A stretch of 61,882 bases of DNA from a virus. Positions 1 to 61,882 of this stretch are shown one piece after another. The notes under the pieces are model-generated. The model worked only from the letters and a program-made list of their open reading frames with translations. It was not told the origin of the DNA and did not search any database. Numbering within the stretch: position 1 is the stretch's first letter; each line of letters opens with the position of its first letter. A program made the translations under genes and the position numbers. Location: the IMG/VR virus record IMGVR_UViG_3300033148_008145, positions 1 to 61,882 of that record; one strand, 5' to 3'.

Positions 1-3
1 GAG

Positions 4-321
4 ATGAAAGACGTAAATCAAAAACATAAAAATTATATTTCTGATTTCACAGGTGTTTTTTATCCACGAATAATGGAAGCCAGCCGCATCAAAACCAAGA
101 TTCCGAGGAAGTTAAATGAAGAAAACGCGCAGTATTTCTTTATTTTAGCCTGTTTTTTCGAAGAGGATATGGTAGCCCAAATGGACGTTAAGCAAATTCA
201 CGAAATGCTAAAATACACAATGGACTCATTTGTAAAATTTAAAGGTAGCGAATATGTGGAGAGTATTTCCAAGAGTTTTGAGTATTTTAATATTATTAAA
301 AAAAAATGGATGCGCGGGTGA
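4..321 (+). CDS. hypothetical protein, possibly 5'-truncated
   Basis: A 105-residue soluble protein that I do not recognise. It is rich in Lys, Phe and Tyr, looks mostly helical, and has no signal peptide or membrane segment. The reading frame is open to the window edge, so the ATG at position 4 may be internal and the gene could start outside the window; too little upstream sequence remains to judge a ribosome binding site. It is followed after 21 bp by a holin-like gene with a late-promoter-like motif in between, so it probably belongs to the end of an upstream transcription unit. Confidence 0.6.
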   Translation: MKDVNQKHKNYISDFTGVFYPRIMEASRIKTKIPRKLNEENAQYFFILACFFEEDMVAQMDVKQIHEMLKYTMDSFVKFKGSEYVESISKSFEYFNIIKKKWMRG

Positions 322-324
322 AAA

Positions 325-332
325 ATGTGTAA
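325..332 (+). promoter_or_regulatory. late-promoter-like motif ATGTGTAA
   Basis: This is a variant of the AGTGTAAT motif found before many genes here, placed 10 nt before the ATG at 343. The same gap separates the motif from the start at 27416, and 9 nt separate it at 5635. Its first three bases form an ATG in frame with the next gene, but reading them as regulatory rather than coding fits the pattern better. Confidence 0.45.
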
Positions 333-342
333 AATAAGCTGT

Positions 343-540
343 ATGAAAAAATTATCGGGTAAGAAAACTTACTTTACTGCCGCCGCTGCCGTCATAACCG
401 CATTAGGTGCGTATTTTGCTGGCGGGGTTGATTTGACCGTTACTATTCAGTCTGTTTTTGCAGCTCTGATGGTAGTGTTCCTGCGCAAGGGCGTTACGTC
501 AGAAGCAGCAAAAGCTGCCACGGAGAAACCGGCCGAGTAA
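343..540 (+). CDS. small two-helix membrane protein, holin-like
   Basis: A 66-residue protein with two hydrophobic segments, about residues 8-26 (Ala-rich, ending AYFAG) and 30-48 (VTIQSVFAALMVVFL), then a charged Ala/Lys/Glu tail. Size, topology and position before an overlapping charged/lipoprotein pair suggest a holin that permeabilises the inner membrane at lysis. This is inference, since holins share little sequence. The ATG at 325 would add six residues (MCKISC), but those bases coincide with the recurring promoter-like motif, so the start at 343 is preferred. The stop overlaps the next start as TAATG, indicating translational coupling. It could also be another small phage membrane protein. 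Confidence 0.6.
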   Translation: MKKLSGKKTYFTAAAAVITALGAYFAGGVDLTVTIQSVFAALMVVFLRKGVTSEAAKAATEKPAE

Positions 541-749
541 TGGGATGGCTCTCATCTATCCTAGGTATCCTCAAATCTTTCTTCAGTTTTTTGGACAAAA
601 AAACCTTGACAGAGGAGGAAAGGGTTGCTAAGGAAAAGAGGAGCCGCAAGGAGCAGGTGAAAGATGATTGGAAAGATACCCAAAATGAGATTGATAACGC
701 TTTTGAGCGCGCTAAGTCTCGTAATAGGGTGCGCGACTCCAAAGAGTAG
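540..749 (+). CDS. small amphipathic/charged protein, possible inner-membrane spanin-like partner
   Basis: A 69-residue protein. Residues 1-18 form a hydrophobic or amphipathic helix (WLSSILGILKSFFSFL) and the rest is a highly charged Lys/Glu/Arg helix of likely coiled-coil character. It starts inside the stop of the holin-like gene and its 3' end is overlapped in another frame by a lipoprotein gene. This nesting resembles phage Rz/Rz1 spanin pairs, in which a membrane-anchored coiled coil bridges to an outer-membrane lipoprotein. It is shorter than typical i-spanins and its N-terminal helix is weak as a transmembrane anchor, so the role is only a suggestion. Confidence 0.5.
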   Translation: MGWLSSILGILKSFFSFLDKKTLTEEERVAKEKRSRKEQVKDDWKDTQNEIDNAFERAKSRNRVRDSKE

Positions 750-909
750 CGTAATATCTATTCCGAGTGTCCCCCAAGACATTGTCCAAAGGATGTTGAG
801 TCATTACCAGATCGACAAGGCTTGGGATGCTGCTCCAGAATTTACGCGTGATGCGTTAAAAATAATTTCAGATCAGGCTGCACAGCTTGAACTGAGAAAC
901 ACAGAGTAA
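664..909 (+). CDS. lipoprotein with lipobox, o-spanin-like
   Basis: An 81-residue protein with a lipoprotein signal: a basic start, a hydrophobic core (LITLLSALSLVIG), then Cys23 in a LVIGC lipobox. The residue after Cys is Ala, so in a Gram-negative host the mature protein would be sorted to the outer membrane. The first 86 bases overlap the preceding gene in a different frame, as in Rz/Rz1 pairs. An internal ATG at 685 would give a shorter signal beginning MRLITLL and is an equally good start. A lysis role (outer-membrane spanin) is inferred from architecture and context; superinfection exclusion is an alternative. Confidence 0.6.
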   Translation: MIGKIPKMRLITLLSALSLVIGCATPKSSVISIPSVPQDIVQRMLSHYQIDKAWDAAPEFTRDALKIISDQAAQLELRNTE

Positions 910-915
910 TATATT

Positions 916-1221
916 ATGAAGAAAATAATCGTTATTGGTCTGCTTTTAGGCTTGAGTACCCTCAGTCTTCAGGCAGAAGAGACAAAGGAAAAGTGGTTTG
1001 ATTTAGGTGTTAAGCCGGATCCACATATCACTCTTCCTTTCATTGGGGTAAAGACCCCCCTTCCTACCGTTTGCGCGGGAAAAGGTGTTTCGACATCGTT
1101 CGACGTCAAGGTTAGTAAGGAAAGTTTCATGTTGAAGCTTCCTTATTTTAAGATTGATTGGAGCTTCCCTGCGTTGTCTGTGGGAAGAGGCAAAGCTAAG
1201 GTTACTTTGGGTACGGAGTAA
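916..1221 (+). CDS. secreted/periplasmic hypothetical protein
   Basis: A 101-residue protein with a classical Sec signal peptide (MKKIIVIGLLLGLSTLSLQA, cleavage expected after Ala20). The mature part is about 80 residues with alternating hydrophobic positions that suggest beta structure. I do not recognise a family. It closes the cassette of envelope-directed proteins and is followed by an intrinsic terminator. Export of three consecutive products (holin-like, lipoprotein, this one) suggests a shared role at the host envelope, either lysis or modification/exclusion. That is context, not homology. Confidence 0.65.
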   Translation: MKKIIVIGLLLGLSTLSLQAEETKEKWFDLGVKPDPHITLPFIGVKTPLPTVCAGKGVSTSFDVKVSKESFMLKLPYFKIDWSFPALSVGRGKAKVTLGTE

Positions 1222-1259
1222 TCCTTTCTAAATAACGTAAGCTAATAAGCTTTAACGTG

Positions 1260-1294
1260 GCCCTAGGTTTAATCCCCTAGGGCTTTCTTTTTTT
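1260..1294 (+). terminator. intrinsic terminator after the lysis-like cassette
   Basis: A perfect 8-bp stem, GCCCTAGG (1260-1267) with CCTAGGGC (1276-1283), encloses an 8-nt loop and is followed by a T-rich run (1284-1294). It lies 38 bp past the stop of the secreted protein and 16 bp before the next promoter-like motif. Confidence 0.85.
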
Positions 1295-1310
1295 CCATTT
1301 CTATAAAAGA

Positions 1311-1318
1311 ATGTGTAG
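1311..1318 (+). promoter_or_regulatory. late-promoter-like motif ATGTGTAG
   Basis: A variant of the AGTGTAAT motif directly after a terminator, 12 nt before the ATG at 1331. No Shine-Dalgarno sequence is visible between the motif and the start. Confidence 0.5.
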
Positions 1319-1330
1319 AATTATATAGTA

Positions 1331-1816
1331 ATGTCAGATAATTTGGACAAATTAGATTTCGATATATCTTATAGTATTATTTTCGGGAAAGAAGAAGTAG
1401 ATCTAATTGACATTTATGAACCTAAGGTCTCCTCTTTTGAGGTGGATATGCCGGAAGACAAATTCGTTACCTTCTCATCTAATTTAATTAAATGTTTTAA
1501 GTCTAAAATTAAAGACAGTCCCAACAAAATAAGGACCGATGCTCTTATCGAAGTCTATCGTAATGCAGAAGACAACTACGAAAAGCCTGAGGACTGTAAT
1601 CTTTCCTTGTGGTGTATGGCTTCGGTTAATGCCTTTCTAGGAATTGCAAGAGCCTCTACTTTTAATACTATTCCATCTTCCGAGCAAATTGAAGCTGCTA
1701 AAAAGGATTTGGAGGAATTTGAACTTAATTTGGATTTTGGTAGTATAGCGGATCTCTATCTGGAAACTCGGCGCGAAGCCCTCGCGGAAAGAGCTTTAAG
1801 TTGGGTAGAAATTTAA
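1331..1816 (+). CDS. hypothetical head-region protein
   Basis: A 161-residue acidic, probably mostly helical soluble protein of no family I recognise. There is no signal peptide or membrane helix. It is the first gene of the head operon, with a terminator and promoter-like motif immediately upstream, and its stop is one base before the ATG of the protease/scaffold gene. By position it may be a head-assembly or portal-associated factor, but nothing in the sequence proves this. Confidence 0.7.
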   Translation: MSDNLDKLDFDISYSIIFGKEEVDLIDIYEPKVSSFEVDMPEDKFVTFSSNLIKCFKSKIKDSPNKIRTDALIEVYRNAEDNYEKPEDCNLSLWCMASVNAFLGIARASTFNTIPSSEQIEAAKKDLEEFELNLDFGSIADLYLETRREALAERALSWVEI

Positions 1817-1817
1817 T

Positions 1818-3362
1818 ATGAAAAATCACAAATATACCACGACCTTTAGTTCGGTTATTAAACCGGTGGTGTCAGAAGAAAAAGATAAATACCTTGCTCT
1901 CGCTTCGATGGTGGAGCTTGAGAAGTTTTTACCGGATGTAGATATAGAAAAGAATATAGATCTTCTTCCGGTCGCTTTTAACGCTTTCGTTGCCAACAGG
2001 GTAAACAAGAATGGTGATGTTGTTGATACCGAAACGGCAGTAGCCATGCATGAGAATTTCATCAACAAGCCTATTAATATAGAGCACAACAGAAAATCAA
2101 TAGTTGGTACTATCCTCACTGCGGGATTTTCGAGCTTCGGAACTGACGAATCGCTTACCAAAGAGCAAGTCAAAGACTCGAAGGAACCTTTTAATGTTAC
2201 GCTGGGGGGAGTGATTTGGAAAATTGCGGATCAATCTTTGGCAGATAAAATTGAAAGTTCAAGTGATCCAACCAGCGAAGATTACATGGGTATTAGCGCA
2301 AGTTGGGAATTAGGATTTAGTGATTATAATTTAGTAATTTTAGAGGGAGACGAGAAGAATATAGAGAACGCCACCGAAATCAGCGACCCAGATGAGGTCG
2401 AGAAACATATGGATAAATTGAAAGGTTTCGGGGGAAAAGGAAAATTTGATGATAACTCGAGTGTCTACAGGAAAGTTATCAATGATGTAGTACCATTAGG
2501 TATAGGATTAACCGAAAACCCTGCCGCAGATGTCAAGGGAGTCCTTACGGAAAATGGCGCTACAGAACAAAAAGCTTTGGCGAAAGAGGCTCTTGAAAAA
2601 GAAACGATTTCCCAAAATACAAAAAATACTGTAAAAATAAGGAAAGTAGAAGCTATGAAAATAGAAAACTTGAAAGACATAACGGATGAGTCTTTGCAAA
2701 CGCTAACCGCTTCTGCTATTCATGAGTTTATTCAGGAGAGCCTCAAAAAAGCTTCAGAGGAGTATTCCTCCAAGAAGACTGAACAAGAGGATTCCTTGAA
2801 CGACGCTCGTGAACAGCACGAGACGCTCTCCAAGGAACACGATTCCTTGAAGACACAGTTAGAGGATGTAGTGGCTCAATTGAAAAAACTCGAGGCCGAA
2901 AAGGCCGAAAAAGAGAAGCAGGAAGCGTTTAATCAGCGTATGGCCTCTTTTGATGAGCGCTTTAATTTGGATGACGAAGACCGGAAGGTCCTAGCCTCAC
3001 AGATTAAGGATCTCGATGAAGAGCAATTTGTTGATTTGGATAAAACGGTTTCCGTTCTTCTTTCTTCTAAGGCTCGTTCTGACGAAGACGAACCGGCTCC
3101 AGAGGCTCCCGCAGATGAAGCAGCTCCGGCTGAAGCTCCTGCAGAAGAGGCTCCGGCTCCGGCTGAAGCTCCGGCAGAGGAACCTGCACCGGCGGAAGCT
3201 AGCGCTTCTGTGGTAAAAGAGGTTCTTGAGCAGGCAGTAGATAACGCTAAGGATGAGATTGTTAACATCCCGTCATCTGCTCCGGCTGAAGACCCAACTA
3301 TCTTTGAGAAATATGGCAAGGCTTTTGCCATGGATCAATTTGATATTAATTGTAAATTCTAA
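1818..3362 (+). CDS. prohead protease/scaffold fusion (predicted)
   Basis: A 514-residue protein. Residues about 1-235 look like a capsid maturation protease: a conserved-looking IEHNRKSIVGTI block (candidate catalytic His) and, further on, DYMGISASWEL (candidate catalytic Ser), an arrangement like the His...Ser order of HK97-type S78/U35 proteases. Residues about 300-375 are a strong Glu/Lys coiled coil typical of internal scaffolds, followed by a Pro/Ala/Glu-rich linker (about 420-460) and a short C-terminal segment. It lies just before the decoration-like and capsid genes, where a protease/scaffold is expected. The protease assignment rests on motif layout and context rather than clear identity. 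Confidence 0.65.
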   Translation: MKNHKYTTTFSSVIKPVVSEEKDKYLALASMVELEKFLPDVDIEKNIDLLPVAFNAFVANRVNKNGDVVDTETAVAMHENFINKPINIEHNRKSIVGTILTAGFSSFGTDESLTKEQVKDSKEPFNVTLGGVIWKIADQSLADKIESSSDPTSEDYMGISASWELGFSDYNLVILEGDEKNIENATEISDPDEVEKHMDKLKGFGGKGKFDDNSSVYRKVINDVVPLGIGLTENPAADVKGVLTENGATEQKALAKEALEKETISQNTKNTVKIRKVEAMKIENLKDITDESLQTLTASAIHEFIQESLKKASEEYSSKKTEQEDSLNDAREQHETLSKEHDSLKTQLEDVVAQLKKLEAEKAEKEKQEAFNQRMASFDERFNLDDEDRKVLASQIKDLDEEQFVDLDKTVSVLLSSKARSDEDEPAPEAPADEAAPAEAPAEEAPAPAEAPAEEPAPAEASASVVKEVLEQAVDNAKDEIVNIPSSAPAEDPTIFEKYGKAFAMDQFDINCKF

Positions 3363-3389
3363 TTACAGAAAAATAGGAAATAAAATATT

Positions 3390-3980
3390 ATGGCTAGATT
3401 AAAACCCTTTAGGGATTATAGCGAGCACGATGTTATTAACTTGTTTTCGTTTAACGACACAGCCATCATTCTTGATGCGAATGCGGCCGGCATAGTACAT
3501 GCCGGATCATGCGTAAAGGTCAAGACAGGATGGTCGAATGACGCTGAAACGACAGACATGATTGCTGACGTGGGTGCTGCGTACAACAACACCGTCTCGC
3601 AGAGATGGGGAGTCGCGGCAAACGTTCAACTCACCGATGGTGGGAACGACGAGACCGTATTAGGGATTACCCTCTACGATGTTAGAGAGTATGATGAAAA
3701 TGGTGAAGCACTGAAGTTTAACCCGCGCAAGCAGGATGAGCTACAGTGCAGTTTGAGCGGGCAGGCTGTTCCAATAGCAACGCGAGGTCTTTTCCTTACG
3801 GCTACTGGAGCATGGATTGCCGCACAATCTGTAGCCATCAACATGGATGTTTTTGCTACCGGTGACGGTCAGCTTACAACCGCTGGTGTGAAAGCCAATG
3901 ATAATAGAATTGGCAGAACTTTGGGCGCTCCGGATTCGGACGGCTCAGTTTTGGTTAAGTTTGACTTCAAACAAGGTTAA
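3390..3980 (+). CDS. head decoration/stabilisation protein (predicted)
   Basis: A 196-residue, beta-rich, Ala/Gly/Thr-rich soluble protein without export signals. Its place between the protease/scaffold and the major capsid gene is the usual place of head decoration proteins such as lambda gpD, which bind the expanded shell. An AGGAAA ribosome binding site precedes the ATG. A weak promoter-like TTGTAAAT sequence overlaps the end of the previous gene. Sequence alone does not identify the family, so the function is inferred from synteny. Confidence 0.6.
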   Translation: MARLKPFRDYSEHDVINLFSFNDTAIILDANAAGIVHAGSCVKVKTGWSNDAETTDMIADVGAAYNNTVSQRWGVAANVQLTDGGNDETVLGITLYDVREYDENGEALKFNPRKQDELQCSLSGQAVPIATRGLFLTATGAWIAAQSVAINMDVFATGDGQLTTAGVKANDNRIGRTLGAPDSDGSVLVKFDFKQG

Positions 3981-3998
3981 TAAAGGAGAATATATATA

Positions 3999-5111
3999 AT
4001 GAAAATTAAACTTAAAAATACTCCAGAGCAAGTTGAACTAATTAAAGCTATGGGCTCCAAGAGCCCGGAGGTTTCTCGTCCGGCAACTGAGGCTTTTGCC
4101 GCATTTATCGGACCGGTTGTTCAACAGGTTTTAAATCAGGCCAATACGGCCTCCTACATCTATACGGATGTAGAGTATGATGAGGATGACAGCCCCAGTT
4201 ACCCACTTGATCTTTTTTATGATCAAAACGGTAAAGATCCGTATGTGACCATTTGGTCTCAACAGATGGCTGGTGGTCTTCCTTCATCTCAAATCGCAGG
4301 CAACGCAGAACTCAAGGTTGCAACTTACAAATTGGATAGTGCCATTAGCTTCTTGAAGAAGTATGCGCGCAAGAGCCGTTTGGATGTTGTGAGCAAGGGT
4401 ATTGAGCGCATGGCTAACGAAATCTTGGTAAAACAAGATCGTAATGCATGGGCAGTTGCCTTAAAAGGCTTGGCTGAGGCCAAGGGTAAGTGGGGCACTG
4501 GTTCTGCTGGCGACAATTTGGTGAATCAACCGTACGTTGACGCAGCAAGTTCAGCTTTCAGTCTTGCCGACTTGAATGCTTTGATGACCAAAATGAAGAG
4601 GCTTAACGCTTCTTACGCGAATGGTACTCCTCAGGCAGCTTATTCAAAGGGTATTACTGATCTCTTTGTTTCGGCTGAAGTGGTGGAAGACATTCGCGCC
4701 ATTGCGTTCAATCCGTACAATACCACCTCTGATCAGGTGGGTGACGGTGTGAAAGACGAGATGTATCGTACCGCTGGTTTTGGCAATCTCTTCGGTGTCA
4801 ACGTAGTTGACCTTTACGAGCTTGGTAGCGGCCAGAAGTATAACACGTTGTTTAGTGGTTATGCGGAGTCATCGATTACGGCGAAGCCATTTACCACGAA
4901 AGCGCAGGTCATGGTTGGTGTTGATCGTTCTGTTGAGGCGTTTGTGCGTCCTGTTGCTCGGAATTCCGACACGGGTGGTACATTTACCGCGCTTCCGGAT
5001 GACCAATATGCTCTCCGTCAAGACAAGGTTGGTTTCTACGGCGGTGTTGAAGAGGGACGTGTCCTTCTTGATGCACGCGCTATCGTAGGATTAACTAAGG
5101 ATATCGGTTAA
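3999..5111 (+). CDS. major capsid protein
   Basis: A 370-residue protein after a strong AAAGGAG ribosome binding site. Length, position after protease/scaffold and decoration genes, and a dedicated strong terminator directly downstream all point to the major capsid protein of an HK97-fold shell. The N-terminal third has a long helix (AFIGPVVQQVLNQ), and the middle has a helical stretch (SAISFLKKYARKSRLDVVSKGIERMANEILVK, split here only for description) compatible with the spine helix of that fold. There is no separate N-terminal delta domain long enough to be an internal scaffold, which agrees with a scaffold fused to the protease upstream. Confidence 0.8.
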   Translation: MKIKLKNTPEQVELIKAMGSKSPEVSRPATEAFAAFIGPVVQQVLNQANTASYIYTDVEYDEDDSPSYPLDLFYDQNGKDPYVTIWSQQMAGGLPSSQIAGNAELKVATYKLDSAISFLKKYARKSRLDVVSKGIERMANEILVKQDRNAWAVALKGLAEAKGKWGTGSAGDNLVNQPYVDAASSAFSLADLNALMTKMKRLNASYANGTPQAAYSKGITDLFVSAEVVEDIRAIAFNPYNTTSDQVGDGVKDEMYRTAGFGNLFGVNVVDLYELGSGQKYNTLFSGYAESSITAKPFTTKAQVMVGVDRSVEAFVRPVARNSDTGGTFTALPDDQYALRQDKVGFYGGVEEGRVLLDARAIVGLTKDIG

Positions 5112-5134
5112 TAGCCTTTATATATCTTTTTGCA

Positions 5135-5170
5135 GCCCCGGCCCGAAAGGGTCGGGGTTTTCTATTTTTT
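5135..5170 (+). terminator. strong intrinsic terminator after the capsid gene
   Basis: A 9-bp GC-rich stem, CCCCGGCCC (5136-5144) with GGGTCGGGG (5149-5157, one G-T pair), is closed by a GAAA tetraloop and followed by TTTTCTATTTTTT. It is the strongest terminator in the window and would insulate capsid expression from the fibre genes. Confidence 0.92.
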
Positions 5171-5178
5171 GGAAAAAA

Positions 5179-5186
5179 TGTGTATC
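5179..5186 (+). promoter_or_regulatory. late-promoter-like motif ATGTGTAT
   Basis: A variant of the motif directly after the capsid terminator, 25 nt before the ATG at 5212. A second related block, GGTGTAAG (5201-5208), lies 3 nt before the start. The leader carries ATAAGG as a possible ribosome binding site. Confidence 0.45.
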
Positions 5187-5211
5187 TCCCTTTAATATAA
5201 GGTGTAAGATT

Positions 5212-5592
5212 ATGGCCGTAAAAAGAAAAACAGCTAAAAAGGCAACAGCTAAAAAGAAAAGTGTAAAAAATCTTTCTCAAACACACGGAAAAGAAGAAAA
5301 ATTCGAGCCAACTACCCTCGATCAGATCTGGGGAGATGACGGACTTAACGTGTATGGGACGATGGTGGAAGACCAATACGAAGATCAAATAGATGAGATG
5401 AATATTTCTGATCTGCAGACTCACGCCTCAAGAGTGGGAATTATTCCTATAGATAATAGAAAGACTCTTCGGGAAAGACTCCTAAGAGAGTTTCGCAAGC
5501 ATGTCGCCTCTTACAGAAAACCCGTAGACAATCCTTCTCCAGAACCTGTCCTTAGCGACGAGATGATGAAGATTCTATCCGAGGGAAGATAA
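5212..5592 (+). CDS. small protein with Lys-rich N-terminus and SAP-like segment
   Basis: A 126-residue protein. The first about 24 residues are nearly all Lys, Ala and Thr (KRKTAKKATAKKK), a likely nucleic-acid-binding tail. Around residues 62-95 the sequence NISDLQTHASRVGI...TLRERLLREF has the helix-turn-helix spacing of a SAP-type DNA-binding motif, though this is a weak visual match. Its position between the capsid gene and the fibre genes suggests a minor head or DNA-packaging-associated protein. It has its own terminator and promoter boundary upstream. Confidence 0.6.
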   Translation: MAVKRKTAKKATAKKKSVKNLSQTHGKEEKFEPTTLDQIWGDDGLNVYGTMVEDQYEDQIDEMNISDLQTHASRVGIIPIDNRKTLRERLLREFRKHVASYRKPVDNPSPEPVLSDEMMKILSEGR

Positions 5593-5617
5593 GATTTTTT
5601 CTGAAAAAACCCCATAT

Positions 5618-5625
5618 AGTGTAAT
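5618..5625 (+). promoter_or_regulatory. late-promoter-like motif AGTGTAAT
   Basis: An exact copy of the motif, ending 9 nt before the ATG at 5635. The 9 intervening bases (TCAACTCTA with T) contain no Shine-Dalgarno sequence, so an mRNA started here would have almost no leader. Confidence 0.6.
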
Positions 5626-5634
5626 CAACTCTAT

Positions 5635-6003
5635 ATGGCAACGGTTTATAATTTCAGCGCGACTCAAGGCTCCCAACTTAGTGTTCGTTTGAATATCAAG
5701 GACGCGAGTGGAGACGCTATTAATTTGAGCGGATACAACGCTAGGGGAGTTGTAAAGTATCGATATTCTAGCGCTAATACGTTAGTTGATCTAAATCCCA
5801 CTATTGTTTCCGGCGAAACAGGAAGCGCTTACGTAAGTGGCTTAATGGACGTTTATTTAAGTGGATCTCAAACTTCTGGCCTTCCTGTGGGAGATTTTGT
5901 TTACGATATAGAGAAGTATCCCAGTGGAGCCTCTAATATTGAAGGAGCCGTAGACAAAATTTTAGCGGGCAGCTTTCTTGTCTATCCTCAGGTAACCACT
6001 TAA
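5635..6003 (+). CDS. fibre-associated beta-sandwich protein
   Basis: A 122-residue protein beginning MATVYNFSATQGSQLSVRL, then KDASGDAINLSGYNARG. This pattern (an N-terminal strand, 'QGS.L...L', then 'D.SG..I.L.GY.AR') is common in small phage proteins coded next to tail fibres and predicted to be beta-sandwich adaptors. It ends 4 bases before the giant fibre gene and shares its upstream motif, so both are likely cotranscribed. A role as fibre attachment or baseplate adaptor is inferred from neighbourhood and style. Confidence 0.6.
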   Translation: MATVYNFSATQGSQLSVRLNIKDASGDAINLSGYNARGVVKYRYSSANTLVDLNPTIVSGETGSAYVSGLMDVYLSGSQTSGLPVGDFVYDIEKYPSGASNIEGAVDKILAGSFLVYPQVTT

Positions 6004-6007
6004 TACA

Positions 6008-9000
6008 ATGAGCAGCCAGACTGTAGTTGATGTCGTCATAAGCGGGACTACTGCTACGGTAGTAGATGCCCGAGTAGATGGTATCACTACAATTGCTGGT
6101 CCAGCTCCTATTGCTAATGTAAGTGGACAGGTGCCCGATCTCGGGGTGACTACTAGTTATTTGGCGGGACAAGGAGCAATACTGTCTTTAACCAATGATA
6201 TAGCTAACCTAAGGGCTAACGTTATAATAACCGGGCAAACTCTTACCGACGAAATTGGAGTTTTAAGTGGTGTCCTTATTTCCACCGGAAACTATTTAGA
6301 GTCAAACATCTTAACTTTAAGCGGGAATCTCATAGCTTCTGGTAACAATTTAGATTCTCTTAGAGATGTACTGAGCGGCAATCTCATCACAACGGGTCAG
6401 ACTTTAGAGGCCCAAATTACGAATAACGATACAGATATAGCCGACTTACTCACCAATTTAATAACAACTGGCCAGACTCTCCAAACTCAAATTACAAGCA
6501 ATGATGGAGATATTTCTACCATCACCAGTAATCTAGTTACTACAGGTGAAACCCTCACAACCGACATAAATAATGTGTCTGCAAATATCGTCTCAACTGG
6601 TAAGCTCGTAGATGATATAAGCGGAAATTTAATTGTTACTGGTCAGACGTTGCAAACTGAAATAACATCAAATCTTTCTACCCTCACAACTAATTTAATT
6701 ATAACAGGTAAGACCCTGCAGAGCCAAGTTACCAGTAATGATACTGACATTACTAATGTTAACTTAAGGTGTGACGCTATTGAAACGAGCGTTGCTACAA
6801 CTGGAAGTACGTTAACTAGCGAAATAAATATAGTCTCTGGATTGACGACTGGTAACGATGAAGATATCGTCGCTCTACAAACAGCGACGGGAATACTCAG
6901 GGCGGCAACTGATTCTAATGCCGCTAACCTTGTATTAACAGGTAGGTTTCTTGATTCTGAAATAGCTATTGTTTCTGGGATAGCTGGAGGGCAAGACCTT
7001 GTAAACCTGAGTGGAAGAGTGAATGTTATTAGTGGCAATTTAATTACTACTGGTCAAACCTTAACTACCGATATAAATGCCGTTTCTTCTAATTTAATAT
7101 TTACTGGAAGTATAGTAGATGATATAAGCGGAAATTTAATAGCAACGGGAAATACGCTTACCTCAGAAATAGCGATAGTATCTGGAATAGCTACAGGAGG
7201 TTCCGCTCAAGACTTTAGTGAGTTAAGTGGGAACCTGATAACAACAGGACAAACGTTGACCACTGATGTCAACACGCTCCAAACCCAGATTACCTCTAAT
7301 GATGGAGATATTACTAGTCTAAATTTGAGAGCTGATTCAATCGAAACGAATTTAATTTCTACTGGGAGCTTTGTTGATGATATTAGTGGAAATCTAATTA
7401 CCACCGGACAAACATTACAAACCCAGATTACTTCGAATGATTCTGATATCACTGATTTAACTAGCAATTTAATTACCACGGGCCAAACGCTTACAACCAG
7501 CATCAACAACGTTAGTTCTAACCTCATAACCACTGGACAAACACTTACTTCTGAGATAGCAATTGTGTCGGGGTTAACAACAGGTTCAGCCTCAGACCCC
7601 GCCTTAAGTGGAAAGGTAGATACATTAAGTGGTAATTTAATTACCACAGGGCAAACTCTTCAAGTACAAATCACTTCGAACGATAGCGATATCTCTACGT
7701 TAACTTCTAATCTCGTAACTACGGGTCAAACATTGACGGATGAAAAATTTGACAAAAGTGGGGGCACTATATCTGGAAACATTCTTCCTGATGTTACGGA
7801 AACATTAGATCTTGGTTCTTCCGCAAAGAAATGGGACAACCTTTGGGCAAAAGATGCTCATATCGATAGCGGTACATTATTTCTGGGTGAAGCCGGAGCT
7901 AACATAAAAGTAGTAGATAATAGAATTCAACTAGAAGGAGATTCAGCCGCAAAAGGGCCTCAATTCCAAGGTGATGTAATTATCACGGACGGGACATTAA
8001 CCGTAAGTGGAAACTTGGCAGTTACCGCAAATCAAACAGGAGTTCTAGCTACTTCTGCCAATTTGATTACTACGGGTGGAAACTTAGAAGCCCAGATAGC
8101 ATCCAACGACACTGATATTTCCAACCTCACGAGTAATCTGATAACCACTGGACAGACCCTCCAAACCCAGATCACTTCAAATGATGGGGATATAACTACC
8201 TTAACCAGCAATTTAATAACGACTGGTCAGACTTTAACTTCAGAAATAGCTATCGTTTCCGGAATAGCTACAGGAGGTTCAGCCGAAGACTTCGCTGCTT
8301 TAAGCGGGGACTTAATCACAACAGGTCAGACTTTACAAACGCAGATTACGAGCAACGACTCGGATATTTCGACGTTAACATCTAATTTAATTACCACAGG
8401 ACAAACGTTACAGACTCAGATTACCTCTAATGATGGAGACATTACCAATCTAACCACCAATCTCATTACTACTGGTCAGACGCTCACGAGTGAGTTAGGT
8501 ACAGTATCGGGGCTCATTACTGATAATGATGCAGAAATTGCTGCTTTGTTGGCGGCTACCGGAGAACTTAAGACGGATACTAACACAAACGCTTCTAATC
8601 TCGTAACGACAGGACAGACTTTAACTACAAACATAAATACTGTATCCACTAATTTAGTTTCCACGGAAAGCGTAGTGGACGACATCAGTGGCAATCTGAT
8701 AACAACTGGGCAAACTTTGCAGACCCAGATTACATCGAATGATGGAGACATAACCTCACTCACGAGTAACTTGATAACTACTGGACAGACATTACAAACG
8801 CAGATTACAAGTAACGATGCAGATATCGCCACCTTAGATTCCACAACAGTTAAAATTACAACTGATCAAAGTGTCGCCGGAAACAAAATCTTTACCGATA
8901 AGGTAATCATTAACAACCTTACCGTAACAGGTACAGAGGTAATTGTTGATGTAGAGAATTTAGCAGTTAGGGATAATATAATTCATATTAACAGCGGCGA

Positions 9001-12000
9001 AAGCGGCGCTGGGATTAGCCGCATATCCGGGGGCATAACGATAGATCGAGGTACAGAACCTTCGGCGAACATTTTATATAACGACGCTAACGATAGATTC
9101 GAGTTGAACTTTCCTTTGGCGACAGAGGGGAATGTGGTAGCAGCCGCAGCTAACTTAATTACCACAGGTCAGACTCTCACCACAAGCATAAACACCGTAT
9201 CCACCAACCTTGTCTCGACGGGCAAAGTTGTTGACGATATTAGCGGGAATTTAATCACGACGGGTCAAACACTGCAAACGCAGATTACCGCCAACGATGC
9301 TGATATTTCAACCAATGTGGGTAACATTGCTACCAATGTTAGTGATATATCATCCCTTACAACCAATCTTGTTGCAACGGGTCAAACACTACAAACACAG
9401 ATCACATCGAATGATGGTGACATATCCACACTTACAAGTAATCTGGTGACCACGGGTCAGACCCTTACAACCAACGTTAACACCGTCTCATCCAATTTGG
9501 TTTCTACCGGTGCGATTGTTGATGACGTTAGTGGGAACCTGATTACAACTGGGCAGACATTACAAACCCAGATTACGTCCAATGATACGGACATTACGAA
9601 TTTAAGTAGTAACCTAGTTACTACTGGTCAGACGCTCACTACAAACATAGATACTGTTGCCACTAATCTTGTGACGACTGGCCAGACTTTAACTTCGGAG
9701 ATAAATACCGTCTCGGGATTGATTCCTCCTACTGTTGTGGATGGGGCGGGAGTTACGGGGTATACCGCGAGATGGTATGATGGTAACACATTAACGACGG
9801 GTGTTTTATATGATAATGGAACTAATGTCGGTATCGGTACCTCAAGCCCGCAACGTCTTCTTCACGTAAATGGGGATGCCATAATTAGCGGTAAACTTTA
9901 CGATCAAACCAATTCGACGGGAGATAAAGGTTACGTCCTCACAAGCGACGACAACGGTCCGCTCTGGAAAGCTTCGGGAGACTTTGACGGGTTAAGTGTA
10001 AACTTGATTACGACCGGTCAAACGTTGACTACGAACCTGATCGCAACTGGCGTGTTCGTGGATACGAACACGGCCGGTGTCGCCACCAATGTAGCGAACC
10101 TAATCGCAACGGGTGCGTTTGTCGATACGAACACGGCCGGTGTCGCCACCAATGTAGCGAACCTAATCGCAACGAACGCATCGAACCTAATCGCAACGGG
10201 TGCGTTTGTCGATACGAACACGTTGGGAATCGCTACCAACGTAACGGCTATCGCCCTTAACGCATCGAACCTAGTCTTAACGGGTGCGTTTGTCGATACG
10301 AACACGGCTGGTGTCGCCACCAATGTAGCGAACATCGCCACTAACGCATCGAACCTAGTCTCAACGGGTGCGTATTTGACTTCCGAAATAGCTATCGTTT
10401 CCGGTATCGCCGAAGCTCATACGGATTTGACCGCGACCGGTCACATCATCGACTTGTTAAGCGGGGACTTGATTACGACCGGTCAAACGCTGACGACGGA
10501 CATCAATGCGGTTGCGTCGAACCTAGTCTTAACGGGTGCGTTTGTCGATACGAACACGGCTGGTGTCGCCACCAACGTAACGAACCTAATTACGACCGGT
10601 CAATATTTAACCGATGAGATAATTACTGTCTCCGGATTGATTCCCGCGACTGTTGTCGATGGAGCGGGGGTTACAGGGTATACTGCGAGATGGTTTGATG
10701 GTAACACATTAACGACAGGAGCTTTATACGACAACGGAACTAGGATTGGTATAGGGAATGATGCGCCCGACTATACTCTTGATGTTGCTGGCACCGTGGG
10801 CATCGACAACTACATCTACCATAATGGGGATAACGATACTTACCTAAAATTCGACACCGATGAAGTTAATTTAGTTGCTGGTAATTGGTCTGCTTTAAAG
10901 CTTGATAAAGCAACCGGAAAAATTCAGTTGAATAATACAAATGCCGATCTTGATTTGCAAGTGATGGCAGATGATGGTGAAGTAATTTTACACACAGATG
11001 CGGGTACGAACAAAGTAGGTATTGTTGCTGGTGGTGATGTTCAAATTCTTTCGGTAGACCCGGGTCCCGGCACTTCCAATCCTACAGATGGCAGATTACT
11101 TTTTGATAAAGTATTTGATAATAGCGGCGAAGCCACTGCTAACAAGATTGTTCTTTACGATGATGGTGGAGTGGGGGCTCAATGGAAGGGCGGTATTGGT
11201 GTTAGTTCAAGCGATATAGATTTCTTTTCGGGAGATAATTTCAGATTTTGGACAAATCATGGGTCAACTACTGAAGGTGACAACAGGCTTACAATTTTGG
11301 CTGACGGCAAAGTTGGCATCGGAACCACTACGCCAGCCACAACCCTTCATCTTTATACTACTTCTGGTAATAATTATCTAAAAATAGAAAACCAATCAAC
11401 AAGCCAAGCGGCTTTATGGTGGAAAACGGGTACAACAGACGCTAGTTGGATAGCTTACATTCCTTCGTCGTCTTCGGATTTAAGGTTATACGCTGGGGCA
11501 GATAAGGTTACTTTTAAAACTGACGGCAAAGTTGGTATCGGGACTATTACGCCAGCTGGATTACTTCACTTAAGAGTAAGTAGCGGTGCTTTAAATACAT
11601 ATTATGATGGAGATGGAGATAAGATTTTATGGTTCCGTACCGCGTCTGGGACTGCTCAATCAGAGTGGAAAGTAGACGCGGCCAAAACTTGGATAACAAC
11701 AAGAGGGACACTGCCGCTAAAATTTGGTACAAACGATACCCTTGCTCTAACTATTGATGGCTCGTCTCAAGCAGCCACATTCAGCGGTACGTTAACGGGT
11801 ACAAGTGCTACGTTCACGGGCGTAATTACCGCTGACGCTGGTTTAGTCCTCAATGATAATGATAAGATTAAGCTAGGGACTAGCGGTGATCTGGAGATTT
11901 ACCATGATGGAAACAATTCATTCATAAAAGATGCCGGAACAGGTGGGTTATATATTTATACAAATACTCTTGCTGTAACAAATGCTGCTGGTAATGAAAA

Positions 12001-15000
12001 CATGATATACGCCACCGAAAACGGCGCTGTAACTCTTTATCATGATAACGCTGTAAGACTAGCCACTACTTCAACTGGCGTAGCTGTTACTGGTGGCGTT
12101 GTAGCTACCTCCACAATTCAAGTGAGCCGTTCCAGTGCCTCACCGTTGTTTCAAGTAACTGACGCTGACGCTGGTGGTGGAGCTAAAAGTCGTTGGTTTG
12201 GGTTAGTGGATGGGACAAGTCGGTTCGCCATTTATGGCACTAATGGTACAACTGAAGAATTTAAGTTGGATGATGGAGGCGCAGCCACATTCAGCGATAC
12301 GCTCAACATAGCCAGCGGCAATCTCCAAATAGGGGGGACCAATATAATCAACTCTGGTCTGGCTATGTACAACTTGGAATCATTCAAGTTGGCCGATACC
12401 AAGAAAGCGTATTTTGGGTCGAGTAATGATTTAGAAATTTATCATGATGGTTCTCACTCTTATATTTCAGATCAAGGTGCAGGGTATTTAAGAATAAAAG
12501 CATCCAGTTATTTGCAGTTGATGGCTAGTGATGGCGAAGTATATATAAACTGCGAGGCTAATGGGGCAGTATATTTATCATACGACAACTCTACTAAACT
12601 AGCTACAACTTCAACAGGCGTAACTGTTACTGGAGCTTTAAAGACTACAACAATTTTAGATACTAATAACAGCGCCGGAACTAATGGACAAGTTTTAACC
12701 ACTACCGGCTCCGCTCTGGATTGGAAGACTTTGGCTGAGATTTCTGGTGTCGATGGAACTGGTACTGCAAACTACCTTTCGAAGTGGACAGATACAGATA
12801 CGATAGGCAACTCGAGCATTTTTGATAATGGAACAAATGTCGGCATCGGGACGGCTTCACCTAACTACAAACTGGAACTTTCATTTGCGGCTGGAAATCA
12901 TACTACTGGCATGGCGATTACGAATACCCAAGCTGGTGGCTATGGTAATGCACTTAATTTCGTATCCAAAAGAAGTGACGATAGCTCGCTCAATATTGCG
13001 GCACGAATCCGAACTGAAGGTGCTTCTTCTTGGAATACTGACGCTTCAACAAGCACCAATTTGAAATTTGAGACTGTATCCGCAGATACTGTGGCTACAA
13101 GAATGACCCTTCTTCATAACGGCAATATTGGCATGGGAACTCCTTCGCCTTCTGAAAGGTTGGATATAGAGTGGACTGATGGAGCCAACTATTCATCAAG
13201 TAGCGTTACTGAAGGAGTAAACATAAAACTCTCCAATGTTCAGAGTAATACGAATGGAGTCGCAGGGTTAATTTTTGGTGCAAGGTCAACTACCACTAGT
13301 TATGCTAAAGTTGGAGCAGAGGTAACTGGTAATGGAAATATAGATTTATTCTTTCAGACGGAAGGTAGTGGTACTATTGGTGAAAGAATGCGTATTAAAG
13401 CTGACGGCAATGTTGGCATCGGGACTACTGCGCCATCCGTCAAGCTTCATGTTGCTGGAGCGGTGACGGTTGATGGTGGCGGTGCTGCGCAAGCAGCGAA
13501 TACTAACGCTGATGATCTAGTGATTAGAGGCGACGACAACCGGGGTATCTCGATAATAACAGGAACAAACAAAGACGGGCGAATAGTTTTTAGCGACACA
13601 GCAGATACGGTAGTAGGTGGTTTACGGTACGATCATGGTGTCCCCCATATGCAGTTGCTAACTGAAGGTTCAGTTGCCCTTACGCTTAATGGTTCTCAAA
13701 ACGCCACATTCAGCGGCGCGGTGGTGGCTACAGGAGCGCTGACGGCTAACGGACTGTTTTACGTAAACAATTTAGCACAGATAGCGCAGTCAAAGAGTAG
13801 CACAACTGATCCAACTAGCAACATAATGCTTCAGTTGAAGAACACCAATACCACAAACAATGTTTATAACACCCTGATGTTCAAGGATGCGCAGGGTAAT
13901 GATGGTGCGTGTCTTTCAGCAAGGCATACAGACCATACTGGCAACAAGGCGGGTATAGGGTTATGGACTAGGGACGGAAGCAACTTGATTGAAAGGATGA
14001 CCATTGCTCCGGGTGGAGCAGCCACGTTTAGTGGAACATTAGGAGTTACAGGTGCTATTACTGCATCTTCTATGACAAATACTCTAGGGAGTGCAGTAGC
14101 GTCTACCAATCTTCAAACTATATTAAATGGGGTAGCCAGTAAGGCCAATAGGATTAAATTTCAAGAGGGTGGTGTTGACAAATGGCTTCTTGGTCAAGGT
14201 GCAGCATCAGAAACAAGTGCGTTTGAACTATACAACGCAGTTGGCGTTATAGCTATTAGTGTCAATAGGACTTCAAGCCTTACAACATTAGGGGCGGGAC
14301 TAGCAGTTACAGGAACGGGTACGTTCAGCGGTGCGCTGACGGGCACTAGTGCTACGTTCAAATTAGATGCAGGGCTTACCCTTGAACGCACATCAGTTGA
14401 TTCAAGACTGCGGATGTTCAATACGGGCGGTGAATGGATTATTGCTTCGACCTACGGGTCTACTGGAGCGTATGACCCAATTAAATTTCAAACAAGTGAT
14501 GTCACTAGACTTACGATTGCTGCTAATGGAGCATCCACATTCAGCAGCACGGTTCGGGCCGAGGACAGGTTTGATCTTTATGACGGGACAAAGGTTTGGC
14601 AAATTAAAAATGTTAGCGGAACTTTTAGTTTGCGAAACGGAAATACGGGAGCGATTCCTATATCTATTACTAGCGCAGGAGTATCCACATTCAGCGGTGA
14701 TATTAAAATAATAAAAAGTGATGCGCAACTTTTCCTTGATGGAGGAAATGTTGAGGGATATTTCTATATGGCAAGTAGCGCAGCTTACCTAAGAACAACA
14801 ACCGCTCACCCATTATATATTGGAACAAACAATTCTATTGACCTTACGATTATCTCTGACGGCAATGTTGGCATCGGGACAACTGCGCCAAGTGCGGATC
14901 TTGAAGTGTCAACAGCATCTGGAGGAGAATTCTTAGTAACAAAATCTGGTAGCTCTGGTGTCACTTTACAGCAAGTCAATGGCGGTGATGCGACCTCTGG

Positions 15001-17896
15001 TTCTTTAGCTATAAAAGCTGGTACGGCGATGGCATTTTATACCAACGGTACTGGTCAAGCTGTATACATTGATAATTCACAAAACATCGGGATTGGGGTG
15101 ACTCCAGAAACTTGGCACTCAAGCTATACGGCATTACAATTTGCAGGCAATGGAGCATTGAGTGGGTGGGGTAATCAGCAAGCTGGTGCCGCGATATTCT
15201 TATCCCAAAACTCTTACCTTGACCAGACAGCTTGGAAATACATCTCAACAGACGAAGCTAGTAGATACGAACAGGTTAATGGTGCGCATACATTCTCAGT
15301 AGCTCCAAGCGGCACAGCAGATGCAGCAATAACTTGGACAACCGCTCTCACTATTAATACAAGTGGCAATGTCGGTATCGGGATTGCTGCGCCAACTCAG
15401 CACCTTCATGTAGCAGGTAACATGCGCTTAACGGGAGGATTCTATGATAAAGATAATTCCCTCGGAAGTGCTGGACAAATTTTAACAACAAATGGAAGTG
15501 CAACTTATTGGAGCGCCGCGGGTTCAGGGACTGTCACCGGAAGTGGTACGGATAATTATGTACCAAGATGGAATGGTACTACTGCTTTAGAGAATTCGAC
15601 CATAACTGATGATGGAACCACGGTCACAGTTGGCGGTTTAATAACTAGTACAGGGAATAGCAACGGACGCGTAACCAACTGGAAAGCAAACGGTTCTGGA
15701 TGGGCCGTTAATGTATTTCAAACTAATGGTGGTGCTGATAAATGGGCGCACGGCATAAATAATAGTAATGAATATTATATTTATAACTACGCCACTAGTA
15801 CGACGGACTTTATTATCAAAGCTGACGGCAAAGTCGGCATCGGGACTACTGCTCCAAGTATGACGGATGGGGGCTTGCAAGTTCATTCTACGGCAAGCAC
15901 GGGTCGCATTAAGTTAACTTCAGCAACAACTGGAGCGGGTTCGACTGATGGATTTGCCTTGGTAACTGATGCAAGCGGAAATATTTACTACTACAACCGG
16001 GAGCAAACCTATCAAGGTTTTTACAACCACAACGGTACTACAGTTGCGGAAGTATGCCGAATGACATCAGACGGCAAAGTCGGCATCGGTAGTACTTCGC
16101 CGGAGATGCCGCTGGTTGTTAAAACAACGGCTGCGATTCAGACGATGAAATTGAAGGGCGGTCATACCGGGTATGGCTCTTCACTTCAGTTTGACGCTAC
16201 GGATGCTGGCGGTTTGAATTTTGAGTTGGTTAGCGGCGGGTCTGGGACAGGTGGAGGGATGAATAGTAAGTTCTCCATTCGGGATGTTGCTAATAATGCG
16301 TCTCGCCTGACCATAGATAGCGTAGGCAACGTCGGCCTCGGGATAACTACTCCGTCCGAGCACCTTCATATTGCCGAATCAACTTCTGCTTCAGCTAGTA
16401 TACGTATCACCAACTCAACTACGGGCACAGGTAGCTCAAGCGGTTTAAGGGTCTCGCTAGAGGCGGACGAGAATACTACAATCATGAACCATAGCAACAC
16501 CAATTTGAATTTGGGTGTTAATGGTCTGAATGTAATATCTATAAAAGATGCCAAAGTCGGCATCGGGACTACTGCGCCAAACTCAAAGCTAGAAATTGCA
16601 GGGTTTGATTCAACTACCACTTTGGGAGACAGCATTGATCTGTTGATAGAAGGAGGAGGGAACACAAATAAACTTGTTCAATTGGGAATGGGATGGACGG
16701 GTCATAGTTCAGGAGTGAAGCCACCCGTTGTGTTGGCAGCAAAAACCATACTCGCAAGTGGCCATACCTATGCTGATTTTATTATAGCAAACCGAGAATC
16801 TACGGTAGGAGGAACAGCTCCCGTAGAGCATATGCGGGTTACTTATGACGGCAAAGTCGGTATCGGTACTACTGCGCCGGGAGCCAAGTTAGATGTTAGA
16901 GGAGCAGATGGTTATTTGAAATTTGATACTAGTGGCTCAGACGGCACAATTAAATCAGATTATAATTTAAAACTGTACGCAGATGATACTGGCGACAACA
17001 GTAGTGGTTATCAAAATATTCAATTTTATACTGCTGGTGCTAATGAACGGATGCGGATTGCTTTTGACGGCAAGATACAAATAGGTAACAACGTTCCGAT
17101 GTGGTCGGGTTCATACGGAGGCGCGCTATTCTTAAAAGGTAATAACGCAACAAGCGATAGATACGCCCAACTTACTATAGTTGATTCTACTGGGTCTAGC
17201 GTAACTACTGGACTTGTAGTGAGCAATGCTGGAGATGTCGGAATAGGTACCGTATCTCCTAATAATGTTAGTAATAAGGCTACTCTAGAATTGAATGCCG
17301 TTTGGGGTGGGGTTATAGAAAGCAGCGTTTCAGGAACAGTTAAGTCGCGCTGGGATTGGTCTACTGGGGGTATTACTCAATTCGGCACTTACGTTAATGA
17401 GCCGTTACATTTAATAACAAACTCGTCAATGGCGGTGACTATACTGGGTGACGGCAATGTCGGTATCGGCTCTGCTTCTCCGGCCGCACCTCTTGATGTC
17501 CCAAGAGCATCAGACTATAAGGTAATAAAACTTGGTGATGATATTACATCTCACTATGTACTAACCGGCAACCAAGATCACACTTTAACTTTAACTTGCG
17601 CGTCTTATTTCCAAGCTGAAATAGTTATTACAGCTCATCAAACAAATGGAGGAACATATAATAATTTATACATAAGGGGAATTTGGTCTAATAATGATAC
17701 ATCACACCATTGGGACGAAATAGAAAACGTTGGAAGCCTTACGAACAGCACCTTTACTATTACAAACGGACAAAACGGAGCCACGACTAACTCGGGTGAG
17801 TGGAAAATAGTTCACGATTATGTTAGCGGTACATTTGTCAAATTTACCGTAAGGATAACGGACTTTTACGGCACCCATGCATATACAATATCATAA
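6008..17896 (+). CDS. giant repetitive tail fibre protein, part 1
   Basis: A 3962-residue protein. Residues about 60-1240 are built from units around SNLITTGQTLQTQITSNDSDI, probably forming a long trimeric shaft; they are interrupted by small non-repeat blocks, for example one containing TLDLGSSAKKWDNLWAK. From about residue 1250 to the end there are about 18 modules centred on DGKVGIGTTAP..KLHV joined to beta-rich spacers, typical of phage fibre receptor regions. The last about 130 residues form a distinct terminal block (YFQAEIVITA...TSHHWDEIENVG). There is no ribosome binding site beyond coupling to the gene four bases upstream. The stop lies in a 25-bp tandem duplication, after which a second fibre ORF begins. 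Confidence 0.9.
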   Translation: MSSQTVVDVVISGTTATVVDARVDGITTIAGPAPIANVSGQVPDLGVTTSYLAGQGAILSLTNDIANLRANVIITGQTLTDEIGVLSGVLISTGNYLESNILTLSGNLIASGNNLDSLRDVLSGNLITTGQTLEAQITNNDTDIADLLTNLITTGQTLQTQITSNDGDISTITSNLVTTGETLTTDINNVSANIVSTGKLVDDISGNLIVTGQTLQTEITSNLSTLTTNLIITGKTLQSQVTSNDTDITNVNLRCDAIETSVATTGSTLTSEINIVSGLTTGNDEDIVALQTATGILRAATDSNAANLVLTGRFLDSEIAIVSGIAGGQDLVNLSGRVNVISGNLITTGQTLTTDINAVSSNLIFTGSIVDDISGNLIATGNTLTSEIAIVSGIATGGSAQDFSELSGNLITTGQTLTTDVNTLQTQITSNDGDITSLNLRADSIETNLISTGSFVDDISGNLITTGQTLQTQITSNDSDITDLTSNLITTGQTLTTSINNVSSNLITTGQTLTSEIAIVSGLTTGSASDPALSGKVDTLSGNLITTGQTLQVQITSNDSDISTLTSNLVTTGQTLTDEKFDKSGGTISGNILPDVTETLDLGSSAKKWDNLWAKDAHIDSGTLFLGEAGANIKVVDNRIQLEGDSAAKGPQFQGDVIITDGTLTVSGNLAVTANQTGVLATSANLITTGGNLEAQIASNDTDISNLTSNLITTGQTLQTQITSNDGDITTLTSNLITTGQTLTSEIAIVSGIATGGSAEDFAALSGDLITTGQTLQTQITSNDSDISTLTSNLITTGQTLQTQITSNDGDITNLTTNLITTGQTLTSELGTVSGLITDNDAEIAALLAATGELKTDTNTNASNLVTTGQTLTTNINTVSTNLVSTESVVDDISGNLITTGQTLQTQITSNDGDITSLTSNLITTGQTLQTQITSNDADIATLDSTTVKITTDQSVAGNKIFTDKVIINNLTVTGTEVIVDVENLAVRDNIIHINSGESGAGISRISGGITIDRGTEPSANILYNDANDRFELNFPLATEGNVVAAAANLITTGQTLTTSINTVSTNLVSTGKVVDDISGNLITTGQTLQTQITANDADISTNVGNIATNVSDISSLTTNLVATGQTLQTQITSNDGDISTLTSNLVTTGQTLTTNVNTVSSNLVSTGAIVDDVSGNLITTGQTLQTQITSNDTDITNLSSNLVTTGQTLTTNIDTVATNLVTTGQTLTSEINTVSGLIPPTVVDGAGVTGYTARWYDGNTLTTGVLYDNGTNVGIGTSSPQRLLHVNGDAIISGKLYDQTNSTGDKGYVLTSDDNGPLWKASGDFDGLSVNLITTGQTLTTNLIATGVFVDTNTAGVATNVANLIATGAFVDTNTAGVATNVANLIATNASNLIATGAFVDTNTLGIATNVTAIALNASNLVLTGAFVDTNTAGVATNVANIATNASNLVSTGAYLTSEIAIVSGIAEAHTDLTATGHIIDLLSGDLITTGQTLTTDINAVASNLVLTGAFVDTNTAGVATNVTNLITTGQYLTDEIITVSGLIPATVVDGAGVTGYTARWFDGNTLTTGALYDNGTRIGIGNDAPDYTLDVAGTVGIDNYIYHNGDNDTYLKFDTDEVNLVAGNWSALKLDKATGKIQLNNTNADLDLQVMADDGEVILHTDAGTNKVGIVAGGDVQILSVDPGPGTSNPTDGRLLFDKVFDNSGEATANKIVLYDDGGVGAQWKGGIGVSSSDIDFFSGDNFRFWTNHGSTTEGDNRLTILADGKVGIGTTTPATTLHLYTTSGNNYLKIENQSTSQAALWWKTGTTDASWIAYIPSSSSDLRLYAGADKVTFKTDGKVGIGTITPAGLLHLRVSSGALNTYYDGDGDKILWFRTASGTAQSEWKVDAAKTWITTRGTLPLKFGTNDTLALTIDGSSQAATFSGTLTGTSATFTGVITADAGLVLNDNDKIKLGTSGDLEIYHDGNNSFIKDAGTGGLYIYTNTLAVTNAAGNENMIYATENGAVTLYHDNAVRLATTSTGVAVTGGVVATSTIQVSRSSASPLFQVTDADAGGGAKSRWFGLVDGTSRFAIYGTNGTTEEFKLDDGGAATFSDTLNIASGNLQIGGTNIINSGLAMYNLESFKLADTKKAYFGSSNDLEIYHDGSHSYISDQGAGYLRIKASSYLQLMASDGEVYINCEANGAVYLSYDNSTKLATTSTGVTVTGALKTTTILDTNNSAGTNGQVLTTTGSALDWKTLAEISGVDGTGTANYLSKWTDTDTIGNSSIFDNGTNVGIGTASPNYKLELSFAAGNHTTGMAITNTQAGGYGNALNFVSKRSDDSSLNIAARIRTEGASSWNTDASTSTNLKFETVSADTVATRMTLLHNGNIGMGTPSPSERLDIEWTDGANYSSSSVTEGVNIKLSNVQSNTNGVAGLIFGARSTTTSYAKVGAEVTGNGNIDLFFQTEGSGTIGERMRIKADGNVGIGTTAPSVKLHVAGAVTVDGGGAAQAANTNADDLVIRGDDNRGISIITGTNKDGRIVFSDTADTVVGGLRYDHGVPHMQLLTEGSVALTLNGSQNATFSGAVVATGALTANGLFYVNNLAQIAQSKSSTTDPTSNIMLQLKNTNTTNNVYNTLMFKDAQGNDGACLSARHTDHTGNKAGIGLWTRDGSNLIERMTIAPGGAATFSGTLGVTGAITASSMTNTLGSAVASTNLQTILNGVASKANRIKFQEGGVDKWLLGQGAASETSAFELYNAVGVIAISVNRTSSLTTLGAGLAVTGTGTFSGALTGTSATFKLDAGLTLERTSVDSRLRMFNTGGEWIIASTYGSTGAYDPIKFQTSDVTRLTIAANGASTFSSTVRAEDRFDLYDGTKVWQIKNVSGTFSLRNGNTGAIPISITSAGVSTFSGDIKIIKSDAQLFLDGGNVEGYFYMASSAAYLRTTTAHPLYIGTNNSIDLTIISDGNVGIGTTAPSADLEVSTASGGEFLVTKSGSSGVTLQQVNGGDATSGSLAIKAGTAMAFYTNGTGQAVYIDNSQNIGIGVTPETWHSSYTALQFAGNGALSGWGNQQAGAAIFLSQNSYLDQTAWKYISTDEASRYEQVNGAHTFSVAPSGTADAAITWTTALTINTSGNVGIGIAAPTQHLHVAGNMRLTGGFYDKDNSLGSAGQILTTNGSATYWSAAGSGTVTGSGTDNYVPRWNGTTALENSTITDDGTTVTVGGLITSTGNSNGRVTNWKANGSGWAVNVFQTNGGADKWAHGINNSNEYYIYNYATSTTDFIIKADGKVGIGTTAPSMTDGGLQVHSTASTGRIKLTSATTGAGSTDGFALVTDASGNIYYYNREQTYQGFYNHNGTTVAEVCRMTSDGKVGIGSTSPEMPLVVKTTAAIQTMKLKGGHTGYGSSLQFDATDAGGLNFELVSGGSGTGGGMNSKFSIRDVANNASRLTIDSVGNVGLGITTPSEHLHIAESTSASASIRITNSTTGTGSSSGLRVSLEADENTTIMNHSNTNLNLGVNGLNVISIKDAKVGIGTTAPNSKLEIAGFDSTTTLGDSIDLLIEGGGNTNKLVQLGMGWTGHSSGVKPPVVLAAKTILASGHTYADFIIANRESTVGGTAPVEHMRVTYDGKVGIGTTAPGAKLDVRGADGYLKFDTSGSDGTIKSDYNLKLYADDTGDNSSGYQNIQFYTAGANERMRIAFDGKIQIGNNVPMWSGSYGGALFLKGNNATSDRYAQLTIVDSTGSSVTTGLVVSNAGDVGIGTVSPNNVSNKATLELNAVWGGVIESSVSGTVKSRWDWSTGGITQFGTYVNEPLHLITNSSMAVTILGDGNVGIGSASPAAPLDVPRASDYKVIKLGDDITSHYVLTGNQDHTLTLTCASYFQAEIVITAHQTNGGTYNNLYIRGIWSNNDTSHHWDEIENVGSLTNSTFTITNGQNGATTNSGEWKIVHDYVSGTFVKFTVRITDFYGTHAYTIS
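6200..9720 (+). repeat. coding repeat array of 'NLITTGQTL' units
   Basis: The DNA codes for dozens of irregularly spaced copies of a unit that reads NLITTGQTL followed by QTQITSNDxDI or TTxINxVSS. Synonymous codons vary between copies (ACTGGTCAGACT, ACAGGACAAACG, ACGGGTCAAACA and similar), so the protein repeat is conserved more than the DNA. This points to an old array kept by selection on protein structure. Confidence 0.85.
10033..10590 (+). repeat. 63-bp tandem repeat block inside the fibre gene
   Basis: A 63-bp unit (21 codons, NLIATGAFVDTNTAGVATNV plus A) occurs at 10033, 10096 and 10159 with near-identical DNA. Partial or modified copies start near 10183, 10267, 10351 and 10519. Unlike the older array upstream, the copies are almost the same at DNA level and favour ACG, TCG, GTC and GCG codons. 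Confidence 0.85.
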
Positions 17897-17930
17897 AAAA
17901 TGAAAATATACAATATCATAAAAAATGAAA
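17881..17930 (+). repeat. perfect 25-bp tandem duplication at the fibre ORF junction
   Basis: Bases 17881-17905 and 17906-17930 are identical. Each copy contains the TAA that stops the first fibre ORF and an ATG preceded by A's. The second copy supplies the ATG at 17925. Removing one copy would place the two fibre ORFs in the same frame, separated only by TAA AAA. Confidence 0.95.
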
Positions 17931-20900
17931 TTCTCAGGATTTAACACTACGACAAAGATAGGCGTCGGAACTACTGCGCCAGCAAGAACTCTTGATGTGC
18001 AGGGACCAGCGGGTAACGATGATGTTATAGCTATTCGTCACCCATCTGGTGGTAGTTCGTGGCTTAAGTTGGGGTTTTGGAATGGAACCACAGAGAGGGC
18101 TTCAATAAGAACTCAAGATGACGCCAGCCATGTGAGTATTTTTTGTAGTACGACCGAACGGATGCGGATTATGTCCGACGGCAATGTTGGCATCGGGACT
18201 ACTGCGCCAGCAACTTTGTTTGATGCAAAATCATCAAGAACTCACAATTTTATTGGGCGATTTGTAAATACAAGCACGGTGGGGTGGGGAGCCTATATAG
18301 AGGGCGGCGGGGATAGCGCTGATTATTCGTTATTGATTCGTAACCAAGCCAGTAGTGATTTATTTGCTATAATGGGGGGTGGTGAAATTCGTGTGGCCAA
18401 CCAAACATTAGTTGATAGTGCTTACACAAACTACAATATGACATTCCCTGACTTGGGAGGCATAGCAATAGGGAGCGCTTACACTTATGCAAATATTTAT
18501 GCAACCAGTGGCAACCTTCATTTAAGAGCAAATGCATATGTTGCGAATACAGGATCAACCTCTAAAATATTTTTACAAACTGCCAATAGTGGAGGAGGTC
18601 AAGCGGCAGATGTAGTGGTTAATAACGGCAATCTCGGCCTCGGCTATGGTAACCCAGATTATACGCTCAAAATTGCAGGAGATTTTTATGTTCGCGACGG
18701 TTCCACTTTTGGCGGCAACGTCACCCTTGCAACTGGTGGAAGCAATACTGCCCCAAGATTAGCTTTTGGTGATGGGAATACTGGGTTTTTTGAACTCGGC
18801 GACAATGACCTGTATATTACCATTGGAGGCACGCGGAGTTTTATTATTGAGGAAAACGCATTTTATGGAGCCAACGCTACTGCGGCAATGATGCGAGGTG
18901 CTATAGCTTCGGCAGCAACCACAGCTTCGTTTTGTTTCAACTCGGATACGGATACAGGTATCGGGAGGGCAGCCGCCGATAAGCTTTCTCTTGTGGCTGG
19001 AGGGGTTGGTACAGTTACTGTTACATCCACTTCGGTTGGCATCGGGACAACTTCGCCAGCAGATGAACTGCATGTATACGGGTCGGGCAATATTGCGCTA
19101 TTCCAATCTAGTTCTGTCAATGTATGGCTTCAATTGAAAGGAAGCACAACATATAGTTGGCAAATAGGAGCAACAGGCAATGGGCTTCAGTTTTACAACG
19201 ATGAGACATCAGCTTATAGAGTAGTCTTTAAAAAAGACGGCAATGTCGGCATCGGGACAAATACGCCAAGTGAGAAGCTAGAGATATCTGGGGCAAGTGG
19301 TTTAGACGGAGCCACCCCTATTACTTTAAGGCTTCATTCAACAAACGACGGAAATTGGTCAAATCAAGTAGACGCAACAAGGATTGATTTTTCTACTGCT
19401 GATACTGGTGGTTATGTTGGGGCTGGAACAAAAGCCAGAATAAGTTCGTACCATAGAACACCAACAAATGTTTCTTCTGGTGGCCCAATGGGGCTTAAAT
19501 TCTATACTGCAGGTGATGCGACTGCAACCGCCCTAACTTCAAGGATGGTGATTGATCCAGACGGCAGTGTCGGCATCGGAACTACTACGCCAGCTAATAT
19601 TGTTGATGTACGAAGTAGCGGAACCCCTACTCTTGCCGTTAGGAATACTGGTACTAGCGCAAACGCTACGCTTCATCTCGGTGAAGTAAACCAGACGGCT
19701 TATGGAGTAGAATTGAGGTACGAGGGTAATTTAGGAAATCTCTTTTTGGAGAACCGTTATAATCACGCGACACGACCTCATATGTATTTCAGGATGAGAG
19801 TGGCTGGTACTCCGATTACTGCCATGACGATTGATCCAGCGGGTAATGTCGGCATCGGGACTACTGCGCCAGCTATGCCCCTTCATGTCTATTCGACTGC
19901 TAACGATGTTCTAAAGATTCAAGGTGCTGACCACGTTAGGGTGCATATTGACGGAACGGACTCGTCAGAAAAATCTTTAAACTTTTCGGAAGCGGGTAGT
20001 TTGATGTGGAAGTTGGGGATGGAGAATATCGCCCCATTCGAAGCTTTTGTTATTAAGAATAACGACAATGGTGCTCCCCAGTTTGTGATAGATTATAGCA
20101 GCGGCTATGTCGGTATCGGAAATACTACGCCTAATAATGGTCAAAACGTTACGGATAGGGTTCAACTTGCAATAGGGAATACGGCGCAGGTTGGTGGACG
20201 TGCAAGTGGTACTCCAAGTTGGTTTAATATTAGTCATGGAACTTATTTTAATGGAACTAATTGGAAATATTATTCAGCGGCAGATGAAGCTGCACTGATT
20301 GAAGGTTATAATGGTGGTCTGTACGCCCGGATGGCTGTAGCTGGTACCAATGCGGGAGACAATATTAGTTGGGTTACAGCATTAACCGTATTGAATACAG
20401 GCTACGTCCATATGGATGGAGCATCCCAAGTGAGATTGACCCTTGGAAGTCAAGGAACACCGGGAACTAATGACGCCAACTGGATAAGAGGAAATGCTAC
20501 TAATTTAAACTCTAACTCTGCGGGTGGAATACACTCTTGGGAGGTAAGCGGTGTAGAGAAAATGAAGCTGGACGCGTCGGGCAATCTGACGATTAACGGC
20601 AACATAAGCAATACTGCCGACGCGGGTTATTATTACCTTAACAATGCCGGGACAGGAAATAGCGGAGTTTATATTGCGGGATTTAGTACCGACATTATGA
20701 GATGCCATGTTCCCGCTGCTAAATATTTTCAATGGGAGGTTGGCGGCGCTGAGAGAATGAAACTTGATTCATCAGGTTTATTGACAATTACGGAATCGGG
20801 CAATGCTGGTGGTATAAATTTCCCTATTGCCAATTCTCGAATTTATTTTGGAGGTACTAGAGCAATAGAGGGCACTCCCGGTAATGCAAGTGGCAACTTA

Positions 20901-23900
20901 ACTTTTGGTGAAGGATACACGAGCGGAAAAGTTAGGCTTATAGCTGGGACAACAGAAGTAACTGGTGCGCTGACGGGTACTACGGCTACGTTTAGTGGCA
21001 ACTTAAGTGCCGGGGGGGCTAGCAGCACTTGGGTGGGTTACTCCGTAATTCAAGTAAAAGCTGCATCAATGGCATCCTCTGGCGTTGAATGTGAGTTGGG
21101 AGCTAACGTTTACTATAATTCTGGATGGAAATATTATAACGGCACGGTCGGAGCCACCCTGTACGAAGCTTACAACGGGGTTCACAAGTGGAAAACCGCA
21201 CCGAGCGGCACAGTAAACACGGCGGTGGCACTCACGGATAGAATGAACCTATCCTCCACAGGACTAACAATCACAGGAACGGGTACATTCAGCGGAAGTT
21301 TAAAAGCCGTAACAATTTTAGATACTAATAACAGCGCCGGAACTAATGGACAAGTTTTGACCACTACCGGCTCCGCTTTGGATTGGAAAACTTTAAGTGA
21401 GATTTCTGGGGTAGATGGCAGCGGTACTGCCAATTACATTCCGAAATGGACTGATGGTGATACTATTGGGAATTCTCAAATATTTGATAATGGAACCAAT
21501 GTCGGCATCAACGATGCAACTCCCACTTACAAACTAGATGTTAATGGAACATTTAGGGCAACTGGAGCAGGGACGTTTGGCGGTGCGATCACGGGTTATT
21601 CGCTTGCAGTCACGGCTGATAATAGCGGCTGGAATCCGGGGATAGCCTTAATAAACACCAACGCAGACTCCTCCCCAGCTTATATGAAGCTGGAAAAGAT
21701 TAGTGCCAGCCCAGCAGACAATGATTTCATCGGCGGTATCACATTCAGGGGTAGAAATGATGCTGCTGAAATTCACACCTATATGGAGATGTGGGGTGTC
21801 GCTACAGATGTTTCAAATGGAAACGAGTCAAGCAAGCTAAACATACACACTTTTAAACATGGTGTGGAATATCCCACCAGTCTTATCCTTGTTGGCAACG
21901 ATGTCGGCATGGGAGTTACCCCAACTGCCGTTAACACTTCGCATAGAAGTCTACAGATCGGCGGCAACGCCAACATCCAAAGTTACGGAACCAAAGGTGC
22001 GAGTGGTGAGGTGGATTACTGCCACAATGTTTATCTCAACCAAGATGGTAACTACAAGTTAATAAGTGCAGATGAAGCTACTATGTATCGTCAGAGCTCG
22101 GGCAAGCATATATTTTATAGTTGGGCTAGTGCTGCCGCTGGTTCAAATGTAAGCGTCAACGCTGCCGCAACTAAGCTCATCATTTTGGCTGACGGCAATG
22201 TCGGCATCGGGAGTGCTACGCCGGGTAAAACGCTGGATGTTGCTGGAACCTTCAGGGTTTCGAATGAGGTAACCCTCAGCGACCCCAACACGGCTGTTGA
22301 TAAAATAGGTGACGCTACAACCACAGGGTATCGGGTAAGACATTCAAATTTAAGTCAGGGAATATATATTGGTTACAACACTATCATGGGGGCGGGTTCA
22401 AGTGCAAATCAAGATATAACAATAAACGCAAAGGGAACGGGCGATTTATTATTAAATTCTACTGACGGCGGCAAAGTTGGCATCGGGACCGATACCTGTT
22501 CTTCAATCCTCCACGTTGACGCGGAAATGTCTTTAGGTCAAGACGGTAACAACCGGTCCATGCTTGGTTACTCAAATTCTACGAATCGTTTATATATTGG
22601 GACGAGGCAAAGTAGTACTAATTATTTCGACACTGTTTCGGTTACAAGCGGCAAAGTCGGCCTTGGGGGGAGAACTGCTCCGTCAACGACTTTGGTAATA
22701 CAAGGTATTTTTGATGGTTCTGCAACTCCAAGTGTTTCCGCCCCTAGCAACAACACAGCCAATAAGGGAATAGAAATTATAAAAGAACAATCGTCTGGCT
22801 GGGGGATTGGCGAGACATACGGAATAGATTTTGCCGCCACTAGCTCTGTTAACTCCACAAACCAATATAAGGTAGCTGCCATATATGGCGCAGTAGAGTC
22901 AGTACCATATTATGTTGCTGGCAAGTTGGGGTTTTATACGACTACAGGTGGGAATGGTGCATTATTATTAGAAAGAATGACGATAAAGGCTAGCGGCAGT
23001 GTCGGCATCGGTACTACTGCGCCAGTTCAAAAATTAGATGTGGCAGGAAACATTAATATAACTGGTGCCAATACTAATACTGGTTATGATAGGTATTTCA
23101 AAATGTACGGGAATAGCGATCCGGCGACAAATACCAACAGGTGGGCTGGTATTGGACTTTATAATAATGGAGGCAATAACGTCAACGAATTAGCATTTTT
23201 TACGGGAGCCGGTGATGGCGCACGAACAGAAAAGGTTCGTATTAATAATCAAGGCAATGTCGGCATCGGGACTACTACGCCAAGTTCTATTTTACATACA
23301 CGAATAGCAAACTCAGATTACGCAAACTCCGTAACTGGTGCTTCATTGATTGCTGAATCCACGGGTAGCCAAGCAAAAATTGTCATGAAAGTTGGCTCCA
23401 AGCATGCAGTAATAAGAACTGACAGCGGCGGGGCGATAGCTATTACGCCCCATTCTAGTGATATATATCTACAAAATTCAACTACAATGGTTGTTAAGGC
23501 TGACGGCAAAGTCGGCATCGGGACTGCTTCGCCATCACAAGTATTTGAGGTTTACGATGGAACATCTCACATGATGTATAACGGCAACATCAATATGTAC
23601 AAGGATGATTGCGGGTTATATGTGCGAGATTTATCGGGGACAGTAGGAATTCAGCTATTAGAAGGGACAAGCAATAGTTTTATAAGAGAGGGTAACTTCG
23701 GCATCGGGGATACTGCGCCGGGCGGTCTTTTATCTATAGGTACAAATGGTTCTTCCTATTTCAGTTCTAGCGCTCCAAATACGTTAAACTTTTTTTACAA
23801 TATAAACAGCGACACGGGCGGGTGGATTAATTATAGAGGGTATCAGGACGGAACCACTCAAACGAGAGATTTGATAATCGGTGACGGGAAGGGTGCGAAA

Positions 23901-25259
23901 ATAGCAACCTTTGACGGATCTACCAAAAGACTCGGCATCGGGATTGATGCTCCGGCTTATAAATTAGAAGTTTCAGATTCTGTAACGGGCGATTGGTTGT
24001 GTAGAATCAACAACACAGCAACCACCAGCACTCCCTCTGGTCTTATAGTTAGAACCGGTTACAATTCTGCAACTGCCACAGGTGGTTATTTATTAGGTTT
24101 ATTGGCAGGCCCTGATTATAGACTCGTAGTTCAGAATGATGGCAATGTCGGCATAGGGACTATTACGCCAGCACAAAAGCTCCACGTGATGGGTCAAATA
24201 AGTGCTGACAATGCAACTGGGGTATCAATGGCATGGTATAATACTGGTTCGATTCGTGGTCATCTTGGGATGACAGGCAACGAAGGTGACTTATCAATTT
24301 ATAGATCAAGTGCTGCAAAGCACGTTTATTTAAGTTCTTATTACGATTGTTATATAAACCCAGCAATCGGCAATGTCGGCATCGGTGATACTACTCCCAC
24401 TTACAAATTGGATGTTAATGGAACATTCAGAGCAACTGGCGCGGCGAATTTGGATAGCTCATTAACGGTTAGCGGCAACACAACGCTTGGTAACGATGAC
24501 ATGACCGACAGTTGGCAGTATTACGGCAGAAACACAAATACGCAGCTTACAACAAAGTATTTTTACATAGCGGCAAGCGGTACACAGGGAAAATCGGCAG
24601 AGGTGTGTAGGTTGTTTTTTAATTTGGTTCATTGGGGGACTTATGGGGCTGTTACAGTAGAGTTGTACGACCTCTATTACGGAGGCGATGGCTACTTGAA
24701 ATATGGTTGCAAGGCGGGCAACGGCAACGCTTGCGGAATTGAGCTAATTGAAGCGAGGGGAAACACAAGCGGGATGAAGGCAGACTTTGGTGCTGCCGTT
24801 GATACCGGGGGGGTGTATTCTGGGTACGCCAACTATTATGTCCCGGTTGTTGTTTATGCCAATGACTACAGACAACTCAAGGTTGTTGTTAGCACTACAA
24901 GATCCATTACAGCTTGGACAAACACCTCGTCCTACGGTGCATTGGCCTTTGCTCCATCAATATCTTATTCCAATATAAGTGATTTTAACCATACCGCGGT
25001 TCCAGAGCTAAACCCAACGCTATCTGGAGGTAACGCCACAACTCCAAACGCCACTTCTTCCCTGTACTCCACCCGTATGCAGATTCGAGAAGCCTTTCGA
25101 GATGATGGCGCGCAGATTTTAAGCAGCGCCGGTGCTTTGCTAAACATAACTACGCTGACAACCAGCAGCAGCATAGTTCAATCAGGAACAGGAGCTAACA
25201 TAGACCTTGGTACTAGGCTCAAACTCAACATACAACTGGAGGCTCAGACAAAACGATAA
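17925..25259 (+). CDS. giant tail fibre protein, part 2 (3' end frameshifted)
   Basis: A 2444-codon ORF made of about 20 further VGIGTTAP..KLDV modules with spacers, so it continues the receptor-type architecture of the first fibre ORF. It has no shaft region of NLITTGQTL units and no ribosome binding site before its ATG, which lies in the duplicated 25 bp. Its final about 15 codons (TRLKLNIQLEAQTKR) do not look like fibre sequence, whereas the overlapping frame continues with normal fibre sequence (LGSNSTYNWRLRQNDN). The real product is therefore probably fused to the next ORF by a one-base shift near 25205, giving a protein of about 3158 residues (17925-27399). Confidence 0.75.
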   Translation: MKFSGFNTTTKIGVGTTAPARTLDVQGPAGNDDVIAIRHPSGGSSWLKLGFWNGTTERASIRTQDDASHVSIFCSTTERMRIMSDGNVGIGTTAPATLFDAKSSRTHNFIGRFVNTSTVGWGAYIEGGGDSADYSLLIRNQASSDLFAIMGGGEIRVANQTLVDSAYTNYNMTFPDLGGIAIGSAYTYANIYATSGNLHLRANAYVANTGSTSKIFLQTANSGGGQAADVVVNNGNLGLGYGNPDYTLKIAGDFYVRDGSTFGGNVTLATGGSNTAPRLAFGDGNTGFFELGDNDLYITIGGTRSFIIEENAFYGANATAAMMRGAIASAATTASFCFNSDTDTGIGRAAADKLSLVAGGVGTVTVTSTSVGIGTTSPADELHVYGSGNIALFQSSSVNVWLQLKGSTTYSWQIGATGNGLQFYNDETSAYRVVFKKDGNVGIGTNTPSEKLEISGASGLDGATPITLRLHSTNDGNWSNQVDATRIDFSTADTGGYVGAGTKARISSYHRTPTNVSSGGPMGLKFYTAGDATATALTSRMVIDPDGSVGIGTTTPANIVDVRSSGTPTLAVRNTGTSANATLHLGEVNQTAYGVELRYEGNLGNLFLENRYNHATRPHMYFRMRVAGTPITAMTIDPAGNVGIGTTAPAMPLHVYSTANDVLKIQGADHVRVHIDGTDSSEKSLNFSEAGSLMWKLGMENIAPFEAFVIKNNDNGAPQFVIDYSSGYVGIGNTTPNNGQNVTDRVQLAIGNTAQVGGRASGTPSWFNISHGTYFNGTNWKYYSAADEAALIEGYNGGLYARMAVAGTNAGDNISWVTALTVLNTGYVHMDGASQVRLTLGSQGTPGTNDANWIRGNATNLNSNSAGGIHSWEVSGVEKMKLDASGNLTINGNISNTADAGYYYLNNAGTGNSGVYIAGFSTDIMRCHVPAAKYFQWEVGGAERMKLDSSGLLTITESGNAGGINFPIANSRIYFGGTRAIEGTPGNASGNLTFGEGYTSGKVRLIAGTTEVTGALTGTTATFSGNLSAGGASSTWVGYSVIQVKAASMASSGVECELGANVYYNSGWKYYNGTVGATLYEAYNGVHKWKTAPSGTVNTAVALTDRMNLSSTGLTITGTGTFSGSLKAVTILDTNNSAGTNGQVLTTTGSALDWKTLSEISGVDGSGTANYIPKWTDGDTIGNSQIFDNGTNVGINDATPTYKLDVNGTFRATGAGTFGGAITGYSLAVTADNSGWNPGIALINTNADSSPAYMKLEKISASPADNDFIGGITFRGRNDAAEIHTYMEMWGVATDVSNGNESSKLNIHTFKHGVEYPTSLILVGNDVGMGVTPTAVNTSHRSLQIGGNANIQSYGTKGASGEVDYCHNVYLNQDGNYKLISADEATMYRQSSGKHIFYSWASAAAGSNVSVNAAATKLIILADGNVGIGSATPGKTLDVAGTFRVSNEVTLSDPNTAVDKIGDATTTGYRVRHSNLSQGIYIGYNTIMGAGSSANQDITINAKGTGDLLLNSTDGGKVGIGTDTCSSILHVDAEMSLGQDGNNRSMLGYSNSTNRLYIGTRQSSTNYFDTVSVTSGKVGLGGRTAPSTTLVIQGIFDGSATPSVSAPSNNTANKGIEIIKEQSSGWGIGETYGIDFAATSSVNSTNQYKVAAIYGAVESVPYYVAGKLGFYTTTGGNGALLLERMTIKASGSVGIGTTAPVQKLDVAGNINITGANTNTGYDRYFKMYGNSDPATNTNRWAGIGLYNNGGNNVNELAFFTGAGDGARTEKVRINNQGNVGIGTTTPSSILHTRIANSDYANSVTGASLIAESTGSQAKIVMKVGSKHAVIRTDSGGAIAITPHSSDIYLQNSTTMVVKADGKVGIGTASPSQVFEVYDGTSHMMYNGNINMYKDDCGLYVRDLSGTVGIQLLEGTSNSFIREGNFGIGDTAPGGLLSIGTNGSSYFSSSAPNTLNFFYNINSDTGGWINYRGYQDGTTQTRDLIIGDGKGAKIATFDGSTKRLGIGIDAPAYKLEVSDSVTGDWLCRINNTATTSTPSGLIVRTGYNSATATGGYLLGLLAGPDYRLVVQNDGNVGIGTITPAQKLHVMGQISADNATGVSMAWYNTGSIRGHLGMTGNEGDLSIYRSSAAKHVYLSSYYDCYINPAIGNVGIGDTTPTYKLDVNGTFRATGAANLDSSLTVSGNTTLGNDDMTDSWQYYGRNTNTQLTTKYFYIAASGTQGKSAEVCRLFFNLVHWGTYGAVTVELYDLYYGGDGYLKYGCKAGNGNACGIELIEARGNTSGMKADFGAAVDTGGVYSGYANYYVPVVVYANDYRQLKVVVSTTRSITAWTNTSSYGALAFAPSISYSNISDFNHTAVPELNPTLSGGNATTPNATSSLYSTRMQIREAFRDDGAQILSSAGALLNITTLTTSSSIVQSGTGANIDLGTRLKLNIQLEAQTKR
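25203..25209 (+). other. apparent frameshift joining fibre ORFs 2 and 3
   Basis: The frame of the 2444-codon ORF reads ATA GAC CTT GGT ACT. The frame of the next ORF is blocked by a TAG at 25201-25203, so the switch must happen between 25204 and about 25215. Deleting one C (25205 or 25206) gives ATA GAC TTG GTA CTA GGC, a smooth fibre-like continuation. This may be a real one-base insertion, a programmed shift or an assembly/sequencing error. Confidence 0.7.
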
Positions 25260-27399
25260 TAATGGTGGCGACTTTACCATCAAGCGTTCCACCGCTGGGG
25301 GTGGCACAACTTTTGAATCTGTCCCTACGCTACAATTTCTTTCGGACCATAAGGCTATATTCAGAGGTGATATTGTAAGCGGTACCGGAAGCATTGCTTG
25401 GGCAACATTAGGAGGAATTAGAATAGCAAACGGCGCAAGTGCTTACAGTTTCTTTTCTGCCAGCGACCAGACTAAAACATGGTTTGCTGGAATAGACCAC
25501 CATATGGCGGGTGGTAAAATGGGTATGGGTAGCAGTCATGATTTGACGATTGTAACAGGAAATGTTGAAGCTATAAAAGTTGACACATCTCAAAACACCA
25601 TATTCAGCGGAGATATTGCTGCGGGGACAAACAATGTCTACGACATTGGGGCAAGTAATAAGTTCTTCAGACATTGTTATCTTTATTATCTTCACGCCAG
25701 CACCCTTACAGCCACGGGGAACTGCACATTGGGCGACTCAACCTCCGCTGACTCACACACCATAAACGGCAGATTGCTAGTTAAGCCCGCCTCAATAGGC
25801 TATATTGATTTTTTAAGTAATGGTAGTTACGCCTGCCGAATAAAAAACCCGAATGGGAATCTTCATATTGGCGGCGGCAAGATATTTTTGGAGTATGGGG
25901 CGGGGGATGTTGTTGCTGCTACAATTGACGGTGCGACGGGCAGAGTCGGCATTGGGAGCGATACACCGATTCGGCAATTAGATGTATTAGGGGCAGTCGC
26001 TGGTCAATATTCTGCAGCTCTAATAAACACAAGTGCAACAGGGCATGGTCTATATATAAAAGCCGCGGCGAATAGTGCGTCTTATTTTTCGCTTGCGGTG
26101 GATGATAAAGATGGTACTACAAATTTTGTGATTCGTGGTGACGGCAAAGTCGGCATCGGGACTAATCCAACAGCGAGACTTTACGTAGTGGAAACTGCAA
26201 ATAATGCGTGGGCACTCCAAGTCAAAGGCACAGGTACAAGCGCTAATTATGGATTGGAAGTTAATTGTTCGGCGGGATATGCTTTATCTTCTCAACCATT
26301 TAAAGTTCAGACACCTAGCGGCGGCCCATTTTTTATAGATGGAAATGGCAATGTCGGTATCGGGGATGGTTCCCCTGATTACAAACTAGAGGTTGCAGGA
26401 ACATTGAGAATAGATGGAACTAGCTCATTGGCTGGTGCGGTGGAGGTTCACAGTGCGTTCTCGGCTTACCAATCGGGGTATTTTAAGCACGCTACAACTG
26501 GCTCAAAAAAGGGTGCTATATCAACTGGAGGTGCGCTAACTACTTGGCCGTTCCCAAGTGAAACAGCCTATGGTTCGCTGCAAAGCTGCGTAGGTAATGC
26601 CTCACTTACAGATTGCGCGTTTCCCTCAATTCACGCCTACGGTGGTGCGGGTGTTATAGGCGTAGGCGGCACGGATACTGGAGGAAGGCAAAATATTGGG
26701 GTGTTAGGCTACCAGCGGTTTACTCAAGATATGTCCACCAACACCTCTAACTACGGGTTTGGGGGCTACTTCATGGCTAAAGGTCTTGGCGCTTGTACTG
26801 ATTTCAAGGGGCATTATGTTGGGGTATATGGTAGGGGCGATACAGGATCAGATGCTGTAGAAACTCCTTACGGGACTGTTACGGGAGGATGGTTTCAGGC
26901 TGAAGGTAAAAGCGGTCAGACGACTTACGGGATTAAGGTGGCTGCTTCGAGCGGATCAACCAATTATGCAATAAGAAGCACTGCTGGGGAGGTTGCCATC
27001 ACTGGCGGCAGTGTCGGCATCGGGACTACTTCTCCGGGTTACTTGTTGGAAGTTAACGGCTCGTTTGCCGCGACTAGCAAGTCTTTTGTTATCGATCACC
27101 CTCTCAAGCCTGACCACAAGCTTGAACACGGAGCTTTAGAGGGACCTGAGTTTGGCGTTTATCACCGAGGAAGGGCTCAATCCGATACTATAACTCTCCC
27201 CGATTACTGGAGTGGCTTAGTAAGGGATGGCACAATCACGGTGCAATTGACACCAAACGGATCATTCCAGCATCTATATGTAGTGAGTACTTCATTGACT
27301 GAAATCAAAATCGGCGCTGCTGATGGCGAAACAATCGACTGTTACTATGTAATTTACGGAGAAAGAGCCGATGTAGATAGACTTATCGTGGAAAAATAG
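25207..27399 (+). CDS. tail fibre protein, C-terminal part with IDHPL-type end domain
   Basis: This 730-codon ORF could formally start at TTG 25207, but it is better read as the continuation of the previous ORF after a frameshift. It holds four more VGIG modules and then a distinct C-terminal domain of about 105 residues (SFVIDHPLKPDHKLEHGALEGPE followed by beta strands around ITLPDYW and ITVQLTP). End domains of this 'IDHPL.P..K' type close many phage fibre and secreted bacterial proteins and are thought to help trimer assembly or folding. It is the true C-terminus of the fibre. The TAG stop overlaps the next promoter-like motif. Confidence 0.75.
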   Translation: MVLGSNSTYNWRLRQNDNNGGDFTIKRSTAGGGTTFESVPTLQFLSDHKAIFRGDIVSGTGSIAWATLGGIRIANGASAYSFFSASDQTKTWFAGIDHHMAGGKMGMGSSHDLTIVTGNVEAIKVDTSQNTIFSGDIAAGTNNVYDIGASNKFFRHCYLYYLHASTLTATGNCTLGDSTSADSHTINGRLLVKPASIGYIDFLSNGSYACRIKNPNGNLHIGGGKIFLEYGAGDVVAATIDGATGRVGIGSDTPIRQLDVLGAVAGQYSAALINTSATGHGLYIKAAANSASYFSLAVDDKDGTTNFVIRGDGKVGIGTNPTARLYVVETANNAWALQVKGTGTSANYGLEVNCSAGYALSSQPFKVQTPSGGPFFIDGNGNVGIGDGSPDYKLEVAGTLRIDGTSSLAGAVEVHSAFSAYQSGYFKHATTGSKKGAISTGGALTTWPFPSETAYGSLQSCVGNASLTDCAFPSIHAYGGAGVIGVGGTDTGGRQNIGVLGYQRFTQDMSTNTSNYGFGGYFMAKGLGACTDFKGHYVGVYGRGDTGSDAVETPYGTVTGGWFQAEGKSGQTTYGIKVAASSGSTNYAIRSTAGEVAITGGSVGIGTTSPGYLLEVNGSFAATSKSFVIDHPLKPDHKLEHGALEGPEFGVYHRGRAQSDTITLPDYWSGLVRDGTITVQLTPNGSFQHLYVVSTSLTEIKIGAADGETIDCYYVIYGERADVDRLIVEK

Positions 27400-27405
27400 T
27401 GTAAT
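27398..27405 (+). promoter_or_regulatory. late-promoter-like motif AGTGTAAT
   Basis: An exact copy of the motif, overlapping the stop of the fibre gene and ending 10 nt before the ATG at 27416. The gap TTCTATAAAT has no Shine-Dalgarno sequence. Confidence 0.6.
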
Positions 27406-27415
27406 TTCTATAAAT

Positions 27416-28036
27416 ATGAAAATTGTTGATATTGCAGACGAAATTTTCAGGGAACTCGGAGAACCTTCAACGATTTCTATTCCCGCAATCTCTTTTTGGA
27501 TCAGGAGTAATGTAGGCGAATTGAATAATAGAATAAATACCACCTTTAAAATCGTGGATTATGGAGCTGACGCCTATGAGTTTTCGGGAAGTTTTGTTTC
27601 TCCCGAGTACGAACCTCAGGCTTTTAATGAGGCAACCGGCGCTCTGGGTCTTTCGATTGACTCGAATAAGGGAAGTACGACTACGCCAGTTATAGTTTCT
27701 ATTCAAGCTGAAGAAGCTTCTGTTTTGAAAAAAATGTATATAGTTCATTATTACGACCAGCAAATTAGAGCGACCGTAGGCGCTGCTTCCAGCGATCCTG
27801 TCGTAGAGGTCGCATCTGATGGCTCTCGAGTAAGGAAAATTAATAAAAACGAATTAAGCAAAACTTACCTTTCTTTAAAGCGGGAAGAATATAATGAATT
27901 GACTGATTTAATTAACGCTTACAAATTAAGGAAGGCTTCTCCGGTGCAAGTTGCTGGAGACGATACTCAAGTGGGACAGTATTCGATCAATTATGATGGC
28001 TATCCTTACAATAGAATTTCACCGAATTATATCTAA
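27416..28036 (+). CDS. head-tail connector (adaptor-like) protein
   Basis: A 206-residue soluble protein whose first part is helical (IVDIADEIFRELGEP...ISFWIRSNVGELNNRIN), the layout of phage head-completion adaptors that bind the portal ring. It starts a coupled series of four genes leading to the tail tube gene, as expected for adaptor, stopper, tail-completion and terminator proteins. Its stop overlaps the next start (TAATG). No family signature is strong enough to name it from sequence alone, so the role rests on synteny and helical layout. Confidence 0.6.
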   Translation: MKIVDIADEIFRELGEPSTISIPAISFWIRSNVGELNNRINTTFKIVDYGADAYEFSGSFVSPEYEPQAFNEATGALGLSIDSNKGSTTTPVIVSIQAEEASVLKKMYIVHYYDQQIRATVGAASSDPVVEVASDGSRVRKINKNELSKTYLSLKREEYNELTDLINAYKLRKASPVQVAGDDTQVGQYSINYDGYPYNRISPNYI

Positions 28037-28473
28037 TGGCATCTTTAGTATCAGCAGCAGAAGCGACCATATTGGAGGCGGCGCTTGGAGATCATTTTGA
28101 CACCTTTAAAGCAACCATTACGGTCAACAAGGAGCCTAAAAAAACGGTTACGCTATCTGCTTCTCAAAATATTTATGCTGGATACAGCGCTCCGAAAGAG
28201 CAGGTGACCTATACTCCAGTGAGCGCAACTTTCAGCGCGATTGTTAATTACAAGGAAAACCAACCGCTCGACTACCAAGACGAGTTAAAAGCCAATATTG
28301 AGAAGGGTGATGTGAGAATTAAAGTAGAGTTAGAGTGCAGAGACTACATAGAGAAGGGGAAAACACTTTCTATTGATATAGGCGGAAATCCTTTCAATGT
28401 AGTTAGCTCCGAGGGAGTGAGGTATTTCTTGGGAAAAACTTATTACGTATTTTATTTGGAGGCAACCACCTAA
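28036..28473 (+). CDS. head-closure (stopper-like) protein
   Basis: A 145-residue protein, beta-rich after a short N-terminal helix, compatible with the small beta-barrel stopper proteins that seal DNA-filled heads. It is the second gene of the connector series and overlaps both neighbours by one base (TAATG), implying coupled translation. Function is inferred from order and size. Confidence 0.55.
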   Translation: MASLVSAAEATILEAALGDHFDTFKATITVNKEPKKTVTLSASQNIYAGYSAPKEQVTYTPVSATFSAIVNYKENQPLDYQDELKANIEKGDVRIKVELECRDYIEKGKTLSIDIGGNPFNVVSSEGVRYFLGKTYYVFYLEATT

Positions 28474-29069
28474 TGGCTGTTAGAGGAAAAATAACAATCG
28501 ATCAAGTAACGAAAAAAGCATTTTCTAATTCTAAGGTTTTTCAAAATTTAGCTTACGGAGCGGTCAAGAAAAAAGCCGACGCTTTAAAAAAGAAAACCAT
28601 GGCTGAATTTGAGAAACATGAGGTTACCAAGGAGCTGGAAAGAGGAACGTCAGGAAGAAACAGTCTCCTTTTGGGCGGTCGTGGGAACTTTTTTGGGTTT
28701 TTGGGTTTTAATCAAGGAGAAAGGCCCGTGGAAATCGTTAGGGATACTCTAGAACGAAAAATATTCCTTAAAAGTAAAAGAGGAAGATTGAAAAAGGTTA
28801 GCAAAACTACCTTTCAGTGGGATTTTGATATAAACATTCCCTCCAAAGAGGATATATATTTGGTTACCCCAATGGCTTGGAGCAGCAAGAGTTGGGTGAA
28901 GGGGGTAGAAGGAGGGATTACAAACTACACGCAGACTATTTTTAAGGACACCAAACGTAGTCGTTCAGGTATTGCACTGCAAACCCAGAGAAATATTGGA
29001 TTTATCACTTTTAGCCCAACACCATATATTACAGCACTGCTAGATAAACTGCGGAGAGAACTAAAATGA
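28473..29069 (+). CDS. tail-completion/neck protein (HK97 gp10-like)
   Basis: A 198-residue, very basic protein with a helical N-terminus full of Lys (QNLAYGAVKKKADALKKKTMAEFEKH) and a beta-rich remainder. Basic proteins of this size between stopper and terminator genes are usually neck or tail-completion proteins of the HK97 gp10 type. A 4-base ATGA overlap links it to the next gene. The assignment is by position and composition. Confidence 0.55.
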   Translation: MAVRGKITIDQVTKKAFSNSKVFQNLAYGAVKKKADALKKKTMAEFEKHEVTKELERGTSGRNSLLLGGRGNFFGFLGFNQGERPVEIVRDTLERKIFLKSKRGRLKKVSKTTFQWDFDINIPSKEDIYLVTPMAWSSKSWVKGVEGGITNYTQTIFKDTKRSRSGIALQTQRNIGFITFSPTPYITALLDKLRRELK

Positions 29070-29932
29070 AACCCCAATTCGACAACCAAGTAATGTCCAG
29101 CTTGCTGCTTTGGTTCGATAACACGATTTTGACCAAAGGGGAGGCTTTTCAGAATACTACAGGTCAATTTTATAATGTTTCGGCGGAATATGCCGGATTA
29201 GACACTTATTCAAGCTCCTATTCGCAGATAGTAGCGGACGCTTCTGTTGCGGGAGCTACCATTCCTACAGGTTTATATGTGGGTAGTAACCTTGTTAACG
29301 TAGGAGAAGGGGGCGCGACAGGTTTATACTCTATTGACTACAATAATGGACGTTCGTATTGGTCAGGAACACAGGGTAATGATATTACGGGAAGTTTTGC
29401 TATTAAAGATTTTAATACTTTCCTTACCAACAGCACCGAGGATGAAATTTTGTTCCAAACCCAATACACAAACAGGAATAAAGTTTCCACCGTAGTGCCT
29501 ACCGGCTTGGAGCCGGGCACCAAAACTTATCCAGTGGTGTATTTAAAGAATGATGGAAGTCATAACGACCCCTTTGCTTTTGGTGGCCAAGACAATACTA
29601 TCTTCAGGGCGAGAGCTATTGTAATAGCCGACAGCCAGTTTGAAATTGATGCAATAGGGTCTCTTTTTAGAGACCAAGTTCATAGTAATATTGGTTTATT
29701 TACAGCTGCGGAGATGCCTTTTAATCAATACGGTTATTACAGAAATGATACTCAATTTAATTATACGGGTGTCGTGAATGGTAAAGGGGATGCCGAGTTG
29801 ATGTTCTTGGAAGAAGTGAATATTTCGCGTTTTGATAGGGTTATGGAAAACGAAGTGAGAAAGTTTAACCCTAATGTTTACTCTACTTTAATTGATTTTG
29901 AGATTAATAAAGTCAGATTCCCCCGACAATGA
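29066..29932 (+). CDS. tail terminator-region protein
   Basis: A 288-residue protein with a helical start (NQVMSSLLLWFDNTILTKGEAF) and a long beta-rich remainder with many Gly, Asn and Tyr residues. It sits last in the connector series, directly before the tail tube gene, where the tail terminator is coded in lambda-like phages. It is longer than typical terminators (about 130-150 residues), so it may carry an extra domain or have another neck role. Confidence 0.5.
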   Translation: MKPQFDNQVMSSLLLWFDNTILTKGEAFQNTTGQFYNVSAEYAGLDTYSSSYSQIVADASVAGATIPTGLYVGSNLVNVGEGGATGLYSIDYNNGRSYWSGTQGNDITGSFAIKDFNTFLTNSTEDEILFQTQYTNRNKVSTVVPTGLEPGTKTYPVVYLKNDGSHNDPFAFGGQDNTIFRARAIVIADSQFEIDAIGSLFRDQVHSNIGLFTAAEMPFNQYGYYRNDTQFNYTGVVNGKGDAELMFLEEVNISRFDRVMENEVRKFNPNVYSTLIDFEINKVRFPRQ

Positions 29933-29960
29933 CAAAATAATTTCACTTTCGCCCATATTA

Positions 29961-29968
29961 ACTGTAAA
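29961..29968 (+). promoter_or_regulatory. possible weak late-promoter motif ACTGTAAA
   Basis: A degenerate copy of the motif 27 nt before the tail tube ATG. The leader has a good AAGAAGGA ribosome binding site and an AGTATACT palindrome. The spacing matches the long-spacing class of motif sites. Confidence 0.35.
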
Positions 29969-29995
29969 TTAGTATACTAAGAAGGAATTTTTAAA

Positions 29996-31246
29996 ATGGC
30001 AAGAAATCGAGTAATTTATCAAAGTCAGTCTGTTTATTGCAGTCAGTCCGCCTATAATGAGGACCAAACCACTTCAGGTGATGTTTTGGATCTGAGCCGC
30101 GTGCAAAGTTGTAACTACAGCTTTAACGTAGCTCGGCAGGATGTCAACCAATTTGGCGAGCTAGCTTCTATAGACAGGATCATTACGGAATCTCCGACGG
30201 TATCTTTTGATACGTCATATTATTTGGCTAACTTCTTTAACGAGGATCGTTTGGGATTTTATGTGACGCCGAGTGGTAATGAGGACTTCAGATCGGCTAT
30301 TTCTGGTATTATTGACAGCGCCTCTACCGCAAACCAAAAAAACTATTATATTCTGACTACCAAGGAGGGTAAAGATTCTGTTGCAGATTTTACCTCGGGG
30401 GATTATGAGAGTATTATAGGAGTAGGTAACGGATTCTTGACTTCTTACAGTTCCGAAGGTTCTGTTGGAGGTTTACCTACAGTTTCTATTGGCGTCGAAG
30501 GGCAGAATATGAATTTTGTTAATATCCCCTACGTTGCTCAAGGCGGCGGAACGACTTTGCCGGCGTCCGCTGGATTTGTAATGAGTGACGGAAAACTTAT
30601 TGAGATTTCCGGAGAGTCTCCCGCAATCGATCCTACAAATGGAGAGAAACTTAATCAGTATGTTACGGTTCCTGTAGCCAAATCGGATCCTTCGGGAGCG
30701 GGAGCCGCTACTATCTCAGCGCTTAGGCCCGGAGATATAACCCTTACCCTTGCGGAAAAGACAGATAGCGCTGTGGGTACGGCTGCTGTTGCCGGAGATT
30801 CTCTTCCGGCGGATTATGCAGGTGTGGATATTGCAGATGCTCACATTCAAAGTTATACTTTGGGCTTCGACTTGTCTCGGACTCCTATTCAGAAGTTGGG
30901 TAGCAAGTTCGCTTTTGCCCGTGTGGTTGATTTCCCAGTTAGTGTTAGCTTGAGTGTTGATGCTGTTCTTGCTGATTTAACCACTGGTTCATTAGCTGAT
31001 ATTATTGATTGCGATAAAGAGTATGATGCACGCGTCTCTATTAAGGAACCAACTTGCGGCAATACGCATGTTGCAGCGACCATTTGTAACTATATCGTTA
31101 AGGGGTTGAAGTTGGATAGCGAATCATTTACTTCTTCTATCGGCGACAACAAGTCCGTAACATTAGACTTCTCCTGTCAAATTGGTGGACCTACACAGTC
31201 TGGTGTGGGGTTATTCATGAGTGGTCAAAATGATATTGGGGAGTGA
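29996..31246 (+). CDS. major tail tube protein
   Basis: A 416-residue protein with its own ribosome binding site (AAGAAGGA) and a strong terminator right after it, as expected for an abundant structural protein. It precedes chaperone-like genes and the tape measure, the classical place of the tube protein. Two beta-rich halves are visible: the first contains GFLTSYS (residues 146-152), the second a PIQKLGSKFAFARV stretch followed by alternating Val/Ser strands. Three proteins coded at 52878-55890 show the same two-part layout, so the tube fold seems to be duplicated in this genome. Confidence 0.75.
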   Translation: MARNRVIYQSQSVYCSQSAYNEDQTTSGDVLDLSRVQSCNYSFNVARQDVNQFGELASIDRIITESPTVSFDTSYYLANFFNEDRLGFYVTPSGNEDFRSAISGIIDSASTANQKNYYILTTKEGKDSVADFTSGDYESIIGVGNGFLTSYSSEGSVGGLPTVSIGVEGQNMNFVNIPYVAQGGGTTLPASAGFVMSDGKLIEISGESPAIDPTNGEKLNQYVTVPVAKSDPSGAGAATISALRPGDITLTLAEKTDSAVGTAAVAGDSLPADYAGVDIADAHIQSYTLGFDLSRTPIQKLGSKFAFARVVDFPVSVSLSVDAVLADLTTGSLADIIDCDKEYDARVSIKEPTCGNTHVAATICNYIVKGLKLDSESFTSSIGDNKSVTLDFSCQIGGPTQSGVGLFMSGQNDIGE

Positions 31247-31269
31247 TTAAACCTCCTTTTATATTTTTC

Positions 31270-31299
31270 AAAAGTCCCTCTCACGAGGGACTTTTTTTT
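31270..31299 (+). terminator. intrinsic terminator after the tail tube gene
   Basis: AAAAGTCCCTC pairs with GAGGGACTTTT around a TCAC loop (31281-31284) and is followed by a run of T's. A promoter-like motif begins 8 bases later. Confidence 0.92.
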
Positions 31300-31306
31300 G
31301 TATTTT

Positions 31307-31314
31307 AGTGTAAT
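31307..31314 (+). promoter_or_regulatory. late-promoter-like motif AGTGTAAT
   Basis: An exact copy of the motif just after a terminator, 26 nt before the ATG at 31341. The leader contains ATATAAGGTATAAGG, giving AAGG ribosome binding sites. Confidence 0.65.
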
Positions 31315-31340
31315 TTTAAGTAAGATATAAGGTATAAGGC

Positions 31341-31595
31341 ATGGAAAAGGAAGAAGGTCCAGATAGGGATATTATCAATAATTTTTTCGCGTTTCAAACT
31401 CGGCGAAAGATAACAAACCTTTATAAACAATTCTTTTTCATTCTCGAAGATCTCCAAGTCAACGGAATAAAAATCCCCGAAGAAACACACCAAAGAATTC
31501 GCAAGAGAATTCTCGATTTAGGCAATGATACTATTCGAGAATTAGAAGAATACTTTGAAAAATTCATAGAATATAACAATAATAAACCGAAATGA
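31341..31595 (+). CDS. small helical protein before the tail chaperone genes
   Basis: An 84-residue, nearly all-helical charged protein (NNFFAFQTRRKITNLYKQFFFILEDL and RIRKRILDLGNDTIRELEEYFEKF, each given in part). It overlaps the next gene by ATGA. Its position between tail tube and tape measure is that of tail assembly chaperones, and it may be a partner of the next two proteins. No family is recognised. Confidence 0.6.
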   Translation: MEKEEGPDRDIINNFFAFQTRRKITNLYKQFFFILEDLQVNGIKIPEETHQRIRKRILDLGNDTIRELEEYFEKFIEYNNNKPK

Positions 31596-32386
31596 AGCGT
31601 ATATACGAGTTCACCGTCAATAAGGAAGAAATAGTTAAAGAAGAGTCCGTAGAGAAGAAAAAGGACGGTACGGAAGTTACTACCGCAAAGGATATTACGA
31701 AGGAGGTACCACATAAGTTCTTCCTGCGACGCCCCACCCGGGCAATGACAGACGAGGCCGAGCTATATTACGGTGTGAGGCTTGCCGAGGGGATAAAAGC
31801 AGGTCTTTTAACCCGTGCTTTGTTGGAAAAAAGGTTCGAAAACGATGGTGGGACCAGAAGTGACGACGAAAACGCGGAATATCAAAAAATAATTGCAAAA
31901 TTGCAGGGGTTTCACAGGGAACAGTCCAAAATGTTGGATATTGATGAAAAAAAGAGGACTCCGGCGCAAAAAAAGAGACTCAAGGAGCTAGATAGCGAAA
32001 TTAAGCCCACTAGGAGGGCCCTGAGGGACTTACAATTGGTTGAGGATAGTCTTTACGAGGAAACAGCCGAAAGTCGCGCTAGGAACAAGGTTATACTGTG
32101 GTGGATGCTTCATTTAGCTCACATAGAGGAAGGCGACAAGGAAAATGAGTTTTTTGGTGAAGGGGATTTGGAGAAAAAGTTGGAACGTTATGACGAAATT
32201 GACGAAGGAGAAGACTTTTTTGACATTGTCGTAGCTAGAAAGTTCGCTTACTATGTCAGTTTCTGGTTTGTGGGGCGTCCCAACTCACAAAAGGAGTTTC
32301 AGGAGATGATTGACTTAGCTTTGAAGCTCGACGAGGAAGAAACCGAGCCCGAAGAGAAGAAAAAAGAAACAAAAAAAAAGAGTTAA
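31592..32386 (+). CDS. tail assembly chaperone-like protein (candidate G/GT equivalent)
   Basis: A 264-residue charged protein: a beta-like start, a helical block EAELYYGVRLAEGIKAGLL, a Lys/Glu coiled coil (about 105-165), then a conserved-looking ESRARNKVILWWML segment and an acidic/Lys-rich tail. It sits between tail tube and tape measure, the place of lambda G/GT chaperones. In zero frame it stops at 32386, but a slippery A AAA AAG at its end would let ribosomes slip back one base and add 18 residues, ending exactly on the start codon of the next gene. The coupling pattern supports the extended form being real. Confidence 0.7.
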   Translation: MKRIYEFTVNKEEIVKEESVEKKKDGTEVTTAKDITKEVPHKFFLRRPTRAMTDEAELYYGVRLAEGIKAGLLTRALLEKRFENDGGTRSDDENAEYQKIIAKLQGFHREQSKMLDIDEKKRTPAQKKRLKELDSEIKPTRRALRDLQLVEDSLYEETAESRARNKVILWWMLHLAHIEEGDKENEFFGEGDLEKKLERYDEIDEGEDFFDIVVARKFAYYVSFWFVGRPNSQKEFQEMIDLALKLDEEETEPEEKKKETKKKS

Positions 32387-32436
32387 GTAAAAAGCTTTTT
32401 GGCGTTTCCATGCGTCGAGTAGACGCTAAGATTTAA
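32371..32436 (+). other. candidate programmed -1 frameshift site and extension
   Basis: The codons ACA AAA AAA AAG AGT TAA contain the heptamers A AAA AAA (32371-32377) and A AAA AAG (32374-32380), the latter identical to the E. coli dnaX slip site. After a -1 slip the frame runs ELSKKLFGVSMRRVDAKI and stops at 32434-32436, forming TAATG with the next ATG. A 5-bp hairpin, GCGTC (32412-32416) with GACGC (32422-32426), lies downstream, about 31 nt from the slip site. Confidence 0.6.
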
Positions 32437-33431
32437 TGGAGGAGGGAAATTTAAAGGTTGTTTTTTCTGAAATTTTACGTGGTTATACGCTCGTAACTAT
32501 TCCCGATTCCGGTGAGGTAAAAATAAAGCACTTTAATAATTTTGATGCGGCCGAATTGGATATTAAAAATCGTTTCTTTTACGATAAAGCCGTATCCCAA
32601 GGTCTTCCAACAAGAAAGCAACGAATTGATCATCTATTAGAAGAGGACATATGGACCGAGGAAAAGAATAAAGAGATATTAAACCTTCAAAGTCTTATCG
32701 CGGGCTTAAAAGTTTCCAAATCAAAAGTTTTTCTTCAGGCACACATCGAGCAGATAAATAACGACTTAAAAAAAAATCAAGCACAGCTCTCCGCTCTGAG
32801 TTTAAAAAAAGAGGAGCTAATTGGTTTTTCCGCCGAAGCATATGCAGCAAGAAGAATAAATGAACGCTATATGCACAACGCTTTTCTTAGGGGGAACGGA
32901 GAAAAACTTTTTACTGAAGAGGAATTTGAGGAATTAGAAGAGGGAAAGTTGGTAAATTTGATAGGGACTTACAATAAAAGCGCTAAAAAATTTAATTCTA
33001 GTGATTTAAAAAAACTTTCTGTTTCAGGTTTCTTCACCAACCTTTTCTATCTTTGTGAAAATAATGCCTACTCTTTTTTCGGGAAGCCTTTGATTCAATT
33101 AACCTTTTATCAGATCGAACTATTTGGTTACGGAAGATATTATAAAAGCCTGATAGAAAATTCAGACAACAAACTACCTAATGAAATATCCAGTGACCCC
33201 GAAAAAATAGTAGAGTGGTTTGAGTCCTCCAAGAGCGCACAAGCGACACTGGATAAGTCAAAAAATGCCGGTGCGGAAGGGTCGGCGACATCTTTAGTTG
33301 GAGCAACAAAAGAAGACCTCAAACGTCTTGGGTTAGACAATCCTAACGAAACCATAAACATGGCAAAAAAAGCCTCTGAAAAAGGCGGAAAGCTTAATAT
33401 GGACGATATGATGAAACTTCACGGAATGTAA
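32436..33431 (+). CDS. second tail chaperone-like/coiled-coil protein
   Basis: A 331-residue protein whose plan resembles the preceding one: a beta-like start, a GLPTRKQR segment, a long Lys/Glu/Leu coiled coil (about 70-135), then EAYAARRINERYMHNAFL, comparable with ETAESRARNKVILWWML in its neighbour, and a helical domain. A flexible Ala/Ser/Lys stretch precedes a C-terminal helix. It immediately precedes the tape measure gene, so it probably binds the tape measure during tail assembly. The start overlaps the stop of the frameshifted product. I cannot assign it to a named family. Confidence 0.6.
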   Translation: MEEGNLKVVFSEILRGYTLVTIPDSGEVKIKHFNNFDAAELDIKNRFFYDKAVSQGLPTRKQRIDHLLEEDIWTEEKNKEILNLQSLIAGLKVSKSKVFLQAHIEQINNDLKKNQAQLSALSLKKEELIGFSAEAYAARRINERYMHNAFLRGNGEKLFTEEEFEELEEGKLVNLIGTYNKSAKKFNSSDLKKLSVSGFFTNLFYLCENNAYSFFGKPLIQLTFYQIELFGYGRYYKSLIENSDNKLPNEISSDPEKIVEWFESSKSAQATLDKSKNAGAEGSATSLVGATKEDLKRLGLDNPNETINMAKKASEKGGKLNMDDMMKLHGM

Positions 33432-33440
33432 GTTAAAATT

Positions 33441-33448
33441 AGTGTAAT
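33441..33448 (+). promoter_or_regulatory. late-promoter-like motif AGTGTAAT
   Basis: An exact copy of the motif, 13 nt before the tape measure ATG. A CTAGGAAT stretch gives a weak AGGA ribosome binding site. Confidence 0.6.
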
Positions 33449-33461
33449 TATCCCTAGGAAT

Positions 33462-36400
33462 ATGGCTCGGGATAAAATAACGGTCGATCTTTTACTACAA
33501 ACCAAGCAGGCGGAACGAGAGATCGCAAGACTTAACCGCAAAATAGCGGAAGTCGGAAAAGGTCTGGGGAAAACTTTTGGGGGAGGTGCTGGAGGGGGCG
33601 ACAAAGTTCGCGCTCTAGGCACTGGCCTTTCAAAAGCTACAGTCAAGGCCGATGAATTCAACAAATCCTTAGAAGCTTCTAATGCCCGTGTTATAGCCTT
33701 CGGCGCATCCGCTGGTCTTATAATGGGAATTGACCGGGCGTTAAAGGCAATGGTTGCTTCGGCTATAAAAGTAGAGAAGGCAATGTTGGACGTTAACGTT
33801 GTCATGAACGTTTCCAACAAGCAAATGCAAGAGTTTGGTAAGGGAATGTTCAAGGTAGCAAAGGATACCGCCCAAAGCTTTGATACCGTAGCGGAAGCAG
33901 CCGTAGAATTAGCTCGTCAAGGTTTGGGGATGGAAAGGACTCTGACTCGCGCAAAAGACGCCCTTATTCTAACCCGATTAACCGGAATGAACGCAGCCGA
34001 TGCTGTAAAAAATCTTACTGCTGCGGTTAACTCATTTAATAAAGAAGGCGTTACTTCTGCTCAAGTTATCAATAGAATGGCCAAGGTGGATGCTGCCTTT
34101 GCTGTTAGTTCGGATGATTTAGCAAAATCTATTTCTCGTGTGGGCGCTTCTGCTGTTTCGGCTGGGGTAAGTATGAATGAGCTGATGGCTATTACCACTT
34201 CGGTTCAGCAACGTACGGCTCGAGGGGGAGCGGTTATAGGTAATGCTTTTAAAACAATATTCACCCGTTTACAAAGAAAAGATGTTTTACAGAACCTTAG
34301 GAATTTGGGGGTAGCAGTCACAGATAATAATGGCGTTATGCTGTCCGGCATTCAGGTTTTACAAAACTTAGCAAATAATTTTGATAACTTGTCCAAAGCT
34401 ACCCAATCGAGTACGGCAGAACAAGTAGCGGGTGTATTCCAAGTTAACATATTAAAAGCAGCTTTGGCTGATTTATCTTCTCAAACTTCCGATTACGGAA
34501 GAGCTTTAAGAACAGCTAATCAAGCCACTGACGAAGCTTACCAAAGAAATGAACAATTAAATCAAAGTTTGGACGCTTTGATTAACAAAACGCTTGCTAA
34601 TCTAACAGCAGCGGGTGCGGGCCTTGGGGGGGCGTTGGAGCCCGCTCTGAGGAATATTTTAGGGACTGTTAATAACGTAATTGAAGCGTTTGGTAAAGGG
34701 GGAACATTTGAGGATTTCGGGAAGACTTGGGGCAAGGGAATAATAAGCGGCTTGGGAAGCTTTATAGGAGGTCCCGGTTTATTGTTGGTAACGGCAGTTT
34801 TTGGTAAACTCGCTTTAAGTTTGGGTCGTTTTGCGGGGAAAGCTATTCAGGACGTCTTGGGTATCAATGAAGCAACCAAGCAGAGAGCAGCATTAGAGGA
34901 AGCGGTTGTAGCTCTCATAGCTTCAGAGCCTACCCTTCTCCAAAAAGTCAAGACGGGCACCATGAGTATTCTTCAGGTGGAAAAAGATATTCTTGCTACT
35001 GTAAAGCTAGCTAATTATGAAAGAGCTAGAATACAAGCCTATGCAGGGCCTGTTACGGGACGTTTAATGTCTTCGGGGATGGGTGTGGGGCCCAAAGGGG
35101 CAACAATGGGGCGCGCAGGAGGATTCGTTCCCAATTTTGCAAATGCTGGTGCTGAAAGAATGGCGGCAGCGGCAGGAGGTTATAGAGCCGGGACAATAAA
35201 AACAATGAACCAGCCGGGAGCTGGTGCAGTGATGTATAATTCGGCTGAAACCGTTAAACGTTTCCCGGGAATGAAGCAATCGGCTATAATGCCTCCTCAA
35301 GGGAGTCCTGCGGGAGCAGGTTATAAGGCTGCTTTTGGTAGTGCCCACGGTTTTGATCCTTACGCTGGGGGAGGTTTTGTTCCTAACTTCATGGCGCTTT
35401 ATCAAATGGCAGGAAGGCAAGTAACTGGCGCAGGGATGGCGGCAGGTTTGAAGTCGGGGAAAATTTCTCCCGCTGCTGCTACTGCTGCTGGTTATGCAAA
35501 GGGTCAATCCAAGAGAAAAACGGGCCCGAAAGAACACGTGTATCCAGCTTCTCATTTGGGCGTGTTGGGTATTGAGGGAACGCACACCGGTAATGCCTCG
35601 ACAACTTTTGGCCAGTTAGCTCGGTTCAAAAGTTTCCCAGCTCATCTTAAGAAACAGAAAGTCACGTTTGCGGGAATGCAAATGAGAACGATAAATGCGG
35701 CAAAGAAAAATCTTACGGTTCAAAGTTTTTCAAATAAAATAAGCCAACTCATGACAGATCCCGTGGCGAAGCTCGCCCATAACATTTTTGGGAAGTCTTT
35801 GGGGAATGACTGGGGTGCTAGCGTTAGTGGTCTCAAAAGTAAGTGGGGGGGCAAAAAACAACTACTACCTCCCGGCGCGGAGGGAAGTATATTTGAAGCT
35901 GCTGTTAATTTAGGATTAAAAGCTACACGAGGGGGTGCCACACTCGCAAAGACTTTTGATCAAGGGATCGGGGGTTCACAAAAACCGTTTGATTTCGAAG
36001 AAAAAGGAAGAGCGAAACCTCCATTTAAAAAAGCTTTCGGTTTTGGAGCCAATCTGCAGCTGGCTGATGCCAAACGCTCCATTAATCATGAAAACGTAAG
36101 AACCATCATCAAGAAGGCATATAACCAAAAACCTCCACTTAAAGGGTTACCTATACCTTCAGGGCTCGGGTTTGTTCCAAACTTTGTCATGGGAACTGGG
36201 GCTGCTGATCCGGGCGGCCCCGCAGGATTTTTCCCACGGGGGAATCCACAGAATATTTTGGATGCGGTAGAAGCTTCACGCGAAAAGTCATTAGATCAAG
36301 AAGGGAAACCGAGTGCCAAGGCGATAGAGAAACAGTTCAAGGGGGCTGGCCCCAAGTGGAAGGACAATTTCGTCGGGCCGAAAGGCATGGGTTGGCCCGG

Positions 36401-39400
36401 CCTCTGGTATCCGAGCCGCAACCCGGGTTTCAAAGTTGGTGATTACCCCGATTGGGAAAGTCTATCGAAGTCTACCGCCACACCTATGGGCGTTGACTTA
36501 ACGGGCAGGCAACTGTCGATAATGAGAAATCAATTCGTGAGTGTTTTTGGTCATCCCGAGGAGTCCGGGCACAAACGCGGCGCAGGCCAGCAGGTCGGGA
36601 GTGAGGGCTCGTATAGTTTTAAAAAGAATTGGCTTAAACTGTCGGCTAAAAGAGCTATGAGTCTTTATGAGGGCGGAGGGAGCGGTAGAGGTGCCTTAGC
36701 TAACGAATTGACTCATTTGATTCAGGATAGGTTCTTAGTTGGAAAAGATTTACACGGGACCAAAGGGCGGGACGGAAAACATTGGGGGTTAGCGGCAGAG
36801 ACGGGTTCTTTCAGGGGAAAATTATTAAAAAGCAGCAGGGAAATGGATGAAGAATGGGTTGCACGTGGAAAACCACTGGCGGATGGTGATCGACGCTACA
36901 TTATAAGCGGAGATCTTGGAAATTTCGGAAGTGCTCCCGCGCCGCCGGGCGGTGGTGGGGGCTGGAAACCCGGCATGGGCATCCCGGGGCCACGTAAACG
37001 GCATGACACATCCGTCCCGGGGCTCCACGATGAGTGGAAGAGGTGGCACGGCGCAACTACTGAAGAAAGAATAAACGCTCTCAAAACAGGCAAAGACAAA
37101 TATGGCAATCCTATTCCGGACGTGGGCAGGATGTTAATAGAATGGCAGTCTACTTTGAGTTCTTACTTATTAAAAGACAAGGACAGGGCATCTCAAGGTT
37201 TTGCTCAGGGTTATATTCCAAACTATTCGCCTTTATCTTCTGCTATAGGAAGGGAAATGCAGGGTGGAGTTCCCGCCTCAGCTATAAGGGTAGGTAGTAA
37301 TGCTGCCCTAAGGTCTGCGGGAAATCCCGGAGGGATGGGAGTTTATAATACAAGAGATGAACCGCGTGGTTTGGGTCAGGGTATTTCACGAGCAAGATCT
37401 CAAGGAATGAATCCTAAAGGTCATGGGGTACCAAATTTCCTTGTAAAACCCGCACCTATGCCATCGACCACATCACCCATGAAGGCTGCCCGTTTCGTCG
37501 CGCCTTCGGTACTTGGGCCACCGCCCGCTGGGGCACCGGGAAGACACACTGGTCCTCCTGTTATCGGCGCATCACCCGCAAGTCGGCTTGGGCTTGGAGG
37601 TGTGGCGAAGGGTATGGATGCCGCCGGTAAGGCTGCTAAAGACGCCGCTAAAGCAAGCACAGAAGCCACAAAACAAACCCGAAAAATGGGTGCGGCAATG
37701 GGTGGTATGATGGTGCAGATGGCAATGGGCGGAATCGCTGCCAACATGGAGGAGGGAGTAGGCCAAACTTCAGTAAAAGGAGTTGGTGGTATAGCTGGTT
37801 ATGCTGGTATGGGTATGATGATGGGCGGTCCTTGGGGGGCGGCTGCTGGTGCTGCTATTGGGGGTCTGCAAATGGGTGCAGAAATGCTTACAAAACATAC
37901 CGACGCCGCCAAACAAAGTTTTGAAGCTTTATCCAAGGAGTTACAGAAGGCTCAGCAGGACGGAGCCAGAGTCAGCGAAACCATAGGCAAGCTTTCAAGT
38001 GCACTGGGTAATTTGGGACAGGAAAGTGACCCAACCAAGAGGGAAGCCGAAGCCAGAAAAGTGGCCTCCCATCTTACACAATTGGTATCCGATCTACCTG
38101 CAGGTTCGGACGCACGAAAAGCTATCCAAGCGCAAAAAAAGAAGTTGTCTAGCGGCGTTCTTCCCACTATGGCGGAGTTGAATCAAGTCGCCAAAGATGC
38201 TGAAATAGAAAACACAAAACACCAAAGATCTCTTGGGTTAAATGTGGCGGGAGCGGGGGCTAAACAGCTGAGTGGGAATGAATCCTCATGGTGGACCGGC
38301 TATATGCCACAGGAGATATCGCAAGAGTGGGGAGAAAGTAAGGGTAGATTTATTGATGCTCTTACGATGCAGGGACCCACACTTATGCAGCCGAAGCGAG
38401 CAGCGGAAAGTGCCTTACAAGGGCTCGGGTTGAGAGATAAACTCCCTAAATGGATGCAGGGAGAAACCTATCAGGAAGAAATAATAAGGGAAGCTGGAGA
38501 ACGAAGACAAGGGAGAGCTGCGGAAAAGGTTCCGGGTTTTTATAAGGCGTTCATGGGAACAAAAACCATTGGACCAACCGGTCAACTGACTGATACCAGC
38601 ATAGGTGAGGCGTTACAACAAAGTCCCGAAGCAATGGCGATAATTGCCAAACTAAGAACTGCCACCGGAGGTAGAGGGGGGACTCAAGGTAAAAACATCG
38701 ACATATGGAAAAAAAGTCCGGCTATGGGAGCCGGGGGCATGTTCGACACTCTAATGGAGCAAGCACTCGCGGCAGCCGATGTCAAAGATGATATGGCGGC
38801 AGCTCTTAAGGAGCAAATGAATACGCCTGAAAATAGAATCGCCTTCCTGAATACGATGGTGGGGCGCGGAGTACAAGGGCTTGATACTGGGTATTTCGAT
38901 TTTTCCTCAGATGTTAAAGGTATTAAAGGGGATCCACTTGGCGCAGCATATTCCGCAGAAACCCAAAAAGAAAATGAGGCTATAGCCAAAGCTGTGGCGG
39001 GAGCCCCGCTGCCCACAAAACCGGTACGCGCTCCTACCGGAATAAAAGAAACCAGAGCTTTCGCCGAAGGCTTAAGAAAAGCTAGTGTAGCAGCATCGAA
39101 CAGCCTGAAAGAAACCCAACTAAGAATCGCTGGAAGCGCAAAAGTAAGGGCACTGGAAACAAAATACGAAATGGCTTTGGCTGGTGCTACCAAAGATACT
39201 CTCGGGGTTGCCGACGCTAAGTTGGCGCAAGCATTAAAAACTGCGGCCAATAATTTTGAAGACGCAAGCGAGATTGCAAGAGGTACTTTTGATGCTAATT
39301 TTAAAAAGGACATGTCTTCCACAGCTGGAAAATTTGAAAAATTTGTACAAGGGGAGAACTTTTTTCAGGGGCAGTGGAGCAACCAGTTTTCCGGCGTTTA

Positions 39401-41471
39401 CTCGACTGGGAAGATTCCGCAAATAGATGTAGCGAGAAATACCTTTAAAGGTCTTCTGGAAGATTATACAGGGGAAGGTGGAGCAGCAGCCTTGGAGGAG
39501 AAAATAATAGGTGTTAGAGAAAAGAAGGAAACTGAAACAACCTTAGGCGTCGAGGACAAAGTCATAGACCAATTTGGTGACGAAGTGTTAGAGAAGCTAA
39601 GAGCGAGAACGGAAACGCTTGATCAGAAAATGAAAGAGTTGGGTATTCAGCATGTTAACGCGCAAGACCATGCAAAAGCCCAAGCTGCGATAGACAAGAA
39701 GATGCTCGAGCTTTCACGAAAGCTTAACACTGAAAAAGCTAAAGAGATTCGATTGACCGCTGTTATACTAGGGAAGCAAAAAGTTGAAGAAGCAGCCAGA
39801 CGTAGGGCCGAGGGGCAAATAGGGGGCAAGGAATATTACAGCGCAGAACAGGATTACTTGAAAGCTCAGATTGCGGAACGAGGTATTCGTCCCAGTGACT
39901 TTGGAAAAGGAATGGAGACAGCTTTCCGGGGGGAAATGGCTTACGATACCGTTGATTATTTTAATGAGCTAACGGATGGTTCGAGGGAATTAGCCTCTAC
40001 TATGAAGTCATCTTTCGCCGATGCATTTAAGTCCATAGCAAGCGGCGCGAATAGTGTTGAGGGAGCTATAGCTAACATGGCTCAAGGTATTCTTGATTCC
40101 ATCTCCAATATGTCCGCCAACATGGCAACAAATATGTTATTTTCCAAAATGTTTCCGGGAAAATCTCAGGGAGGTCACATTTCTAAATTTAATAGCGGTG
40201 GTATAGTTACCGGAGGTTCAGGTTATAGAGATGACGTTCCTGCAATGATGGATGGTGGAGAATATGTAATTAAGAAATCATCAGCTCAAAAAATAGGATA
40301 CGGGACCCTAAATGCTATCAACTCTGGAAACGTGAGAGGATACGGGGGAGGCGGATCCACGGAGGGTCCGGGAATGGGAAGTATGTTTGCTGTTTCGGCA
40401 GGGGCGAGTGCCATTTCAGGCCTCTTGAATAGTGGTAAGGGCTCCAAGAAAAAACCTTGGAGAGGAAAAGATTACGGATTCGGCAGGGGTAAACATGGTT
40501 ATTTCGGTGGACCGGACGCCGACGCCGGAAGAGGGAGCTCTTTTGCAGGTGGAAGTAACGCGGCTCAAGTGTCTTTAAATAAGGCTTATGTTTATTATAG
40601 GAGGGATCCTAAAACCGGAAGGTTGATCAGTGAGAGAGCGCGCCCAACAGAGGGTAGGTATGAGGTAAGCTCTGCGTTATCGTTGGCTGGAAGACTTGGC
40701 TCAGAGGATCCTCAAACAGCACGGATGTTTGGAAAAGAAACAAAGATGGGTTCTTACACGGATTATCTTTTCACTGAAACTGCCCGTAGAAAAGCTGTGC
40801 TTAAAGCTCACGAGAGACAAAAGAGGGGACGTTTGATGAGCGCTTACATGAATGCTGCCATGCTCATGGGAGGAAGTTATTTAATGGGGAAAACCGGCCC
40901 CATGACATCCGAATTAACGGGTGCCAGCGTAAGCGCCCAAGGAAGGAAAGGCTTTAATGCTCTCAGCGCCTCGCAAAGGGGAGGGATGTCCGCGAAGGAA
41001 TGGTTGGATGCTGGAGTAAATATAAATGACAGTGGGCTTCCTGATATGGCAGCGGGAGGTTCCACCAGAGGTTCTTCGGCGGCCATGTTAACTGGCGGCG
41101 AGTTCGTAATGGGCGCTGATACCGTTCGTGAACATGGGTTGGGCTTCATGGGTGAATTAAACCGAGGCAATATGACCGGTATGGCCAATGGGGGTCCCGT
41201 GGGAGGAGTAGCAGGCGGAGGAGTAGCGGGCGGAGGAGTTGGTTCTGTAAACAATAATGTTAGTGTTAATGTCAATATAGACAGACGTGGCAACGCTGAC
41301 GTTAGCGCTTCCCCGGAAACATCTACGGATAATACGGGTTCTGAGAATTCAACAGCCGAAGCTCAAAAGAACAAGGAGCTTGGGGTGGCTCTTCAAACAG
41401 TTGTTCTGCAAGAAATAATGAAACAGCAACGACCCGGAGGTCTCCTTCAAGGAAAACCCCATACCCCTTAA
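33462..41471 (+). CDS. tail tape measure protein
   Basis: A 2669-residue protein. Residues about 70-330 match the TP901-type tape measure core (AKDTAQSFDTVAEAAVELARQ, then a long helical region with RTARGGAVIGNAFKTIFTRL). Hydrophobic Gly/Ala-rich segments occur near 430-470 and 1430-1480. Five copies of a G(F/Y)(V/I)PN(F/Y)-like motif lie at about residues 554, 637, 903, 1249 and 1321. Near 1080 there is a metallopeptidase-like ELTHLIQ stretch whose first His is replaced by Asn. C-terminal GGEYVIKKSS and GGEFVMGAD segments are typical tape measure endings. If it were helical throughout it would span about 0.4 micrometre, so the tail is probably long. Its stop shares TTAA with the convergent gene. 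Confidence 0.9.
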   Translation: MARDKITVDLLLQTKQAEREIARLNRKIAEVGKGLGKTFGGGAGGGDKVRALGTGLSKATVKADEFNKSLEASNARVIAFGASAGLIMGIDRALKAMVASAIKVEKAMLDVNVVMNVSNKQMQEFGKGMFKVAKDTAQSFDTVAEAAVELARQGLGMERTLTRAKDALILTRLTGMNAADAVKNLTAAVNSFNKEGVTSAQVINRMAKVDAAFAVSSDDLAKSISRVGASAVSAGVSMNELMAITTSVQQRTARGGAVIGNAFKTIFTRLQRKDVLQNLRNLGVAVTDNNGVMLSGIQVLQNLANNFDNLSKATQSSTAEQVAGVFQVNILKAALADLSSQTSDYGRALRTANQATDEAYQRNEQLNQSLDALINKTLANLTAAGAGLGGALEPALRNILGTVNNVIEAFGKGGTFEDFGKTWGKGIISGLGSFIGGPGLLLVTAVFGKLALSLGRFAGKAIQDVLGINEATKQRAALEEAVVALIASEPTLLQKVKTGTMSILQVEKDILATVKLANYERARIQAYAGPVTGRLMSSGMGVGPKGATMGRAGGFVPNFANAGAERMAAAAGGYRAGTIKTMNQPGAGAVMYNSAETVKRFPGMKQSAIMPPQGSPAGAGYKAAFGSAHGFDPYAGGGFVPNFMALYQMAGRQVTGAGMAAGLKSGKISPAAATAAGYAKGQSKRKTGPKEHVYPASHLGVLGIEGTHTGNASTTFGQLARFKSFPAHLKKQKVTFAGMQMRTINAAKKNLTVQSFSNKISQLMTDPVAKLAHNIFGKSLGNDWGASVSGLKSKWGGKKQLLPPGAEGSIFEAAVNLGLKATRGGATLAKTFDQGIGGSQKPFDFEEKGRAKPPFKKAFGFGANLQLADAKRSINHENVRTIIKKAYNQKPPLKGLPIPSGLGFVPNFVMGTGAADPGGPAGFFPRGNPQNILDAVEASREKSLDQEGKPSAKAIEKQFKGAGPKWKDNFVGPKGMGWPGLWYPSRNPGFKVGDYPDWESLSKSTATPMGVDLTGRQLSIMRNQFVSVFGHPEESGHKRGAGQQVGSEGSYSFKKNWLKLSAKRAMSLYEGGGSGRGALANELTHLIQDRFLVGKDLHGTKGRDGKHWGLAAETGSFRGKLLKSSREMDEEWVARGKPLADGDRRYIISGDLGNFGSAPAPPGGGGGWKPGMGIPGPRKRHDTSVPGLHDEWKRWHGATTEERINALKTGKDKYGNPIPDVGRMLIEWQSTLSSYLLKDKDRASQGFAQGYIPNYSPLSSAIGREMQGGVPASAIRVGSNAALRSAGNPGGMGVYNTRDEPRGLGQGISRARSQGMNPKGHGVPNFLVKPAPMPSTTSPMKAARFVAPSVLGPPPAGAPGRHTGPPVIGASPASRLGLGGVAKGMDAAGKAAKDAAKASTEATKQTRKMGAAMGGMMVQMAMGGIAANMEEGVGQTSVKGVGGIAGYAGMGMMMGGPWGAAAGAAIGGLQMGAEMLTKHTDAAKQSFEALSKELQKAQQDGARVSETIGKLSSALGNLGQESDPTKREAEARKVASHLTQLVSDLPAGSDARKAIQAQKKKLSSGVLPTMAELNQVAKDAEIENTKHQRSLGLNVAGAGAKQLSGNESSWWTGYMPQEISQEWGESKGRFIDALTMQGPTLMQPKRAAESALQGLGLRDKLPKWMQGETYQEEIIREAGERRQGRAAEKVPGFYKAFMGTKTIGPTGQLTDTSIGEALQQSPEAMAIIAKLRTATGGRGGTQGKNIDIWKKSPAMGAGGMFDTLMEQALAAADVKDDMAAALKEQMNTPENRIAFLNTMVGRGVQGLDTGYFDFSSDVKGIKGDPLGAAYSAETQKENEAIAKAVAGAPLPTKPVRAPTGIKETRAFAEGLRKASVAASNSLKETQLRIAGSAKVRALETKYEMALAGATKDTLGVADAKLAQALKTAANNFEDASEIARGTFDANFKKDMSSTAGKFEKFVQGENFFQGQWSNQFSGVYSTGKIPQIDVARNTFKGLLEDYTGEGGAAALEEKIIGVREKKETETTLGVEDKVIDQFGDEVLEKLRARTETLDQKMKELGIQHVNAQDHAKAQAAIDKKMLELSRKLNTEKAKEIRLTAVILGKQKVEEAARRRAEGQIGGKEYYSAEQDYLKAQIAERGIRPSDFGKGMETAFRGEMAYDTVDYFNELTDGSRELASTMKSSFADAFKSIASGANSVEGAIANMAQGILDSISNMSANMATNMLFSKMFPGKSQGGHISKFNSGGIVTGGSGYRDDVPAMMDGGEYVIKKSSAQKIGYGTLNAINSGNVRGYGGGGSTEGPGMGSMFAVSAGASAISGLLNSGKGSKKKPWRGKDYGFGRGKHGYFGGPDADAGRGSSFAGGSNAAQVSLNKAYVYYRRDPKTGRLISERARPTEGRYEVSSALSLAGRLGSEDPQTARMFGKETKMGSYTDYLFTETARRKAVLKAHERQKRGRLMSAYMNAAMLMGGSYLMGKTGPMTSELTGASVSAQGRKGFNALSASQRGGMSAKEWLDAGVNINDSGLPDMAAGGSTRGSSAAMLTGGEFVMGADTVREHGLGFMGELNRGNMTGMANGGPVGGVAGGGVAGGGVGSVNNNVSVNVNIDRRGNADVSASPETSTDNTGSENSTAEAQKNKELGVALQTVVLQEIMKQQRPGGLLQGKPHTP

Positions 41472-42334
41472 TTTCTATTCTCTAATCGGGTTAGACGTTT
41501 CTCCATCTCTTGGAATCTTTGATCAATAGTTTCCATTGCTTTATTATAGATGGAGTGGGCAGATATGGTTCTTGGGGGCATCAGGGGTATTTTATTAATG
41601 GGCGAAAAATCTTCACATGTCTGGCATGGGACATTGGTAACAGAGGAGGCTGCGTATTCCCTGCTTAAATGAATAACACTCTTTGAGAGTATGAGTTCCC
41701 CGCTTTTAATTTCCGCTGGAAAGGAGTAATTTAGGTAAAGGAAAGTTTTCCCGTCCTTGTAATGCACACTTTTAAAGTCTCGCTCGAAAATAGAAGTTTC
41801 CGCCGCTTGATCAAACTCCATTTCTATTTGAATGACGTTTCCGTCTTCATCTTTTGCTGTGACAGGATTTTCCGGAGGAGTAAGGTATCGACCCGGATTT
41901 TCTATTTTGAGTTCTTGAACCGATTTGTCTTTGTTTGCGCTGGTAACCCTTAACGTGGTTGGTTGGCCGTTCAAATTATCCGAAGTGTTGGAAAGGAACC
42001 CTCCTTTTACAAGAAAAGTATCATCAAATTGGTGTTTTTTTCCTCCGTCAACTATCTTGGTTACAGAAACCGCTTCACTTTCGCTGAAATATAATTTTGC
42101 ATTGTCGCCCGGGGAAATTTTGTAGCTATAATCTCCTTTTATGGTGAGGTGATTAACGCAAGACTCAAACCTTTTTTTTAAATTAAGTTTCTTCGATGTT
42201 TCTATCTGGTAAAATATTTCATTTTTTCCAATCTTTACAAAGGTTCCGTTGCCAGCAACCACATCGTATTCACTGGAAGCATAGAGTTCGTTGGATCCTT
42301 CGTTGATTGTCCCCTTAAAAAATTGGGATTTCAT
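41468..42334 (-). CDS. hypothetical tail-tip-associated protein with C-terminal coiled coil
   Basis: A 288-residue protein, beta-rich over most of its length, with a CQTC pair near residue 238 and a C-terminal helix (ETIDQRFQEMEKRLTRLEN) that should form a coiled coil, perhaps for trimerisation. It follows the J-like gene on the same strand, where lambda-like phages code fibre or tip accessory proteins. A sigma70-like promoter candidate lies directly before its ATG, so it may be expressed separately. The stop overlaps that of the tape measure gene in TTAA. I recognise no family. Confidence 0.65.
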   Translation of the reverse strand: MKSQFFKGTINEGSNELYASSEYDVVAGNGTFVKIGKNEIFYQIETSKKLNLKKRFESCVNHLTIKGDYSYKISPGDNAKLYFSESEAVSVTKIVDGGKKHQFDDTFLVKGGFLSNTSDNLNGQPTTLRVTSANKDKSVQELKIENPGRYLTPPENPVTAKDEDGNVIQIEMEFDQAAETSIFERDFKSVHYKDGKTFLYLNYSFPAEIKSGELILSKSVIHLSREYAASSVTNVPCQTCEDFSPINKIPLMPPRTISAHSIYNKAMETIDQRFQEMEKRLTRLENRN

Positions 42335-42340
42335 TGGTTA

Positions 42341-42369
42341 ATTATAGACTTTGAAACCTCGTTATTCAA
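42341..42369 (-). promoter_or_regulatory. candidate sigma70 promoter, TTGAAT-N17-TATAAT
   Basis: On the minus strand, TTGAAT (42369-42364) is followed after exactly 17 bases by a perfect TATAAT (42346-42341). The predicted transcript would begin at about 42334, the A of the ATG, giving a leaderless mRNA. It lies in the 48-bp gap after the J-like gene. Confidence 0.4.
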
Positions 42370-42382
42370 ATTTTTACCCTGC

Positions 42383-45300
42383 TTAATTTACTTTGCCGCC
42401 GAGCTTGTCACTTAAAAGAATGCCTCCGCGCAGTTTGATGATGTTCCCTATGAACGCATTTCTGTTTGTGTCATAATCGGTATCTGTATATCCCGCCACA
42501 TTTTTTAAAAAGGTACCGACTTCGTAGCCTTTTTGTCCTGCTTTTAACTGTTCAACAAATACGTTTCCTACTCTGTCGGGAAGGTGTATATTGGGTAGAG
42601 TTCCATTGGCTAGGTATCCGAAATATATATTTTGGATTATTTCCGTCCCATTTTGTTTTTGGACTCCCCCCATGAAGTCAATTGTTGCTCCTAGAGGTTT
42701 GCCCCAAGCCAAGACTTTTTGAGTACCGGTATCCCAAAAATAAGAAGCGATTTTAATGTTGGCGGAACGGGTTAAGTCATCTAAATTACCTTCCACGCCC
42801 TTATATCTTGAATACGTTACTTTTTCGATGGTATTGTAGCCTCCCCGCGCGGCAGCGCCGAGCTTCTGATAAGGGTAAAAGTCGTGGATCCTTCTGCATG
42901 ATGTAACTACTGCTTGACCATTGAAATTTTTAATGTAGGGGTATATGTACTCGCCGTCGGAGTTCTTTTCTGGGTTGGGGTAACTTAAGAAAGCATCACA
43001 ATTTAAACCCGCACAACCTGCTGTATTGTAGTTGTTATCTTGCCCGACGTAAAAAGCTTCAACACACCAGTCGACTTGGCCTGATCTCATCCTATCCATG
43101 ATATAAGTACTATACGATTTTAACATAAAAGGTGCGAGATAGAATGTTATGTATCCTCTACCTTTTTCGTATAGATAACATCGGGGAAGGTCGGTGCTGC
43201 TCGTGACGAAATCTCTCGTGTTGGGATTTAGTTGGTTTTCTTCAGCTAAAGGGTCTCTACTATCACTTATTTTTAGGACATTGTACCTTCTGTTACCTAG
43301 ATAAGCGGAAGCAATGTCGCATTGGGAAAATTCAACGTCGACCGTGTACTGTTCGGGGTCGAAACCAACTGTATCATCAAAATAAAGGGACAATTTACCC
43401 GCGAGCAGGAAAGCGTTCGGTGACGAGCCGGGAGGGTATCTAAGTGACGTTTCTTCAAAAATCATTTTGCTGAAACCTTTTAGTTTATTTTTCTTTGGGT
43501 CGAGAACCACCTCATATTTACCTGCGCTTATCTGTTTTCGTATGTATCCTCCCCGATAAGAGACGTTATCTTTAAAATGATTTTGATCAAAATCCATCAT
43601 AAGTTTTAATTCGCCCGGATCCAAGGTTACATCAAACCACGCTCTATAAGCCAGAGCGTCTTGTCCCTGTGTCTGCAGACTACGTTCCTTAAGAAAGATG
43701 GGACTTCCTTCCGCGTTGGGTCCGAATCCTTCTTCTTCGTCCCCCCACTCCACAGCTGTACCAGTGTCCCCGTCCGTGTATATTTTTTGGGGGAACGTGG
43801 AAAAGTTCATATTTTTGTCCGTAAACAAGGTGGGGATAAGTTCCTTACCGTTCCATGCTGGATAAGGATAGTCAGGGTTGGGGTCAGCATAAGATGAGTT
43901 ATCTATTAGGGTTGTTTTGGGGGTTCCATCACTGTTGAAGTGTTCAAAATAGGTAAGGCTGTCAAACAGCGCTATTGTTAGCTGGATGTTTTGTACGCTT
44001 GGTTCGCCGATGTCGGGGAAAGGTATGGTAATGTTTGCCGCATCTGTAGAATTATCAAATACATAAAAGTTTCTATACGATTGAAAAGCGGCATTGTTCT
44101 CAGCGTTCTTGAGCGAGTCAAAATGGGCTACCCCGGGGACTCCCAAGGCTACATTCCATTGTATGAACTCATTGGGCCCCGGAGCAGGTCCCCAATCGGC
44201 AGCTGTCATATAGTTTACTTCCCCTTGATAACCCAAGATCTGCGAAGTAGGTATATTGTTGGGATAAAGATCAAACCTTGGAGCTTTGTTTTTCGGGTTG
44301 AAAATAACTTCTCCCAAGCCTTCGTCAGTTTTGACTCTCTCATCTATAAGTGTATTGTCTCCTGTAGAGTAATAGTAAACCACTCCCCGAACATCCGAAA
44401 AAGAATTCGAAAGTTGCGTCTCGTTTAAAATTCTGTTTCCGGCCCTGTCTGTGGAGGGTTCTATGGATAGATTCAGTGTACCATCGTTGTATAATGCAGC
44501 CTTCGCTACATATGGATATTTTCTTGCGTACGCTTGGGACGGAGTTAGGAAGAAGTAATCATCCAGTGCGTCTACCTCTGATGAAGAATCCCCCTGCGCG
44601 AAAACTATCCCGCTTGGAATACCTATGTTACAGGACATTTTCTGATATCCTTCAGCGCCATCTGTGTAGGTATCTTTTTGGCCAAAAATAGTGTTATCTC
44701 CTACGTTGTTGCCTGCACTGGTGAGGCCAGCCGGATCGTGAGCTTCTACAACAATATCAAATTCTCTTAAAGGAAAACTATTTTTATCATTCCTAAAAAT
44801 AACGCCGCTTTCTTTTACCTCCCACCACTGGTGACCGCCTGCGCTATGAGAGACTGCACCTGCAACATTGGGAAGATCCTCAATAACGTGGGGGCTGTTA
44901 TAGTCTCTAAAAAAAACAAAAGAACCTTCTGTTGGTTTGTATCCTGTAATTTCCACATAAATCTCATTGGAGGGGGTGTTGGGACTCAGATTTGAATCAT
45001 GCTTCCTAATAGTAATTCGATACTCATGGTAACTGGGAATATCCATTAATTGATTGTAGTCGTCTGCGAGGGTATACTCGGAGCTTGCGTCCCAGCTAAA
45101 AGAGGGTTGAGTGGAAGACAGTTGGTTTAATGTATTGACCTGAGTATCACCTATAAGATCGTCTGATGTCAAGCTGGTGACGTTTATACCGTCTATAAAT
45201 GAAAAGGCGGAGTCTCCTTGTATTTGGTGTTTTCCAATGGTGGTGTCTTGAGCACTTGCGATGTTACTATTGGAAGCTGGAATTAGTCCTATTAAAGCTT

Positions 45301-48300
45301 TGGCCGAACGCCTTTGATTATTAAAAGCAAAGACGGCTACCCAATAATTAGTATCTTTATTAAGAAATTCCTCTGCAAAGAAAGCAGATAGGGTTCCGTC
45401 TGAGGAAATTGCGTTGCCTCCATCTGCTATTTTTGAGCCCGGATTGCCATTTATTGTTATAAATTCGCGCCCTTTATAGTTTCCCCACTGGTCGTTGCTA
45501 ACCGGCCAAAGAAGAGTCGAACCTCGTTCAGCAGTAAACAAAGTTGAAAGAAGATTTACATCACCGAAAGGCGGGTGGGTGCCCACGTCATCCAATACTA
45601 ATTGTTCATAAATGAATACTCCATAAGACATTGCGTTAACAACCAAGCTGGATTCTGTGTCGTCAATTTCATAGCTGTCACGATCACCTTGTTGTTCGGG
45701 GGCTTTCGTTTTTAGTCCGGCTTGAGGTATGGTTACTTCAAGAGTATTGAATTTATCTTTTTCGTTACTCGTAAGAGGTAACGATGCAGGCTCATCCTCT
45801 TGGGCGTGAGGACCTCCTTTTTCTATTATGGTTCCCCATGAGTAATAATTACTCCCCTCTTTATAATACGGCCAAATAGGAGGTTCGGATTGAATTGGAT
45901 TGTCAAATTTTAATCGATTTTCAACCTTGTCATACTTTCCTGAGGCGTAAGCCAATGCGGAAACATTATAGGTGGTATCCTCGTCGTTTTCAGCTACGTT
46001 TATAATCCGGTAGTTGGATAGGTTTCCACTAATGAACTCCGGTGCGGTAGGGTCGTTAGGTTCAATGCTCCACACTAGATTTTCGCCGGAGAAACATCCT
46101 CCTGAATACGACATTATAATTGGTGCATCTGGTCCCTGAACGTAGTTGTTTGTATATCCTGTAATTACATAATTCTCGAAATCTAATTGGTTGCCTGTTC
46201 CAATGGGTTCCCCTCCCTCTACTATCAGACCGGTATGAAAATAAATTTGTGTGGCTATTCCGCTGCCGCCTTCCTCGTAATCTGATTTGTAATATCCTGT
46301 TACGGAAAGGGCATGACTTCCTTCGAAGTAAAGGGTTTGAAGTTGTGATCTTCTTATTTCAGTGATATTATTGGAGTCTAGATCAGAGATGTCCGCCGCT
46401 TCGTAATTATAGGTTGGAGTAAGAAGAGAAAACTTATAGACTTGGTTGGTGGTAAACTCAACAACGTTGTCTATTATTACACTGTTACCCGTTATGGAGC
46501 CATCTTGATCTGCGGGGGGAGTTGTCCAATCTATTGAGCTCGGGGCGACGCCCGTTCCAATAACGCTGTTGGTTCTTCCTCCAAGCTTAAGTGGAGTTCT
46601 GTACTGGTCATAAATTTGAACAATGTCTCCCGGTTTTATATAGGCTCCGTCCTGACCTACGGTAAAAGTGACACTTTCGGTTTCGTCGGCTTCGCTGGCC
46701 AACACCCATTGACCAAGCCTGCGCGCCTGCCCGCGGCTGGTTACACCCAAGGCCGACGTTTCTATTTGCCGGATACCGTATCTTTTTATAGACTCCTCGT
46801 TTTCTACATACTCAACGGTGGGAACAAACAGGTTGTGTTTATCAATATACCTAACAATGGCTACGCTGTGACGCGCTTTTTTCGAAGAAGAGGAATAGGA
46901 GAAATTTCCTTCAATTACATTGGTATTATTGAATTGATAGAGGGGTTTTTTGAATGCATCCTGTACTGCAAAGATAAGGCCATTGGCATAATATGCTATA
47001 CCCCGAAAAACAGATGCCAGATTGTTTACTGCCTGATATGCTTCTTCACGGGAAGTCATGATATGATTCATCGTGAACCTTGGTTCGATTGAACCGTAGC
47101 CATCAGGGACAAGAACGTCACAATATTGGGCTATTTCATATAAAGCCCATTTGTCTACTTGGGGTTCGCTTATGTATTCCCCCAAACCATATCTTGGATT
47201 AGTTAGTAAATCATAGAAGCACCATGCTGGGTTATCTGTCCATTCCTTAATTATTAATGGGTCGGTGTCAGTAGCTAAGGCTGCTCCTTCTGGCCACACA
47301 GAAACCTGTTTGAATCCTCCATCCCAAAAGTTATCCACTTCTGTTGTGCCAGAGTAACCTTCTGTGGTTGCTCCGGTTTCGGCAAATACTGGATCAGCGT
47401 GGTTGGAGGTTCCGGCGATTCCCCCCTGCCTTGCTCCAAATTTGTAAGCAGCTCCTGATGTGAGAGTTCCGTAATTTGTGATTTTGTATGGGGTGGGAAA
47501 AGCTGTTGTGGCCGGGGTGAAGTTGGCGGTGTAAGGGGCTTCTCCGATTGTTATGCGGAATTCATCTATGTATCCTTTGAAGTACTGTGAAGAACCCGAC
47601 TCATACTCTCCTATGGTGGAAGCTGCAGTAGCAGTCTTGATGGTGTCTGATGCTGTGGCATTTCCGTAACTGGTTCCATCTATATAAACTTTAAAGTCAT
47701 TACCGTTTCTTACGGCCGCTATGTGGTGCCATGTGTCCACAGTTAAAGCTTGGGTGGTAGTGATGGTTGCAAATTCAGAGCTGTCACTCGCCTTTTTATT
47801 TCGCAAGACTACTTTTCCGTCTGTGTTTATTTGTAAGTAAATTACCCCATTCGAATCAAAAATCATTTGAATAGCAGAAAAAGATCCGCTGTCTGGCCTT
47901 ACCCAACATTCAATTCCCCAACTGGAATTACTCCATGCAAATGAAGAACCGTCGTTTGCCCCTAATGTTGCGCTATCTTCGGTTCCATCTAGGTAAAGGC
48001 TGGAAGCTCCAAATTTCTTTTCTGTCGTGGAAAGTTCAGCGTCTGCATTTAAAGTGATTTGTATTGGGTAAGTACTTGAGTCGACCGTAGTCTCATCGCC
48101 GTTGGCTCCGTCAAAATGCAAAAGGCTGTGGGTGTTAACTTCTTGATAAAAGTTGGCTGGGTAAGTTATATCTGGGGTGTCCCCAGTTAAGTATAGTTTT
48201 GCTCCCCCCTCGAATGTGACTACTTGGCCAGTCTTAAGGCGGGATTTTACTTTTACACTTTGGGGCCACGTAGCGTCATTCACGAGGATGGCGTCGCTTA

Positions 48301-49462
48301 TGCCATAAGTTTTTTTGATAGGGTCGTAATTGTTTGGAACTTTAACCTTTATTAATTGGGTGTCATATGACCTACTAGGGATGCGGTTAAAAAATTCCGC
48401 GTCAAATTTAGAGTAGACCATTGCGCTATACGGATAGCGAAGTTTTGTCCCATATATTTCCACTAAAGACTCTACGTATGATTGGTTCTTAAGATAGGCT
48501 GTTAATGACTCGGGGGTAATCCGGATTATTTTTATCCTCCAACCGACAAAGCCGGGTATGGTGGTATAATCTGTTACGTTTTGATTTGTTACACCGCTTC
48601 GGTTTAAGTGGATTTTTGAGTTTCTTATGTATACTTGCTCTACATTACCGATTATCTTTTCGTGTCGGGGACCCTCCCATTTTTGCGGGGTTGTATCAGC
48701 GGCAGGCGTAGAGGTTGAGGAAACTAGGTTGAACCTGTCATCAAAGATAGGCTGCCAATAAATATAATACTCTATGGTGCGAGCCTTGACATCTCCATAT
48801 CCTACTGGGGCGGGTTTTCTTCCCACCTTTTGGTCGCGAGGGGCATCCTCGTTTCTTATTTGTTCAAAAAGCTGGGTGACTTTTATTCTTACTTCAACGG
48901 TGGTGCATTCTTTATTAAGGATCGTATAAGTTTTGGCTACTGTATCCACAGCAGTGCTATCTGCCAAGCCATCAAGGTTAGATGTATAGGAGCCTCCCTG
49001 AGTAGAGAGTCCGTAAAGCCTCTCCCCGATGGGTCTTTCAACGGTAAGGTCGAGGGTTTCACTTGCAGGTAAATCACTTCGTAATTCAGGCAGATTTCCT
49101 TCCGGGTCCCCCTTGTGGTATTCGACGTTTATGCTGGAATAGTTGTAATATCCGTTTTGATCCACAACTGGCAAGTCGTTCCAATAAACTGAGCGCAAAA
49201 ACCCCAGCTCGGTGGAGAGTGTTCCAGACGTTCCTGTTGTTGCGTAAGGGGTAAAACCTGTTTCATAGAAGCCTGTGTCACCTTGAGTGCCGTTGTAGGT
49301 ATAGGAGCCGCTGACAAGACCTTCCATTACTCCTTCGCAAAGTAAGTCAACTACCTCCGCTGAGGAATCCACAACTTGTAGATTGCCGTTAACAGAAACC
49401 CCGCGTTGGTCCGTAATTACGTTCCGCGCTTCCTTTTCGTCTCCTCCGCCAAATAAACCCAT
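42383..49462 (-). CDS. J: tip attachment/host specificity protein J-like, with LamG insertion
   Basis: A 2359-residue protein. The N-terminus (MGLFGGGDEKEARNV...VVDLLCEGVMEGLV) and the region around residues 750-1000 (a 'DNPAWCFYDLLTNPRYGLGE' stretch, then EAYQAVNNLASVFRGIAYY and IKPGDIVQIYDQ) are typical of the lambda gpJ hub family, which forms the tail tip and binds the receptor. A concanavalin/LamG-like domain (about residues 444-655, with WGIECWVRPD, WHHIAAVRNG and GYIDEFRI) is inserted into the hub region. The long C-terminal half is beta-rich and Asn/Asp/Pro-rich, probably fibre-like receptor-binding domains. It starts one base after the I-like gene. The symbol is by lambda analogy. 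Confidence 0.85.
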   Translation of the reverse strand: MGLFGGGDEKEARNVITDQRGVSVNGNLQVVDSSAEVVDLLCEGVMEGLVSGSYTYNGTQGDTGFYETGFTPYATTGTSGTLSTELGFLRSVYWNDLPVVDQNGYYNYSSINVEYHKGDPEGNLPELRSDLPASETLDLTVERPIGERLYGLSTQGGSYTSNLDGLADSTAVDTVAKTYTILNKECTTVEVRIKVTQLFEQIRNEDAPRDQKVGRKPAPVGYGDVKARTIEYYIYWQPIFDDRFNLVSSTSTPAADTTPQKWEGPRHEKIIGNVEQVYIRNSKIHLNRSGVTNQNVTDYTTIPGFVGWRIKIIRITPESLTAYLKNQSYVESLVEIYGTKLRYPYSAMVYSKFDAEFFNRIPSRSYDTQLIKVKVPNNYDPIKKTYGISDAILVNDATWPQSVKVKSRLKTGQVVTFEGGAKLYLTGDTPDITYPANFYQEVNTHSLLHFDGANGDETTVDSSTYPIQITLNADAELSTTEKKFGASSLYLDGTEDSATLGANDGSSFAWSNSSWGIECWVRPDSGSFSAIQMIFDSNGVIYLQINTDGKVVLRNKKASDSSEFATITTTQALTVDTWHHIAAVRNGNDFKVYIDGTSYGNATASDTIKTATAASTIGEYESGSSQYFKGYIDEFRITIGEAPYTANFTPATTAFPTPYKITNYGTLTSGAAYKFGARQGGIAGTSNHADPVFAETGATTEGYSGTTEVDNFWDGGFKQVSVWPEGAALATDTDPLIIKEWTDNPAWCFYDLLTNPRYGLGEYISEPQVDKWALYEIAQYCDVLVPDGYGSIEPRFTMNHIMTSREEAYQAVNNLASVFRGIAYYANGLIFAVQDAFKKPLYQFNNTNVIEGNFSYSSSSKKARHSVAIVRYIDKHNLFVPTVEYVENEESIKRYGIRQIETSALGVTSRGQARRLGQWVLASEADETESVTFTVGQDGAYIKPGDIVQIYDQYRTPLKLGGRTNSVIGTGVAPSSIDWTTPPADQDGSITGNSVIIDNVVEFTTNQVYKFSLLTPTYNYEAADISDLDSNNITEIRRSQLQTLYFEGSHALSVTGYYKSDYEEGGSGIATQIYFHTGLIVEGGEPIGTGNQLDFENYVITGYTNNYVQGPDAPIIMSYSGGCFSGENLVWSIEPNDPTAPEFISGNLSNYRIINVAENDEDTTYNVSALAYASGKYDKVENRLKFDNPIQSEPPIWPYYKEGSNYYSWGTIIEKGGPHAQEDEPASLPLTSNEKDKFNTLEVTIPQAGLKTKAPEQQGDRDSYEIDDTESSLVVNAMSYGVFIYEQLVLDDVGTHPPFGDVNLLSTLFTAERGSTLLWPVSNDQWGNYKGREFITINGNPGSKIADGGNAISSDGTLSAFFAEEFLNKDTNYWVAVFAFNNQRRSAKALIGLIPASNSNIASAQDTTIGKHQIQGDSAFSFIDGINVTSLTSDDLIGDTQVNTLNQLSSTQPSFSWDASSEYTLADDYNQLMDIPSYHEYRITIRKHDSNLSPNTPSNEIYVEITGYKPTEGSFVFFRDYNSPHVIEDLPNVAGAVSHSAGGHQWWEVKESGVIFRNDKNSFPLREFDIVVEAHDPAGLTSAGNNVGDNTIFGQKDTYTDGAEGYQKMSCNIGIPSGIVFAQGDSSSEVDALDDYFFLTPSQAYARKYPYVAKAALYNDGTLNLSIEPSTDRAGNRILNETQLSNSFSDVRGVVYYYSTGDNTLIDERVKTDEGLGEVIFNPKNKAPRFDLYPNNIPTSQILGYQGEVNYMTAADWGPAPGPNEFIQWNVALGVPGVAHFDSLKNAENNAAFQSYRNFYVFDNSTDAANITIPFPDIGEPSVQNIQLTIALFDSLTYFEHFNSDGTPKTTLIDNSSYADPNPDYPYPAWNGKELIPTLFTDKNMNFSTFPQKIYTDGDTGTAVEWGDEEEGFGPNAEGSPIFLKERSLQTQGQDALAYRAWFDVTLDPGELKLMMDFDQNHFKDNVSYRGGYIRKQISAGKYEVVLDPKKNKLKGFSKMIFEETSLRYPPGSSPNAFLLAGKLSLYFDDTVGFDPEQYTVDVEFSQCDIASAYLGNRRYNVLKISDSRDPLAEENQLNPNTRDFVTSSTDLPRCYLYEKGRGYITFYLAPFMLKSYSTYIMDRMRSGQVDWCVEAFYVGQDNNYNTAGCAGLNCDAFLSYPNPEKNSDGEYIYPYIKNFNGQAVVTSCRRIHDFYPYQKLGAAARGGYNTIEKVTYSRYKGVEGNLDDLTRSANIKIASYFWDTGTQKVLAWGKPLGATIDFMGGVQKQNGTEIIQNIYFGYLANGTLPNIHLPDRVGNVFVEQLKAGQKGYEVGTFLKNVAGYTDTDYDTNRNAFIGNIIKLRGGILLSDKLGGKVN

Positions 49463-49463
49463 A

Positions 49464-50234
49464 TTATACCCCTGTTATTTCCTTTTCATATTGATCAACC
49501 CGAGAATCAATACTTTTACCTATTCCCTTGATATTGTAGTATAAACCGTAATCAGAAGAACCCCAATAATCATTTTTCGGCACTCCAGCCAACTCATCGA
49601 AGTAATCTGTAGCGGCCTGTATAACTTGGCTCCCAACCAAAAGCCTACCATAGGCTATAAAGACGGGGCCCCCTTCTTTTACGACATTTTGAGGGCCAGA
49701 AAAAACATAAGAAGGTCTGCCTCCTCCTTCTACTTCTCTGAAATCGTCAAACTCCGGGTCTTCCGCAAGTAGGTTGGCCACCCCTGCCGCCAGTAAACCA
49801 ATACCTGCCACAACAGCCATTCCATACATGCTACCCCATGCTGCTCCAGCCATTATGGCGGCTCCCCCCACCCAAATTAAGGCAACCGCCAGTATAACAG
49901 TAAACCAGTCAAAAAAATCGCTTGACCCTTCTATAACAGGAACTATATCTATAGATTTAAGACTTGAAATTTTTTCCAAGCATAATTCTGAGGATCTTAA
50001 TCCCGCTTTGGTGTTGGGATCTTTTCCTTCTTCTACCATGAAATCATCACCGTTTATTAATACTCTATATTTTATATGCTTTTTATCATTTTTAATCAAA
50101 GATGAATAAAATTCTTTCCATTGAGATTGAATGCCTCTTATTGCTTCGCTTACGTTTTTTACTTTCAGGTTCCATTCGTTACGATTGGCTTGCTCTGCAA
50201 GTATTCCGTGTAGTGTTATTTTAACCTTATTCAT
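49464..50234 (-). CDS. I: tail assembly protein I-like
   Basis: A 256-residue protein with an N-terminal beta-grasp-like region (VKITLHGILAEQ, then NVSEAIRGIQSQW) and a Gly/Ala-rich hydrophobic stretch at about 111-156 (FTVILAVALIWVGGAAIMAG and beyond). This matches the layout of lambda gpI, needed for tail tip assembly. It overlaps the K-like gene by 8 bases and is followed by J after one base, the lambda K-I-J order. Its C-terminal part (about 165-256) resembles nothing I can name. Confidence 0.8.
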   Translation of the reverse strand: MNKVKITLHGILAEQANRNEWNLKVKNVSEAIRGIQSQWKEFYSSLIKNDKKHIKYRVLINGDDFMVEEGKDPNTKAGLRSSELCLEKISSLKSIDIVPVIEGSSDFFDWFTVILAVALIWVGGAAIMAGAAWGSMYGMAVVAGIGLLAAGVANLLAEDPEFDDFREVEGGGRPSYVFSGPQNVVKEGGPVFIAYGRLLVGSQVIQAATDYFDELAGVPKNDYWGSSDYGLYYNIKGIGKSIDSRVDQYEKEITGV

Positions 50235-50949
50235 TTAGTCCTTGGTGTCTATATATCTTATAAATTTTTCTGTGGATTGCCTTATTTAATTTTTCAGTGG
50301 TTGGGAACTGGTCCCTAGGGTGATGATACATTATACTATCTCCCAGATACACTCCTACATGGCACGGCCCCTCCCCTTTTATCATTTCAAAAACTATTAA
50401 ATCATGTTTTTTAAGTGCTTCGATACATTGGGTGTCAAACTTGTCCCATTCTTTTTTTATATTAGATTTATTCAATTCGAAAAGTTCTTTGGCTAAGGTG
50501 AACAATTTTGGATTTGAAGTATCAGAACCCGTCAAAGTTATTCCAAGTTTTTTATAATAATCTTTAACTAACGTGTAGCAATCAGATTCCCCGAGAATAA
50601 ACTTTTTATCTATCTGTACAGTTTTTTCCTTTGTCGGGTCGTAAGTAAAAAAACCTCCCGTGGGATTGTGGTACATAAGGAACTTTAGGTTATGGTTATG
50701 ACTTGCTTGTCTGTCACAAACTGAAAAAGAGGGCTTTCCGGAAACGTGCGAATGGTATACAGCCTTTATGGTTCCTTTGCGGGAGGCTTTTAAATATTCG
50801 TAGGGAGATATGTTAAAGTGACGGGCTGGTTTTTCGGAATAGTTACGGCACCGGAAGACTTTTTTATCGACAACAAGACCACAGCACTCTTTGGATACGT
50901 CTTCTAGGGCGTGAGACTTGATTTTTTCTTTAATTATTTCTGAAAACAT
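50227..50949 (-). CDS. K: tail tip K-like protein: JAMM/MPN plus NlpC/P60 peptidase
   Basis: A 240-residue two-domain protein. The N-terminal JAMM/MPN metalloprotease-like domain shows Glu21 (KECCGL) and a full HxH-x7-S-x2-D set: His66, His68, Ser76, Asp79. The C-terminal NlpC/P60 domain has candidate catalytic Cys124 (ESDCYTLV) and His197 (CHVGVYLG), with His209/210 next in order. In lambda-type tails this protein helps build the tip and may cut peptidoglycan during entry. All key residues appear intact. It lies one base after the L-like gene and overlaps I. Confidence 0.88.
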   Translation of the reverse strand: MFSEIIKEKIKSHALEDVSKECCGLVVDKKVFRCRNYSEKPARHFNISPYEYLKASRKGTIKAVYHSHVSGKPSFSVCDRQASHNHNLKFLMYHNPTGGFFTYDPTKEKTVQIDKKFILGESDCYTLVKDYYKKLGITLTGSDTSNPKLFTLAKELFELNKSNIKKEWDKFDTQCIEALKKHDLIVFEMIKGEGPCHVGVYLGDSIMYHHPRDQFPTTEKLNKAIHRKIYKIYRHQGLNE

Positions 50950-50950
50950 T

Positions 50951-52222
50951 TTATCTCCCTCCCCCTACTTTTCTAGCGGCCGGAAACCCTCCGTATGGAA
51001 GACCGTTCGCTAATCCTATGGGGCACCCACCGTTGTCTCTTACGGCTCCTGTGCCGCTTGCCCAACGTAAACGGCATCCATGTAAACTTTTCGAACATTC
51101 ATCCGCTATCCAATAGGTGGAGTTGGGGGGTGGGGTAGCAACTGGAATGGGATCTTCTTCATCATAACCTTCTGCGGAGGAGTCAAGTTGAGCCTTTGAT
51201 CCTCCTTTAGCTACAAAATAAAATTTTATATTGTTTTTTAAAATGAAAACAAACTCGTTCTTTTTGTATTTCTTGTCGCTTACCCATTTGCCTTGGTCCC
51301 CTCCGCTGCTGTATTGCCCTACTTTCCCTGTGATGGAAGCTATTAGCTCATCATTATCAGTTGCAACAGGAGCAGCAAAGCTGGGAAGGGTGAGTTGCGC
51401 CGTGGTGAGTTGAGCTTTTCTAAGGGCCGGAACGTTTTCTAGAGGCTCATTAACACCCTCCAAAGGCCTTGTTCTTACTTCGTTTTCGTCTACATGCTGA
51501 TACCAACACCCCGGTCCTCGGTATTCCCATTGGCATCGGTCTGAAATTATAGTTCTGCGGGGAACCTTTACCCCTTCCAAATCAAGAACTGAAGAAAGTT
51601 GGTACTGTATAGTAGATTTGTTTTCCCCAGTTTTCCTTTCTATAAAATAAATATCTAAAGGGAGTTCGGCGTTAGGGTCGGGCTCATATCCATCCGGAAG
51701 CTCTTGTATGCGTGGGGAAAATGGTTGCTTTTGTGTGAGCTCGGTCTCGAATTGAAAATTAGTCCAGTCTAAATATTTGGCAAAGGTGCGGCGACGTGTC
51801 ACTTTAGCTCCAATTATATCACCGAAAGAGAGAATTTGGTGTTTCAGCAAGGAAAGGATGTCGTTTCCTTTTTCTGACTGACTAGAAATGGTGAGCATCG
51901 GGGTAGGAAGTGTTCCTTTGCTGGAGTTTTCAAACCCAGAAGCCTGAATGGGGGCGGGGAAATAGGTGTTACCTTGCCACGTTATTTGGGAATTAAATAC
52001 TTTTATATTATTGTGAAAGCGTAATATTTGGTCTACGTGCGGGGTAAACCCCACCTTTTCAGCGCTGGCAGTGAGGTTGGGGAGCGATTTAGAGTCCAGT
52101 AAATTGGTAAGATCAATATCAAAAAGAGTTACTACCGCGGAGGGGGTGAGGTTGCTCAGCTCAAAGATCAGAGATTTTATTGAGGACTCTGCTTGGCTTT
52201 TCGTTATTGATCCTTGTGCCAT
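50951..52222 (-). CDS. L: minor tail protein L-like, with inserted carbohydrate-binding-like module
   Basis: A 423-residue protein of the lambda gpL family, whose members bind an iron-sulfur cluster in the tail tip. Candidate ligands are Cys230 and Cys239 (DRCQWEYRGPGCW) and Cys376 and Cys383 (ECSKSLHGC), with Cys400 (GGCPIG) nearby. Between Cys239 and Cys376 lies a module at about 311-373 (GKWVSDKKYKKNEFV...YFVAKG...YW) like a CBM5/12-type chitin-binding fold. The long ORF could start at 52306, but the first 28 codons lie inside the upstream gene and end at a better ATG (MAQGS, 52222), one base after that gene's stop. That start was chosen. Confidence 0.82.
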   Translation of the reverse strand: MAQGSITKSQAESSIKSLIFELSNLTPSAVVTLFDIDLTNLLDSKSLPNLTASAEKVGFTPHVDQILRFHNNIKVFNSQITWQGNTYFPAPIQASGFENSSKGTLPTPMLTISSQSEKGNDILSLLKHQILSFGDIIGAKVTRRRTFAKYLDWTNFQFETELTQKQPFSPRIQELPDGYEPDPNAELPLDIYFIERKTGENKSTIQYQLSSVLDLEGVKVPRRTIISDRCQWEYRGPGCWYQHVDENEVRTRPLEGVNEPLENVPALRKAQLTTAQLTLPSFAAPVATDNDELIASITGKVGQYSSGGDQGKWVSDKKYKKNEFVFILKNNIKFYFVAKGGSKAQLDSSAEGYDEEDPIPVATPPPNSTYWIADECSKSLHGCRLRWASGTGAVRDNGGCPIGLANGLPYGGFPAARKVGGGR

Positions 52223-52223
52223 T

Positions 52224-52814
52224 TTAGTTGTTTTCTTGGGAGATGGAGACCGTAATGGTATAGTTGTTGAAGAAAACGTAATTACTGCTAAAATTGGGAC
52301 ACACAAACCGTTTTACGAATCCTCCGGCAGTGTTGTCGGCATAGAGGTCCGGCAACTCCTTGATCGAAAAACTTTCGACGCCTTTTCTGGCCTTCAGAAA
52401 GTGAAGAATGGCGCGGGTTTCTTTTTCTGTTCTCTTTTCGAAAGTTATATCTAGTTGGATGAGACCGGCAAACAAACCGTCTTGATTTCTCTGCTCGTAC
52501 CCATTACCGAATTTGACAACATTAACCCGAGGATTGTGTTTCGTTGAGATATTATAAGAGGGTTTCCATAAAAAGAGAGGTACAAATTTGTCTTTTCCTA
52601 CCGTGGTGTATCCTCCCCAGTTGGCGGTATCGCTTTCTGGGTAAGTAGCGCCGCTGGTGTCAGCAAGCGCGTAATAATATTTAATGGATGTTGGGACTTT
52701 ATTAGGGGAAGAAGGCACTCCGGCATAACTTATGCGCGCTACTATGTCGTTTTTAGAGTAGCTCGCTCCAGAGACCCAATTCTCTACATTGTAAATGCTA
52801 TTGTTAAATGCCAT
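52224..52814 (-). CDS. M: minor tail protein M-like with N-terminal carbohydrate-binding-like module
   Basis: A 196-residue protein. Residues about 85-196 are a lambda gpM-type minor tail protein (PRVNVVKFGNGYEQRNQDG, then TRAILHFLKARKGVESFSI). Residues 10-70 (VENWVSGASYSKNDIVARI ... YYYALADTSGA ... ANWGGYT) resemble a CBM5/12 carbohydrate-binding module fused in front. It is the first gene of the inverted tail-tip operon and has an AAGGGA ribosome binding site. M, L, K, I and J then follow in exact lambda order with 1-base gaps or short overlaps. Confidence 0.82.
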   Translation of the reverse strand: MAFNNSIYNVENWVSGASYSKNDIVARISYAGVPSSPNKVPTSIKYYYALADTSGATYPESDTANWGGYTTVGKDKFVPLFLWKPSYNISTKHNPRVNVVKFGNGYEQRNQDGLFAGLIQLDITFEKRTEKETRAILHFLKARKGVESFSIKELPDLYADNTAGGFVKRFVCPNFSSNYVFFNNYTITVSISQENN

Positions 52815-52839
52815 TTTCCCTTAATCCTTTATTTATTAT

Positions 52840-52847
52840 ATTACACT
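52840..52847 (-). promoter_or_regulatory. late-promoter-like motif AGTGTAAT (leftward)
   Basis: An exact copy of the motif on the minus strand, 25 nt before the M-like start. The leader includes AAAGGATTAAGGG. It forms one arm of a perfect inverted repeat with the rightward copy at 52855-52862. Confidence 0.65.
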
Positions 52848-52862
52848 TAAAAACAAGTGTAA
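52841..52862. repeat. inverted repeat forming a divergent promoter pair
   Basis: TTACACTT (52841-52848) and AAGTGTAA (52855-52862) are perfect 8-bp inverted copies separated by 6 A-rich bases. It lies midway between the divergent genes starting at 52814 and 52878. Confidence 0.85.
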
Positions 52863-52863
52863 A
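52856..52863 (+). promoter_or_regulatory. late-promoter-like motif AGTGTAAA (rightward)
   Basis: A near-exact copy of the motif, 14 nt before the ATG at 52878. GATAAGG supplies a short ribosome binding site. Confidence 0.6.
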
Positions 52864-52877
52864 ATAAAGATAAGGTA

Positions 52878-53717
52878 ATGTTAGGGAGAATTAGGAGAGA
52901 AGCGGAAAGTATCACCATTAACGGTAGTGGGATACAGGGAGTTCAGTCGGTAGGTATGGAGTACAATTCTGTGGTCCGGCCTTTGTCGAGCCTAGGAATT
53001 CAGGGGGTTAATGGGCCGGTTTATGCCCCCGAAGGTCCTCAAACGGCCAGTTTAAATGTAAATACACTTTTTTCACATAAAATACCCAGTTCCGCAAATA
53101 CCCTTTCCGAAAACTTTTTTTTGAATTTCACGGGAGATGTCCCTTTTAGTGGCCAAGTGAAGTACGGGACCAAAAATTTTCTTTTTAAGAGGGCGTATGT
53201 AAACAGTTATGGCGTTTCCTGTGCTATAGGGCAAATACCTCAAATTTCAACAAACTCAACTGTCTTTGGGGAGTTGGGAACAGGAGATATAAGTTTTCCT
53301 TCTGACGCACCTTCTCCTCAGGAATTGGCTATACCCGGGTATAGTAGTATAGAGATCAATCTTGATGAATTTACCACCAACCGTGTGAATTCTTTTGATG
53401 TGAATATAAACACCCCCCGCGTCCCTATTTACGCCCTCAATGGGGATGAGCCAACCGCTGTGATAGCTGGCAATCCTGTTGTAGTGAGGGTTAACTTCTC
53501 TCTAGAGGTGGACGATTACGAAATAAAAAATATGAGGTTCACACCAAACGAGACAGTTTTCAGAAACACCACAATAACTTTGAAAAAGAACAACTCTGAT
53601 ACTACATTATTAACATATTCTTTTGATAATATGCTTTTAACAGCAGAATCTTTCAATGGAGCGGTTGATTCTAATGCGGCAGTTAATTTCAGCTTGAGTT
53701 CTTCCATAATAACATGA
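52878..53717 (+). CDS. tail-tube-like paralog 1
   Basis: A 279-residue beta-rich protein with the two-part layout of the tail tube protein coded at 29996. The first half ends in AYVNSYGVS (residues 106-114), in the position of GFLTSYS in the tube protein. The second half has NTPRVPIYALNGDEPTAV followed by a VVVRVNFSLEV strand. There is no signal peptide. It starts the rightward unit after the divergent promoter and is followed by two more proteins of the same style. It may form a specialised tube ring or neck/tip ring. Relationship is inferred from visible pattern, not alignment scores. Confidence 0.6.
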   Translation: MLGRIRREAESITINGSGIQGVQSVGMEYNSVVRPLSSLGIQGVNGPVYAPEGPQTASLNVNTLFSHKIPSSANTLSENFFLNFTGDVPFSGQVKYGTKNFLFKRAYVNSYGVSCAIGQIPQISTNSTVFGELGTGDISFPSDAPSPQELAIPGYSSIEINLDEFTTNRVNSFDVNINTPRVPIYALNGDEPTAVIAGNPVVVRVNFSLEVDDYEIKNMRFTPNETVFRNTTITLKKNNSDTTLLTYSFDNMLLTAESFNGAVDSNAAVNFSLSSSIIT

Positions 53718-53718
53718 T

Positions 53719-53726
53719 AGTGTAAT
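53719..53726 (+). promoter_or_regulatory. late-promoter-like motif AGTGTAAT
   Basis: An exact copy of the motif, directly after the stop of the previous gene and 15 nt before the ATG at 53742. TATAGG is a weak ribosome binding site. Confidence 0.6.
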
Positions 53727-53741
53727 AAAAAGTATAGGTTT

Positions 53742-54611
53742 ATGGCAACGGTATTCTATGATAGAGCGGCAGTGGAGGTAACGCACAATGGCGTTACCGA
53801 ACAGCTTTTAGCTACCAATTGCTCTCTCAATTTTTCCAATACCCAACAACCTCTTTACATGATAGGCGCGAAGGGTTCTTTGGGACAGTTTCCAAGCGCT
53901 GCGAGAGCTGGAGATTTGTCTTTTGGCTTTTTGACGACAATTACGGGTGAGTATTTTGGGCAAATTGGAAACTTGATTAATACTGTAGCAAGTGGGGTTA
54001 AAAATAATGTCTCTAATGGTTCGGAGACGAGTGGTGTTACGGTAAAGTTTGCAGGTGTTAGTGGATTGGGTTTTCTGACGTCTTATAGTTTGGGTGTTGC
54101 GAGTAATACACTTTCTTCTTCCTCCGCAGCTTTTACCTTCTATGGATCAGGAACCCAGCTTCCTATGAGCGGAAGATTAACAGGAGTTGCAGGACAACTT
54201 ATTAATACAGGAACCTTAACAACGGGAATTGCTCATGGAAGACATACCAATTTAAATAATTTTGCGACTATTATTTCAGCCCCTTCTGATGGCGCCGAAA
54301 CAGGTACAGTTTTTAGCGCAGACTATTCTTTGTCGTTAGCGTATAAACCGGTTTATAAAATTGGACAAGAATTTCCTACAACATGCTTCTACACAAGCGC
54401 ACAAGAATCTGTGGATGTTACAGAGGATGTATTTAACTCTGGATTGGCTTTTAAAGCGGTTAGTCAGGACCTAGTGATGACCGTAAGTGGCTTAGGGGGA
54501 AGTTATGGGATGGAAATAGGACTATCAGGGGCACAGCAAGTGGGTACATCTATGCAGGCTGGGTTGGATGATATAGTGAGAACTCGAAAAACCTTAACGA
54601 CTGCATATTAG
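53742..54611 (+). CDS. tail-tube-like paralog 2
   Basis: A 289-residue beta-rich protein. The first half contains GFLTSYS (residues 110-116), the same seven residues as in the main tail tube protein, and the second half has YKPVYKIGQEFPTTCF followed by alternating strands. The start is close to other tube-type N-termini (VEVTHNG...TNCSLNFS). It has its own promoter-like motif and is followed after 4 bases by another paralog. It may build a variant tube segment, neck or tip ring; the role is inferred. Confidence 0.65.
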   Translation: MATVFYDRAAVEVTHNGVTEQLLATNCSLNFSNTQQPLYMIGAKGSLGQFPSAARAGDLSFGFLTTITGEYFGQIGNLINTVASGVKNNVSNGSETSGVTVKFAGVSGLGFLTSYSLGVASNTLSSSSAAFTFYGSGTQLPMSGRLTGVAGQLINTGTLTTGIAHGRHTNLNNFATIISAPSDGAETGTVFSADYSLSLAYKPVYKIGQEFPTTCFYTSAQESVDVTEDVFNSGLAFKAVSQDLVMTVSGLGGSYGMEIGLSGAQQVGTSMQAGLDDIVRTRKTLTTAY

Positions 54612-54615
54612 TAAA

Positions 54616-55890
54616 ATGTTATACTCCGCAAACAACGCCAAGCTGAAGCTTAACAATAAAGAGGTCCTTGCTTCGAACGCAGAATTATCGTTGGGGGCTT
54701 CTCTTGCTGCTAGCTATCTAATGCAAGATAGACATACCACTACTTTCGCATCTTCGAATGGGATAGGGGGGACGTTAAACTTTAACTTTTATCTTACCGG
54801 AAAAGATTTCATTAAGTCGTTTGTTACGGGGCAAGGGGAGATTCCTCAAGGCGAAAGCCAAAAAATTTCAGGGAATTTCGGGGGGTTGAATTTTGATAGC
54901 GGTTATTTGACGTCTTATTCAGTTAATTTCTCCCCCAATTCTCCGGCTGTTGCCTCCGCTAGCATAGCTTTTTTTTCTGATTTAGAAGGGGAATTCAGTT
55001 CGACCAGTTCGGCACCGCCTTCAGATGTGGACGTATTGAATTTTTCTAATGCCGCTATTACATCACAGCTGGGAGAAAATATAGTCAATGATTTTATAGC
55101 CGGTACTTATAATTACAGCGCAAGCGTAGCTCCCGTTTATTTAATGAACGAAACTAAACCAAGCCGGGTAAGTTTTGGGGAGAAAACCATAAGCGCGAAT
55201 TTTGAAATCGATAACCCCACGGGAACTCTACCTTTTACTGGGTCAGATGCTAAAATTGAGGTGGGGTTGAAAAAATTTGACAACGAACAAATTAGCATGG
55301 GGAATTGGACTTTAAGGGCTGGGGCAGCTAATGATAATTATGATCCTTTTAATTCTTCTTCTGATAATGGAGATGTTTCTGCGACTTGGGATGGCCCCGG
55401 TTATGGTATAGCTGATTCGACTCCCTTTGTAGTCAACCCGAGTGAGGTTTTTACCGTTTCTTTTGATTTAGCTTTAGAGAATGCTGCCCCACAATTTCAA
55501 CTCATTAATTATGATGGAACTTTAAAAAAGGGATGGTCAACCGCTCAAACGTTGTCTAACGGTTCAAACTCTTTTACTGTTACTGTAAGCCCTACGGATG
55601 AAAGCGTAATAATAAACAGGGGTGAGTACGCTGCATTTCAAATATGGAATTCAAGTACTTCGGAGTGGACGTTAACCAACTTAAAAGTAGTTCGTACAAC
55701 TTCTCAGCCCTCGGAGGTTTTCTCGTGTTCGGGAGTAATGCAGAGTCGAAGCGTAGCTTCTGCAGCGGGAGATTACATTAAACAGAGTATAAATATTATA
55801 GAAAATAACGTTGAGGAAACGAATTTTTTTGCATCTTATATTATTGACGCAAGTAATAACGCAGAAACCTTGGATGTCGAGGAACCCTAA
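54616..55890 (+). CDS. tail-tube-like paralog 3 with extra domain
   Basis: A 424-residue protein. Residues 96-102 (GYLTSYS) and the later SVAPVYLMNETKPSRV segment match the two-part tube layout. An insertion at about 220-370 (WTLRAGAANDNYDP ... EWTLTNLKV) looks like a beta-sandwich carbohydrate-binding-type domain placed within the second half; its boundaries are approximate. Such inserted domains project outward from tail tubes of other phages. The gene lies four bases after paralog 2 and six bases before the TIG-repeat protein, suggesting a common complex. Confidence 0.62.
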   Translation: MLYSANNAKLKLNNKEVLASNAELSLGASLAASYLMQDRHTTTFASSNGIGGTLNFNFYLTGKDFIKSFVTGQGEIPQGESQKISGNFGGLNFDSGYLTSYSVNFSPNSPAVASASIAFFSDLEGEFSSTSSAPPSDVDVLNFSNAAITSQLGENIVNDFIAGTYNYSASVAPVYLMNETKPSRVSFGEKTISANFEIDNPTGTLPFTGSDAKIEVGLKKFDNEQISMGNWTLRAGAANDNYDPFNSSSDNGDVSATWDGPGYGIADSTPFVVNPSEVFTVSFDLALENAAPQFQLINYDGTLKKGWSTAQTLSNGSNSFTVTVSPTDESVIINRGEYAAFQIWNSSTSEWTLTNLKVVRTTSQPSEVFSCSGVMQSRSVASAAGDYIKQSINIIENNVEETNFFASYIIDASNNAETLDVEEP

Positions 55891-55896
55891 TTAACA

Positions 55897-58800
55897 ATGC
55901 CTACCTTTAGCCCAAAGCAACCTTTTTCAATAAGCGGAAAAAATTTAAACTTTATTTCGGATATAAAGTTTGGCGACTTATTCGTCGAAGACTTGTCTTA
56001 TATGGATACTACGGGAATTTCAGGTACTATTCCTCCCCCCGCTTACACTACGGGGGTGTACGCTGTAGCATCGAGAGGAGAGTTCTTCTTAGGGTCTCCT
56101 TATATTATATTAAATTCTGATGATCAGGTTACGGTAGGAAAGCTTCCTTCGGTAAGCGGGCAAGCTGGCGATAGTATCAACATAACAGGAAGTAACTTCT
56201 ACCAAATTACAGATGTTAAGTTTGGTACAGTGTTTGGGGATTTTGAATTGGTGGATGAGAATACAATAGAAACTCAAGTTCCTCAAAACGCAGACTATAC
56301 GGGGATAACTGTGTTTTCTTCGTTACGTACAGGAGCAAATGGTGACACTACATTAGCAAGCGGTATTAGTATAGATGAATTTTTTCCTATTCCTGAAATA
56401 TCCGGCCTAAAGGAATCCCAGCTGGTGTCGGGAGAGACTATTTCTATCACTGGATTTTCATTGAAGGGCGTTACCGGTATAAAATACGCTAATGATGATT
56501 CACTCATAACCGGACTATCACTGACAGATACCAATACTCTAGAGGGAACCGTTCCTTCTGGAAATATAAGGGGAGAGGCTTCATTGCTTTTGCCGAGCGG
56601 ACAAGTAACCTCGCTAGGAGCAAATTTCTGGCTATCTCCTTACGCTAAAGTAACGGGGGTTGGTGGTTCTAGCGTAGGGATCAGCACGGAAAAGCCCATT
56701 GGTTCCACGGGAAGTTTTTTATTGGTGTCTGGGGATAATTTTGTTTCCGGAATACTCAGTCCGACGGGAGATAATTATCTTGGAACCATAATGGGGGAGA
56801 CCGCGGAGTTTAAAATAATCAGTGACAAGGTGGTGTCCGGGATGATTCCCACCGGTATTGGGATTACTGTTAGCGGAGGACAAGGGAACGTAGGGGTTTC
56901 TCCGGTCATATCTTCTGGAGTGGTTAGTTTGTTTTCGGACAACTACCCCGAGGCTTATCCTTCCGATGTTTTTTTTACCCCTACTATAGGTCTTCCCAAA
57001 ATAACAACCATCGTTCCTTTGTCGGGGGTGATGGGGGATACCGTTTCTATAAAAGGTAACGATTTGTATGGTATTACCGGTGTTAATTTTCTACCTAGTG
57101 CTTCCGCCAATGTGGGTATAGGTACTTACGATGCGGGTACTGTTGCCGAGGTGGTTCCGGGATTTGAGCTAAGTTTTGAGATAGGAACCTCCGCTACACT
57201 TGGTACCGTAGGAGAACCTTACGACGTGGTGTTGTCTGGGTTTTATGGTTCGGTTACGGGTGTAGCTGGATTCTTTTGTCTGGGAACACCTTCAATATCA
57301 TCGATTGATCCGTCTTCCAATGTTGTTCCGGGGGTTACAGGTTTAGTTGAGGGTTCGCGTCTTTATTCGGGATCTTATGTTGAACTGTGGACGGGTGAAG
57401 ACAACATGAGTACTTACAAGTATTTCAAAACCCTTCCTTCCAGCGGGTATGACACGGTCAATCACGACACTATAGAATTTGTCTATCCTAATGCTTTTAC
57501 CACAGGGGTCAAAAATTATAAAATAAGAGTAAAAAATAAAAGGTCTACGACTCCAATTTCAAACGCTGATTCTCCGTTGTTTGTACCCTTCAGAACTCCC
57601 TTTCTTAGTGGGTTCGATCCATTAAGTGGGGAATTTGGGGACACCATAACGGTTTCAGGTTATTTTGAAGACTTCTACGATGGCGGACTTTCAGTAGGGA
57701 ACATTAATGTAACTTCATTTAATAAGCCAGACTCAACAGGATTTAACTTTGTTATACCTAATAATTCTTCAAGTGATTTGATAAACGTGTCTACCAGTGG
57801 GGGAGCTACATCTTCAAGTGGGCTACTAGGAATCACTCCGAGTAAGCCTTCCATAGGTGGTTTTTATAGCGGTACGAGATCTCCGGATGCTATTAATTAC
57901 GAACAAGTATTTAAGGGTACCGATACCGTTACGGTTTCTGGGGAGAGAATGGACTTGGTTACGGGAGTTCAGTTTTCGGGATCTGCAGGATCTTTTATAG
58001 AGAAGAATTTTAATACACAGGGTTATTCGTCGATAAATTTCAATGCTCCGGAAACTATCAATCCTGTAAGCGGCAAGTTTAAGTTGTTGGACTTTTTGGG
58101 GAGGGAAACAGAAAGCAATTCTACCGGCATTAAGATGGTGTCGGTTTCTGGTTTTAGCAACTACCTTCTTCCTGCTGAGACTATGGACGTTACCGGGTTT
58201 AACATAAGTGGAATGGACGTGTTGTTTCCTTATGCTACTGGAGGGTTTACCGGTATCACTCCTTTCTCCACCTCTTTAGTGGGTGATGGGTCAGAAAAAG
58301 TATCGTTACAGCTTCCTACGGGGGTAACATTTGGGATTCTGGAAATGTCTGGAAGAGAAAATAGGGTTGCTATCGATAATCAAGAGTTCAAACCGTTGGG
58401 GGTTATCACGGGAATAAGTTCTTCTGACCTTGTCAATGGCGAAATAGAAAGTGGGAAAACAATTTCGGTAACGGGAATTAATATTTTTTCTCTGGCGATG
58501 ACAACGGGAGATAATGTGTTGTCAACAGGTTTTTCTGGGACACTTTTGATGGGTTTTAGCGGAACGCAAAGTTTGAATATTCCCTTAACCGAGGGGGCTA
58601 GTGGAGATCCGGTGTTTCCTGATCAAGTGCGTAAAATACAACAGATTGAAATAGATTCTTATGCTACGGGTATAGGTTCGGTCGATGCAGCAAGTGATGT
58701 CTTTTACTCAAAGATAGATTTTAGGTTTCCTTCCACTCTAATGGCGACAGGGAATATTTTCTTGATTGATCCGTGGTGGGCTACCGTAGAAGATCCAGCG

Positions 58801-59481
58801 CTGGAAACATATAGACTCCTTAGTTTAAGTATGGGTATTCAAGAAGGTCCGATGTTCTCTTACGATGGTTTTATTTTCCCTGACTCGGGTGTCTATCCCC
58901 AGTCTTATGTTAATTTGAGTAATAAAATTTCTTATTTTCCAGAGGGGATAAAGTCTACGGGTATTGTAACTTTCGTTTCCGGCTATGGTCCTGTATTGGG
59001 GGCAGCGGCTGATCTGGTTAGAGTAAGCGGTTCGGGTTTAAATTTGGTGGAGAATGTTTTGTTTGAGTCTTATCAGAACGGACAGCAGACGTCTGCGGTT
59101 GATTTTACAGGAACCTCAACAGAGCTAGAGATAACAGTTCCCACAATGCCCAACGCTCATTTGGGGGGGAATGCTATTATATTTCGCGGTAACTCTCCCG
59201 AAGTTAAAGCTTACCATACAGGCATTAATACGTCCGGTATCAGAACTGGTTTCGGAGACGGGGTACCTCTTTCTACTTTTGACTATTTTGTAAAAAGCGT
59301 AGGGGTTGCTTATGACGCTTCTCCGGTTTCCACAGGGTACGACCTCTCTCCAGTCGCGCCGGTGGGTGGAGTTGTAAATTATACGTCTGAAGAAGAGGTG
59401 GGAGGGACTGTGTTCTTAGTGACTCGAACCAAATTCCCTGACGGATCAACGCTTATCGTAAGCAGTATTCCCAAACCTTAA
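55897..59481 (+). CDS. multi-domain TIG/IPT Ig-like repeat protein
   Basis: A 1194-residue protein built of roughly ten degenerate units of 80-110 residues, each with a core like SGLKESQLVSGETISITGFSL then GVTGIKYA: a TIG/IPT Ig-like fold in which 'G..G..I.I.G.NL..V..V.F' recurs. There is no signal peptide, so it is likely a virion protein rather than secreted. It comes after the tube paralogs and may be an elongated surface decoration or side fibre binding host polysaccharide. The stop shares TTAA with the convergent small gene. Fold assignment is by repeat pattern; the role is inference. Confidence 0.72.
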   Translation: MPTFSPKQPFSISGKNLNFISDIKFGDLFVEDLSYMDTTGISGTIPPPAYTTGVYAVASRGEFFLGSPYIILNSDDQVTVGKLPSVSGQAGDSINITGSNFYQITDVKFGTVFGDFELVDENTIETQVPQNADYTGITVFSSLRTGANGDTTLASGISIDEFFPIPEISGLKESQLVSGETISITGFSLKGVTGIKYANDDSLITGLSLTDTNTLEGTVPSGNIRGEASLLLPSGQVTSLGANFWLSPYAKVTGVGGSSVGISTEKPIGSTGSFLLVSGDNFVSGILSPTGDNYLGTIMGETAEFKIISDKVVSGMIPTGIGITVSGGQGNVGVSPVISSGVVSLFSDNYPEAYPSDVFFTPTIGLPKITTIVPLSGVMGDTVSIKGNDLYGITGVNFLPSASANVGIGTYDAGTVAEVVPGFELSFEIGTSATLGTVGEPYDVVLSGFYGSVTGVAGFFCLGTPSISSIDPSSNVVPGVTGLVEGSRLYSGSYVELWTGEDNMSTYKYFKTLPSSGYDTVNHDTIEFVYPNAFTTGVKNYKIRVKNKRSTTPISNADSPLFVPFRTPFLSGFDPLSGEFGDTITVSGYFEDFYDGGLSVGNINVTSFNKPDSTGFNFVIPNNSSSDLINVSTSGGATSSSGLLGITPSKPSIGGFYSGTRSPDAINYEQVFKGTDTVTVSGERMDLVTGVQFSGSAGSFIEKNFNTQGYSSINFNAPETINPVSGKFKLLDFLGRETESNSTGIKMVSVSGFSNYLLPAETMDVTGFNISGMDVLFPYATGGFTGITPFSTSLVGDGSEKVSLQLPTGVTFGILEMSGRENRVAIDNQEFKPLGVITGISSSDLVNGEIESGKTISVTGINIFSLAMTTGDNVLSTGFSGTLLMGFSGTQSLNIPLTEGASGDPVFPDQVRKIQQIEIDSYATGIGSVDAASDVFYSKIDFRFPSTLMATGNIFLIDPWWATVEDPALETYRLLSLSMGIQEGPMFSYDGFIFPDSGVYPQSYVNLSNKISYFPEGIKSTGIVTFVSGYGPVLGAAADLVRVSGSGLNLVENVLFESYQNGQQTSAVDFTGTSTELEITVPTMPNAHLGGNAIIFRGNSPEVKAYHTGINTSGIRTGFGDGVPLSTFDYFVKSVGVAYDASPVSTGYDLSPVAPVGGVVNYTSEEEVGGTVFLVTRTKFPDGSTLIVSSIPKP

Positions 59482-59690
59482 AGGTCCGCTTCCCCTATAT
59501 CTATAAAATAAAGCAGTCGGAGTATCTTCTCCCTTCCCGCTTGGGTGTTTACAAGCTCTATGGGGGCTTCTTTGTTGAGGTCAGAATTGGGTTTGGTTAA
59601 CCATTCGGCAACATGGTCGTCATCCATAACCGCACAGCAATCATTTACGATATTAACAAACGGGATTAGGTTTTCCTTATCTACTTTCAT
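59478..59690 (-). CDS. DUF2384 (MbcA/ParS-type) antitoxin-like protein
   Basis: A 70-residue protein. Residues 27-66 (VAEWLTKPNSDLNKEAPIEL followed by VNTQAGREKILRLLYFIDIG) match the toxin-binding domain of Xre/MbcA/ParS antitoxins: W-L-..PN..L....P.ELL.T..G...V..LL..I..G. These normally pair with a RES-domain toxin. No RES toxin is coded beside it and the usual N-terminal Xre DNA-binding domain is missing, so it is a bare toxin-binding domain. The ATG at 59690 is preferred over the TTG six bases upstream. It may neutralise a host toxin or stabilise another phage protein. Confidence 0.7.
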   Translation of the reverse strand: MKVDKENLIPFVNIVNDCCAVMDDDHVAEWLTKPNSDLNKEAPIELVNTQAGREKILRLLYFIDIGEADL

Positions 59691-59696
59691 CTGCAA

Positions 59697-60275
59697 CTAT
59701 AAATCTTTATACAAATCCAAACAGTGGGGATCTTTTTTGAGTCGGCCCGATTTTTCATATGCTTCTTTGCGGATTTCAAGCGGAAGACAGTGCTTGTTTC
59801 TCGCCCAATTTGTCATTTTCCGGAAGCAGTTTTCCGTTCGAGAGAAGAACCTGTATTTAAAGGAGTGTCCTCGGTAGGCGTCGAATATTTCTTGTTCTGT
59901 GTCCCACATTTTTTGTGTTTCTTCTGATTCTTCTTTGGTTGACTCCAGACGAAAGCTAATAAGCTCTTTTTTGTCTACTTTTCCGTTTTTGAAAGTGAAT
60001 TGGCATTCGAGTCCGTATGCGTCTCCTTTTTTGTTTTGTAGGTGGTCGTAAAAACGAATGGTGACATTCTTTTTTACTTTTTCCCACTCTTCAAAAGGCA
60101 GCGCTTCCTTCTTTTTCTTATAGAGGTATTGGCGGTAGATCTTGTAAAGATCCATTAGGTTGTCTAGGTCTTTCGTTTGGAAGGTGTGGTTTTTGTCCAG
60201 CAGCTTCTCGTCTTCTTTGTTTAGTAGGCTCCGCAGATACCCCTTCGGCACCATTATCTCGTCGAACATTCCCAT
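59697..60275 (-). CDS. hypothetical protein, MGMFDEI-type start
   Basis: A 192-residue Lys/Glu-rich soluble protein beginning MGMFDEIMVPKG, a start seen in many small phage proteins of unknown function. It has three charged helical segments and a Cys- and Trp-containing C-terminal third (TENCFRKMTNWARNKHCLP). A GGAAAAAA sequence precedes the ATG. It is directly followed by the antitoxin-like gene. Early or accessory phage functions are likely, but none can be named. Confidence 0.65.
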   Translation of the reverse strand: MGMFDEIMVPKGYLRSLLNKEDEKLLDKNHTFQTKDLDNLMDLYKIYRQYLYKKKKEALPFEEWEKVKKNVTIRFYDHLQNKKGDAYGLECQFTFKNGKVDKKELISFRLESTKEESEETQKMWDTEQEIFDAYRGHSFKYRFFSRTENCFRKMTNWARNKHCLPLEIRKEAYEKSGRLKKDPHCLDLYKDL

Positions 60276-60465
60276 TTTTTTCCTTGTATGTGACTCCGCA
60301 TCCTTCTGATGCAGTGTATAAAGTTTCGTTTATGATTAAATTTGCTTTTTCAGAAAGGGGGTAGCTGTTTTTTAGCATCTCGTCAGCTATTGTTAGGGCC
60401 TCGTATTCATTGGTATTTTCTATTTCGAGGCTGCACAAGCAAGTAATTATGGTTTTTTTACTCAC
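60118..60465 (-). CDS. small hypothetical protein, 3' end overlapping its neighbour
   Basis: A 115-codon ORF starting at GTG (60465), 8 bases inside the end of the upstream gene. Residues 1-70 look like a normal protein (SLEIENTNEYEALTIADEML); the rest is Arg/Pro-rich and lies in the 158-bp overlap with the next gene in another frame, so it looks like out-of-frame translation. Either the real protein is shorter because of a frame error or sequence change near 60270, or the overlap is genuine. Confidence 0.45.
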   Translation of the reverse strand: MSKKTIITCLCSLEIENTNEYEALTIADEMLKNSYPLSEKANLIINETLYTASEGCGVTYKEKNGNVRRDNGAEGVSAEPTKQRRREAAGQKPHLPNERPRQPNGSLQDLPPIPL

Positions 60466-60676
60466 CGCCTTCGTTGAGTAGGGCTTCTGTGATGGAGGCG
60501 ATTTCGGTTACAGGGTCGTTTTCGTGCCCTACGTTAGCCAGTGGGACGATGTATTGGGCAATTTCGGGAGAAACCCCTTTGTTTATTAGAGAACGGTAGA
60601 GACTGTCTCCCTTCGCAAGGTATTCCCTTACCTCGGCTAGTAAAAGAGAATTGCCCCTTGTATGTTTGTTGTTCAA
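60458..60676 (-). CDS. small hypothetical protein
   Basis: A 72-codon ORF of likely helical protein (REYLAKGDSLYRSLINKGVS). The first possible start is TTG at 60676; no ATG is available near the beginning, so the exact start is uncertain. It ends 8 bases inside the next gene (GTG start). It has no recognised family and lies in the middle of a leftward operon of small genes. Confidence 0.5.
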   Translation of the reverse strand: MNNKHTRGNSLLLAEVREYLAKGDSLYRSLINKGVSPEIAQYIVPLANVGHENDPVTEIASITEALLNEGGE

Positions 60677-60695
60677 TTATGGTTATGGTAGGGAA

Positions 60696-60890
60696 TTATT
60701 CCCCCTTTTCAAAAATTTTTTTTAAGCTTTCTAGTTCTTTCGCAAAATCTGCAGCCATCTCCACCCTTACAGCGTCTTCGTCGTCCATCATCGGCATGTC
60801 CATTATTATTTTTTTATATTTTTTAATTAAATTGGCAATGGCTTGGTGTGTCTTACGGGGTTTTTTCCTTTCAAATTCTGAAATGTTCAT
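60696..60890 (-). CDS. small helical hypothetical protein
   Basis: A 64-residue highly charged, mostly helical protein with a good GGAGAAAAAGA ribosome binding site before its ATG. It overlaps the previous gene by 20 bases, indicating coupled expression. Acidic and Met-rich in the middle (MDMPMMDDEDAV). No family recognised. Confidence 0.6.
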   Translation of the reverse strand: MNISEFERKKPRKTHQAIANLIKKYKKIIMDMPMMDDEDAVRVEMAADFAKELESLKKIFEKGE

Positions 60891-61068
60891 TCTTTTTCTC
60901 CATATTGTTTCTGACCCTGCTTATTAGCCCTAAAAGCTCGTCTACTTTTACGAATTCTCCGTTAAGGACGCTTCCGCGATTGTTTCCCAGCTCTAGAGAG
61001 ACCTCCATGAGCTTGCATACAGCTTGTTTTAACATAACGGATTCTTCGCTATAGAGGAAATCTGACAT
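60871..61068 (-). CDS. small hypothetical protein, first gene of the leftward accessory operon
   Basis: A 65-residue mostly helical protein of unknown function (LKQAVCKLMEVSLELG). It is the first of six tightly packed leftward genes ending with the antitoxin-like gene. A relaxed promoter-like sequence lies 15 nt upstream. Confidence 0.6.
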   Translation of the reverse strand: MSDFLYSEESVMLKQAVCKLMEVSLELGNNRGSVLNGEFVKVDELLGLISRVRNNMEKKNEHFRI

Positions 61069-61083
61069 GCTTGTCTAAACTCT

Positions 61084-61091
61084 ATTACATT
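61084..61091 (-). promoter_or_regulatory. possible relaxed late-promoter motif AATGTAAT
   Basis: A one-mismatch copy of AGTGTAAT on the minus strand, ending 15 nt before the ATG at 61068. It is in the only gap of this operon, right after the glycosyltransferase gene. Confidence 0.35.
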
Positions 61092-61118
61092 TAAGAAGCT
61101 CATCTAGGGAATTTTTAA

Positions 61119-61865
61119 TTATAGATTGAAGTAGTTGGCTTGAAATTTGAGATTTCCGTAATAAGTGTTGAACCCTCGGTGGCCTAAGGAGATGTCAGGT
61201 AGAACCGTGATCTCTCCCCCTAAAGACTTCCAAAGCTTGCAAAATCCATAGTCTTCGCTTTCGTACTTCTTGGTCTCAGGGTTTACTTTGCATTGGAAAA
61301 TATCATAAAAGTTGTCTCCGGCATCCATATATCCGTCGATGTCATTGGTGTATTTTATTTCTGGTAGAGCTTGAATAATTTTTTCTATACAGGAACGGCT
61401 AATAAGCATGAAACCAGTAGCTGCGTAGTTAGCCTCCACGGTTTGAGCTGTTTTACTCTTAGTGTACGATTCGGGAGAAAGTTCTGTAGAAAAATCGGTA
61501 GCTAAATGCCGCCATTGTTCGGGGAAACTTCCCGATGATCCCAAAGCCTGCATTTTTTGGTGGCTCCAGTACTTTTTAGGGTAAACCCCAACTACGACTT
61601 CCTTTTGTTGGTCTACAAGCTTCAACACATCCTGAGCGTCAAAGCTTACATCGGTGTCCACGAAGAGCAAGTGGGTATATTCTTTAGCCAGCATGAAGGC
61701 TACCGAGGAGTTCCTTGCTCGGCTTATGAGGCTCTCAAACCAGATAGATCTCATGCCGAGTTTGATGTTTTTCTGACGACAAAGCAAAAGTAGGTTAATA
61801 GTGCTCATCATATAGTCAGAATGCACCATCCCCGTGTAGCCAATGACAGGGTAGAAAATATTCAC
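61119..61865 (-). CDS. GT-A-type glycosyltransferase, possibly 5'-truncated
   Basis: At least 248 residues. The pattern FESLISRARNSSVAFMLA, then THLLFVDTDVSF with a DxD metal-binding motif at Asp70-Thr71-Asp72, then EVVVGVYPKKYW, is the signature of GT-A glycosyltransferases common in marine phages and related to Anp1/GT2-like enzymes. A later SEDYGFCKLW segment gives a candidate acceptor-side acid. They transfer a sugar from a nucleotide-sugar donor; in phages this may modify the host surface, virion proteins or DNA. The first Met codon is GTG and the frame stays open to the window edge, so the true start may lie outside. Confidence 0.78.
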   Translation of the reverse strand: MNIFYPVIGYTGMVHSDYMMSTINLLLLCRQKNIKLGMRSIWFESLISRARNSSVAFMLAKEYTHLLFVDTDVSFDAQDVLKLVDQQKEVVVGVYPKKYWSHQKMQALGSSGSFPEQWRHLATDFSTELSPESYTKSKTAQTVEANYAATGFMLISRSCIEKIIQALPEIKYTNDIDGYMDAGDNFYDIFQCKVNPETKKYESEDYGFCKLWKSLGGEITVLPDISLGHRGFNTYYGNLKFQANYFNL

Positions 61866-61882
61866 TTCTGAATAGTCTGTTA

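Follow-up and report, generated by a model that had tools for sequence, protein, structure and literature searches.

What does the short word GTGTAAT do in front of viral genes, and what reads it? The question arises from a stretch of 61,882 nt, the record IMGVR_UViG_3300033148_008145, which was analysed as a whole and is called the window here. It is a fragment of a tail region with tail genes that match the lambda-type J, I, K, L and M families; an Rfam search of the window gave no match. A preliminary description had taken the word for a phage-wide late promoter. The exact eight-letter form AGTGTAAT is present in seven copies, with 2.06 +/- 1.39 expected by chance from shuffles, and one of 100 shuffles reached seven. 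Six of the seven copies precede a gene in sense orientation, at a distance of 9-26 nt; the seventh (46476-46483, minus strand) is located within a gene for a protein of 2359 aa. The core GTGTAAW is found 14 times, and six of these copies fall within 40 nt upstream of a gene, a space that makes up 1.1% of the sequence (p=5e-9). Of two further copies claimed to lie inside genes, at 5260 and 9995, neither is an exact match.

Because the window by itself is modest evidence, relatives were gathered by homology to two window proteins, the 1194-aa protein and the minor tail protein L. The viral contigs recovered via these tail proteins include G001 (144 kb) and G002 (170 kb). Motif densities were determined in a set of 33 contigs from which duplicate contexts had been removed. 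In a de novo count that did not assume the earlier word, GTGTAAT was the top 7-mer upstream of genes in these contigs. Within the 40 nt upstream of genes, AGTGTAAT reached a density of 141 per 100 kb, compared with 8.8 in other intergenic sequence, 0.6 in genes and 0.7 antisense to genes, which is approximately 235 times more upstream of genes than within them. The reversed word, used as a control, was found zero times upstream of genes in the same set. Eight further, distant contigs (85-172 kb, 28-42% GC), reached through the candidate sigma factor A described below, each showed enrichment of the motif upstream of genes, with p values from 6e-8 to 3e-25. A lack of enrichment beyond the window had been named beforehand as the finding that would speak against the motif; enrichment was present in every large relative examined. 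The motif is kept before orthologous genes while the flanks diverge, and the variants GTGTAGA, GTGTAT, CTGTAAA and AGTGTAAA are tolerated among orthologs. The GTGTAAT element before genes is confirmed as real, conserved and strand-specific far beyond the window.

All six exact copies that had been reported before genes were located. The copy at 5618-5625 (+) is 9 nt from the ATG at 5635, a gene with a PHROG match to L-shaped tail fibre assembly, and CATATAGTGTAAT is kept before its orthologs in three relatives. The copy at 27398-27405 (+) lies 10 nt before the ATG at 27416 and is kept in nine relatives. Relatives also keep the copies at 33441-33448 (+), 13 nt from the ATG at 33462 of a 2669-aa gene, and at 53719-53726 (+), 15 nt from the ATG at 53742. 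The copy at 31307-31314 (+) is 26 nt from the ATG at 31341, with a AAGGTATAAGG leader, and is degraded before the orthologs in G002, G006, G010 and G011. On the minus strand, the copy at 52840-52847 lies 25 nt before the ATG at 52814 of a minor tail protein gene and is kept in relatives. Its inverted partner is AGTGTAAA at 52856-52863 (+), 14 nt from the ATG at 52878 and kept in nine relatives; together they form a divergent promoter pair, and relatives keep both.

The partner before 52878 is one of the variants in the preliminary description, which also listed variants before 343, 1331, 5212 and 29996 and perhaps 61068. These variants are conserved in relatives except the one before 61068, which shows no conservation. 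At 326-333 (+), TGTGTAAA is 9 nt from the ATG at 343 and belongs to the short class; the orthologs in G001 and G002 have tgtgtaag and tgtgtaat, respectively, at the equivalent position. The variant TGTGTAGA at 1312-1319 (+) lies 11 nt before the ATG at 1331, and GTGTAGAATATATAGTA, with the core variant GTGTAGA, is kept before the orthologs in G001, G002 and G010. Gene 5212 has the long-class variant TGTGTATC at 5179-5186 (+), 25 nt from its ATG; a GTGTAT or GTGTAC directly 3′ of the terminator is kept in G001, G002 and G010, and the nearer GGTGTAAG is a ribosome-binding-site sequence in relatives, not the motif copy. Before 29996, ACTGTAAA at 29961-29968 (+) is 27 nt from the ATG, with a ribosome-binding site and the tolerated core variant CTGTAAA. 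For this gene AACTGTAAATTA is kept in G013, G003 and G001 and related forms are seen in G008 and G010; the motif is unrecognisable before the orthologs in G002, G006, G009 and G011. Three copies had been placed right after intrinsic terminators, and the scan found these terminators on the plus strand at 1259-1284, 5134-5159 and 31270-31295, each directly 5′ of a motif copy.

The consensus is WW-nGTGTAAW with AT-rich flanks. Of internal genes that are packed, with gaps of at most 10 nt, 2% have GTGTAAW in front of them; where a gap or a change of strand precedes the gene, the share is 11-20% (p=9e-26). This comparison is partly biased, since a motif before a packed gene has little room and would overlap coding sequence. 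Antisense copies of GTGTAAW are almost confined to strand switches. Among 335 sites, no position from -55 to -6 is appreciably conserved, and likewise none in a set of 53; thus there is no -35 element or other upstream partner, as had been expected from the window. TTACAC words enriched upstream were considered as a partner element and rejected, as they are inverted motif copies. Measured against a bacterial sigma70 promoter (-35 TTGACA, -10 TATAAT, A at -11), the sites have no -35 and their core reads TGTAAT. The motif marks the starts of gene units; it is conserved and strand-specific and lacks a -35 partner. Judged from the kind of genes it appears to drive, these units are probably late.

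The distance to the ATG was analysed at the 335 sites left after duplicates in N-terminal peptide and upstream sequence had been removed; gene starts in the contigs, which are fragments, are predictions from a simple script. Distances peak at 7 nt (87 sites) and 8 nt (38 sites), with shoulders at 9-11 and 13-15 nt and a broad tail to approximately 31 nt. Other samples, which overlap with this one and with each other, have the same peak at 7-8 nt. Two spacing classes of 9-15 and 25-27 nt had been proposed: the short class indeed dominates, but the long one is a broad tail rather than an equal second cluster. A word resembling a ribosome-binding site was found at one of 197 sites with a spacing of 4-11 nt, at 12 of 91 with 12-20 nt and at 30 of 47 with 21-31 nt, a contrast due in part to lack of space, as little remains between the ATG and a motif 7 nt away; among genes without the motif it was found at 413 of 1715. 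The rule proposed for the window, with ribosome-binding sites at long-spaced and few at short-spaced genes, holds across these sites. Short spacing and missing ribosome-binding sites support the predicted near-leaderless mRNAs, as far as this can be read from sequence. The near match to TATAAT suggests a -10 element, from which starts approximately 7 nt after the block and a nearly leaderless short class would follow. If transcription starts approximately 6-8 nt after the motif, about 60% of the promoters (motif 4-11 nt from the ATG, mode 7) would yield leaders of approximately 0-5 nt. Long-spaced promoters would give ordinary leaders, most of them with a ribosome-binding site.

A divergent sigma gene had been predicted for another part of the genome, and two sigma70-family proteins were found, both in relatives; the window (61.9 kb) has no sigma gene. 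Sigma A (approximately 200 aa; 38782-39384 in G001 and 54857-55456 in G002) is encoded in the replication region. It is present in ten of ten large contigs checked, eight of which had been selected for encoding it, and sigma B is detectable in seven of the ten. Sigma A matches PF04542 above and PF04545 below the cut-off, and a profile match to SigA has E=1e-6. Its AlphaFold2 model has a pLDDT of 81 and the Foldseek matches are sigma factors. A sigma70-family region 2 and region 4 are thus predicted for sigma A from sequence and model. Its near-invariant tail, D-x-I/V, ends most of the 42 members, which are otherwise approximately 35-80% identical to the first member. Sigma B (approximately 227 aa; 120801-121484 in G001 and 129467-130174 in G002) has relatives at 417 IMG/VR places and matches PF04542 above the cut-off. 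A cysteine cluster separates region 2 from the region-4-like part, which comes solely from a low-confidence model (pLDDT 59), so that fold matches are only supportive; on this modelling, sigma B likewise has the two predicted domains. The missing -35 element is unexpected, since both proteins have a sigma4-like part. Among the 50,697 phage records of INPHARED, no relatives of sigma A or sigma B were found, and the sole homolog of sigma B in genome collections is on a Flavobacteriales MAG contig, possibly a misbinned virus.

Sigma B sits in a block phoH-g129-sigmaB-g369-ERCC4-terL-portal, in which g129 is motif-driven at 7-8 nt. The three contigs without sigma B (G021, G022 and G027) likewise lack phoH, terminase and portal, and because the whole terminase block is missing there, presence or absence cannot choose between the two proteins. 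Sigma A is the more likely reader, with sigma B as an alternative or partner. In favour of sigma A, its gene stands apart from the motif-driven late genes and is preceded by a TTGACA/TTGACT-type site. Several early or replication genes carry TTGACT/TTGACA-type sites in place of the motif. In G001 and G002, motif sites and TTGACT-type sites are found in largely separate regions. A third class of promoter was not seen.

We consider it probable that GTGTAAT is a single-block late promoter, used by the host polymerase together with a phage sigma factor and giving mRNAs that are in part nearly leaderless. It would act as the -10-type core promoter of late genes (virion assembly, packaging and associated genes) in tailed phages that carry lambda-like tail-tip genes and form a large uncultivated group. 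A phage-encoded sigma70-family factor would redirect the host RNA polymerase core to the motif, and host-type TTGACT/TTGACA promoters would serve the early genes. A narrower version is more tentative, and we give it somewhat less than an even chance: a one-piece phage sigma (sigma2, a sigma4-like part and the D-x-I/V tail) would need GTGTAAT alone, and about 60% of the late promoters would be leaderless or nearly so at a fixed 7-8 nt.

The preliminary description had left the choice between a phage sigma-like factor and a phage polymerase. A phage RNA polymerase (single-subunit, YonO-like or virion-packaged) that escaped notice within a giant open reading frame, or whose gene lies in a part missing from the contigs, is unlikely as the reader. 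Such enzymes typically use single-block promoters, there are several proteins of 2000-4000 aa without assigned function, and SPbeta-like phages, which encode YonO, are among the nearest terminase relatives. However, the beta/beta′ families (PF00562, PF00623) had no match in eleven records, possibly fragments, with positive controls, and sigma70-family genes are present instead. The T7-type polymerase family PF00940 had no match in the relatives' records, where the controls were equally silent. Of the two proposed readers, the sigma-like factor is the one with candidate genes in the relatives.

That the host RNA polymerase recognises the motif through a primary or alternative sigma factor of the host, helped by a phage activator, is still less probable. 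TGTAAT agrees with TATAAT at five of six positions and the flanks are AT-rich, but the mismatch is a G at -11, where the primary sigma factor needs an A; the host sigma70 reading was rated unlikely on this G and on the absent -35. Moreover, an activator site is no more conserved than a -35, the motif is constant across phages of 28-44% GC that probably have different hosts, and early genes have ordinary TTGACT-type sites. That the motif is a signal for translation initiation or mRNA processing, as the fixed 7-8 nt to the ATG at many genes could suggest, is very improbable given copies 21-31 nt upstream that mostly stand alongside a ribosome-binding site (30 of 47), their scarcity before internal operon genes, copies after terminators and inverted pairs at divergent genes.

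A phage sigma factor acting on GTGTAAT would provide a late-gene signal that can be read in a common group of environmental phages without relatives of sigma A or B among the 50,697 phage records. The sequence would suffice to predict late units and start codons. With a fixed promoter and two candidate sigma factors to pair with it, the late switch could be examined in vitro even when no isolate is at hand. Should the short-spaced class prove leaderless, much of the late proteome of these phages would depend on leaderless translation.

The literature searched yielded nothing relevant to the motif or to a late promoter that matches it, and known systems resemble this one in part. In SPO1, the phage sigmas gp28 and gp33/gp34 reprogramme the host polymerase stepwise. 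Two sigma-family proteins are found here too, but SPO1 middle promoters have -35 and -10 elements instead of one phage-specific block. With the late promoters of phiKZ and AR9 the motif shares its shortness, its position near the probable start site and many copies genome-wide. AR9 late promoters (AACA-N6-TA/G) are read by a phage multisubunit polymerase and give leaders of 26-491 nt (PMC5312081), whereas no beta/beta′ polymerase genes were found here and the spacing to the ATG is short.

The likeness to T4 late promoters that had been suggested for the window extends to function, but not to sequence or factors. The T4 late promoter motif is TATAAATA, unlike GTGTAAW. A distance of 7-8 nt to the ATG is frequent here, in contrast to T4. 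The T4 system has the sliding clamp gp45 as activator; here no gene of the bacterial beta-clamp family was matched in ten records, and the host clamp could serve. T4 late promoters consist of one block near -10 without a -35, drive virion genes and are read by the host core with a phage sigma-family protein (PMC2988020), and the single -10-like block without a -35 is common to both systems. T4 splits the sigma2 and sigma4 functions between gp55 and gp33, whereas the candidate sigma here would hold both in one polypeptide. The absence of a fused late-transcription sigma from T4-like phages has been posed as a puzzle (PMC2988020); if the one-piece reading is true, such a sigma would exist in the phages described here. 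The GTGTAAT system works like the T4 late promoters but is not a member of them, differing in sequence and, as predicted for the candidate factor, in sigma architecture.

The operon of sigma A, a sigma70-family protein of the relatives, starts with a conserved non-coding stretch of approximately 330 nt, which is located downstream of a TTGACA/TTGACT-type site. It lies at L072:386-860 on the minus strand (G001 40387-40855) and at L080:13430-13860 on the plus strand (in G002), G001 and G002 being large related viral contigs; further copies are found in loci L117-L120, L202, L203, L206 and L211. Folding of the stretch from eight relatives with RNAalifold yielded 62 pairs, 17 of which carry compensatory changes, and a search of Rfam with this stretch returned no match. 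The stretch is a candidate for a new structured RNA, which possibly regulates sigma A.

Several early genes (G001 133-143 kb; G002 104-112 kb) have in common a TTGACTT, a -10 rich in A and T, and the start context GTTATG. The spacing is short, so that the early mRNAs may have very short leaders, too. Other genes of G001 code for the alpha subunit of DNA polymerase III and, adjoining a DnaB-type helicase gene, for a tubulin/FtsZ-family protein (L070:15196-16455, minus strand).

Four giant open reading frames are packed into the 62-kb window: 3962 aa (6008-17896), 2444 aa (17925-25259), 2669 aa (33462-41471) and 2359 aa (42383-49462), the last including a tail-tip J-like region. A TATAAT-like box, kept in several relatives, is located approximately 9-12 nt upstream of the ATG at 42334 of the 288-aa minus-strand gene (41468-42334); it may be a -10 of the host type or a further version of the proposed GTGTAAW late promoter block.

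In most of the 42 relatives aligned (alignment A3), sigma A ends in D-x-I/V, which is kept although the sequences diverge overall. A search of ten records for a beta-type clamp gene found none. The ending resembles the clamp-binding C-terminal tails of T4 gp55 and gp33.
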